A stretch of 37,864 bases of DNA from a virus. The position numbers and the translations under genes were made by a program. The stretch is from positions 1 to 37,864 of the IMG/VR virus record IMGVR_UViG_3300046507_000221; one strand, 5' to 3'. The notes under the pieces were generated by a model, which saw only the letters and a program-made list of their open reading frames with translations, ran no database searches and had not been told where the DNA came from. Positions 1 through 37,864 of the stretch are shown here, in pieces; the first letter of the stretch is position 1; each line of letters opens with the position of its first letter.

Positions 1-1
1 C

Positions 2-1279
2 CTAGCGTGGATGAAACAACAGATTTTGAAACCGGAAGACTTGGTTACAGAAGACGAAGTTTATATCGAGGATCAGCCCACCGGCATCATCCAGACAAAA
101 GGCGTGTTGAAAGGCGTCAAGGCAAACGTTGGCGGCTTGGATTTCCACTTTGGGACGGGTGGCATTCACGCAAGCGTCACGCCGCAACGGATCATCGCGA
201 CTGATGAATGGTGGATCGTTGATGTTGACGTTGAAGGCTACTATCCGTCCGCAGCCGTAGCTAACGGTGTTGCGCCCGCGCATTTGGGTGATGCCTACGT
301 GCGCGAGTATGGGAAGCTGAAACCCGAACGCAAAGAATGGCAGAAGCGCAAAGGCAAGAAATGCGTTGAAGCGAACAGCCTAAAGCTTGCCGGTAATGGC
401 GTGTACGGAAAGAGCAACAGCCCATATAGCTGTTTCTATGATCCGCAATACACCATGACGATCACCATCAATTGCCAACTAATGCTTTGCATGTTGGCGG
501 AATGGTTGCTCGCCGTCCCCACCCTGCAAATCATCCAAGCCAACACGGACGGCATTACGTACCGCATCCATCGCGACTATGAACCGATGGCGATCGAAAT
601 CCGGAAGCGTTGGGAAGCGTTCACTTGCTTGACGCTTGAAGACGTTCGCTATCGTCGTATGTGGATCAGGGATGTAAACAACTACGTCGCCGAAGATTTG
701 AAGGGCAAGCTAAAGCAGAAAGGCGCTTATTGGCATCCTGATCCGCTGAACTACGCGCAAAGCATCAGCGAAAGCCAACCGCCAGCATGGCACAAAGACC
801 TAGGCAATTGCATCAGCATCATGGCTGCTGTTGCCGCGATGGTTCACGGCATCCCCCCGGAAGTTTTCATTCGCGCGCACACGAACAAGTTTGATTTCAT
901 GTTGCGCGCGAAAGTTGGCCGATCCGATCGGCTGATGTTGGGCAACAGCGAATTGCAACGAACGTCGCGCTACTACGTCGCCAATCAAGGCGCGGCGCTG
1001 CGCAAGATCAGCCCACCTTCTTTGCCCGGCAATGCACAGCACGGAGCGTTTAAGAAAGCTAACGGCGTCAACGAAGCCGATTATTTGCGCGTGATGAACG
1101 CAAACGGCTGGCAACACGATCCGACCGTTTGCACAAAAAACAAGAGCAAATATGAGGATCGTGTAACGGCGTTTGAAGCCGGTTGGCTTGTCGCCGAATG
1201 CAACAACGCGGACGCGTTCGATTTCGCCAACGTGAATTATCGCTATTATGTCGAGGAAGCCCGGAAACTAATCATATGA
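2..1279 (+). CDS. Family B DNA polymerase, C-terminal part (5' truncated by window)
   Basis: Replicative phage DNA polymerase, polymerase domain only. The frame is open to the left edge, and no exonuclease motifs are seen, so the N-terminal part lies outside. Counting from the Met at position 11: a GTGGIHAS-type motif at residues 49-55; motif A DVEGYYPS at 73-80 with the metal-binding Asp; motif B KLAGNGVYG at 125-133 (the K-x3-N-x2-YG signature); and motif C as NTDG at 178-181, with the catalytic Asp in a TD dipeptide. These in order are diagnostic of the viral/protein-primed-like family B group. The gene is the first of a plus-strand replication block, and its stop overlaps the ATG of the next gene by 4 nt (ATGA). 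Family assignment is secure; whether priming is by protein or RNA cannot be told. Confidence 0.9.
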   Translation, partial: LAWMKQQILKPEDLVTEDEVYIEDQPTGIIQTKGVLKGVKANVGGLDFHFGTGGIHASVTPQRIIATDEWWIVDVDVEGYYPSAAVANGVAPAHLGDAYVREYGKLKPERKEWQKRKGKKCVEANSLKLAGNGVYGKSNSPYSCFYDPQYTMTITINCQLMLCMLAEWLLAVPTLQIIQANTDGITYRIHRDYEPMAIEIRKRWEAFTCLTLEDVRYRRMWIRDVNNYVAEDLKGKLKQKGAYWHPDPLNYAQSISESQPPAWHKDLGNCISIMAAVAAMVHGIPPEVFIRAHTNKFDFMLRAKVGRSDRLMLGNSELQRTSRYYVANQGAALRKISPPSLPGNAQHGAFKKANGVNEADYLRVMNANGWQHDPTVCTKNKSKYEDRVTAFEAGWLVAECNNADAFDFANVNYRYYVEEARKLII

Positions 1280-1812
1280 GTGTTAAGCAGTGCTTTCGAT
1301 GCAAAGAAACAAAACCGCTTGAACAGTTTTCGATAAACAAGGGAAAACCGAAAACATATTGCAAGCCGTGTTCTAGCGCTAAAAGTCGTCAATATCTCGC
1401 CAAACGACGTGTAACAAAACCGGACCATTACGAAATCAATCGGGAGCGACAACGGCGCGCAAGAGAAACAAATAAGAAAATGCGTGTCAGCATGATTTTT
1501 AACAACGTCAAGTTTCACGCGAAACGTAGAAGTCGTGATCTAGATTTTTCGCTAACAAGCGAATTGTTGTTTCTCTTGTTCGAATTGCAAGAATGGAAAT
1601 GCAAGCAAACCGGAATTCCGTTTGATTTGACTACTGGAAAAGGAAAGCGACCATTTGGGCCCGCTGTTGATCGCATTAAGAATGAAAAGGGATACAGCAT
1701 TTCGAACATTCAACTCGTTTGCAATATCTATAACTATGCAAAGAACGAGTTTACGGATGACGACGTTATGATGTTCGCAAATGCTTTAATCGAAAACAAG
1801 CTAGGAAGCTGA
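1276..1812 (+). CDS. HNH endonuclease-like protein with N-terminal zinc finger
   Basis: A 178-residue DNA-binding/nuclease candidate. The N-terminus has two CxxC pairs (Cys6/Cys9 and Cys29/Cys32), a zinc-knuckle arrangement. A basic, Arg/Lys-rich linker (about 40-90) follows. The C-terminal part (109-160) has CKQTGIPF, then VDRIKNEKGY and NIQLVCNIYNYAKNEF, the signature of phage HNH proteins in which a VDRI..GY segment replaces the classical first HH pair. The start ATG overlaps the polymerase stop (ATGA), so translation is coupled. The position directly after a polymerase gene is typical of free-standing homing-type endonucleases, but a housekeeping role is also possible. Activity is inferred. 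Confidence 0.75.
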   Translation: MSVKQCFRCKETKPLEQFSINKGKPKTYCKPCSSAKSRQYLAKRRVTKPDHYEINRERQRRARETNKKMRVSMIFNNVKFHAKRRSRDLDFSLTSELLFLLFELQEWKCKQTGIPFDLTTGKGKRPFGPAVDRIKNEKGYSISNIQLVCNIYNYAKNEFTDDDVMMFANALIENKLGS

Positions 1813-1816
1813 TCAT

Positions 1817-2017
1817 ATGAAAACGCCGCTACCGGTCACGCTTGACGACTTACAAGCAACCGCGAGAGACGACAAAGCGAGAATGTGCGAGTACAGGAAA
1901 CTAACAGTTTTTTGGAACCCGATCGATAATTGCTTTTCCTACATGCATGACGGTTGGCGTTGCACGAAGGATTTCGCGAAATCTATTCTTGCCGGATATC
2001 ATGCGGTGCGCAAATGA
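1817..2017 (+). CDS. Small protein of unknown function (66 aa)
   Basis: Not recognised. It begins 4 nt after the HNH gene stop, behind a good AGGAAG Shine-Dalgarno, and its stop overlaps the ATG of the kinase gene (ATGA). That supports a real, translationally coupled gene in the same operon. The C-terminal half is aromatic-rich (VFWNPIDNCFSYMHDGWRC). No membrane segment or known motif is seen. Confidence 0.6.
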   Translation: MKTPLPVTLDDLQATARDDKARMCEYRKLTVFWNPIDNCFSYMHDGWRCTKDFAKSILAGYHAVRK

Positions 2018-2598
2018 CCAAATCTAAGCTAATCGGTCTTTGCGGCTTCAAAGGCGCGGGCAAGTCAACCGTTACTGCGTCCGCGATCTTCAACCCTGCA
2101 ACGTCGTTTATCTCGCTGCCGATCTGTCAAACGAACTTCGCTAAGCCGATCTTCGATATGCTTTCCGCGATCGTGCCCGGTGACATCATGTATAACAAGG
2201 CGCGATGGGATGAACCGTTGCGGGAATTGGACGGCAAGACCGTCCGATTTGCTGCCGATACGCTAGGCGTCGAATGGGGGCGCAACCGGATGGGTCGCAA
2301 CATCTGGATTAATCAAATGCGTATCGATATCGCAAAGAACATGGCAACCGGCGCGCACGTGATCGTTGACAACATCCGCTTTCTTGACGAATTCGACATG
2401 ATGAAGGAATTGGGCGCGGAAACGATCGCATTCATTCGGCCGGGGTTACGATTTCGCGGCATCGCACTACCGGAAACGGAGCGATACATTCCCGACCTAC
2501 AGGCACGTTGCGCGCATAGGATCGTGAACCGTGACGGCTATTTCGCCGAAACCACGCTTGAAATGCGAGCGCTGTTGAAACGGATCATTGAAGCGTAA
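2014..2598 (+). CDS. Deoxynucleoside monophosphate kinase-like P-loop protein
   Basis: A 194-residue P-loop kinase. Walker A is GFKGAGKST (residues 11-19) right after the first strand LIGLC, the placement seen in T4 gp1-type dNMP kinases. A later VIVDNIRFLDEFDMMKELGAETI segment matches the Walker-B/strand region (DVRF..E) of that group, which phosphorylates dNMPs with ATP to feed phage DNA synthesis. The ATG at 2014 overlaps the upstream stop; an in-frame upstream ATG at 1954 lies inside the previous gene and is rejected. It is the last gene before a bidirectional terminator. A general P-loop nucleotide kinase is certain enough; the dNMP substrate is inferred from family resemblance and the polymerase context. 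Confidence 0.8.
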   Translation: MTKSKLIGLCGFKGAGKSTVTASAIFNPATSFISLPICQTNFAKPIFDMLSAIVPGDIMYNKARWDEPLRELDGKTVRFAADTLGVEWGRNRMGRNIWINQMRIDIAKNMATGAHVIVDNIRFLDEFDMMKELGAETIAFIRPGLRFRGIALPETERYIPDLQARCAHRIVNRDGYFAETTLEMRALLKRIIEA

Positions 2599-2602
2599 GA
2601 AA

Positions 2603-2626
2603 AAGGCCCGGATCACTCCGGGCCTT
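2603..2626. terminator. Bidirectional intrinsic terminator between converging blocks
   Basis: Perfect 10-bp inverted repeat AAGGCCCGGA / TCCGGGCCTT with a 4-nt loop (TCAC), preceded by A-rich and followed by T-rich sequence. It sits between the plus-strand kinase stop and the minus-strand lysis genes. The o-spanin stop codon (2615-2613) lies in the loop, so the hairpin also encodes that protein's last codons. Confidence 0.8.
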
Positions 2627-2906
2627 CTGCTTTGGGATGCCGCGCGAAAGGCCAGCGAAGGCCGGGCAGCGGGCCGCGATCGTCGGGCGGCGGTTCGGTG
2701 CTCTTGGCGGGCGCGGCGTTTGCCGGGCATCCCTGATGCTGTAGCAGGGTGTTATAGGACAAGATTTGCCGCGTGGTGTCGTCGGTGTCCTTATGGGACG
2801 CCGACATATAGCCGAAAGTGCAAATCCCCGCGCTAGTCGCGCATCCACCCATTCCGCTCAAGAGCGCGAGTAACAGCATTGGGCGGCATAGCTTTGACAG
2901 TCGCAT
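2613..2906 (-). CDS. Outer-membrane spanin-like lipoprotein (Rz1-type), overlapping the upstream membrane gene
   Basis: Small lipoprotein of 97 residues: basic N-terminus (MRLSKLCR), hydrophobic stretch, then a lipobox-like MGGC with the lipidated Cys at 22. After the Cys comes ICTFGYMSASHKDTD-DTTRQILSYNTLLQHQGC, a pattern of C..TRRQI..HN..C type that I associate with phage o-spanins; the C-terminus is Pro-rich, as is usual for Rz1. The start is backed by AAAGGGA at about -10 and lies inside the 3' end of the preceding gene in another frame (74-nt overlap), the classic spanin arrangement. O-spanins link the outer membrane to the inner-membrane partner and fuse the two membranes at lysis. Family assignment is by pattern and context. 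Confidence 0.65.
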   Translation of the reverse strand: MRLSKLCRPMLLLALLSGMGGCATSAGICTFGYMSASHKDTDDTTRQILSYNTLLQHQGCPANAAPAKSTEPPPDDRGPLPGLRWPFARHPKAEGPE

Positions 2907-3162
2907 TGATCTTATCCCTTTGTTCGGTCGCGTGTTCGTTCAAGGATTTCTGCCGGGCTTGTTCACCGGCAACGCCGCGATTGCGCCCGTACTGAACCGC
3001 GACTAACACCGCGATTGTGGACGCGACCGACCACCGCGCCCAACTTGGCAGGATCAGCCAAATCGGCGCGATCCACTGCCAACAAAACCCGATCGCAATA
3101 ATGATCAGGATTGCGGGCACGTACCAAGGCACATGGTTCCAAAGCCATTCAAACCACCACAT
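2833..3162 (-). CDS. Inner-membrane lysis protein (i-spanin-like or holin)
   Basis: A 109-residue membrane protein. It has a Trp-rich N-terminus, hydrophobic segments at about 13-28, 30-40 and 45-57, then a charged soluble tail (YGRNRGVAGEQARQ...) ending in AVTRALERNGWMRD, a tail type seen in phage spanin/lysis proteins. Strong Shine-Dalgarno GAGGG 8 nt before the ATG. It follows the lytic protein gene and overlaps the lipoprotein gene, which argues for an i-spanin. The two or three membrane passes rather than one leave holin, or a combined role, open. Confidence 0.55.
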   Translation of the reverse strand: MWWFEWLWNHVPWYVPAILIIIAIGFCWQWIAPIWLILPSWARWSVASTIAVLVAVQYGRNRGVAGEQARQKSLNEHATEQRDKINATVKAMPPNAVTRALERNGWMRD

Positions 3163-3172
3163 CGAACAGCCC

Positions 3173-4240
3173 TCAGTTAATCTTTCCGCGCTGATAATCC
3201 GCGACGGTCGCCGACTTCGACTTGTTGACTTGATACGCAGTCACGACCGCGATTGCCGCGACAATGCCGAACCACGCGAAGCCGGGCACCGCACCGAACC
3301 AATCCGAAACCATGTCTTTGTAGGGCGCAACCGCGTCATGCGTATCGGGAAGCAATTTCAACGCACCGCCACCGACCGCAGCCGCGCCGCTGAACCATCC
3401 GGTAATCCGGCTGATCAATGACGCATTCTTGGCCGGGGGAAGCGACGCGAGCGAGCCCGCAAGATCGTCTTCGGTCTTGAACGCGCGAGCCGGTGCAATC
3501 GGCCGGTGCCAGCCTTCCGCGTCGGCTGCGACGATCGCGGGCGCGAGTGCGCTTGACGGATACGTGGCCGGGCTATCAATGCCGCGATCGGTGAAGAACG
3601 TTTTGATTGCGCCCAACGTCTTCCCGCCGATCCTGCCATCAGCCTCGCCAACTTCGTGGTAGCCGAAGCCGATCAAAGCCGCCTGATAGCTGCGCAGCGT
3701 TTCATCAACGCGGGCGGTTGGCGTTGCGACAACGGGCGCGGCAGTCATCGGCGGCGGATTGTTCGCGAACACACGGCGCTGTGCTTCGATCCAATCGGCA
3801 TCCGCAGCGGGGTAAGTTTGCCCGGCTTCGTGACCAGCCTGCGCTTTGAGGAACGCAATTCCCATCGGCGAATTCCAAAACGCGTCATCCATGACGGTGT
3901 TTTCGGTCAGGCCGGGAACGCGCGCTTTGCAGTATGCGATATAAGACGCGGTGTTGTTACCACCGTCCCAAATCGCGATTGCATCCTTGAATTTCTTGTT
4001 TCTGTAGTGATCGGACGTGCGCCACATTTCGAGTTGCGCGCAAATGCCCTGCATGAACGACGGGAAATAGGCGATGTTATTGCCTTGGTTCAAACCGTCG
4101 TTGAGATATTCGGTTTGGACGCTGCCCCACTTCACCGCAAGCTTGTTCGTTGTCGGCGCGAACTTGTCGGATGACTTGCGTTTGCCGCTAATTCCCCACA
4201 TTGCGCCGGGGTTTTTCGAGCGAATAGATGCGACGGTCAT
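3173..4240 (-). CDS. Peptidoglycan-active lytic protein with PG-binding domain and C-terminal membrane anchor
   Basis: 355 residues. The N-terminus (ASIRSKNPGAMWG, then KWGS..., and FPSFMQGICAQLEMW) resembles the RNNNPGN-type lysozyme-like domain of phage structural/lytic proteins and extends to about residue 158. A Pro/Ala linker follows, then a PG_binding_1-like repeat at 178-220 (SYQAALIGFGYHEVGEADGR-IGGKTLGAI). The C-terminus has one hydrophobic segment at about 321-338 followed by positive residues. The start at 4240 is chosen for its AAGGAATTC Shine-Dalgarno; a longer frame to 4339 has none. It lies directly upstream of the spanin-like pair, so an endolysin role is likely, but a virion-associated lysin is possible. 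Catalytic residues could not be assigned. Confidence 0.65.
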   Translation of the reverse strand: MTVASIRSKNPGAMWGISGKRKSSDKFAPTTNKLAVKWGSVQTEYLNDGLNQGNNIAYFPSFMQGICAQLEMWRTSDHYRNKKFKDAIAIWDGGNNTASYIAYCKARVPGLTENTVMDDAFWNSPMGIAFLKAQAGHEAGQTYPAADADWIEAQRRVFANNPPPMTAAPVVATPTARVDETLRSYQAALIGFGYHEVGEADGRIGGKTLGAIKTFFTDRGIDSPATYPSSALAPAIVAADAEGWHRPIAPARAFKTEDDLAGSLASLPPAKNASLISRITGWFSGAAAVGGGALKLLPDTHDAVAPYKDMVSDWFGAVPGFAWFGIVAAIAVVTAYQVNKSKSATVADYQRGKIN

Positions 4241-4363
4241 TTGCTGAATTCCTTGCGGTGATTGTTGCGATGATCGCTTGACCACCGCTAGAATTACCGC
4301 AAGACTATACCACAACCGCCAACACTTTCCACCCGGCAAGTTCTTTCCAAGTGGAAAAATCGG

Positions 4364-4747
4364 CTACACAAGCGCGTTGGCTCGAATGAGCAGATTATCA
4401 ACCTGTTCCGAGGTCAGGCTAAGGGCCGCGATCATGCCTTGCACAAGCGGATCAACCCGCTTGATTTCGGTCGCTAAATCCCATTCCTCTTGAGTGTTCG
4501 CATTAGCGGCAATAGCGGCCCGAACCGTCGCCCACTGCCCTAGTTCATCGAACGCCCGCTTTAGACCAAGCTTGGTGCAAAAGGTCGGCACGGGCGCAGG
4601 CGGCGCAACGTACGGGACAGGCGTGTTTCCGGCCGCAAGCCATTCTTCGTAAATCCGACGATCCGTGTTGTCAGGATCATTCGGAATGAAGGCGCTGTCA
4701 GCGATGCGAAGTACGATCGCCGTTTCGGTAAGCTGATATTCGGACAT
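4364..4747 (-). CDS. Tail fibre-associated small protein (fibre chaperone-like)
   Basis: 127 residues, starting 4 nt after the fibre gene stop. The N-terminal part has a TDRRIYEEWLAAGNTPVPY segment, a common motif in proteins encoded just after phage tail fibres (assembly chaperone/T4 gp38-like surroundings). The C-terminal part (LGLKRAFDELGQW..., RVDPLVQGM...LTSEQVDNLLIRAN) is a helical region shared by many such proteins. The start at 4747 was chosen over a longer frame that runs into the fibre gene. The role is inferred from position and motif; it could instead be a small fibre component. Confidence 0.5.
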   Translation of the reverse strand: MSEYQLTETAIVLRIADSAFIPNDPDNTDRRIYEEWLAAGNTPVPYVAPPAPVPTFCTKLGLKRAFDELGQWATVRAAIAANANTQEEWDLATEIKRVDPLVQGMIAALSLTSEQVDNLLIRANALV

Positions 4748-4751
4748 GATG

Positions 4752-6923
4752 TTACATTCTCGCGCTAGAGGTCCAGTGGCATGAAAGCGCACAACCTGTG
4801 TTGGTGGTGACAGCGGCGAAAACACGTGCCCCGTTTTCGCCGATGAGATCGACCGTAGGTGTGACATCCACAGCGTTCGTACGGTCTCTTATCTTTCCTG
4901 CGGCTCCGGTGGTTTCTGAGTAAGTCACGATTGTAGGCGTAGCCCTCTTTGGTACTTTAAACCTTGGAGACATTCCGCCGCCGTTGCTTGTCGCGCCAGA
5001 ATTGCTAAAGAAAATGCTATCAGCCCCGTTTGGCGTCGCTGTGCCGGGGGGAGTTGCGTAGTCGAATGACTTCTCATAGTAGCGCTGACACTGCCGCAAC
5101 TCTTCATGGAAATCTGGAACGGTAAACGACCGCGAGGCGCTGCCTTCGTAAAGATCAACGTCGAACAACTCAAAGGTGCCAGTTGAGCTAGTTGAAAAGA
5201 CATTCGCTGTCTGTGATGAATGCATAAGGAACAGTTGCACCACCATGCCTATCCCGTTGTCCTTTAGCCATGTTCCGGTTGTAATTCCGGCAAGCGTGAC
5301 AAGCTTGATTACGTCCGTGCCGACTTCACCGGAGGCTATCGTGATCGTTCCAACAGCAGTTGAAGAACCGCCAGAGTTGTTGAGTTGAACGACGTAAGTT
5401 CCTGAGATAGGCGGCTTCATACCAATAGAAAGCGTTACTGTTTTCGCTGCTGCAGTTCCCCACTGCAAATCAGCTACACGCTTTCCTTCGATTGCTTGCT
5501 GAATATAGATGAGAGACGAGCCAACCGTGTTCTGCGAAGCCGTAGCGGTAACACGCAGGCGATTTGGCGATCCCGCTGGACTGACAGAAGCAATTTGCGC
5601 TGCGCTGAACGTCGCCGTGGTCGGCGAGAACGTCGCCATTTGCCACTGATCAACAGGAAAAGCTCCTGCGGCGGAGACAGCCGCCAATCCGATTTCCTGA
5701 TTGACCATCATCGCACCATTGATGATGTAGTTCCTCTTTAGAACGCCTATGTTGGCGCGTGCTTGCGCTTTTTGCGCAGCCGTCGCGCCTTGGTCCGTGT
5801 TGTAACTAACACCACCAAGATTGATTAAAGCAGTGTTGACGTTAGCAACATCCAACAAATTGTTTGCGCTTGAAAGATCGCCCGCGCCCGGTTGCCCAAC
5901 GACATTGAACGTCCAGCTAGTGAACGTGCCGCTTCCATTCGTCTTATCAGCGGTGATTGTTAGCGTCGTTCCGCTGTATATAACAACGCCTTCAAGCCAG
6001 TTGACACCGGATGAAGCGCGGACGCGGGCGCCGTTCTGATAGGCGAGCCCGGCTTGCGTCGTGAACACTTTTGATCCGGTGCCGATCGCAATTGACGTTG
6101 TGGACGTACCGCCGTATGTCGGCGCGTTAGTTCCGTCCACGCCCTTTTGGGCAACCAAGCCCCACTTACCAGCAGCAAGATCGGTCGCAAATACCCCCGA
6201 CATATGGGCCACAAGGCACATATAGGACGAACCGTTGATGGTCACATAATCAGCCGGAGGGCCAGCAACATATGAATGCGCCGTGACCCATGCAGCAACC
6301 GGATTGAGCGACAAAGGGCCAGTATTTCCAACGCTCGCGAGCAACGCCCAATATGTTACATTAGGCGGGGCGTTGCCGGTCGTTGATGCAATCGCAATGT
6401 ATGATGAACCGGCGCTATAAACGACATCGTTTGCGGCATACGAAGCCGCGTTATCGTACGCACCTCGAATATTGAACCCTTTGTACACACCGAGAAAGTT
6501 CCACGCACCGCTATCTTTCACCCAAAGCTTGCCGGTTGAAGCTTGAAACGCATACTGACCATCTTCGCCATATGACGGATCAGGAACGGTTGCAGTAGAC
6601 GGCACAAAAACATAAAAGCCGTTCGTGTTCAGCGCCGCAACCAACGCGGACACGTCCGCCATTGCCTGACCGCCGGCAAAACGAAGCGGTGAAATCTGCA
6701 AAATCTTGTACGCTGAACCGGCAGCAATCGCGCCGAACGGCCATGCCTCAATGACCAAATGAGTGTTATCAACCACATCTTCAATCGTGGTCGAATAGCC
6801 ATTGCAATAGAAAATATCACCTGGGCGCGCGTTAGGCGACGACCATATGCAACCGGCGCCAACAATCGTTGTTGCACCCGCACCGATCGTCACCGTACCG
6901 GTGCTGTAGGAATTAAGCGGCAT
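4752..6923 (-). CDS. Tail fibre / receptor-binding protein
   Basis: 723 residues. The N-terminal about 120 residues (PLNSYSTGTVTIGAGATTIVG, RPGDIFYCNGYSTTIEDV, NTHLVIEAWPFG) form the conserved virion-attachment module of many siphovirus fibres. The middle is low-complexity Gly/Thr/Ser beta-rich sequence with repeated SYAANDVVYSAGSSYIA and SYVAGPPADYVTINGSSYMC units (carbohydrate-binding-like). A helical transition QGATAAQKAQARANIG then leads to a C-terminal domain opening with NYIINGAMMVNQE, often seen on fibre tips. The start at 6923 has GGGGA upstream; the ATG at 6956 lacks one. The tip probably contacts the cell surface. The exact receptor is unknown. Confidence 0.8.
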   Translation of the reverse strand: MPLNSYSTGTVTIGAGATTIVGAGCIWSSPNARPGDIFYCNGYSTTIEDVVDNTHLVIEAWPFGAIAAGSAYKILQISPLRFAGGQAMADVSALVAALNTNGFYVFVPSTATVPDPSYGEDGQYAFQASTGKLWVKDSGAWNFLGVYKGFNIRGAYDNAASYAANDVVYSAGSSYIAIASTTGNAPPNVTYWALLASVGNTGPLSLNPVAAWVTAHSYVAGPPADYVTINGSSYMCLVAHMSGVFATDLAAGKWGLVAQKGVDGTNAPTYGGTSTTSIAIGTGSKVFTTQAGLAYQNGARVRASSGVNWLEGVVIYSGTTLTITADKTNGSGTFTSWTFNVVGQPGAGDLSSANNLLDVANVNTALINLGGVSYNTDQGATAAQKAQARANIGVLKRNYIINGAMMVNQEIGLAAVSAAGAFPVDQWQMATFSPTTATFSAAQIASVSPAGSPNRLRVTATASQNTVGSSLIYIQQAIEGKRVADLQWGTAAAKTVTLSIGMKPPISGTYVVQLNNSGGSSTAVGTITIASGEVGTDVIKLVTLAGITTGTWLKDNGIGMVVQLFLMHSSQTANVFSTSSTGTFELFDVDLYEGSASRSFTVPDFHEELRQCQRYYEKSFDYATPPGTATPNGADSIFFSNSGATSNGGGMSPRFKVPKRATPTIVTYSETTGAAGKIRDRTNAVDVTPTVDLIGENGARVFAAVTTNTGCALSCHWTSSARM

Positions 6924-6975
6924 TGGGCAAGTCCCCGATACGTCGCTTGACCACATGGCAAGCGGCGCTTACCAC

Positions 6976-7299
6976 TTACCCGATTTGGCTTGCCGCGTCC
7001 AATTCTTCGGGTGTCTGCGCGGCTGCTATCCGCAACAGAATGGTTTGCCGCCACAACTCGCGATCCGCTGCGGCGTCGCTCTTGCTGGCGATGACAGTTG
7101 CGAAGTCGTTGGGCTGCATTCCGCGCAATGTTGCTTCCGGTGCAAGCTTATCGAGTTGCCCGGATTTCGCCCATTCGCGTTTCTGCGCGTGTGCTTGATC
7201 GCGATGAACATTGTTGATTGCTAGCGTGTTAAAATATTCGTTGACGCGAAGGGTTGCGACTTCGCGAAGCGCGGGCATCGGATCGATAACGAGTTTCAT
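6976..7299 (-). CDS. Unknown protein in tail fibre cluster (107 aa)
   Basis: Not recognised with confidence. It is a helical, charged protein (REVATLRVNEYF, HRDQAHAQKREWAKSG, TPEELDAASQIG). Its ATG directly follows the TAG of the preceding gene, so it is translationally coupled, and it sits just before the fibre gene. Helical content and position suggest an assembly factor, which is inference. Confidence 0.6.
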   Translation of the reverse strand: MKLVIDPMPALREVATLRVNEYFNTLAINNVHRDQAHAQKREWAKSGQLDKLAPEATLRGMQPNDFATVIASKSDAAADRELWRQTILLRIAAAQTPEELDAASQIG

Positions 7300-7728
7300 C
7301 TAGATTGCCTCAATCGAAATTGTCTGATCCTTGAAGGGCCAAAGCGAAATCGTAATGCGATAGACGCACCGAACAGGAATTGCGATTTCAAGTTCAGTCG
7401 CGTCAAGCGGATCGATCGTGTGTAAGACGGTGTTGACCGCTGCGACGACGACCTTTGCATTTTTCGGAATGCCGGTGATGAGCGCGCTATCGATGCCGCC
7501 CGCTTTAATTACGGTCTTGTTGATTTCGATCGGCATAACCGGACGTTCGATTAGCTCTTTCGCCGATACGTTCACATACCAGTCTTTGAAGCTTGGTAGC
7601 GTGTTGGTATCGACCGCGACATAGGTAAGGCCCGCATCGTCCAGAAGTTTGTCATAGCCTTCCGGATCATAAACCTTGTTCGCTTGCGTGAGCATCCCGG
7701 TTGCGTCGTGAACAGCAAAGAGTGTCAT
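7300..7728 (-). CDS. Unknown tail-cluster protein (142 aa)
   Basis: Starts in an ATGA overlap with the preceding gene behind AGGAATT. The N-terminal part (LFAVHDATGMLTQANKVYDPEGYDKLLDDAG) has the look of proteins linking hub and fibre in alphaproteobacterial siphophages. The C-terminal half is beta-rich with alternating hydrophobics (IDSALITGIPKNAKVVVAAV...LEIAIPVRCVYRITI). It may be a structural spacer or baseplate accessory. No enzymatic motif is seen. Confidence 0.6.
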   Translation of the reverse strand: MTLFAVHDATGMLTQANKVYDPEGYDKLLDDAGLTYVAVDTNTLPSFKDWYVNVSAKELIERPVMPIEINKTVIKAGGIDSALITGIPKNAKVVVAAVNTVLHTIDPLDATELEIAIPVRCVYRITISLWPFKDQTISIEAI

Positions 7729-8216
7729 TGGTAATTCCTAAAGATGGCATAGGCGATGTGGGTTTGATCAGGGTAGCTAGGAAAGACCTGACCGGACGGC
7801 AGCAAGGTTTGTTTGTAGAATGAAATTCCTGTAAACCAACCATCGCCAACAGCACCACCAGCGCCATTAGACCCGCTGAAAAATGGCGTTGCACCATATG
7901 GCGAGTTGCCTGCGAAATAAGCGCCCTCGCTGCCCGGTTGAGACGTATTGGGTTGATAGTTCATCGTCATGAACAAAGGGAATGTACCGGCAGGCGTTGA
8001 CGGCAACAGCGCGAGCCTTACCCACTGCAAAATGTTGCCATCGCCCACTGGAGTGTAAGGCACCCTGCCCCACCCGTTCACATAGAGCCGCATCGGCGGT
8101 TGATTGGCATCGAACAGAAGGTCATCGAACTGCGCACCGGACGCGTCCACACCGGCCACTGATACGCGCAGTGGTGAACTCGCACCGGGAGTTATGAGAA
8201 CACGCCGCGTCGTCAT
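7725..8216 (-). CDS. MTTRR-type tail-tip accessory protein, copy 3 (163 aa)
   Basis: Third of three tandem proteins whose N-termini read MTTRRV/A. This copy (MTTRRVLITPGASSPLRVSVAG) keeps the opening and a short beta-rich body, but has diverged with a Gly/Ser/Pro/Asn-rich middle and C-terminal AYAIFRNYQ. Start at 8216 in an ATGA overlap with the upstream copy; a longer frame to 8261 lies inside it. It follows the J-like hub gene, so it is probably a tail-tip or fibre-base protein. Function unknown. Confidence 0.65.
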   Translation of the reverse strand: MTTRRVLITPGASSPLRVSVAGVDASGAQFDDLLFDANQPPMRLYVNGWGRVPYTPVGDGNILQWVRLALLPSTPAGTFPLFMTMNYQPNTSQPGSEGAYFAGNSPYGATPFFSGSNGAGGAVGDGWFTGISFYKQTLLPSGQVFPSYPDQTHIAYAIFRNYQ

Positions 8217-8644
8217 GTGAACGCCTTTGAAAAGACTGCGTAGACCGTCGTAACGCTGCAACTGATCGTCAGCGATGCACCATTGCTGTTGATGGTTGCG
8301 GTTGCGGGTGGCGTTGATCCGATGACATAACCGCCGCTACCGTCCGGTGTCAGCGTCATGAATGGAGAAGGTCGCGCCGGTCCACTTGAACCGCTATAGC
8401 CGGGCAGATTGGAATTCAACGGGTTCAAAGTGGTCACTAGAACAATGGGCGATCGTGACAAACCAAGCGCGATCGTCGCCGTACTTCCAACCTTGCCCAT
8501 CAGCAGCAGCGTTGAAACCTTAGAAGTGATATTCAGTATTAGATTTGCATCAGGGGTATTGAACGCGTCAAAGCCGACCTTTGAAACGAAAAGACCATTG
8601 GCACCATTCGCGCGTTTTCCAACCACAACCCGCCTTGTGGTCAT
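8213..8644 (-). CDS. MTTRR-type tail-tip accessory protein, copy 2 (143 aa)
   Basis: Begins MTTRRVVVGKRANGANGLFVSK-VGFDAF, matching the opening of copy 1 almost residue for residue, and ends in the beta-rich ...VTTVYAVFSKAF, like the ...MIYVIFGVPV end of copy 1. ATGA overlaps on both sides couple it to its neighbours. Likely a small virion protein of the tail tip; no enzymatic motif. Confidence 0.7.
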   Translation of the reverse strand: MTTRRVVVGKRANGANGLFVSKVGFDAFNTPDANLILNITSKVSTLLLMGKVGSTATIALGLSRSPIVLVTTLNPLNSNLPGYSGSSGPARPSPFMTLTPDGSGGYVIGSTPPATATINSNGASLTISCSVTTVYAVFSKAFT

Positions 8645-9051
8645 GACAGCACCACCGGGACGCCGAAGATCACATAAATCATCTGATCGCCGGCCGTCAA
8701 CGACTGCGTTCTTAGTGTGAGCGGTGAACGCTGATTGTAGTAAGCAGCAACACCGATCTTGTTTAGAGCACCATAGAGATAATCATCGTGAATAACGGCG
8801 CCAGCTTCGAACCTGCGTGCCTCGACATACGGTACATAACCGGGATCATTAATCAGAACGTCACTGAACGTTCCGGTGGACGTTAGAATACCCGATTGCA
8901 AAACCGGTGCTATGTCCGACCAATTCGAATTGAACGACAAATTCGGCGAATTATCACCTTCCGTCAACGCATCGAAGCCCGGCAATGCGGTCTTCAACCC
9001 ATAGGTCACACCATCCGCGTATTTGCCAATGATAGCGCGGCGAGTGGTCAT
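8641..9051 (-). CDS. MTTRR-type tail-tip accessory protein, copy 1 (136 aa)
   Basis: MTTRRAIIGKYADGVTYGLK-TALPGFDAL is the pattern of short proteins encoded after J-like hub genes (G..GL.vskpGfdv). The start at 9051 is an ATG overlapping the hub stop; an in-frame TTG at 9057 is less likely. First of the three tandem related genes. Probably a tail-tip decoration or fibre adaptor. Confidence 0.7.
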   Translation of the reverse strand: MTTRRAIIGKYADGVTYGLKTALPGFDALTEGDNSPNLSFNSNWSDIAPVLQSGILTSTGTFSDVLINDPGYVPYVEARRFEAGAVIHDDYLYGALNKIGVAAYYNQRSPLTLRTQSLTAGDQMIYVIFGVPVVLS

Positions 9052-11585
9052 GACCAAATCTCAATGCGTTCGTTGGTGGCATCAATAACGAAATTCCCGG
9101 ATGGGCTTTGAATTTTGCCCGCAGTAACTGTGCCAAGGTTCGCGTTGATCGCGCTCAACGAAATCACATTCAACATCGTTGCTGTAATCGTACCGTCGAT
9201 AAACATGCTTGCGCTAATGCCGATTGTGGAAACGCCGCCAACCGTGCCGATCGCGAAGATATTCTTTGGAGTACCAGCCGCACCGGACGCAGGGCGGGCA
9301 ACGCGAAAATTGTCAACGATGAACGTTGCCGTACTGATACCAGCACCACCATTGAACAGGTTGAAGCCCGTCGCGTAGCCGTTCACGTCCAGCGTTATCG
9401 AGTATTGCGCAGCGGCATACCCATCCAACTGAGCGATAGCGGTGCTATTAGTCGTTACGCTGGCATTTGTCGTATCGAATTCAGCCGACACCGTAACTTG
9501 ATAGTTCGCAAAAGCAGTCTGAGCATCCGTGAAGGCTTGTTGCAAAGTCGCAATCGACGCCTTGGCATTTCCCGCAACCGAATTCAATTGCGAGCGAATT
9601 TCTTTCTTATCAAGCCAATTCCTACCATCTTGATTGCCGACAAGCGACGACACCAAGTTTCTGAAACCGTCCAGATCGTTTTGAAACTGCCCCATCAACG
9701 TTGTGATGTTGTATTGAATATCAGCATTCAAATCCGCATAACCGGTTTTGATATCCAACGTCGTGACAGTTACGCCAGCATCATAAACGGTTGTCCGCGA
9801 TGGATTGGTGATGATGCGCGTCCGAACGGTGTACTGCGTATTGCCAACCACACCGTCAAGCAACGCGACCGTGACCGCAGCCGGAACGGTTTTCAACAGA
9901 ATGCCATCGGGTTGAGCAGTCGGAAAATACTGCACTTCAACCGCAGTCACCGTGACATCGTTGATCGCGTTCCAACTCGCACGAATTCCCGGCAACGCAC
10001 GCCCGTCATCACCGGTCAACGCAACAGCGATCACCGTAAGCGTATCGACTTCGGAAATGTAAACGGGCGCACCGTTCGGCAACGGAAAGCTTGGAATGAT
10101 TGGCGCGGCACTGTCATAAATTGCACCGTGCCTTTCCTGCAAACCCAAAATAACGTTGCGCGGCCCGCCCTTTTCGAGCGAAACGAGTTGCTTTGCAGTC
10201 ACCAGAAACGTTTTGGTGTTGTTGTATCGAGCAGACACCCAATCAACCCAATCGCCAACCTCCAATACCTGAAAGCGCGGGCGAAGCGTGACCGTCGCGG
10301 TTGCCTGATAGCGATTTTCACGCAGATAGAGCGACGCCAAATCATTCGCTTGTCGCATGCTGCGAACTTGCGGAAAGTCAATCGCAACATCGCGCGTGCG
10401 ACGATCAAGCGTTAGATACACCGGATCAGTTTGTTCCTTATAGCCGTTGGCGGACCATACCAACGTCGGATCGGTGAAGTTGCCCGAAACGGAATTCACC
10501 AACTCGGACATTGACCGCAATTCGGTACGTTTGAAGTTGCCAGCCGTCGAAACGAGATCGGTATCGTAAAACGTCATCACGGACGGCTGCGCGCTGCCGA
10601 CGATCGGCCAAGACCCTTCAAGCGCGTCAACCGCCATCGCACCGCAAGCGAGTTGCAGCGTTTTAATATTGTCGCCGTGATTAGCCATGCAATCGAGGAA
10701 CGCCGAAACGCGATATTTCGGAAGCCCGTCAACCGACGAACTTTCATCACACAGAACCGCCGCAGCGGTGTACTTGTCTAAGGGAAGGTCACTAGGCTGC
10801 ATATCCATCCCGCAGAAAACGTCACCGTTGACTGCGAAACCGCGTCGATAGCAATATTCTGCAACTACCGGGTTTTCAGTGAAAGCCCATGTTGAAACGT
10901 CATTCCAACGTTGCGAACCTGATCCGCCTGCGCTGCTATCCTTCCGCCAGTCATAAAGCGGTGCGCCTGCGAATTCGAAAAAGAGATCAGGAAACGAGTT
11001 CATGTTATCTTTGTCGAAATCGACGCGAACAATCACATACGAAACGCCCAAACCGATATTGTTCGATGCCCAACGCCCGGCCGGGTTTGAAAACGCCTGC
11101 AACAGAGGATCGGCCGTCGTCTGATGGCCGTCATAGTATTTGATCCACACGTAACCGCTGAATGCTGGCGTGGCGACTGGAAACCCCCAACCATCCCCGC
11201 CATCAGGGCCAAGCGTCACGTAAACACCGCCGATCGCAACGCGGTTTAACCCGGACGTGTAGAAATCCGACAACACGTAAACGCGCTGCATCGTCCGATT
11301 AGAGGGCAGAAATGTATTCACATACACGTCATGCCCTGCCGTTCCGCAAAGTCCGATCGCCACTTTGCGCGAAACGTTCGTTCCATATTGTAAGGATAAC
11401 TCCGAACCTGATGCAGTCGTTGAAGTGTCAGGCTTCGGCGTCAGCGCTTGGATCAAATAGCTTGTGGCAACGCTTAATCCGATGCCAATGATGGCCGATC
11501 CGATCGCACCTGTAGCGGCAACGAAAGAGCTAACAGCGGCAGCGGCAGCGATACCTACCTCAATAAGCGGAGCGATGAACGGCAT
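9048..11585 (-). CDS. Tail hub / tip attachment protein (lambda J-like)
   Basis: 845 residues, the last large tail protein before the fibre genes. The N-terminus is strongly hydrophobic (about 8-48), which is usual for J-like hubs of this group. The central part (for example NRVAIGGVYV, DVSTWAFTENPVVAEYCYRRGF, ELVNSVSGNFTDPTLVWSANGYK) matches the phage-tail/tip-attachment region. A fibronectin-III-like stretch (GIRASWNAINDVTVTAVEVQY...NTQYTVRTRI) lies near residues 500-600. A helical region follows, then a C-terminal VGKIQSPSGNFVIDATNERIEIWS repeat-type end. Start at 11585 in a TAATG overlap with the upstream gene. It closes the tail tube and carries the fibres. Confidence 0.85.
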   Translation of the reverse strand: MPFIAPLIEVGIAAAAAVSSFVAATGAIGSAIIGIGLSVATSYLIQALTPKPDTSTTASGSELSLQYGTNVSRKVAIGLCGTAGHDVYVNTFLPSNRTMQRVYVLSDFYTSGLNRVAIGGVYVTLGPDGGDGWGFPVATPAFSGYVWIKYYDGHQTTADPLLQAFSNPAGRWASNNIGLGVSYVIVRVDFDKDNMNSFPDLFFEFAGAPLYDWRKDSSAGGSGSQRWNDVSTWAFTENPVVAEYCYRRGFAVNGDVFCGMDMQPSDLPLDKYTAAAVLCDESSSVDGLPKYRVSAFLDCMANHGDNIKTLQLACGAMAVDALEGSWPIVGSAQPSVMTFYDTDLVSTAGNFKRTELRSMSELVNSVSGNFTDPTLVWSANGYKEQTDPVYLTLDRRTRDVAIDFPQVRSMRQANDLASLYLRENRYQATATVTLRPRFQVLEVGDWVDWVSARYNNTKTFLVTAKQLVSLEKGGPRNVILGLQERHGAIYDSAAPIIPSFPLPNGAPVYISEVDTLTVIAVALTGDDGRALPGIRASWNAINDVTVTAVEVQYFPTAQPDGILLKTVPAAVTVALLDGVVGNTQYTVRTRIITNPSRTTVYDAGVTVTTLDIKTGYADLNADIQYNITTLMGQFQNDLDGFRNLVSSLVGNQDGRNWLDKKEIRSQLNSVAGNAKASIATLQQAFTDAQTAFANYQVTVSAEFDTTNASVTTNSTAIAQLDGYAAAQYSITLDVNGYATGFNLFNGGAGISTATFIVDNFRVARPASGAAGTPKNIFAIGTVGGVSTIGISASMFIDGTITATMLNVISLSAINANLGTVTAGKIQSPSGNFVIDATNERIEIWS

Positions 11586-11989
11586 TAGCGATCAACCTTG
11601 AAAGCGGTTTTGACTTTGGAATGAGGCAGGAAAATCACGCCTTCATCAGTGCGCGTCATGAACCCGATCGATGTGAACAAGCCGCCGCAGACTTCACCCT
11701 TTTCGTTCTCGACAACGCCAATATCACCGCGTTGCGCTTGAAGCGGATGGACGGTTTCAAACTTCGCCGCGAATGCTTCCGCAACATCTTTGAAGCCGTG
11801 CGCGAGCAAGCACTTTGCAGCACCGATCGGGCTGTCGTATTCAATACCATCATACATCGGTTGACCGGTAATGGCCGCGACCGCATCGGCCGGGATTAGA
11901 TAACAATCCGAAACGCCGTACTGCGACGGCAACGCTTGGTGTTTCTTGATGACCGCAGCTAGGGCCTTGTCCCAATCTTTCACGCGCAT
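11585..11989 (-). CDS. Tail assembly protein, DUF6950/NlpC-like
   Basis: 134 residues: DWDKALAAVIKKHQALPSQYGVSDCYLIPADAVAAITGQP. The W..aL......p..yG..DC..faadaV.A.TG pattern is that of the DUF6950 family found just upstream of hub genes, related in layout to NlpC/P60 (Cys at the N-terminus of a helix). The His partner of a peptidase triad is not obvious, so activity is unsure. It occupies the lambda K position. AGGTGATG Shine-Dalgarno before the ATG. Confidence 0.7.
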   Translation of the reverse strand: MRVKDWDKALAAVIKKHQALPSQYGVSDCYLIPADAVAAITGQPMYDGIEYDSPIGAAKCLLAHGFKDVAEAFAAKFETVHPLQAQRGDIGVVENEKGEVCGGLFTSIGFMTRTDEGVIFLPHSKVKTAFKVDR

Positions 11990-11993
11990 GGCA

Positions 11994-12632
11994 TCACCTG
12001 TTTAACAATCGCCCGGCCACGCCAATGGCGGCTGCATAGTAATTTGACGGATTGTTTGGATTATCTTGGCCCCAATAGACTTGTTCGCGCCCGCGCGTTG
12101 CCGCGAACAGAAAGAAGCCATCACCGGGATTGCGCCGCTTCTGATCTAGATCGGAACGCTTGCGGCCATTGATGCGCGTGTAATCGAGCGCGCGGCTTTC
12201 ACAATTCGCAACGATCGTATAGCCAACATCTTGCGTATCAACATGATCGATCGTATCGACGTAACCGCGTTTCATCACCTGAACGAAAAGCAATTCGTTC
12301 GTATCAGGATGAAAATATGCATCGTAAATCGTAACGGGACGATCGCGGTAATCTTCGGCTTCGATCGTTTGCAACACTTCCGGTGTCAATCCGTCATCGG
12401 GAGACGCCGCAAGCGAAACGGTGAATTGTGAAGCGGTCAAACCGGTATCATCATTCAAATCTGAAACGGAGATCGCGCCGCCCGGTTGATAGACGAGAGA
12501 CGAATAGGTGATCGGCACGATTGACTTTGCAAAGCCATACGTACCCGATCCAAAATCGAAACGGATCAATCCGCGAATACCAATGCGGCCTTCGTCCAAA
12601 AGGTTCAACACTGACGTTGGAAGCGTGATCAT
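11994..12632 (-). CDS. Minor tail / tail-tip protein (lambda L-position)
   Basis: 212 residues. It opens ITLPTSVLNLLDEGRIGIRGLIRFDFGSGTYGF and includes LVYQPGGAISVSDL, a pattern of minor tail proteins that precede the DUF6950 gene in alphaproteobacterial siphophages (DUF2163-like in layout). The C-terminal DLDQKRRNPGDGFFLFAATRGREQVYWG is characteristic of this group and lacks clustered Cys. ATGA overlap with the upstream gene. Likely part of the distal tail. Confidence 0.65.
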   Translation of the reverse strand: MITLPTSVLNLLDEGRIGIRGLIRFDFGSGTYGFAKSIVPITYSSLVYQPGGAISVSDLNDDTGLTASQFTVSLAASPDDGLTPEVLQTIEAEDYRDRPVTIYDAYFHPDTNELLFVQVMKRGYVDTIDHVDTQDVGYTIVANCESRALDYTRINGRKRSDLDQKRRNPGDGFFLFAATRGREQVYWGQDNPNNPSNYYAAAIGVAGRLLNR

Positions 12633-13273
12633 AGCGTTTGCACCCCGCTGAAATTCACCGGGGCATCTTCGACCGTACCGCTTTCAACCCAATCAGTGAT
12701 TACGAATTTGCACCATGGACGCCACAAGCGGCAAACCGCAGTGCCAGCCGTGAACACCGTTGAATGCAGGAACGGGGCAACCGTAATGGACGCCGTTGAC
12801 GCCCCTCCGGTCACATCCTCCATGACTTCATAATAGCCGTAGAAGCCCGCTTGTTCTAAGCCTACCCGATCGCCTGCCTTGAACTGCAAGCCCGCCAGCG
12901 GAAGCCCTGACAGCCCTAGCGCGCCGGATAAACCGACACTCGCGACCGTGCATGTCCCATCCCAACCGGGCGCGATATTGGCTGCTGATTTGGCGTTCGG
13001 ATATGCCCGCAAGGTTGACTTGCGAACGTCATACGCGATGAACTTTTGAATGCCGCCGCGAAGCGATTTCTTCCACGCCTGCCAAATTGCGGCATCGTCC
13101 CGATTGAGAATGCCGGTCTTAAACGTTCCCTTCCAAGTCGGATCGTTCACTTGCGACAAATTGATTTTGTTTCCGTTGCCGAACGGGGACGCGGCAACGT
13201 TATCCATCAATTCAAACCAAGCTTCGCTCATATGAGCGTTGTTCGGAAGCTGGCGCGGATAGGTGATAGTCAT
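12629..13273 (-). CDS. Minor tail protein (lambda M-position, distal tail)
   Basis: 214 residues, encoded directly after the tape measure with overlap of its start and the tape measure stop (TAATG-type). The N-terminus (TITYPRQLPNNAHMSEAWFELMDNVAASPFGNGNKINLSQVNDPTWKGTFKTG) and the C-terminal beta-rich domain fit a distal-tail protein that joins tube and hub. No enzymatic motif. Role by position. Confidence 0.65.
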   Translation of the reverse strand: MTITYPRQLPNNAHMSEAWFELMDNVAASPFGNGNKINLSQVNDPTWKGTFKTGILNRDDAAIWQAWKKSLRGGIQKFIAYDVRKSTLRAYPNAKSAANIAPGWDGTCTVASVGLSGALGLSGLPLAGLQFKAGDRVGLEQAGFYGYYEVMEDVTGGASTASITVAPFLHSTVFTAGTAVCRLWRPWCKFVITDWVESGTVEDAPVNFSGVQTL

Positions 13274-15987
13274 TAGCGATAATTCCGCTTGTTCAATTGC
13301 CTGTTCGCCTGCGCAACGCGACCGGTGAAGTTCGCGCGATCTTCGGCTTGCGCTTGCTTCAACTTGTCGAGATCGTCAGATGAAACGCTGCCGCCGATGT
13401 GATACGTGTTCTGCGGCGCATAGACGACGCTTTGCGAACTGCTGTTGTCGTTGCTCGCCTGTTGACCGTACATCTGAACGCCAAGCGCACCCGATGGCCC
13501 GCGCTTCAACGGCAAGATGCCTTCCGGCCCCGCCTCGCCCATCAACCCCGCACCCGATGCGAATTTGAAAAGCGTCGGTGACTTCACGATTTGACCGGAG
13601 AACGCACTAAGGCTTGGCGAGTTGTAAACGCCACCAAGCGCGTTCGCCACAAGCGGCGCACCGCCTAGCGACGTTGGTCCGACCGCACCGGGCACGCCAC
13701 CATTGGAGAAGCCGAACAAACCGCCGATGCCACCACCGAAGCCACCCAACGTTGCTTGCAACGCCTTCGCGATCGGCGCGAGTATCAACATTTTAATGAT
13801 CATCTGTTGAATGGCTTGCAGGACAATCACGCCCATGTTTTTGAAGCCCTGCCCCAATGACGTGACGCCGTTCATTACGTCTTGGATCGGCTGCACAAGG
13901 CTGTTGAGCGCGCTGGTAACGCCCGTATCGAGCACCTTTGCAAAGTTGCTGCTATCCAATTCGAGTTGCTTCAACTGCTGCAACGGTGCTGCCGCAACTG
14001 CCGCCGCGTCCGAAGTGGCTTTGATGTTGCGCGCAAGCACTAGCTGTGCTGCGGCCATTTGTTCGGTATTGGTCTTATCGACCAAACCTTGATCAATCCA
14101 ATGTTGCAGAGTATCGGACGCTGCCTTTTGCGCCGATTGCATGTTGAAAATGCCCGCCGTCGCCTGTTGATTGACGCGGTTCATTTCGGCTTGTGCCTGA
14201 ACACCGAGCAAGATTTTTTTCGCCATGGCGTCGTTAACTCCGACACCTTGCAAGCCTGCCGCGTTTAATTCGAGTTGCTTTGATGTAACTTGCTGCTGAA
14301 CAGTGGCGAGATCGCCAAGAATAGAGATACGCGCTTGCGCGTCGCTATTCTCTTTCATCAGTTGATCGTGCGTTTTCGGTTGATCGCCTTTTGCGGCCTT
14401 GTCGGTTTCCGATTGCACAGGACCGATAAAGCCTTTTTCACCCGGCAACGGATTGAATTTCGGCCCCATGAATTGCTGACTATTCGGATCAAGTGAGTTT
14501 TTCTGTTGGGTCGGGCCTTTCCCGTAAAGACCGCCTGATGCTTCGGCGTAAATACCTCTTACGGCGTTGACGGCTTCAACAATCTTCGCCAACTTTTCGA
14601 GGCCCGGCAACGCATCGGTTGCAAGCGACTTGAGATAATTAGAGACTTGCGTGGTTGCCTTATTCCAAGCATCGTCAAACTCGCGCGCCTTAGCGATCAT
14701 GTTTGTTTCAGCGTCGCTATTGAATTGGACGGCGTTGGCGGATGCCGCTTTGATTGCCGCACCACCTTGCGCCATGAAACGCACAAATGATTGCGTTGTT
14801 GGCAATCCAGCGGCTTGCAGAATGTTGATGCGCTGCTGACCATCTGCCGTTTTAGCGACAAGATCGGCAACAGACATCAGCGATGAAAGATTGTCTTTGA
14901 CCTGAATTCCGTTCGCGCGAAACAAATCGTTCAAGCCGCCCATGTTATGGGATGCTTCGCTTACACCCTTCGCGATGGCGTTGATTGCGGTTTCGAAATC
15001 GTCCGCTGACACGCCTTTGAAAGACATTGCTTGCTGCAAAGCGTGCAATTGGGCAATCGTGAAATTCGATCGCTCGCTTAGATCATCCAGAACAAGAAGA
15101 CTTTTCGTCGCTGCAATAGCGAGCGCACCGAACGCGATGACAATTCCGGCGATACCACCGATGACCAACGTTCCCGCCGTGATGAATTTCGCGAACATGC
15201 CGATCGCGTCGCCAAACGCTTGCTTAATTCCGCCCGGCCCGCTTGCGGCATAGGAAAGGTGGTTTAGCTGTTGCGTCAACACCATTGACGGCGGCATTCC
15301 GGACGCCAGCCCTTCAACCATGCTTCGGATTGAATGTTGCGCAGCCATTGCTTGAGTGGATAACCCTGCGTGACTATGCGCGAGGTTATCGTTCGCGCCC
15401 GCTGCGGCTTTCGCCGTGCTGTTGAACGCGACATATTGCGCGTTGGTGCCTCTAATCGCTTCAACTTGTTTGGTGAAAGCAATTTTAGTGTCGGTAATTG
15501 CTTCATTCGCTTCGTTTTGCGAGATAGCACCGACTTTCAACGCGTTGTTGATTTCCGCTAGCGTCGCTTTGTATTGCTGCCCGGCTGCGAACAATGGATT
15601 GAATTTCGCGCGCAATGCATCCAAGCTTGCACCATACGCCGCAATATCTTCCGCGCGACCTTTGGTGTCACCCGGTAGTGAAACGCCAGCGTATTTGTTG
15701 ACGGTCGATTGAATTGCGGCAAGCCTTCGCAAGCTCGCGGCTTGGTTGTCGTTCGCAGCCGCAGCCGCATCCGCTACCTTGGCCGCTGCGGCGGTTGTCT
15801 GCGTTGTGGAGCCGACTGCCGCAGCCATCACCTTCGCCGCGCCCCCGGTATTGGTCAGCGCAACCGCTGCGTTATCGGCGGCAGTCTCAACGGCCTTTGC
15901 CGCTGGCACAAGGTTGCGCAGAGCCGGTAAGGCTTGCTCTAGCCCGGACGTGTCGGAAGCGAAGCCGATTTGCGCAATGTCAGCCAT
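13273..15987 (-). CDS. Tail tape measure protein
   Basis: 904 residues, the longest tail gene, right after the frameshifted chaperones. Ala-rich helical N-terminus (ALPALRNLVPAAKAVETAADNAAVAL...), a hydrophobic Gly/Ile segment near 270-300 (GTLVIGGIAGIVIAFGALAIA) typical of tape measures, long helical middle, and the well-known C-terminal block with GGVPGAVGP, ...GGVYNSPSL, FASGAGLMGEAGPEGILPLKRG. It sets tail length and is ejected with the DNA. AAGGGG Shine-Dalgarno before the ATG at 15987. Confidence 0.93.
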   Translation of the reverse strand: MADIAQIGFASDTSGLEQALPALRNLVPAAKAVETAADNAAVALTNTGGAAKVMAAAVGSTTQTTAAAAKVADAAAAANDNQAASLRRLAAIQSTVNKYAGVSLPGDTKGRAEDIAAYGASLDALRAKFNPLFAAGQQYKATLAEINNALKVGAISQNEANEAITDTKIAFTKQVEAIRGTNAQYVAFNSTAKAAAGANDNLAHSHAGLSTQAMAAQHSIRSMVEGLASGMPPSMVLTQQLNHLSYAASGPGGIKQAFGDAIGMFAKFITAGTLVIGGIAGIVIAFGALAIAATKSLLVLDDLSERSNFTIAQLHALQQAMSFKGVSADDFETAINAIAKGVSEASHNMGGLNDLFRANGIQVKDNLSSLMSVADLVAKTADGQQRINILQAAGLPTTQSFVRFMAQGGAAIKAASANAVQFNSDAETNMIAKAREFDDAWNKATTQVSNYLKSLATDALPGLEKLAKIVEAVNAVRGIYAEASGGLYGKGPTQQKNSLDPNSQQFMGPKFNPLPGEKGFIGPVQSETDKAAKGDQPKTHDQLMKENSDAQARISILGDLATVQQQVTSKQLELNAAGLQGVGVNDAMAKKILLGVQAQAEMNRVNQQATAGIFNMQSAQKAASDTLQHWIDQGLVDKTNTEQMAAAQLVLARNIKATSDAAAVAAAPLQQLKQLELDSSNFAKVLDTGVTSALNSLVQPIQDVMNGVTSLGQGFKNMGVIVLQAIQQMIIKMLILAPIAKALQATLGGFGGGIGGLFGFSNGGVPGAVGPTSLGGAPLVANALGGVYNSPSLSAFSGQIVKSPTLFKFASGAGLMGEAGPEGILPLKRGPSGALGVQMYGQQASNDNSSSQSVVYAPQNTYHIGGSVSSDDLDKLKQAQAEDRANFTGRVAQANRQLNKRNYR

Positions 15988-15999
15988 ATGGCCCGCCCC

Positions 16000-16844
16000 T
16001 TATCGCTGCCGCGCGGCAGCTTCCATTTCAAGCCGCTGTGCTTCGGCCCGCCTTTCGTGATACGCCCGCAACTCGTTGTTGGTTTCTTCACAGAACGCGG
16101 CATCCATCGCACGCAAAATAGCATATTCGTCCGCACTTACCACACGGTCTAATGCTGTTTTCCATGCCAAAAATTCGGACCAAGGGATAGGGAAGCAAAC
16201 CCCATCATCAACCCGTCTTACGCCGTCCGATACCTCGAAATACCATGACCACAGATATTCACCGCCCTCCGGAATGATGAACTCCGGAGAAGACGTGTTG
16301 AATTGTTCGTTGCGTTCACGTCGCGTTTTGCCGTCTTCGTCCGGTGTTTCATACCGGACGTGAACAGAAATTGCCTCGCAAAGCGCGATTTCTAAGTCTG
16401 AAAAAAACTTGCGGTGTCGCCGATCTTTTCGCTGATCTGATCGCGAAACCACGGCAATTCATCAAAGACTTTGTAGACCATCGTTTGATTGAACGCTGGT
16501 TTCTCACCGTGGAACAACGTCGGTTCAAGATGCGTCTTTGCGGGGATGATCGTTTCACCTTCCCTGCGTTCCGGTTCGTCAACAACTTCCACACCGCTCC
16601 AATCCCAACCGGTCATTGCCGTAAAGCAAATAAGGTTGTGATTGGCTTCGATCTGATCAGCGTCAAAAGACTTTCCACGACGCGAAAGAACGCTGGCTTG
16701 ATTTTGAATTTTTTTCTTGACCGCTTTCAGCGTTTCGTCATCCAGCGACAAAAGCGGAACCTTGATGCCGATCATTTCGAGCGTGCGCGGATGAACGATT
16801 TCAAGAATGGTTTCGGCCGGTTTGATGTTTGCAAGTTCGGGCAT
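16000..16844 (-). CDS. Tail assembly chaperone fusion (GT-type), made by -1 frameshift
   Basis: Predicted long form of the tail chaperone. Ribosomes start at 16844, read to the slippery T7 tract (16407-16401), slip -1 and continue in the downstream frame to the TAA at 16000. The fused product has 281 residues (148 before, 133 after). The downstream part (SDLEIALCEAISVHVRYE..., IIPEGGEYLWSWYFEV, WSEFLAWKTALDRV, YAILRAMDAAF) resembles T-domain sequences seen before tape measures. It has no start of its own behind a ribosome site. By analogy with lambda gpGT, it bridges tape measure and tail tube during assembly. Confidence 0.8.
16392..16844 (-). CDS. Tail assembly chaperone, short form (G-type)
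   Basis: 150 residues when translated without slipping, ending at the TAG at 16394-16392 shortly after the slippery tract (...DTASFFQT). MPELANIKPAETILEIVHPRTLEMIGIKV is the usual opening of gpG-like proteins. It lies between the major tail protein and tape measure genes, the standard place. It acts as the abundant partner of the frameshifted form and coats the tape measure before tube growth. Confidence 0.85.
   Translation of the reverse strand: MPELANIKPAETILEIVHPRTLEMIGIKVPLLSLDDETLKAVKKKIQNQASVLSRRGKSFDADQIEANHNLICFTAMTGWDWSGVEVVDEPERREGETIIPAKTHLEPTLFHGEKPAFNQTMVYKVFDELPWFRDQISEKIGDTASFFQT
16401..16407 (-). promoter_or_regulatory. -1 ribosomal frameshift site T TTT TTT
   Basis: On the minus strand the 0-frame reads AGT TTT TTT CAG ACT TAG, giving a perfect X XXY YYZ heptamer (T TTT TTT) 6 nt before the short-form stop. 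A -1 slip continues as TCA GAC TTA GAA, exactly the frame of the downstream ORF. The position in the tail-chaperone slot makes programmed frameshifting the best explanation. Confidence 0.85.
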
Positions 16845-16879
16845 CGTCGCTGTTTCCTTTGGTGTCGCTGTTGCAGATA

Positions 16880-16911
16880 AAGAAATAGCGGCGAGGTTTT
16901 ACGCTCGCCGC
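16880..16911 (-). terminator. Intrinsic terminator or attenuator after the major tail protein
   Basis: Minus-strand hairpin GCGGCGAG / CTCGCCGC (8 bp; 16911-16888) with an 8-nt loop, followed by TATTTCTTT. It lies in the gap between the major tail protein and chaperone genes and would reduce transcription of the genes downstream. Confidence 0.65.
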
Positions 16912-16927
16912 CATCGATCGATATTGA

Positions 16928-17731
16928 TTAGGTAACTGCTGCCGTTGCAACCGAGTAGGCGGACGCCGAACCGCTGGCGTTCGTTGCGTTGACACGCGCC
17001 TGAATGATCTTGCCAACCTGCGCGGCGGTCAGTGTGAACGTGTTGGCGGTTGCGCCAACAATTGCGACACCGCCCGCGTACCACTGATACGTATAGGTAA
17101 TGACGGCATCACCCGTAAACGTGCCGTTCGAAAGATTGAGCGTCGTTCCGTTCGTTGCCGCGCCAGTGATAGCCGGAATAACGGTGTTAGTCGGCGCGAC
17201 GCCGCCCGCGAGCGGATTAACGACGACTTCCTGTTGGTTCAGCGCGAGTGTGAAAACTTCAAGGTCGAAGTCTTCATTCTTGCCGTTCGGGCGCGTCGGT
17301 CCCATCACCAAGCCGCGATTGTAAATCACGGTACCCACGCCGCCGACAGTGGCCGGATCATTGCGCACCATCTTGAACGCGTAATTCAGATTGGTCTTCG
17401 CAGCGGCGCGCAACGCGATCTGACCGGGATCGGTCGGGATGCGTGCGAATTCGAGCGTGGGCGATCCGGCATCGGTCAGGCCCTTTGCCTTCTGAATAAC
17501 GGTGGTGTCCCACGTGTTGTAATTCAGAACGTTGGTCTTCGAACCGGTTTCACCCACGTTGCCGATGGATTTCACCTGAACCCAAACCAGCGCTTCGAAG
17601 TCGGCTTGAACCAAATCGGACTGTTGCGGAGTGGTGCAGAAATAGAGAACCGAACCCGCGTTCGAATTGGCGAACGCGACCGGGACAAGCGCGCTCGAAA
17701 GCAGCGCGGCGGCTAGGAACTTGGTTTTCAT
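16928..17731 (-). CDS. Major tail tube protein with C-terminal Ig-like domain
   Basis: 267 residues. Main body about 30-175 (ARIPTDPGQIALRAAAK, MVRNDPATVGGVGTVIYNRGLVMGPTR) has the tube-protein layout and lies between the tail terminator and chaperone genes. Residues about 183-267 form an Ig-like (Big-type) domain: PAITGAATNGTTLNLSNGTF, YTYQWYAGG, TLTAAQVGKIIQARV, NASGSASAYS, comparable to the surface domain of lambda gpV. Start at 17731, backed by AAGGGG; the longer frame to 17788 overlaps the upstream gene. The N-terminus (MKTKFLAAALLSSALVPVAFA) looks like a Sec signal peptide with an AFA-N cleavage-type site at 21/22, which is odd for a tube protein. Confidence 0.85.
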   Translation of the reverse strand: MKTKFLAAALLSSALVPVAFANSNAGSVLYFCTTPQQSDLVQADFEALVWVQVKSIGNVGETGSKTNVLNYNTWDTTVIQKAKGLTDAGSPTLEFARIPTDPGQIALRAAAKTNLNYAFKMVRNDPATVGGVGTVIYNRGLVMGPTRPNGKNEDFDLEVFTLALNQQEVVVNPLAGGVAPTNTVIPAITGAATNGTTLNLSNGTFTGDAVITYTYQWYAGGVAIVGATANTFTLTAAQVGKIIQARVNATNASGSASAYSVATAAVT

Positions 17732-17772
17732 AGGAAACCCCTTCGGAATGGATGAATAGCGCCACGCGAACA

Positions 17773-18207
17773 CTATGGGCGAAAACACCTATACATTATT
17801 CCAACCGGATAAAGCAATTCCGATCCATTGACCACCTGACCGGACGCCACAGGATTTTCGTAAACCTCAACACTTGCTTGACCACTTACCAACCGTGTCT
17901 TTTTCGGGAAGAACGACGCGAGTTGATCCAAGTAAGTCATGGGTGGATAGGCACCCTGTTCATCGATCGGCCAATGTAGAATGATGCGAAACGTGCCTTG
18001 ATACACGCGGCTATCATCCCAATAGTCGCCAGTTCGGTTGTTCACGATGTTGACGAATTCGACGTATTTCCCATCCGGTGCTTTCTTGGTCGTGTCGAAA
18101 GTCAGGCCGATCGCTTTGATTGGCATGGTCGGAATTGCGCTCGCTGCAACGGCTGCAATTCCCGCCGCTTGCAATGCTTTCAATACGTCAGTTTCAATCA
18201 TGTTCAT
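17773..18207 (-). CDS. Tail terminator-like protein
   Basis: 144 residues. MNMIETDVLKALQAAGIAAVAASAIPTMPIKAIGLTF and the FRIILHWPIDEQGAYPPMTYLDQLASFF region fit the small alpha/beta tail terminators (lambda gpU/DUF4128-like) that cap the tail tube. It lies between the gp10-like gene and the major tail protein gene, as expected. ATGA overlap with the upstream gene. Assigned from position and composition. Confidence 0.6.
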   Translation of the reverse strand: MNMIETDVLKALQAAGIAAVAASAIPTMPIKAIGLTFDTTKKAPDGKYVEFVNIVNNRTGDYWDDSRVYQGTFRIILHWPIDEQGAYPPMTYLDQLASFFPKKTRLVSGQASVEVYENPVASGQVVNGSELLYPVGIMYRCFRP

Positions 18208-18692
18208 TTGCTGCCCCTGTTTGCCGGTGATCGCGCGATGATTTGCGCTGCAACTCTGTTAACGATCGTCTGCCAGTTTTGAATTCCGCTGATCAGAAAC
18301 CCGTCATAGGCTTCGCGATACTTCGCGTAATTCGCGGTCCACCCGAAATATATCGTTTGACCAAGCGTGAAACTCGCGAAATCGGCGATTGCCGTTGCGT
18401 CATTCCATGCATATTTCTTGTCAGGATCACCGCGAACCGGCCCGCTTGGAATTCCGGTTAGTGACATCTGACCGGACGCACGCAAAAAGCCCGTATCAAC
18501 TCGCATCTTGCCGCCCTTCCCTACAGGCGTTTGAATTTCTTCAATCAACTCTTGAGTTGATTGCATCGCGAGCGCTCGCATTCGCTTTTCGGTTTCGGTG
18601 ACAAAGCCCTCAACCGTCGCGCTGAAATTGTAGTTTCGGCTTCCAAGCGTTCTTTCGTAATTGTATGGGCCGTGTTTCGCTTGTCTTGCCAT
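18204..18692 (-). CDS. Tail completion / neck protein (HK97 gp10-like)
   Basis: 162 residues. The helical RMRALAMQSTQELIEEIQTPVGKGGKMRVDTGFLRASGQMS, followed by YFGWTANYAKYREAYDGF and a C-terminal helix, is the HK97 gp10-type layout (R..TG.L..S). First gene of the tail block, divergent from the AAA+ gene. Start ATG at 18692 with GGAAAG upstream; an in-frame TTG at 18698 is rejected. Confidence 0.75.
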   Translation of the reverse strand: MARQAKHGPYNYERTLGSRNYNFSATVEGFVTETEKRMRALAMQSTQELIEEIQTPVGKGGKMRVDTGFLRASGQMSLTGIPSGPVRGDPDKKYAWNDATAIADFASFTLGQTIYFGWTANYAKYREAYDGFLISGIQNWQTIVNRVAAQIIARSPANRGSK

Positions 18693-18777
18693 GATCAACG
18701 ACTTTCCAGATGGTCAAAATAGCGCTTGATTTGCGTTTCCATTGTTGATAGACCGATATTCCAACAGTGGATTACCC

Positions 18778-19848
18778 ATGGCTGAAACGCTTGCCGATCT
18801 TGAGCGGTTACTTGGTCCGCCTTCCGAATTCATACTTTCTCAACGCACCATTCAGCCGTTGCGGCGTTGGGCTATTGCGATCGGCGTTGCGCCGGTCGAA
18901 GTCTACGCCATGTCAAACATTGAACTTTCCAACCTTTACCACGAACGGGGCGAGGAAATAAAGTCGGATGCGAGCGAATTGCGGCGGATAGCTGCTGATT
19001 TGCTCTTGAAACTTACCGCCACCGTCCAGAGCAACAAGGTTGATCCGGAACTATTGCGATCGATCGTCCGCGACGAAATCGAACACTTGCCAACGCGCAA
19101 GATCGAAATATTAGGGCTGCAATCGAACATCATTCTTGACGGCCCGTTGCACTATTCAACCGAACGCGTGATACAGATTTGCGCGATCAACCATCCGATT
19201 ATGATGGTTGGCCCGGCAGGCTGCGGAAAAACCACGATCGGCAACCACGCGGCCCGTGCGCTCAATCTGCCGTTCTACATCACAAGCACTGTCACCGAGA
19301 CGCACCAACTGACCGGCTTTATTGACGGCCACGGCGTCTATCACCGCACGCCTTTTCGCGACGCGTTCGAATACGGCGGTTTGTGGGTTCCTGATGAAAT
19401 CGACGCTTGGGACGCGGCGGCTTTGTTGGTCGCTAACAGCGCCCTAGCGAACGGCTATAGCGTGTTTCCGGATAGCCCTGCCCCGATTGCCCGGCATCCG
19501 AATTTCCGCATGGTAGCCACGGCAAACACGTTCGGGCACGGCGCGGATCGGGTCTATGTCGGGCGCAACGAATTGGACGCGGCGAGCCTAGACCGGTTCG
19601 CGACGATCAACGTTGATTATGATTTGACGCTTGAACGCCTGCTTTGCAACAGCAACGTTGAATGGCTGGAATACGTTTGGAAAATCCGCAAGGAAGTCAC
19701 CGAACACAAGATCAGGCACGTTGTATCAACTCGCGCGATCATCATGGGATCAGCCGCATTGCAGGTTGGAATTCCGCGCGATGAAGTCGAGGAAATTTAT
19801 CTGTTCAAGGGAATGAGCAAGAAAGATCGCGATAAAATCGACGCATAA
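18778..19848 (+). CDS. MoxR/CbbQ-like AAA+ ATPase (AAA_5)
   Basis: 356 residues. A helical N-terminal region (1-110) precedes the AAA+ core: Walker A GPAGCGKT at 145-152, Walker B LWVPDEID at 202-209, sensor 1 ATAN with Asn250, Arg-finger segment GRNELDAASLDRF (268-274 region) and a sensor-2-type VSTRA at about 316-320. The TETHQLTGF-DG and PDEIDAWDAAALLVANSALANG segments are typical of MoxR/dynein-related ATPases, which remodel or activate partner proteins, often with a VWA-type protein. Start at 18778 (ATG) rather than the TTG at 18742; a weak promoter-like TTGATT-17-TAGACC lies at 18726-18754. It opens the plus-strand module next to a large partner-like gene. Role in the phage unknown. Confidence 0.88.
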   Translation: MAETLADLERLLGPPSEFILSQRTIQPLRRWAIAIGVAPVEVYAMSNIELSNLYHERGEEIKSDASELRRIAADLLLKLTATVQSNKVDPELLRSIVRDEIEHLPTRKIEILGLQSNIILDGPLHYSTERVIQICAINHPIMMVGPAGCGKTTIGNHAARALNLPFYITSTVTETHQLTGFIDGHGVYHRTPFRDAFEYGGLWVPDEIDAWDAAALLVANSALANGYSVFPDSPAPIARHPNFRMVATANTFGHGADRVYVGRNELDAASLDRFATINVDYDLTLERLLCNSNVEWLEYVWKIRKEVTEHKIRHVVSTRAIIMGSAALQVGIPRDEVEEIYLFKGMSKKDRDKIDA

Positions 19849-19868
19849 ACCATCGCAAATTACACCGA

Positions 19869-19897
19869 TTGACAAACGCAATTATCATCGCTATAAT
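19869..19897 (+). promoter_or_regulatory. Repeated early promoter, copy P1
   Basis: TTGACA, 17-bp spacer AACGCAATTATCATCGC, TATAAT. Best sigma70 match of five copies. It drives the 63-aa gene at 19929 and probably the genes beyond. An AATTGGAGA ribosome site follows. Confidence 0.85.
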
Positions 19898-19928
19898 GAT
19901 CGCGTTGTTCAATTGGAGAAACACGACG

Positions 19929-20120
19929 ATGGCAGCGAAGAAAGCTAAGTATGCGAACGTTGACGAAGCCGCCGCATTCCTCAAAAGCGAAGGCTTTGAA
20001 TTCGTCAAGATGAACGGGCGTTGGGAAGTCGATATGTCTAACGACGGCGGCGGCAAGGAATGCGCCTTGATCGAACCGCACGGGGATGGCGTCAAAATCG
20101 TTGATTGGCATCAGGATTAA
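19929..20120 (+). CDS. Small protein of unknown function (63 aa)
   Basis: First gene after promoter P1; start chosen at 19929 for GGAGA 10 nt upstream, since an in-frame TTG at 19869 is the promoter itself. The sequence begins MAAKKAKYANVDEAAAFLKSEGF, with a short helix then GRWEVDMSNDGGGKECALIEPHG-DGVKIVDW, an alternating beta pattern. No known domain recognised. Lysine-rich N-terminus could bind nucleic acid (inference). Confidence 0.65.
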   Translation: MAAKKAKYANVDEAAAFLKSEGFEFVKMNGRWEVDMSNDGGGKECALIEPHGDGVKIVDWHQD

Positions 20121-20125
20121 TCCAG

Positions 20126-20422
20126 ATGGTCGGTAACTCACCATCTGGCGGTTATCGTCGCAAGAATTTCCAAGATGATGCTTATGATCATCTTGGGCCG
20201 CGTGTTCGTCGCGCGCTGCAAGAGGCTGTGACCGCATGGGACGCGGATTGGTGTTTGCGCATGGTGCGCAAACACGGTGCTGATTACGTGATCAAGGCTA
20301 TTCACGAAGGCGACAAACAACAGGCTTCGCGAACCATTCAAATGAAGCCCGGTCAAAAGGGCTTTCCGTCATCGTATGCGGATAAGTCGTGCCGCGTGCC
20401 GATATTGCGAGCTAACTGGTAA
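20126..20422 (+). CDS. Small helical protein, DUF6525-like (98 aa)
   Basis: Begins 5 nt after the previous stop, AGGA upstream; stop abuts the next ATG (TAAATG). The central LGPRVRRALQEAVTAWDADWCLRMVRKHGADYVIKAIHEGD resembles DUF6525 proteins of alphaproteobacteria and their phages (a short helical protein, alRaal.ea...wda). Function unknown; lies between the AAA+ gene and the large DUF7192-like gene, so it may belong to the same system. Confidence 0.6.
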   Translation: MVGNSPSGGYRRKNFQDDAYDHLGPRVRRALQEAVTAWDADWCLRMVRKHGADYVIKAIHEGDKQQASRTIQMKPGQKGFPSSYADKSCRVPILRANW

Positions 20423-21586
20423 ATGACCGTAACCGTAACCGGCAAAACCTTTGAATTGCGCGACCGCCTGAAATCATTGGGCGGTCGCTGGAATGCTGAA
20501 AGCAAGGGTTGGGAATTTCACTCGCTATCGCCCGCGCATCGTCGCGAATTGATGGCGCATGTTGGTGTAGTCATCGGCGAGAAATCAACCGAGACACCGA
20601 AGCGCATTGATTTTGATACAGATGATGACACCACCGATTTAGGCGACTTCGGTAAACGGCATTCGCAATCACGATCACCCGGCCGAACCAATATGCATGG
20701 TGATGATCCGTCTTGGTTCAACTATTTCCGCGATCAAAACCCGATCGGCTTTTTCGGCTATTCCAGCCTTTCGGCGATGGTCAAATACATTGAAGGATTG
20801 CCCGAACGCGACCGCAACGGGCGCGGTTGGTTGCGCGGCGATGAAAGATGGTCAGGAACCGATTGCATGGGCGATGCAATCGAGATCGCGCGCAAAGGTT
20901 GGGCTGATGGCGTTGAACTCGCGCAAGAAATACACGAAACGCTGACCGGTCAACACGCCAAGGAACGCAGGCGAAAACATACCGTCGCGGGCGGATCGGT
21001 GAACGTCGGGCGGATGCTTGCAGGTAACCCCGCGCATATGATCGCGCGTCCCAAGCGCGAGGGAAAGAAAGTCGTCACGTTCTTTGTTGAGTGTTTCATG
21101 TCTGCCGGGATCGATGCCCAAAACGCAATCATTCGCGCGGCATTGATCGGAGCGATTGCGGACGTTCTCGAAATGAATGGGTATTCCTGCGAAATCGTTT
21201 CGATCAGCACCGCTGTAACCGTTCGTCGTAATGATCCGGCCTATCAAGTCGCAACCACGTTGAAAGCCGCTGGCGAAACGCTGAATTTGGATGACGTTGT
21301 TTTCGCGCTAGGTCATCCCGCTTATTTCCGTCGCCTTGTGTTCGGCTGCGTCGGAAGTGACGACGCTTTGCGAGACGAATGGCGTACGATGGGTTTGCCG
21401 TCGCGAGCATTCGACGCCGAACACCCAACGCGCGCAACCGAGTTATTCGTTGATAAGATCGCGCTCAATCATCAACGCTTGATTGATGACAACGCACCGC
21501 TGATCACTCGCGCAATGCAGATTTGGGATTTGATCGTCAAGGGCGAATTGCCCGTAATGCTTAACCGGGAGACTATCGACGCATGA
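20423..21586 (+). CDS. Large protein of DUF7192-like type, candidate partner of the AAA+ ATPase
   Basis: 387 residues. N-terminal about 1-48 (GKTFELRDRLKSLGGRWNAESKGWEF) is a DUF5710-like module. Residues 97-165 (WFNYFRDQNPIGFFGYSSL, KYIEGLPE, W.G...C.GDAIEIARKGWADG) match the DUF7192-type opening. Residues about 187-370 form an alpha/beta region with VVTFFVECFMSAGIDAQNAIIRAALIGAIADVLEMNGY, which looks like a degenerate VWA-like fold but without a clear DxSxS metal site. MoxR-like ATPases commonly act with VWA proteins, so a pair with the gene at 18778 is a reasonable inference. Start ATG abuts the preceding TAA. Confidence 0.7.
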   Translation: MTVTVTGKTFELRDRLKSLGGRWNAESKGWEFHSLSPAHRRELMAHVGVVIGEKSTETPKRIDFDTDDDTTDLGDFGKRHSQSRSPGRTNMHGDDPSWFNYFRDQNPIGFFGYSSLSAMVKYIEGLPERDRNGRGWLRGDERWSGTDCMGDAIEIARKGWADGVELAQEIHETLTGQHAKERRRKHTVAGGSVNVGRMLAGNPAHMIARPKREGKKVVTFFVECFMSAGIDAQNAIIRAALIGAIADVLEMNGYSCEIVSISTAVTVRRNDPAYQVATTLKAAGETLNLDDVVFALGHPAYFRRLVFGCVGSDDALRDEWRTMGLPSRAFDAEHPTRATELFVDKIALNHQRLIDDNAPLITRAMQIWDLIVKGELPVMLNRETIDA

Positions 21587-21840
21587 TCATCGCAATGATT
21601 AAAGGCGCAACGCGCGTGTGCGGCAAAGCGCAGGGCTATCTAGGCTTGCCGGTTCGCGATATGATCATCATCGATAAGGCGAGCGGACATCATGCGCCAG
21701 CAATGGAAACCGCTTGGACGCCTTCACCTGATGAACTTGACCGGCTGAATAAAGGTGCGAACGTCATCGTTAGAATTTTAGGCGAGGTTCCGCCACCGAT
21801 GATGTTGACCGTAGACACGGAACTACCGAAAGACGATTGA
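21583..21840 (+). CDS. Small protein of unknown function (85 aa)
   Basis: ATGA overlap with the preceding gene, so coupled to it. Alpha/beta composition (KGATRVCGKAQGYLGLPVRDMIIID, TPSPDELDRLNKGANVIVRILG). The LDRLNKGANVIVRILG end is shared by small phage proteins of unknown role. Ends 6 nt before the inverted repeat upstream of the excisionase-like gene. Confidence 0.65.
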   Translation: MIIAMIKGATRVCGKAQGYLGLPVRDMIIIDKASGHHAPAMETAWTPSPDELDRLNKGANVIVRILGEVPPPMMLTVDTELPKDD

Positions 21841-21846
21841 CCGGAA

Positions 21847-21864
21847 ACTTACCAGCCGGTAAGT
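21847..21864. promoter_or_regulatory. Inverted repeat, possible operator of the excisionase-integrase pair
   Basis: Perfect 7-bp inverted repeat ACTTACC / GGTAAGT with a 4-nt centre (AGCC), ending 7 nt before the ATG of the HTH gene. The placement over the ribosome-binding region fits a repressor/autoregulator site or a translation-blocking hairpin. No T tract, so not a terminator. Confidence 0.5.
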
Positions 21865-21871
21865 TGGCGGA

Positions 21872-22111
21872 ATGAATTTCCAACCCGCCGCTTTCAATCT
21901 CGCCGATGCAGCCGCCTATTGTGCGTTGTCTGTTCCGACGTTTGAGAAGGTTTGCCCGGTCAAGCCCATTGCGTTCACGGATAGCACGCGTGGAAACAGA
22001 TACTTACGTGTACGGCTTGACGAATGGCTTTTGACGTTAGACCCTAATGGCGCGCAGCCGGTCGCGCGCCGATTTGGGGAACGGTTAAGTGGTCGAAGTG
22101 AAGTTGCGTGA
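21872..22111 (+). CDS. Excisionase/AlpA-like helix-turn-helix protein
   Basis: 79 residues: FNLADAAAYCALSVPTFEKVCPVKPIAF, then GNRYLRVRLDEWLLTLD. This is the winged-helix pattern (n..eAAaylglS..tf...v.pv..i....g.r.yr...ld.wl) of small excisionase-type or AlpA-type DNA-binding proteins. Directly upstream of and overlapping the integrase gene, as expected for a directionality factor; a transcriptional regulator is the alternative. No strong Shine-Dalgarno (GGCGG). Confidence 0.75.
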   Translation: MNFQPAAFNLADAAAYCALSVPTFEKVCPVKPIAFTDSTRGNRYLRVRLDEWLLTLDPNGAQPVARRFGERLSGRSEVA

Positions 22112-23252
22112 CTTAAACATCACCCACGCTCGCGGCAAATATTACGTTTATATTCGCTCAACCGGTGCACCACTGGTCAAGGGTTTCGAAGGCGATAAGG
22201 TCGCACTTTTGAAACATCTGGAAGGCCCGCAATTCCTTCAAGTCTACAATCGCCCTCGCCTCGCCAAGCGTGCAACCGCAAATCTCGGAATTGAAACTCT
22301 AGGCGGTTTCATCAATTGGTTTACAAACGGCGATATCGACCGAACGCTTAACGAGCGCAAAGACCCGAACAGATTTGGTTCTGATCCGAACGGTTATCCG
22401 AAGTGGCGAAACAAATTCGCCGCGTCAACTCGCGATGATTATCTAAAATGTTTCGAGTACGTCCGTTCTGAATTCGATATTCTATTGAAGGATATCGGCA
22501 CTTCCGATTTATACGATGTTCGCGACCGTTGCGCGAATGAGAAGAAAACGCGTTTCGCCGACAAGCTGATAACGTCGTTGTCATCGCTATTCAGACAAGC
22601 GGTTAAACGTGATCGAAAGACAGGGATGAAGTTTAATCCATGTTCAGGCATGGATAAAATCCACCAAGCTGATCCGAATTCTAATCGCGAATGGCGTCCG
22701 GAAGAATGGGAGTATGTTCGCGAGCATGCACCGATGGAAATGCTAATCCCGTTCATGCTCGCACGGTTTGCCGGTTTGCGTGGTCAAACGATTATCACCG
22801 TCAATCGAAAAATGGTCGAAGACCATCCGCTAACTGGTAAAGCTATTCGCTATGTTCCGCATAAGAACGCGGCAGTTGTAAAACAAGTTCTGTTGCCGAT
22901 GCTACCTGAACTGCAAGAATTTCTAGCAACATTGAAGGTTGAGCGCGCGGACGGCTTGATCGCTCACCGCGATAGCGGAAGCAAATGGGGGACGCCGAAC
23001 TACCTTCAAAAATACGTGAGCGCGTGGCTTAGAGAACAGGAACGGGCCGGGCATATCGGCGCGGGGACGACTTTACACGGCTTGCGCGTGACCTACGCCG
23101 CATGGTGGAAGCGTCACGGCGGCGCTACTGACCGCGAAGTAGCTGACCTATTGGGCGACGATAGCGAGGCGATGGGCGCGCACTACACGCGGCACGTTGA
23201 CGCGGAAGTGAGCATCAATCGATCTTTCGAACGCATTAAGAATAAGCCGTGA
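22089..23252 (+). CDS. Tyrosine recombinase (phage integrase)
   Basis: 387 residues. Arm-binding N-terminal part (1-75), core-binding SAM-like part (about 70-175) and catalytic domain (200-375). Catalytic residues visible: Arg231 in ARFAGLRGQT, Lys probably in the VPHKNAA segment (about 259), His330 and Arg333 in LHGLR, and the nucleophile Tyr366 in GAHYTRH; box II second His is replaced in LLGDDSEAMG. It catalyses integration and excision with the upstream HTH protein as likely directionality factor. Start is a GTG at 22089, overlapping the preceding gene; a downstream GTG at 22098 is an alternative. The att-like repeats follow. Confidence 0.9.
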   Translation: MVEVKLRDLNITHARGKYYVYIRSTGAPLVKGFEGDKVALLKHLEGPQFLQVYNRPRLAKRATANLGIETLGGFINWFTNGDIDRTLNERKDPNRFGSDPNGYPKWRNKFAASTRDDYLKCFEYVRSEFDILLKDIGTSDLYDVRDRCANEKKTRFADKLITSLSSLFRQAVKRDRKTGMKFNPCSGMDKIHQADPNSNREWRPEEWEYVREHAPMEMLIPFMLARFAGLRGQTIITVNRKMVEDHPLTGKAIRYVPHKNAAVVKQVLLPMLPELQEFLATLKVERADGLIAHRDSGSKWGTPNYLQKYVSAWLREQERAGHIGAGTTLHGLRVTYAAWWKRHGGATDREVADLLGDDSEAMGAHYTRHVDAEVSINRSFERIKNKP

Positions 23253-23259
23253 ACGCCAC

Positions 23260-23464
23260 TTTGCAAAACACATAGGTTTTTCTGCAAAACAGCGCGGCAG
23301 GCGACATCAAAACTAAAACAAAATCAATAAGATGCCGGGAAACGAAACATACTTGGAAACGGCCGCTAATTCCTGTTGATACACTGAGATCATTGAGGTT
23401 TTCCGCAAAACAGCGCGGCCGAACCTAATCGAAACGAATGGAACAAAACGAGATTTGCAAAACA
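23260..23464. repeat. Cluster of GCAAAACA repeats after the integrase, candidate attP/arm sites
   Basis: Four copies of GCAAAACA in 205 bp: TTTGCAAAACA at 23260-23270; the long repeat at 23274-23298; its near-identical copy at 23396-23419; TTTGCAAAACA at 23454-23464. The two long copies share AGGTTTT, then GCAAAACAGCGCGGC, and differ by one inserted T and one substitution. All lie in the same orientation immediately after the integrase stop, which is where arm-type sites and the attP core are usual. No sequence inside can be proved to be the core. Confidence 0.55.
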
Positions 23465-23913
23465 TGAGCGAGCTAGAAGACTTGATTGCATTCATCGCAA
23501 GAGCGACGGTCGGGCATAATCCGAGTGCTAAACAAAAGAACGTCATTCAAAGAATAAGAACGCTGCTCCTCTCATTATATAGAGACAGGGCGGATAATGA
23601 TTTTGATCGCGCGCAATCTCAAAAGCCTTCCGTCCGGAACATTCGAGATCGTCAGCTAAGAGAAAAGTACGGAATTACCCTAGACGATTGGGAAAAGATG
23701 TTCCTCGCCCAATCCAGCGCATGCGCAATTTGCAAATGCACAAATCCCGGTCGTCAATGGCACACGGATCATTGTCACCGAACCGGCAACGTCAGGGGTA
23801 TTTTGTGCCACGGCTGCAACACCGGTCTTGGGTATTTTTGCGATAGTTCCGCCGCGCTTCAATCGGCTGTGACATATCTCGATATTGCAGCGAAAAATGC
23901 AATCATCGCTTGA
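23464..23913 (+). CDS. Endonuclease VII-type HNH protein
   Basis: 149 residues. After a helical N-terminus, KYGITLDDWEKMF leads into ACAIC (Cys87, Cys90), then WHTDHCHRTG-NVRGILCHGCNTGLGYF: the HNH core DHCH (103-106 region) with Cys115/Cys118 and Asn119. This is the recombination endonuclease VII/T4 gp49-like phage family, a zinc-bound DNA endonuclease for branched DNA or homing. Start ATG at 23464 (TTG at 23455 rejected), within the last att-like repeat. Its stop codon lies inside promoter P2. Role: DNA processing, host nicking or selfish element; undecided. Confidence 0.8.
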   Translation: MSELEDLIAFIARATVGHNPSAKQKNVIQRIRTLLLSLYRDRADNDFDRAQSQKPSVRNIRDRQLREKYGITLDDWEKMFLAQSSACAICKCTNPGRQWHTDHCHRTGNVRGILCHGCNTGLGYFCDSSAALQSAVTYLDIAAKNAIIA

Positions 23914-23938
23914 CCATCGCAATTTTCATCGCTATAAT
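23910..23938 (+). promoter_or_regulatory. Repeated early promoter, copy P2
   Basis: TTGACC, spacer ATCGCAATTTTCATCGC, TATAAT (perfect -10). Overlaps the stop codon of the HNH gene and drives the gene at 23967. An extra CATCGC lies just upstream (23904-23909). Confidence 0.85.
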
Positions 23939-23966
23939 CATTGCATCAATAATAGGAGGATAGACC

Positions 23967-24287
23967 ATGGCTAATCAGCAAGGCGAAATGTACGCGGCTT
24001 ACAAAGCCGAAACCGAAAAGAACAACACCAAGCCGGAAATCATCAGCGGTTTTGAAGCGGTTGCCGAATTCATGCGGAACAACAAGTTCCCGGAAAAGCC
24101 GTACAGCCATGCCCCTAAGTTTTGGGGCGGGCCGGGCAAGGTGTACGATCTGGCGGATGGTCGCGTTGCCGAACTATCGCAAACGAATAGCGCGGTTGGA
24201 ACACCGTTGCTTGCCATCTTTGCCAACCAAACCGATCATCTGAACTACCGAAAAGCGATGCCACTAAATACCTATCTGTACGGCTAA
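23967..24287 (+). CDS. Unknown protein (106 aa) under P2, ending at a strong terminator
   Basis: Own promoter (P2), near-ideal TAGGAGGA ribosome site and own terminator make this a well-expressed single-gene unit. Starts MANQQGEMYAAYKAETEKNN; contains FEAVAEFMRNNKFPEKPYSHAPKFWGGPG and a beta-rich end VYDLADGRVAEL...PLLAIFANQTDHLNYRKAMPLNTY. No motif recognised, soluble. The cassette layout fits an early host-takeover or lysogenic-expression gene (inference). Confidence 0.7.
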   Translation: MANQQGEMYAAYKAETEKNNTKPEIISGFEAVAEFMRNNKFPEKPYSHAPKFWGGPGKVYDLADGRVAELSQTNSAVGTPLLAIFANQTDHLNYRKAMPLNTYLYG

Positions 24288-24300
24288 CCCGCTCAATCAA

Positions 24301-24322
24301 CCCCGCTTCGGCGGGGTTTTTT
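24301..24322 (+). terminator. Strong intrinsic terminator
   Basis: CCCCGC-TTCG-GCGGGG hairpin (UUCG tetraloop) followed by TTTTTT. Ends the P2 transcript before promoter P3. Confidence 0.92.
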
Positions 24323-24338
24323 ATTTGTATATTACCTG

Positions 24339-24367
24339 TTGACCATCGCAATTTTCACCGCTATAAC
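24339..24367 (+). promoter_or_regulatory. Repeated early promoter, copy P3
   Basis: TTGACC, spacer ATCGCAATTTTCACCGC, TATAAC. One spacer change (T to C) from P2. Drives the zinc-binding gene at 24394, with AATTGGAGA as the ribosome site, as for P1. Confidence 0.8.
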
Positions 24368-24393
24368 CAACGCAACGAATTGGAGATGGCGAC

Positions 24394-25236
24394 ATGACCA
24401 CCGCAGCACACGTTTTCGAACTTTCCCATAACGGCAAAGCGCCCTTCCGTTGCGTTGGCGTGGCTAGCATCCCCTCGCCTTCGTTGGCTGAACAGAACCC
24501 GACCGCGTACAACAACGCGCTCGCCATGCTGCCGAAGGGCATCGGCTGCGGTTCCTGCGCTCATTGCGGGACGGCGATCATGCACAATTACATCATCGTT
24601 TCGTCCGAAGGTAATAAGTTCGTTGTCGGTTCCGAATGCGTCATGAAAACCGGTGATGCGGGCTTGATCGCCACCGTCAAGGCGGAACGTTCCCGCATGG
24701 CTGCGGAAAAGCGCGAAGTTCGCCGCAACACAAACCGCGCCGAACGCGAAGCATCTTGGAAAGCCGAACGCGAAGCCAACGCAAAGCATTTCGCGATGAT
24801 CTACGCTGATTTGATCACCAAGGCACAGCCGCATATGCAAATCGCGTTCATCAAAGACGTGATCGAAGGTGGCTTATCGGGCCGGTTCATTTCCGACAAG
24901 GCTATCAGTGCGGTTGCCCGCGTAATCGAAAGCATCGAACAGCGCGCTATCTGGAAAGCCAATTCCCGCCACACCGGCACCGTTGGCAAGCGTCAAACGT
25001 TCAACGTGGTGGTTGACCGCATCGCCTCTTATGAGCGCCCGTCGTTCGCTGGTTACGGCTATGACCGCGTTTGGATCGTCACCATGCGCGACGAAGCCGG
25101 AAACGCGATCGTTAGCAAGTCAACCGCATTCTGCCCGGATCAGGGCGCAAACCTGACGATCAAGGCGACCGTCAAGGAACATTCGTCATATGATGGCGAA
25201 CAGCAGACAATCGTTCAGCGGATCAAGGTTGCTTGA
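24394..25236 (+). CDS. Zinc-binding phage protein, possible nucleic-acid-binding (280 aa)
   Basis: N-terminal zinc-ribbon-like motif CGSCAHCG (Cys52, 55, 58) with a further Cys82 in VVGSECVMKTG; the motif C..C..CGT.I......G..F.VGS.CV is a recurrent phage/plasmid type. A basic, Arg/Glu-rich coiled segment (about 95-130) follows. The C-terminal domain (TFNVVVDRIASYE, WIVTMRDEAGNAIV, TIKATVKEHSSYDGEQQTIVQRIKV) is beta-rich and OB-like. I infer DNA- or RNA-binding; it is not a recognised enzyme. First gene of a three-gene plus operon. Confidence 0.65.
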   Translation: MTTAAHVFELSHNGKAPFRCVGVASIPSPSLAEQNPTAYNNALAMLPKGIGCGSCAHCGTAIMHNYIIVSSEGNKFVVGSECVMKTGDAGLIATVKAERSRMAAEKREVRRNTNRAEREASWKAEREANAKHFAMIYADLITKAQPHMQIAFIKDVIEGGLSGRFISDKAISAVARVIESIEQRAIWKANSRHTGTVGKRQTFNVVVDRIASYERPSFAGYGYDRVWIVTMRDEAGNAIVSKSTAFCPDQGANLTIKATVKEHSSYDGEQQTIVQRIKVA

Positions 25237-25237
25237 T

Positions 25238-25516
25238 ATGAAACTAACTCAACCCCAAATCACGGCCCTGCAATTCCTCGCTAAAGGGCCATGGGTAGCG
25301 CCATGGTGGGGCGGGAAACCGCACATTACACGACCGAAGGAATTGCCTGCCGCAACACTTAGCAAGCTTGTAACGCTGCGCTATGTCAGGATTATGCACG
25401 TTGGGCGGTTCGATCCCGTCACAACGATCACCGAAGCCGGGTTGAAAGCTCTGAACGACACGATCACCGCAACCGCACAGAAGATATTGAAAGGTGCAAT
25501 CAACAATGGACTTTAG
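25238..25516 (+). CDS. Small winged-helix-like protein (92 aa)
   Basis: One base after the preceding stop. MKLTQPQITALQFLAKGPW, then AATLSKLVTLRYVRIMHVGRFDPVTTITEAGLKAL: an alternating helix-helix-wing pattern like small winged-helix regulators (T..Q...L..l......lt..G...L). It overlaps the next gene by 11 nt. Function by fold is only suggestive. Confidence 0.6.
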   Translation: MKLTQPQITALQFLAKGPWVAPWWGGKPHITRPKELPAATLSKLVTLRYVRIMHVGRFDPVTTITEAGLKALNDTITATAQKILKGAINNGL

Positions 25517-25718
25517 ACATCAAAACGTCGTTGCGCTGTTCGAAAGAGCAAAAGAAATCGTCATGTTGTCGAAAACTGAATTGGGTTATTCCGACATTGG
25601 CGACGTAATCGTAATGTTTCTGCGCGCCGAAATCTCATCCTTCGAAGCAATCGAAAAGATGAACAATTTGGCTATCGATTATGAACGCAAGCGATCGGCT
25701 GGAAAATTGTGGCGCTAA
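25506..25718 (+). CDS. Small unknown protein (70 aa), end of the plus-strand module
   Basis: Start ATG at 25506 with AAGGTG upstream; a GTG at 25494 is in frame. Helical (FERAKEIVMLSKTEL, EKMNNLAIDYERKRSAGKLW). The last four bases overlap the converging minor head gene, the two stop codons interlocking (25715-25718), so there is no room for a terminator between them. Confidence 0.6.
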   Translation: MDFRHQNVVALFERAKEIVMLSKTELGYSDIGDVIVMFLRAEISSFEAIEKMNNLAIDYERKRSAGKLWR

Positions 25719-26740
25719 TCGATATTCGCCAGCCAATCAATTTTCATTTTGGTTCGGCAGCGGCAGTTGATCGTTTCGGACGCATCAGCACCAAGCGAGC
25801 TATCACCCGGAAACATCAGCAATTGCCCTGATGGCGTCTTGAACGGTTCATCCAAACCAACGGTTTGACCGTTCATTTCCGCATGCGAATGTCTCACGCG
25901 GCTATCTCCCGCATCGTCCCATTCGCGTTTAACGTCCTTTTGTTTGACCGCGCCCATATCGGACGCTTGCAACAACGCTTCGTGCTGCGAACGATTGAGC
26001 GATTGAATTGTTTCGGTGCGCGAGATCGTTTCACCACGCAATTGCAACAAGCTGGATTTGTAACGAATAACCAGCTTGTCGATTGTTGCTTGATCCAACG
26101 GTTGACCGCTATCGATCGCCTTTCTAACGATGCCGTCAAACCGCTTATCGCGCCGCGCTCGCGTGAAATACCGTTCGTTCAACTCCGAAAGATCGCGACT
26201 TGCGTTCGCAACCCAACCTTCCTGTTGCTGCGTCAAGCCGATAATTCCGCCGACACGCTTCCCGGTGCGCGTATCAATGCGCCCGACAATATCAAGAGCG
26301 GTTGAACGCGGGTTATCGCCAGCCTCAAGACCGCGCGTAATGACGTTGCGGACGTTCACCCGCGCGTCTTCCTGAATTTGAACGATCAGCCGCGACGATT
26401 GCTCTTTCAACCACTGTTCGGCACGCGGGTTCGTCACGTCGAAACGGAACACCGCCCTGCCCGCGCCTGTGTTCAGCACCTTGGGGAAAGTTGATCCGAC
26501 CGCAACGCCGCCTTGCTCGAATACCGTTTGCAACGCTGCTGTGATCGGCCGCAGTGACGCATTGGACATGCCTAGCGTGGTGAACGCCTTTTCATAATCC
26601 TTCGCCTGAACGGCCTTGATCAAGTCTGTCAAAATCACCTGATCGTTGACGCCCTGAATTGCAGCCCGGAAGGCATCGCGAATTTTAGGCGCGAGTTTGT
26701 CAATTAGTTCATCAAGGATTTGTTCAAGCGATTTTGCCAT
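25715..26740 (-). CDS. Minor head protein (Mu gpF-like)
   Basis: 341 residues. Helical N-terminus (MAKSLEQILDELIDKLAPKIRDAF) and the C-terminal signature WDDAGDSRVRHSHAEMNGQTV, LDEPF, PSGQLLMFPGDSSLGADASETINCRC, diagnostic of the phage Mu gpF/SPP1 gp7 minor head family. A minor virion protein near the portal that aids DNA retention and ejection in related phages. Last gene of the head block; the ATG directly follows the stop of a 19-codon micro-ORF. Confidence 0.87.
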   Translation of the reverse strand: MAKSLEQILDELIDKLAPKIRDAFRAAIQGVNDQVILTDLIKAVQAKDYEKAFTTLGMSNASLRPITAALQTVFEQGGVAVGSTFPKVLNTGAGRAVFRFDVTNPRAEQWLKEQSSRLIVQIQEDARVNVRNVITRGLEAGDNPRSTALDIVGRIDTRTGKRVGGIIGLTQQQEGWVANASRDLSELNERYFTRARRDKRFDGIVRKAIDSGQPLDQATIDKLVIRYKSSLLQLRGETISRTETIQSLNRSQHEALLQASDMGAVKQKDVKREWDDAGDSRVRHSHAEMNGQTVGLDEPFKTPSGQLLMFPGDSSLGADASETINCRCRTKMKIDWLANID

Positions 26741-26800
26741 TTACTTGACTGCCATAAGAAAGGCTATGAAACAGATCAGGGCTATTAGTTCGTTTGACAT
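26741..26800 (-). CDS. Possible 19-aa membrane micro-protein
   Basis: Minus-strand ORF MSNELIALICFIAFLMAVK, exactly filling the gap between the head-connector gene (stop at 26805) and the minor head ATG (26740). One hydrophobic helix flanked by charge. GGGTGG lies 8-9 nt upstream of its ATG. Its stop is immediately followed by the minor head start (TAA-ATG), so it could act in translational coupling even if the peptide has no function. Very short; coding status uncertain. Confidence 0.4.
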   Translation of the reverse strand: MSNELIALICFIAFLMAVK

Positions 26801-26804
26801 CCTG

Positions 26805-27167
26805 TTAGCCACCCGCCCGAAAAATAATCACGTTGACCACCGGGGTTCCAACCGGGGGAATGGGTTGAATAGCAACAATTTTATACGGAACGCCGTCCGC
26901 CTCGATTGATCCGGTCATTTCTGGCGTGAACCGAGCATCAACAGGCGCGATAACTTGAAGATCGGTCGCGACCGCCAACCCGCTTTGAACGTACTTGAAT
27001 TTAACGCCCGTCGCTATTGCCGGGATCGTGAACGGCGTTTTCGTCGGCGGGCCGGGGTTATCAACAGGACCGTTGCCCGGCACAACTTGAACATATTTGA
27101 CCAAGCCTTGCTGGAATTCGGTCAACACGCCCCGCGCTACTTCCTGCATTTCATCATAGAACGTCAT
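26805..27167 (-). CDS. Head-tail connector / closure-like protein (120 aa)
   Basis: FYDEMQEVARGVLTEFQQGLVKYVQV...VDARFTPEMTGSIEADGVPYKIVAIQPIPPVG-TPVVNVIIFRAGG: small beta-rich protein with a terminal beta barrel, the layout of head closure/neck proteins. Strong AAGGGGGAA ribosome site. It is separated from the next upstream structural gene (27764) by a plus-strand cassette. Function from position and composition. Confidence 0.6.
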   Translation of the reverse strand: MTFYDEMQEVARGVLTEFQQGLVKYVQVVPGNGPVDNPGPPTKTPFTIPAIATGVKFKYVQSGLAVATDLQVIAPVDARFTPEMTGSIEADGVPYKIVAIQPIPPVGTPVVNVIIFRAGG

Positions 27168-27198
27168 ATGATTTCCCCCTTGTTCATCAACTTACCAC

Positions 27199-27227
27199 TT
27201 GACGATTTAGAAAACCATCACTAGAAA
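27199..27227 (+). promoter_or_regulatory. Possible promoter of the inserted cassette
   Basis: TTGACG, 17-bp spacer, TAGAAA (4 of 6 at -10). Lies 46 bp before the ATG at 27273. The spacer does not match the repeated P1-P5 type. Confidence 0.4.
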
Positions 27228-27272
27228 CACCGTATTGTGAGTTTTTAACCACCATCAGGGAAATCTATCAAA

Positions 27273-27704
27273 ATGGCAAAACCCGCCACTGCTTCCAGCA
27301 CCCCCAAGACGAAGACCGCACAGCCGCCGCGCGTCGCGCCGGTTCTTACTGCGGTTTCCAACTCCGTTCCGATGCCCGATCGCAATGCCAATCGCGGAAG
27401 CAAGACTTCGTATCCGTTCGAAGCGCTGACCGCTGCGGGCATGTCGTTCGGCGTGAAGAACAAGACTTCGAAACAGCTTGCTTCGATCATCAGCAATCAG
27501 AACCGCAAGCCCGGCCCGACCAAGCGCAATCCGGATGGTTCGATCGTCTACAAAACGTCGGACATGACCGACGCGCAGGGCAACGTGACGAAGGTTCCGA
27601 CCAACGAGCCGGAAACGATGCCCGGCAAGCAGTTCTTCGCCGTCGATTGCGATCCGAAGACCGATCCGGACGGCGCCAGCGTTCGCGTGTTCCGCCAGTC
27701 GTAA
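27273..27704 (+). CDS. Unknown protein on the opposite strand within the head operon (143 aa)
   Basis: Basic N-terminus rich in Pro/Ala/Thr (KPATASSTPKTKTAQPPRVAPV), then YPFEALTAAGMSFGVKNKTSKQLASIISNQNRK and a FFAVDCDPKTDPDGASVRVFRQS end. The YPF.....G.SF.V......L...........F......g.RV.R layout recurs in small phage proteins of unknown role. With its own promoter-like element, AGGGAAA ribosome site and strong terminator it is a self-contained cassette (moron-like). The opposing ORF 27713-27255 lacks these signals and is a shadow. Confidence 0.65.
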   Translation: MAKPATASSTPKTKTAQPPRVAPVLTAVSNSVPMPDRNANRGSKTSYPFEALTAAGMSFGVKNKTSKQLASIISNQNRKPGPTKRNPDGSIVYKTSDMTDAQGNVTKVPTNEPETMPGKQFFAVDCDPKTDPDGASVRVFRQS

Positions 27705-27728
27705 CACCGGCAATTCTCCACAACATCA

Positions 27729-27765
27729 CCGCCCTGTAATTCGCTTTACAGGGCGGTTTTCTTTT
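27729..27765 (+). terminator. Intrinsic terminator of the inserted cassette
   Basis: CCGCCCTGTAA / TTACAGGGCGG (11-bp perfect stem, 6-nt loop) then TTTTCTTTT. Oriented for the plus-strand gene; no T tract for the minus direction. Confidence 0.9.
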
Positions 27766-28273
27766 AGACCCTAGCGACGAAGCCCGACACCGCCGAAAAG
27801 CTACCAGTGCCCGCCCCTGTAAGAATGGGGGCCAACATGGCAGCAAGCGCGGGCATCTGAGTTTGAAAGTCGTATGCATCGCCGATTGCGTATGTCACCG
27901 ACACCGCGCCGCTAACCGAAACGCTGCGATATTTCGACGGGTTGTAATCCTTGAAAAACACGCCCGGTGTCTGCAACTGGCGAAACGCCGCTTGATATGT
28001 TGCCGCAAGCACCTCGCGGGGAATGTCGGTGCTTGGTACGGAATACCCGTAATTATCCTGTACACCGATACGCGGCCATTCACGAACCTGATCGCGTCCG
28101 CCGACTTTCAACCCCATGTATTGCGTTCGAAACGCAGCATCCAAATATTCGGACGCCACAAGCAACGCTGCATTGATTTCGTTATCGTCAAACGCGACGA
28201 TCGCGGCTTGCTGCCCACGCGCAACCCAATAGGTTTCGAAGTCGGTCGCATTGCCATAAACCGGATCGGTCAT
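27764..28273 (-). CDS. Head-tail connector, DnaT-like family
   Basis: 169 residues: YGNATDFETYWVARGQQAAIVAF, LLVASEYLDAAFRTQYMGLKVGGRDQVREWPRIGVQDNYGYSVPSTDIPREVLAATYQAAFRQL. The ARG...AL..AS.YLD..y....G.k....Q...WPR.gv...........iP..v..At...A pattern is that of the phage DnaT_2-like proteins found in the connector (adaptor) position. Likely binds below the portal. Follows a terminator, so it may depend on readthrough. Confidence 0.75.
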   Translation of the reverse strand: MTDPVYGNATDFETYWVARGQQAAIVAFDDNEINAALLVASEYLDAAFRTQYMGLKVGGRDQVREWPRIGVQDNYGYSVPSTDIPREVLAATYQAAFRQLQTPGVFFKDYNPSKYRSVSVSGAVSVTYAIGDAYDFQTQMPALAAMLAPILTGAGTGSFSAVSGFVARV

Positions 28274-28287
28274 CTTCCATCCCCGTC

Positions 28288-28322
28288 AAAAGAAAAGCCC
28301 GCTACGGCGAACCGTAGCGGGC
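28288..28322 (-). terminator. Intrinsic terminator within the head block
   Basis: On the minus strand GCCCGCTACGG-TTCG-CCGTAGCGGGC (11-bp stem, UUCG loop) followed by TTTTCTTTT. Lies between the 138-aa gene and the connector gene. Confidence 0.9.
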
Positions 28323-28356
28323 AGGATAGCACATTCCGCCGATGGTCTATAGACGG

Positions 28357-28773
28357 TTAAGCGTTGTCCGTCGCGGAATTCGACTTGATGGAAAGCAGAA
28401 CGTTCCAAGCGTCCTGATTGGACGCGTAGCCGTCCGGATCGATGCCTTCCACGTCGTCAACCGGCTTGCCACCGTTGGCGCCGTCAACGATGTAGAACTT
28501 GTTTTTCTTCTGCATCACGCCGAACTTATCGTAATTGGGACCGGCTTCCGCGCCGTTGTTGCCGGTGTCGGTCGTGATGGTGGTCGTGGCTTTCACGTTG
28601 CGACGCGGGGGCGTGAATTCCGGTTCGGCGGCAGCACGCAACACACCTTGTTCGTCGTACTGTTCATCGGCGACATGCAACTCATGTTCGCCTTCGATGA
28701 AATCGGATGCGTTGATGCGCACCGGGCCGTTTTCGCTCTTGATCACTTTGACTGCGGTTGTTTCGTTGGTCAT
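28357..28773 (-). CDS. Unknown head-block protein (138 aa)
   Basis: Not recognised. MTNETTAVKVIKSENGPVRINASDFIEGEHELHVADEQ, acidic and probably partly disordered middle, C-terminal YDKFGVMQKKNKFYIVDGANGGKPVDDVEGIDPDGYASNQDAWNVL. AAAGGAAAG Shine-Dalgarno. Between the membrane/coiled-coil gene and the connector gene; may be a head accessory or decoration protein (inference). Confidence 0.6.
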   Translation of the reverse strand: MTNETTAVKVIKSENGPVRINASDFIEGEHELHVADEQYDEQGVLRAAAEPEFTPPRRNVKATTTITTDTGNNGAEAGPNYDKFGVMQKKNKFYIVDGANGGKPVDDVEGIDPDGYASNQDAWNVLLSIKSNSATDNA

Positions 28774-28797
28774 AGGTCTTTCCTTTCTCGCTAGAGG

Positions 28798-29244
28798 TTA
28801 CGCCGATTTGGTACTCTTTCGGCCCGCCTCAATCGATTGGGCCAAATGGTTCATTTGTTCTTTCATTTCCTCAAACCCGCGATGCACGTCAGCTTTTAGT
28901 TCGCTGTGCTTGTCGTTGAAGTCGCGCTTTAGTTCGTCCGTCGCCTTATAGAAGCTATCGCGCCGCATGTAGTTTTCGGCCATCTGCGCACGGAAATCGG
29001 AGAACCCTAATTGCAACGCATGGATGTTCGCTGTGATCGCTTCAAATCCAACTTTAGAGTTGGACGCGGCGTTAGCGTTCTTTTCGATGAACTCGAAACG
29101 CAACGCGTTATATTTTTCGGTAGTATCTTTTTCGAGCGCGCCAAATCTAGCTGTGAGTTTGCTTCCGCCGCCGAACAAGTCTTTGCCGAGCACGATTGCA
29201 AGGCTGATGCCGGTGAAAATCAAAGCGATCGTTGAACTGTCCAT
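28798..29244 (-). CDS. Membrane-anchored coiled-coil protein of unknown function (148 aa)
   Basis: One N-terminal membrane segment (STIALIFTGISLAIVLGKDLF) followed by a long charged coiled coil (LEKDTTEKYNALRFEFIEKNA..., MAENYMRRDSFYKATDELKRDFNDKHSELKADV). Start taken at 29244; ATG 29256 and GTG 29259 are in frame. Such layouts occur in phage proteins of uncertain role (lysis, superinfection exclusion or DNA entry). Its place right after the major capsid gene is unusual. Confidence 0.55.
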   Translation of the reverse strand: MDSSTIALIFTGISLAIVLGKDLFGGGSKLTARFGALEKDTTEKYNALRFEFIEKNANAASNSKVGFEAITANIHALQLGFSDFRAQMAENYMRRDSFYKATDELKRDFNDKHSELKADVHRGFEEMKEQMNHLAQSIEAGRKSTKSA

Positions 29245-29269
29245 GTGCCCGGTCATCACTGGATAGAAT

Positions 29270-29307
29270 TAAGACAAAGGGCCGGGCGGTACTTCCGCGC
29301 CCGGCCC
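29270..29307 (-). terminator. Intrinsic terminator after the major capsid gene
   Basis: Minus-strand stem GGGCCGGGCG / CGCCCGGCCC (10 bp, 9-nt loop), then TTTGTCTT. Sits right below the capsid stop and would keep capsid transcripts high relative to the genes after it. Confidence 0.75.
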
Positions 29308-29338
29308 CAATCGTCACGCAACCGCCAGTGGCAAGTTA

Positions 29339-30583
29339 CTAACCGAGAAGGCCCGCGATATGTTCCGGCTTGATCGCCTTCACACCCCATGCCTGCGCCA
29401 CTTCCGCGCGGATTTTCCGATAACCGGCATAGATGGCGACTTCGAACACCATGCCCGAACGCGGATCGGTGATGTTGATCCGGTCAATGGCAAGATCGCC
29501 TTCGTTCGGCAGCGCGGGCGCACGGGCCACAAGCCGCAAAGCGTTCGGCGAAAACGCGGTGCTGCCGACATGCGCGGCAACCACGGTGATGGCGGTTGCA
29601 GATGCCGGGATAGCCACGCGCAAGCCCGGTGCGTTCAGCGTGATCGAACCGCCCGCCGCCGCGCTGGCGAGACCACCACCGGGGGCAACCGTGTACACGT
29701 TGTTGTCACCCGCGAACTTGATCGAAGTACCGGCCGGAATGGTGCCGGAACCCGCCGCCGCGATCGGAATAACGGTGGTGCCCTTCGCGAAGCCCGCTGC
29801 GGTGGTGGTGGAGCCCGCTGCGGTGCCTGCGCCGATCAACGGGACGCCAGCGCTTTCCTTGATGTTCAGGCCGGCAAGGTTGATCAGGGTACCATCGGTC
29901 AGAACCATCTGCGTTCCGGCTTCGTTGGCCTTGGTCAGATTGGTCAACGAACGGAGATTTGCGCCCGCAGTGGTGTCAACAATGAGCGCACGGCCGGTCA
30001 GCGGTGCGCCGTTGTCGTCAAGGATTTTGCGAACCTGCGCAGCATCACCAACGGTGCTTGCAAACGGCGTGGTGCCAGCGGTACCCCACCAACGCGACAC
30101 GTTCGCGGCGGCTTCGGCGGCAAGATCAACTTCGATTGCGTTCGTCAGCGTGCGGAGTGCCTGCGCGAACAAATCCGCCTGCACCGACAGATAGCCCGAA
30201 CCGGTGTTCAACCCGCGCTGTTCTTCACCAGTGAAGCCGAACGGGACGGCCTTGGATTTGGTAATCGAGATCGTGCCGTTGCCGATGGTGTTATCCGGGG
30301 GTTCCGGAATGCTCATTGCGGGCGTGACATCCACCATGCCTTGCTGCGGCGTGACGAAATACACGATCGATTGACCGACCGCCGCGCGTTCTGCGGAAAC
30401 GTCGCGAACAACGGAGGGAATGTAGCCGACCAACTCACGCGAAACCACGTCAAGGCCCGCGTAAAGGTCGGGGATCAGCCGGGTTAGCGTGTTGGCGTAA
30501 GCCGCCATGTGAACGATGGCCGGGGCAGAGATCAGCGCCGACGCAGTGAGCAGCGACGGCTTAATAAGAGACTTCGCGCGCAT
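29339..30583 (-). CDS. Major capsid protein (P22 coat-like), with signal-peptide-like N-terminus
   Basis: 414 residues. NTLTRLIPDLYAGLDVVSRELVGYIPSVVRDVSAERAAVGQSIVYFV is the usual opening of P22-coat-like major capsid proteins; SKAVPFGFTGEEQRGL and the C-terminal DPRSGMVFEVAIYAGYRKIRAEVAQAWGVKAIKP agree. It lies after portal and scaffold. The start at 30583 has a strong TTAGGAG; a second ATG at 30508 has none, so a 30-residue leader (MRAKSLIKPS..., AAYA before Asn31) precedes the conserved part. The leader has a basic start, a hydrophobic stretch and AYA before Asn, like a Sec signal. Confidence 0.88.
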   Translation of the reverse strand: MRAKSLIKPSLLTASALISAPAIVHMAAYANTLTRLIPDLYAGLDVVSRELVGYIPSVVRDVSAERAAVGQSIVYFVTPQQGMVDVTPAMSIPEPPDNTIGNGTISITKSKAVPFGFTGEEQRGLNTGSGYLSVQADLFAQALRTLTNAIEVDLAAEAAANVSRWWGTAGTTPFASTVGDAAQVRKILDDNGAPLTGRALIVDTTAGANLRSLTNLTKANEAGTQMVLTDGTLINLAGLNIKESAGVPLIGAGTAAGSTTTAAGFAKGTTVIPIAAAGSGTIPAGTSIKFAGDNNVYTVAPGGGLASAAAGGSITLNAPGLRVAIPASATAITVVAAHVGSTAFSPNALRLVARAPALPNEGDLAIDRINITDPRSGMVFEVAIYAGYRKIRAEVAQAWGVKAIKPEHIAGLLG

Positions 30584-30682
30584 GTTGCAACGCTCCTAAT
30601 CAGATGATGTTTCGGGATTGGTCTAAGTGCATCATCCGATGCGAAACGCCGCATTGCCATCCGGTCTAGCGACTAGTTGCAA

Positions 30683-30711
30683 TCGGTAAACGTGTTCGCG
30701 TTTTTGGTCAA
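30683..30711 (-). promoter_or_regulatory. Possible promoter for the major capsid gene
   Basis: Minus strand TTGACC, 17-bp spacer, TACCGA, in the 246-bp gap between scaffold and capsid genes, with a terminator upstream. The -10 is weak; the -35 equals that of P2-P5, but the spacer does not. The rest of this gap holds the terminator and no gene. Confidence 0.35.
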
Positions 30712-30726
30712 GCGCTGATGATAGCT

Positions 30727-30777
30727 CAAAACGTAAAGGGCGCGCAGTTTCCCCCATCAAAAAGAACTGCGCGCCCT
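30727..30777 (-). terminator. Intrinsic terminator after the scaffold gene
   Basis: Minus-strand stem AGGGCGCGCAGTT / AACTGCGCGCCCT (13 bp, perfect) with a 15-nt loop, then TTACGTTTT. Separates scaffold from capsid transcription. Confidence 0.8.
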
Positions 30778-30829
30778 CCGATCAAGTCGAGTTGCCAGCG
30801 ACGAACAACCCGACGATGGTTGTTAGTGG

Positions 30830-31681
30830 TCAATCAACGATAGTCACGACACCCTTAGCCATTTCGCCCGCAATGCGCGCCTGTTCATGGCCCGGCATTT
30901 TGTCGTATTCAGCGCGAGCAACGGTGCGCCCGCCGCCGCGATTGCCACCGTTGCCGCCACCGCCGCCGCCGCTGTTGTTGTTCGCCTTCAAGATGACGGC
31001 TTTCTGCGGATGCTGATCCACAAGAATTTCCAGCGCTTCGGCCGCATCTGCAACTTGGCCGGTGTTCTTTTTGCTGAAAATACGGTTTCCGCTCTTGTCG
31101 AAAGCTTCAACTCGCCCATCATCCGCAACCTTCAAATTGTTGCGAAAGTAGGCTTGGAACATATCGAGCGGCATAGCGATGTTTTCGCGAACGAATTCCG
31201 ATTGACTGAAAACGTTGTCAATTCGCAAATCGTTCAGCGAAGATTTCAGCGTGCCGTTTTCCTTCGACAACGTTTCGATCTGTCCGCTGAATTGCGCCTT
31301 GATATCGTTCGTCACGCGATCGACTTCGCCCGCATCGATCAGCTTTTTCTTGTCAAGCTTATCGGTGATTTCGAGCGAGGCCCGCGCCTTGGCCGGATCG
31401 ATGCCCTCGAAAGTCGCAAGCGTTGCTTCGGCCTTTTCGGCGCGCTCGCGGTGCTGCTTCGCTTCGCCGTTGATGCGCGTGATGGCGTCGGAATTCAACG
31501 TTCCTTCGCTGCCGTCCGCGTTGATCCAAATCGGGTTGCCATCCTTCAACTGAATGGCCTTGCCGTCTTCGGTCAGCTTCCAACCGGCCTTACCGGGATC
31601 GAACACACGCAAATGAAGCCCGGCCATGTGAGCCGAAAGAAGCTTGGTTGCGATCGAATTGAAGATAACTGCTTTGGTCAT
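30830..31681 (-). CDS. Head scaffolding protein (DUF6651-like)
   Basis: 283 residues between portal and major capsid. Charged helical core (INGEAKQHRERAEKAEATLATFEGID, LDKKKLIDAGEVDRV, QIETLSKENGTLKSSL) then SEFVRENIAMPLDMFQAYFRNNLKVADDGRVEAFDKSGNRIFS, VADAAEALEILVDQHPQK. This matches the DUF6651 phage scaffolds (rERAEkAE, KKLIDAGEVe, ALe.LV..yP). The C-terminus has a Gly-rich linker (residues about 235-250). Start at 31681 for AAAGGAAAAG; ATG 31702 has none. Confidence 0.8.
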   Translation of the reverse strand: MTKAVIFNSIATKLLSAHMAGLHLRVFDPGKAGWKLTEDGKAIQLKDGNPIWINADGSEGTLNSDAITRINGEAKQHRERAEKAEATLATFEGIDPAKARASLEITDKLDKKKLIDAGEVDRVTNDIKAQFSGQIETLSKENGTLKSSLNDLRIDNVFSQSEFVRENIAMPLDMFQAYFRNNLKVADDGRVEAFDKSGNRIFSKKNTGQVADAAEALEILVDQHPQKAVILKANNNSGGGGGGNGGNRGGGRTVARAEYDKMPGHEQARIAGEMAKGVVTIVD

Positions 31682-31758
31682 TGTCGCTTTTCCTTTGGTC
31701 ATCCGACCATTGCGCCGCTTGCTATCCTGCTCACGACTGGTTGAGTTTACGCACGTAG

Positions 31759-31914
31759 TTACAAAACACCGGATCGCTGCACCTTCTTGATTTCCTCAAG
31801 AATGCGCTTGTTCAGGACATCGTTCGCGCCCTGCAATTTCAGAATGGTTGATTTCATTTCCGCGACATCGCGTTCAAGCGCTTCGATGCGGCGACGATTT
31901 TCAATGTCAGACAT
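31759..31914 (-). CDS. Small coiled-coil protein (51 aa)
   Basis: SDIENRRRIEALERDVAEMKSTILKLQGANDVLNKRILEEIKKV: a heptad-rich single helix. Overlaps the portal stop by 8 nt; longer frame to 32007 lies within the portal. No clear Shine-Dalgarno, so translation may be coupled to the portal gene. Possibly a scaffold helper. Function unknown. Confidence 0.5.
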   Translation of the reverse strand: MSDIENRRRIEALERDVAEMKSTILKLQGANDVLNKRILEEIKKVQRSGVL

Positions 31915-33622
31915 TTGCAGGGATTTGCTTTCGCGGTTGCGGTTTCTTCGGGTTGTTGGGCGGATTGCCGCCCGTATCGTCTGCGGCGTTCGGATCAACG
32001 GTGTCATCCGGGGTTTCTTCGAGCAACTGCCGTTTGTTCTCGTCTTCGTCCATATCCGGACGCACGGTATTGCGGCGCTTCAATTCGATGATGTAGTTTT
32101 CATGGCTCAAATCGCCGTTCGTGCGTGCGAACTGCAATGCGCTGTGATCGCTTGCTTGATCCGTGGTGAAATCGTCGAAGTCGTCATAGATATGTACGAC
32201 GGGTTCGAAATCAGTTGTCTTTAGGTTCATCCAAAGACAGGTAAGCTTCATTGCGTTTTCAAGCGCTTCCTTTAACCCAACTGCCCACCAACCAACGGCC
32301 GAACGCGTCTTGCCTGCCGCATACGCAGTTGTGACAACGGTAAGGTTGCCGGATTGCGCGGTCAGCGGTTGCCGCCCAAGATCGCGAACAACGTCCTGCG
32401 TTTCTTTAATGTCGTCCTTTAGCCAACGCAGGTTTTCAGCGGGCGGAACGACATAATCCCAATGCCCGATTTTGCCGGTTGCGTCCGGTTCGGAATACAA
32501 GACGACGTTCGGGCCAACAGCGAGTTGCAGCGGTTTTCCGTCCGGTCCTTTTTGCGGCTTAACACCGTTCGCCGCGAGCATGGGATATGCGGACATCAAC
32601 CGCGCGAATTTCAGCCCGCTTTCTTTCTGATACAACTCGATTTGCGCATCAGCGGCAGCAAGCATCGGTTTCGAGAAACGCCACGTGCGCCCGTTGCGGC
32701 GACCGGTCGTGAACGGCACAAGCGGAATAACGCCGATCGAAATTGGCGCGCTATCAACCATGATGAACGTTTTGGTTTTGCCGTCTGCTTCAAGTTTTTC
32801 TTCGAATAGCGCCATCATCACCGAACCGTCGTCGGTGCGCTCGAAAACGCGAATGTGGTTCGGCGTACCCGGTTCAAGGATGCGCAACCGAACAAGCGTT
32901 TCCTTGCTGTTGATGATCTTGGACGTAGCTTCAAGCACGTTGCGGCCAAGCACGTGTGACCAAAACGGACGAATGTTTTGGTCTTTCTGATCTTGCTGCG
33001 TACGAACACGCGACGGATCAACCTTCGGGTAATCGACGTAAATCCAATCGATCGCGGAATTGATGCCGTTGAAAAACGTCACCGCACCGAATGACGACAA
33101 GCAATTCCCTGCCCCGTCAACATCCTTCGCAAATTCTTCAATGTCGGGCGGCAGCGGAACCGGGTTGCCGGTTGCTTTGTCTTTGTCCTGTTGAAGTGTG
33201 ATTGGTTCCTCAAACGGTTTGCCCGCGAGCATTTCAACAACGTCACCATAGACGTTTGTCATTTCGGTTTGCAGCAAACGCGCGTTGTAATTGTCGGTCG
33301 GTTCGTTCGCAAATCGCGGCAAATACTTATCGCCGCGCCCTTTGACTGCGGTGTAACCTTCAATCAAATCGTCGGTCAAATCCCAATACGGAAGCATGTA
33401 AGCGCTATCTAAATTGCGAGCGCTCAAGTCTTCCTGCGTTGAACTGACCGTGACGATTTCCTGATTTGCTGCCCTTCGCGCCGCATCCATCAATGCGGAA
33501 ATCAAGCCGGTGTTAACGCGACCGGGAGGGGCAGGCGGAAACGAGTTGGGCAACGTACCGGGATCGAATGCGCGAATGCGAATTGCGTTCTTTGCGACGG
33601 TCGAAAGCATGTGATGGCGCAT
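31907..33622 (-). CDS. Portal protein
   Basis: 571 residues. DUF4055-like portal layout: ALMDAARRAANQE, YMLPYWDLTDDLIEG, TNVYGDVVEMLAGKPFEEP, then IPLVPFTTGRRNGRTWRFSKPMLAAADAQIELYQKESGLKFARLM, and DVVRDLGRQPLTAQSGNLTVVTTAYAAGKTRSAVGWWAVGLKEALENAM (the conserved helical stem/crown region). Pro/Asp-rich disordered tail. Follows the large terminase. Start at 33622 (ATG, AGTGGA upstream); GTG 33634 in frame. Forms the DNA gate. Confidence 0.88.
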   Translation of the reverse strand: MRHHMLSTVAKNAIRIRAFDPGTLPNSFPPAPPGRVNTGLISALMDAARRAANQEIVTVSSTQEDLSARNLDSAYMLPYWDLTDDLIEGYTAVKGRGDKYLPRFANEPTDNYNARLLQTEMTNVYGDVVEMLAGKPFEEPITLQQDKDKATGNPVPLPPDIEEFAKDVDGAGNCLSSFGAVTFFNGINSAIDWIYVDYPKVDPSRVRTQQDQKDQNIRPFWSHVLGRNVLEATSKIINSKETLVRLRILEPGTPNHIRVFERTDDGSVMMALFEEKLEADGKTKTFIMVDSAPISIGVIPLVPFTTGRRNGRTWRFSKPMLAAADAQIELYQKESGLKFARLMSAYPMLAANGVKPQKGPDGKPLQLAVGPNVVLYSEPDATGKIGHWDYVVPPAENLRWLKDDIKETQDVVRDLGRQPLTAQSGNLTVVTTAYAAGKTRSAVGWWAVGLKEALENAMKLTCLWMNLKTTDFEPVVHIYDDFDDFTTDQASDHSALQFARTNGDLSHENYIIELKRRNTVRPDMDEDENKRQLLEETPDDTVDPNAADDTGGNPPNNPKKPQPRKQIPANV

Positions 33623-33626
33623 GATA

Positions 33627-33803
33627 TTATCCACTGATGATTTCGACGTTGCCGCGAATAGTTCTGATCTTGTTGTGTTTCAAATACTCAACAACGCCTT
33701 GAACATCGTCCGCGATCGTTACGTTTCTGATCACTTGACCATCAACTTTCACGATCGGGTTTTCAAATCCGCGCGGCTTGATTTCGTCCCAAACAATCCG
33801 CAT
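33627..33803 (-). CDS. Small protein of unknown function (58 aa)
   Basis: Between terminase and portal. MRIVWDEIKPRGFENPIVKVDGQVIRNVTIADDVQGVVEYLKHNKIRTIRGNVEIIS: beta/alpha mixture, no motif. Starts 4 nt after the terminase stop with GGAATG upstream. A longer frame to 33848 is terminase overlap and rejected. Confidence 0.6.
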   Translation of the reverse strand: MRIVWDEIKPRGFENPIVKVDGQVIRNVTIADDVQGVVEYLKHNKIRTIRGNVEIISG

Positions 33804-33807
33804 CGCC

Positions 33808-35610
33808 CTACATTCCATACCGCCCAAGCATCGGCGCAAAATCGTCACGAACCGGAAAGTACATCATTACACCAGCGTCCGCTAGGTTCGGCGACTTTGT
33901 ACCATCAGGTTTTTTATCAACAACCATCCGAAGGGACGCGCCCGGCCCGTGTGTAGGCTGCGCTAGCTCTTTCATAAGCTGTTGCAACAGAGGCATGTTG
34001 CCATCTAGCGATATGAAATCATCGATCGGATAAAGCACACCTTCCGTGATGTTCTTCCACGTCTTATAGAAACGTGTTCGCAATGACCACCACGCTTGCG
34101 CTTTGAAGTTATGAAAAAAGTCTTTGTTGAGCGCGGATTGTTCATCATCGGGAATTAGACGCGCATACGGATCAACAACCGCTGCACCGGCATTCCAGCC
34201 AACGAACGGTAGGCTTTCAGGATCAATACCGCTCGCACGATCGCCAGAATTAAACACATCAACTAGGCGATTGTATTCCGACTTGACGGCAGAACCTACG
34301 CCGATTTCATCGTACTGAACTTTGATCAAGCGATGATTGCGGCAACTCGCAATGGCGCGACGCGTTGTAACGCCCGGATCGCGTTCGCCCCATTCTTCGA
34401 CATGACGCCAGATGATGCTTTGCCGCTTCGCAAACGCGTTGCGATCGATACCGCCGTCAGCAACGTCCAAGCCAGCAACCCAATTATCACCGATCAGGTA
34501 ATCAGGAATACCGGTGATGATTGAACCGTCTTTGAACTGCCAACGTATCTTTAGATGCGCGTCAACCGCCGCAGCAATCCATTCATATGGAATGATCGTA
34601 TTCGAAACCGCAGCACTATAGTTACGGTCAACCTCTTGCGCGAATAGATGCTGCAACCCTTCGCGTTCGGCCTTGGCTTTACGCTGTGCGTACCAAGCCG
34701 GGGTCTTCTCCGGATGATCCTTATAATCAAAGATGAAAACGCGCGTATGGCCCGGTTGCAGGTTGATCGCACCCGGACGCCAGTCAATGCCCGCCTCGCG
34801 CCGACGATGGAAGACGTTGCCCAAACCGTTGACGGAGGAAATATCAATCTGAACGTTGGTGTTATCCTCTAGCGCGGCCTGCACCATTTCCGGATGCGTA
34901 TAATGGGCGCTTTCGTCTTTGAAATAGACGCGCGTTCGCCCGCCTCGCCCGATGCTATCGCCAATTTCACCCGATATCACCGAACCGTTTTCCGGGTTGA
35001 TCATCTTCATAAACGTCAGATGATCGCGGACGCTTAGGCCCTTCGGTTTCCAAATGTCGGGCAAACGACGAACAAGCAACCGCATCTTTTCGAAGATGGA
35101 TGATGGATCGCCGATCTTATCGACCAACTCTTGCTTGCGACTTCCCCAACCAATCGAGTCATTCGGGATGAACAACCACGAATGAACGCTATAACCGCAA
35201 CACGCCCATGTTGCGCCCATGTCGCGGCACTTCTCAGTTAGACCGCTTTCAGCATCGCGCGTGCATTCTTGCAGGAAGTCAATGAACTCGGCTTGCCGCT
35301 TGAAGAAAACAAACGGTATCCACTTTGAACCTTTGCGACGCGGGTCATAAGTATCCATCCAATGCATGATGAATTCTTTGGGCCGCTTGCGATAATACGC
35401 CTTCGCACTCGCGAGCAATGCGGGGTTCGATCGCAACTTGTGCAATTGCTGCAAACGCCACGCATAAACAGCCTTGTAATTCGGGGGCCATTGTTCACGC
35501 GTCAAAAATTCCGGTTTCCACGGCTTAACGCTATCGGATAGCCCGAAAGCGCGCCAACCGATCACGTCCGCGTTTGGCGTGGAATAGCTCTTGACCATCG
35601 CAATATTCAT
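33808..35610 (-). CDS. terL: Terminase large subunit
   Basis: 600 residues. ATPase: Walker A-like EKCRDMGATW (126-135, the R.MGaTW variant), Walker B RVYFKDE (227-233). Nuclease: AGLDVADGG with Asp382, QYDEIGVG with Asp434, and NLADAG with Asp578, giving the RNaseH-like metal triad. It packages DNA into procapsids. First gene of the head block; no small terminase gene is recognisable next to it. Start at 35610 (ATG); ATG 35598 is in frame. Its first codons overlap the plus-strand promoter P4. Confidence 0.93.
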   Translation of the reverse strand: MNIAMVKSYSTPNADVIGWRAFGLSDSVKPWKPEFLTREQWPPNYKAVYAWRLQQLHKLRSNPALLASAKAYYRKRPKEFIMHWMDTYDPRRKGSKWIPFVFFKRQAEFIDFLQECTRDAESGLTEKCRDMGATWACCGYSVHSWLFIPNDSIGWGSRKQELVDKIGDPSSIFEKMRLLVRRLPDIWKPKGLSVRDHLTFMKMINPENGSVISGEIGDSIGRGGRTRVYFKDESAHYTHPEMVQAALEDNTNVQIDISSVNGLGNVFHRRREAGIDWRPGAINLQPGHTRVFIFDYKDHPEKTPAWYAQRKAKAEREGLQHLFAQEVDRNYSAAVSNTIIPYEWIAAAVDAHLKIRWQFKDGSIITGIPDYLIGDNWVAGLDVADGGIDRNAFAKRQSIIWRHVEEWGERDPGVTTRRAIASCRNHRLIKVQYDEIGVGSAVKSEYNRLVDVFNSGDRASGIDPESLPFVGWNAGAAVVDPYARLIPDDEQSALNKDFFHNFKAQAWWSLRTRFYKTWKNITEGVLYPIDDFISLDGNMPLLQQLMKELAQPTHGPGASLRMVVDKKPDGTKSPNLADAGVMMYFPVRDDFAPMLGRYGM

Positions 35611-35619
35611 CGCTATTCC
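35591..35619 (+). promoter_or_regulatory. Repeated early promoter, copy P4, over the terminase start
   Basis: TTGACC, spacer ATCGCAATATTCATCGC, TATTCC (weaker -10). It points away from the terminase gene and overlaps its start codon, so activity or occupancy here could affect both directions. Drives the gene at 35717 with about 90 nt of leader. Confidence 0.7.
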
Positions 35620-35716
35620 AAATACAACCTAGATGGTCCTAGTTCGGGTTTAGTGCTTCGTTTCCATCTTATCATACTTTCCGCCTACTTTCCACAAGGC
35701 CGGGGGATATCTCGCC

Positions 35717-35974
35717 ATGCGCAAGACAAGCAAATATTATGGTCTCGACTACTTTGTGCAGTGCTGTTGGCCCGGAAAGCACCATTTCGAGACCATCGCG
35801 GCGCTTGGCTTCAGTTCAGTCGCAATCGACTATGCCAAGGAAGTCTTGGCCCGACAGTGCGTGCCCGGCTTTCGTTACCGCGTGGTGCATCACAAAAACA
35901 ATGAACCGACGTGCGTTTGGCGTAGTTATGAAGACGCAAAAGAAAAATCGACCGAAGCAACAATCAGCGCTTGA
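35717..35974 (+). CDS. Small unknown protein (85 aa), first of the right early block
   Basis: MRKTSKYYGLDYFVQCCWPGKHHFETIAALGFSSVAIDYAKEVLARQ..., C-terminal YRVVHHKNNEPTCVWRSYEDAKEK. GGGGGA upstream. Has a His/Cys cluster but no recognised zinc motif. Under promoter P4; its stop overlaps promoter P5. Function unknown. Confidence 0.65.
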   Translation: MRKTSKYYGLDYFVQCCWPGKHHFETIAALGFSSVAIDYAKEVLARQCVPGFRYRVVHHKNNEPTCVWRSYEDAKEKSTEATISA

Positions 35975-35999
35975 CCATCGCAATTTTCATCGCTATCAA
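35971..35999 (+). promoter_or_regulatory. Repeated early promoter, copy P5
   Basis: TTGACC, spacer ATCGCAATTTTCATCGC (identical to P2), TATCAA. Overlaps the stop codon of the gene at 35717-35974; drives the gene at 36046. Confidence 0.75.
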
Positions 36000-36045
36000 T
36001 TACGTAATGGTTCACGGCAATTCCGCCCCAACCATCGGAGTTAAG

Positions 36046-36255
36046 ATGCATAACGAATTCGTCACTTTCGCCGCCCGCTTCGGTGTCGCTGTTGCCGATG
36101 CTTACGTGCTGCCCGCTCTTTTCGAGCGTAGCGCGGAAATGGCGAAAATGCCGGTTCGTGCGCTGCTTTCGCAAGCAACGTATTCCAACAAGGCTTTGGG
36201 CGAATACCTCGCCAACGCTGCCCGCAAGGTCGCAACCGAAGATCGGAAAGGCTGA
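36046..36255 (+). CDS. Small unknown protein (69 aa)
   Basis: MHNEFVTFAARFGVAVADAYVLPALFERSAEMAKMPVRALLSQATYSNKALGEYLANAARKV: Ala-rich, helical. Start 36046 chosen for CGGAG 6 nt upstream; earlier in-frame starts lie in P5. Coupled to the next gene (4-nt gap). No domain recognised. Confidence 0.65.
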   Translation: MHNEFVTFAARFGVAVADAYVLPALFERSAEMAKMPVRALLSQATYSNKALGEYLANAARKVATEDRKG

Positions 36256-36259
36256 ACCG

Positions 36260-36577
36260 ATGCTGTTGAACTGGCGAACCGTTACCCCGTCGAATGACCG
36301 CGCGCATTTGGTGCGCGGTACGGAGTTGGAAAGCGCAATTCCGGAGGGGTTCCGCTCGCGGTTCGCCGTTTACAGCATCCGGACGGTTGAGCGCGACACC
36401 GCGTTCACGTTCGAAGTCGTCCACCAATACGATCGCCGCTATGTCGTTCGCGATGCCGAAACGGTTAGCGATGCCGACGTGAAAGACGGCAAGCGCCCTG
36501 CCATCATCGCGCAATTTGCAACCGAAACCGAGTTGTGCGCTTGGTTGGATCAGCAGCCGAAGGCCAGCGAACAATGA
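36260..36577 (+). CDS. Unknown protein (105 aa)
   Basis: MLLNWRTVTPSNDRAHLVRGTELESAIPEGFRSRFAVYSIRTVERDTAFTFEVVHQYDRRYVVRDAETVSDADVKDGKRPAII..., beta-rich, soluble. GGAAAGG upstream of the ATG at 36260. ATGA overlap with the next gene. Not recognised. Confidence 0.6.
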   Translation: MLLNWRTVTPSNDRAHLVRGTELESAIPEGFRSRFAVYSIRTVERDTAFTFEVVHQYDRRYVVRDAETVSDADVKDGKRPAIIAQFATETELCAWLDQQPKASEQ

Positions 36578-36828
36578 AAGTCATCTATCAGGCAACAATC
36601 TACGCACCGGAACTAGTGACCGGTCTTTATGTGCGGTGCCATGGTCGCAAAGGCGCGTACCTGTTCCGCGTGTTCGAAGCTGCAAGCGGTCAAGCGCATC
36701 CGTTCAAGGGCAAGCCCGGCCACGGCAACACCCTGCGCGAGTATGATTGCGACGGATCGGGATTGCCGGTTGAATTGCGCGAACGGTGCATTGCGTCGAA
36801 GCGAACCGAGTTGTGGAAATATCAATAA
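36574..36828 (+). CDS. Unknown protein (84 aa)
   Basis: MKVIYQATIYAPELVTGLYVRCHGRKGAYLFRVFEAASGQAHPFKGKPGHGNTLREYDCDGSG, basic, beta-rich. Overlaps the preceding stop (ATGA). Followed by the 13-bp inverted repeat. No motif recognised. Confidence 0.6.
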   Translation: MKVIYQATIYAPELVTGLYVRCHGRKGAYLFRVFEAASGQAHPFKGKPGHGNTLREYDCDGSGLPVELRERCIASKRTELWKYQ

Positions 36829-36851
36829 CGCTGATATGCCCATCAGTGTTA

Positions 36852-36898
36852 GCCCGGTCAAAATTTGTTGTCCTCCAAGTTGCTCATTTTGACCGGGC
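36852..36898. repeat. Perfect 13-bp inverted repeat with a 21-nt loop
   Basis: GCCCGGTCAAAAT (36852-36864) and ATTTTGACCGGGC (36886-36898). Loop includes TCCTCC. A smaller hairpin CTGAT / ATCAG lies at 36831-36846. Between two coupled early genes, with no T tract after it, so not a standard terminator; 22 nt before the next ATG. Could be an RNA regulatory structure or operator. No gene in this 92-bp gap. Confidence 0.65.
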
Positions 36899-36920
36899 AC
36901 CGAATTTGAAAGGTGTAGTG

Positions 36921-37127
36921 ATGACCGCGCTTAAGCCATTCATCGAATACAGACGCGCGGCACATCACGCACGCTGCCGCGTTAAAACGTGGCACATCAC
37001 GAACGATCAAGCGGAAGAAATCGCGGACGCGCTTACCTATAGTTACACGGAAAAACTGCGAACGTTGGCGGAAATTCGTTCCGGTGGCGTGACCTTGCTT
37101 GGCGCTGTGTTGAAGGTGAAACAGTGA
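36921..37127 (+). CDS. Unknown protein (68 aa)
   Basis: MTALKPFIEYRRAAHHARCRVKTWHITNDQAEEIADALTYSYTEKLRTLAEIRSGGVTLLGAVLKVKQ: mostly helical. AAAGGTG upstream. TGATG overlap couples it to the next gene. Follows the inverted repeat, so its translation or that of its operon may be controlled there. Confidence 0.6.
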   Translation: MTALKPFIEYRRAAHHARCRVKTWHITNDQAEEIADALTYSYTEKLRTLAEIRSGGVTLLGAVLKVKQ

Positions 37128-37474
37128 TGCTTCGCATGAATGACGAAACCACCGATCACGACACGTTGCATTTCGCGATTGAACGCGAATGGAAGCGTGA
37201 TCAGGTTCAGCGCGATTTCTGGCGCGATCACGGTTATTGCCGTTTCTATATTCCGCAACGCCTATCGCTACAGGATATTGGCCCGGCTCATATAACCATG
37301 GATGACATCGGCCCGCAGCCCGCCGCATTCGCGCAATACGATCGGGAAACCGGGTTCATCGTTATCACAACGCCGCTTGATCGCTCTTACAAGTGGATCA
37401 TTCCGGTTCGCTTCAATCCATGGGGCATGATCCGGACGCCGCTAATCAACCCCGAAAATCGAGGGCGCTATTGA
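37127..37474 (+). CDS. Unknown protein (115 aa)
   Basis: MLRMNDETTDHDTLHFAIEREWKRDQVQRDFWRDHGYCRFYIPQRLSLQDIGPAHITMDDIGPQ..., charged N-terminal helix then a beta-rich part ending WIIPVRFNPWGMIRTPLINPEN. AAGGTGA upstream; TGATG overlaps at both ends. Not recognised. Confidence 0.6.
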   Translation: MLRMNDETTDHDTLHFAIEREWKRDQVQRDFWRDHGYCRFYIPQRLSLQDIGPAHITMDDIGPQPAAFAQYDRETGFIVITTPLDRSYKWIIPVRFNPWGMIRTPLINPENRGRY

Positions 37475-37864
37475 TGACCGATAAACCGCCCTACGCGCGC
37501 AACTGCGCTTTCAATCAGTGTATCCAGCCCGCTATTTGCGACGCGTCAAGCGCTTGCATTTGGAATGCAGGTGACGTGCCAATGATTGAGGGGGCGGTGA
37601 TCGCGAAGCAAAGCAATCCGCTTGACGATATGCCGAAAGCTGTGCCTACTCGCATTGCTTATATAGTGTGGAATGCCGCGCGAACCGAAGGCTACGTTAC
37701 GTTTGACCAACAGGTGGCATACGAAGCGCGCAAGGGCGCTGAAAGCAATTGCTTCGATGCCAACGGAACGCAGATGAAACTTGCGCAGGCGTTCTGCGAA
37801 ATTTACAGTGGTCACGAAGACGCAACGAAACAGATTGTTGTGATCAGCGAGCCGCCAGCGTATC
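37474..37864 (+). CDS. Unknown protein, 3' end beyond window (at least 130 aa)
   Basis: Open frame from the ATG at 37474 (overlapping the previous stop, TGATG) to the window end. The N-terminus has four cysteines at residues 11, 16, 22 and 28 (NCAFNQC, AIC, SAC), a possible zinc site, then MIEGAVIAKQSNPLDDMPKA... . Soluble. Continues beyond the window, so length and domain content are unknown. Confidence 0.6.
   Translation, partial: MTDKPPYARNCAFNQCIQPAICDASSACIWNAGDVPMIEGAVIAKQSNPLDDMPKAVPTRIAYIVWNAARTEGYVTFDQQVAYEARKGAESNCFDANGTQMKLAQAFCEIYSGHEDATKQIVVISEPPAY

Follow-up and report, generated by a model that had tools for sequence, protein, structure and literature searches.

Putative operators in the spacers of five sigma70-like promoters of a Rigallicvirus-like phage fragment

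Five near-identical sigma70-like promoters were found in the window, the 37,864-bp virus record analysed here, and their 17-bp spacers carry a direct repeat that may be the operator of a regulator, probably phage-encoded and most likely acting by repression or early shut-off. We rate this reading as a whole only marginally above even. The host sigma70 RNA polymerase would read the five sites as early promoters, and a sequence-specific DNA-binding protein, probably encoded by the phage, would occupy the repeat CATCGC-N6-CATCGC inside the spacer and the -10 flank. Once bound, the protein would jointly control most plus-strand non-structural units of the fragment, most likely by blocking RNA polymerase. 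Each lineage of this phage family has operator wording of its own, which is what joint divergence of operators and regulator would produce. From the sequences we infer that the promoters are probably active, that a binding protein probably exists and stems from the phage, and that it would repress rather than activate.

An initial annotation had described the five sites with TTGACC (once TTGACA) and a 17-bp spacer, all of which was confirmed. The sites, the genes that follow them and the neighbouring terminase gene are as follows.

19869..19897, plus strand: copy 1, TTGACA AACGCAATTATCATCGC TATAAT, a 12/12 sigma70 match
19929..20120, plus strand: putative 63-aa gene downstream of copy 1
23910..23938, plus strand: copy 2, TTGACC ATCGCAATTTTCATCGC TATAAT
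23967..24287, plus strand: putative 106-aa gene downstream of copy 2
24339..24367, plus strand: copy 3, TTGACC ATCGCAATTTTCACCGC TATAAC
24394..25236, plus strand: 280-aa phage protein gene (phrog_2319) downstream of copy 3
27199..27227, plus strand: weak sixth candidate, TTGACG ATTTAGAAAACCATCAC TAGAAA, 3 mismatches to the relaxed consensus
33808..35610, minus strand: terminase large subunit gene, 65% identical to that of Rhizobium phage vB_RglS_P106B, likely start ATG at 35598
35591..35619, plus strand: copy 4, TTGACC ATCGCAATATTCATCGC TATTCC (poor -10)
35717..35974, plus strand: 85-aa gene downstream of copy 4, with a homologue in G012
35971..35999, plus strand: copy 5, TTGACC ATCGCAATTTTCATCGC TATCAA (poor -10)
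36046..36255, plus strand: 69-aa gene downstream of copy 5

TTGAC and the 17-bp spacer are present at five of five sites, all oriented on the plus strand. The -10 had been characterized as TATAAT-like throughout, which holds for three sites (TATAAT twice, TATAAC once) but not for TATTCC at 35591 and TATCAA at 35971, leaving two of the five with a poor -10. Scores of 11–12 out of 12 against the sigma70 consensus were reached at two window sites. The -35/-10 pair of the window also resembles the Sinorhizobium meliloti promoter consensus CTTGAC-N17-CTATAT (PMC2873474).

The placement of the sites upstream of plus-strand genes was borne out, and these genes are non-structural. Copy 1 precedes the 19929 gene and the ensuing plus-strand run, and its counterpart at 7935 in the related contig G012 likewise lies directly past the CobS gene. 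Copy 3 comes after a terminator-like stem-loop (24299-24318) and precedes the 24394 gene; in G003 and P106B, too, a TTGAC element stands immediately upstream of the homologous gene. Copy 4 is divergent from the minus-strand terminase, its -35 and first CAT overlapping the likely terminase ATG, as is also the case in G012. It precedes the 35717 gene and has terminase-side counterparts in G012 (19723) and G016 (19897). Copy 5 precedes the 36046 gene and subsequent plus-strand genes. The candidate at 27199 is located 46 bp ahead of the ATG of a DUF7303-like gene (Pfam match below cut-off), and several DUF7303-like homologues have a TTGAC element upstream too. Between and around the first sites, the window encodes a CobS/porphyrin-biosynthesis type AAA ATPase (phrog_249) followed by a DUF7192 protein (18742-21586; homologues in P106B, G012 and G021), an excisionase-like protein (21872-22111), a tyrosine-recombinase-like protein (22089-23252; Pfam E 0.028, below cut-off) and a protein of the endonuclease VII family (23455-23913).

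A consensus scan of the window at ≤3 mismatches returned exactly five 29-bp sites, against 0.01 expected, and no further close copy. The expectation was derived from 100 dinucleotide-preserving shuffles of the window, none of which reached five, and a control scan of the window with the reversed pattern gave 0 matches. Mean pairwise identity among the five sites was 0.93 for the -35, 0.91 for the 17-bp spacer and 0.68 for the -10. The corresponding values for four flanking 30-bp stretches were 0.19–0.32, that is, background, and for the remaining 137 TTGAC sites of the window identity averaged 0.255 and peaked at 0.71 (9316 pairs). Copies 2 and 5, noted earlier as identical through -35 and spacer, are in fact identical across 26 bp, as far as the TAT of the -10. 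As flank identity is at background, the common block stops at the promoter edges, and together with the spacer identity this means that duplication of a whole region does not explain the likeness of the sites.

The element contains CATCGC-N6-CATCGC, a direct repeat with a period of 12 bp or about 1.14 helical turns. The initial annotation had the period right; its unit was given as ATCGC and the spacing as about one helical turn, and it did not follow the repeat beyond the -10, where it continues with 1–2 mismatches at three sites (CATTGC at 23910, CAACGC at 24339 and GATCGC at 19869). An additional upstream CATCGC, assigned to one copy, is indeed found at 23904-23909 before copy 2, but copy 1 has CATCGC/CACCGA upstream as well. 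Within the element, copy 1 deviates to AACGC in the first repeat and copy 3 to CACCGC in the second. In the CATCGC clade, which comprises the window, G012, G003/G009/G016 and c03691, lag 12 gave the highest self-similarity (0.56–0.58 across a 35-bp stretch). A profile of 33 non-redundant sites of this clade, with four contig groups given equal weight, was best conserved at TTGACCAT and CA.CGCTA. A at positions 7, 19 and 31, spaced 12 apart, occurred at frequencies of 1.00, 1.00 and 0.87, and positions 12 and 15 were among the most variable. Only this clade and its shifted branch, described below, show the 12-bp repeat clearly. In two helicase-only relatives, L078 and L074, the repeats of the TTGAC promoters are inverted instead of direct (TTGACGGGGCCGTCA and TTGACGGTACGGCCCGGCCGTA).

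Judging by its genes, the window is a truncated piece of a Rigallicvirus-like phage genome. Its terminase is that of vB_RglS_P106B at 65% identity, a 56-kb Rigallicvirus. A plus-strand gene at the left end (11-1279) matches 422 of the 683 residues of the P106B DNA polymerase and begins at the contig edge, which indicates that the contig is cut, and protein comparison showed that the helicase and primase regions of the relatives are absent from the window. Relatives were collected by pattern scans of viral contigs for the element and then by terminase and helicase; the longer element-bearing contigs and those found by terminase or helicase have structural genes in common with the window in protein comparison. 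The family has two cultured members, P106B and X2_24, which infect Rhizobium and Sinorhizobium. No paper on P106B promoters or Rigallicvirus was found in the literature searched. The relatives referred to here, with the wording of their promoter sets where a private set was recorded, are listed below (c-names are IMG/VR sample digits).

G003 (IMGVR_UViG_3300031214_000025), G009 (3300035698_002466) and G016 (3300025632_000092): TTGACCATCGCAACAACCATCGCTATAAC, identical in all three
c03691 (3300003691_000017): TTGACCATCGCGATTACCAACGCTAT
G018 (3300028361_000311): TTGACCATCTTGCAGACTAAGTGTAATGT
G021 (3300025896_000036): TTGACGACCACCGGGCGCTAATGTAGTGT
P106B: TTGACGCACAATTAGAAACGCGTTAAAAC
c12942 (3300012942_000065): TTGACGATTGCCGGGAATTATGCGACAAC
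c34175 (3300034175_000039), c12924 (3300012924_000011) and c37882 (3300037882_001233): branch with shifted element
G012 (3300048904_000056)
G019 (3300031398_000053)

Where gene order is conserved, relatives have this element too, at matching positions beside the terminase (G012, G016) and after CobS (G012). Other relatives, including some beyond those listed with a wording, have private sets in which TTGAC is constant and the spacer and -10 vary by lineage, the latter drifting from TATAAT to TAATGT, TAGTGT, TAAAAA and GACAAC. At homologous genes the promoter is kept and its wording switched by lineage, as observed for the 24394 gene of the window, its G003 homologue and P106B_72, and likewise for several DUF7303-like homologues. 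Most sites lie a short leader ahead of an ATG, and most sets in the relatives are on one strand. In c34175, c12924 and c37882 a near-identical ACCATCGCAAYGACCAT is found 3 bp further from the -35 in all copies of the branch, with the 17-bp promoter spacing unchanged. This is the pattern expected from separate constraints by polymerase and another protein, although it is not proof of them.

In the window and in 13 terminase relatives, sets of TTGAC sites with similar spacers near ORF starts exceeded controls with shuffled spacers (p≤0.007), and four helicase-only relatives also exceeded them with TTGAC sites preceding ORF starts. The controls were not exceeded in the stretches examined of several relatives, nor by any such set in I72, Susan and 9g, the nearest phages outside the family tested (partial records). 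X2_24 has a P106B-like set by eye that did not come up in the same test. Searching the relatives for repeats without the TTGAC anchor proved too noisy.

The earlier proposal that the spacer is constrained beyond the needs of sigma70 is supported by the edge-limited block, its occurrence in divergent phages, the lineage wording and the 3-bp offset, and the comparison of sequences thus supports selection on the spacer beyond what RNA polymerase appears to require. It also suggests that the early genes of each virus lineage may be under a control protein private to that lineage. A bolder and rather improbable reading is a family-wide, modular promoter specificity separate from sigma recognition, in which a factor reading the spacer controls the early genes and each lineage rewrote the spacers of its whole promoter set together with that factor, the -35 staying untouched. 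If the preferred reading holds, these phages would provide a natural promoter-operator series with an unchanging TTGAC and a regulator site that each lineage has rewritten. How operators and regulators diverge, and possibly how immunity groups form, would then be testable from sequence and a small reporter assay, and TTGAC-anchored similar spacers near ORF starts would be a signature for regulons in uncultivated phages.

An account without a second protein, in which copying within the genome keeps the promoters alike or the spacer belongs to a longer consensus that suits the host polymerase, appears unlikely. Some early promoters of phages are known to be conserved over a longer stretch, those of T4 being a strong set conserved beyond both hexamers, and in G003, G009 and G016 the downstream leader (TAGATTAACGAAACGCAAAC) is also common to the copies, as copying would leave. 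However, the tract shared in the window ends at the promoter edges, wording at matching loci varies by lineage and the 3-bp offset affects every copy of one branch. An optimum of the polymerase should furthermore not differ so between lineages unless their hosts differ; unlike T4, with one consensus and one host polymerase, the wording here varies by lineage around a constant TTGAC.

It also seems rather improbable that a phage activator or RNA-polymerase appropriation factor reads the spacer and helps to open poor -10s, which would make the sites middle rather than early promoters. Constancy of TTGAC across lineages in which the -10 drifts far is in its favour, and the poor -10s, which occur at two sites of the window and also in other lineages (TAATGT, TAGTGT, GACAAC), count against the preferred reading in that they could point to an activator. 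GcrA proteins act with sigma70 at promoters, and X2_24 encodes a GcrA-like cell-cycle regulator (L046:7740-8249), but such a protein was present in only one of the 15 records searched and was rejected as the common factor. At three of the five window sites both hexamers are close to consensus and 17 bp apart, which suits a promoter that needs to be blocked rather than helped. The spacer-binding activators of the MerR type act at over-long spacers of 19–20 bp with an inverted repeat; the window promoters have a 17-bp spacer and a direct repeat.

Recognition by a host transcription factor exploited by the phages, with no phage protein involved, is very unlikely. G003, G009 and G016 might share hosts, which would fit their identical wording, but related sites would be expected in a host regulon and a full-motif scan of genome_contigs (84,980 species) gave no match; the divergent operator wording would also require many host factors. 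A role of the repeats in DNA recombination, replication or packaging instead of transcription is hardly credible, as the copies, although similar in form to iterons or excisionase arm sites with their 12-bp direct repeats, are scattered, for the most part share one strand and lie a short leader ahead of a start codon, and are each equipped with a -35.

The preferred reading, a phage-encoded regulator bound to the spacer repeat, has its closest known analogue, as judged by comparison, in the operators and stoperators of Cluster A mycobacteriophages. Cluster A phages such as L5 and Bxb1, whose repressor is Rep, have many near-identical asymmetric sites mostly in one orientation relative to transcription, and heteroimmune members have distinct consensus sequences with repressors that prefer cognate sites (PMC6550527, PMC9283540). 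The window resembles them in its multiple near-identical sites of one orientation (five, plus strand) and in a consensus that differs between related phages. By this analogy a repressor or early shut-off is more likely than an activator. Unlike stoperators, which are mostly between genes, the sites found here are inside sigma70-like promoters, and in place of a single 13-bp site the window clade has a direct repeat with a 12-bp period, about 26 bp in all. The HTH proteins encountered here belong to other families (TetR_N-like and HTH_17), and repression at the window element would be putative. The terminase relatives in genome_contigs (84,980 species) amounted to two loci, both on MAG contigs, so for the family a lysogeny repressor is not what first suggests itself, although the window has tyrosine-recombinase-like and excisionase-like genes.

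Short repeats ahead of many small genes are shared with Cluster K mycobacteriophages, whose SAS/ESAS repeats are conserved upstream of many small genes and have unknown function (PMC3203893). The 13-bp SAS is adjacent to start codons and has been proposed for translation, whereas the window elements look like -35/-10 promoters. A 12-bp imperfect direct repeat in four copies has been described in non-coding sequence with predicted promoters upstream of gp54 in Sphingomonas phage vB_StuS_MMDA13 (PMC7472734). It occupies a single genome location and is not reported within a promoter set, unlike the dispersed sites of the window. Regulators of the 186 Apl, P2 Cox and AlpA type bind short direct repeats at phage promoters, and an HTH_17/AlpA-like gene is found beside the primase in relatives of the window phage.

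That gene lies directly before the primase in most relatives examined, and a small TetR_N-like protein (Pfam TetR_N E 1e-4 to 4e-3, below cut-off) adjoins the helicase in every tabulated relative covering the region. The AlphaFold model of the latter has a mean pLDDT of 91, and among the 50 of 691 Foldseek matches listed most were TetR-family structures (best E 0.033), a result that does not decide the matter. Both genes are candidate regulators and both loci fall outside the window, which is in part why no repressor is found in it. Covariation with operator type beyond helicase/primase similarity was low for the two proteins, with partial correlations of 0.14 (permutation p 0.18) and 0.12 (p 0.25) over 10 contigs. 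Neither tracks operator wording beyond phylogeny in these contigs, and both are no more than candidates; binding of the element by the HTH_17/AlpA-like product in the manner of Apl, Cox or AlpA would be conjectural. The HTH_17 helix of c37882 equals that of c34175 and a guess of a common operator held, but the two are close relatives overall and the match does not discriminate. For the excisionase-like (21872) and winged-helix-like (25190) proteins of the window, comparison with the relatives gave no homologue and Pfam gave no hit, which makes them poor candidates for reading a conserved element. The HTH_17 protein encoded ahead of the primase in G009 seems to be a fusion with an HNH-like domain (L050:10438-11010). 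An HNH-like gene near the left end of the window (1183-1812, plus strand), recognized by sequence reading only, is 29% identical to an HTH-HNH-like protein of G009.
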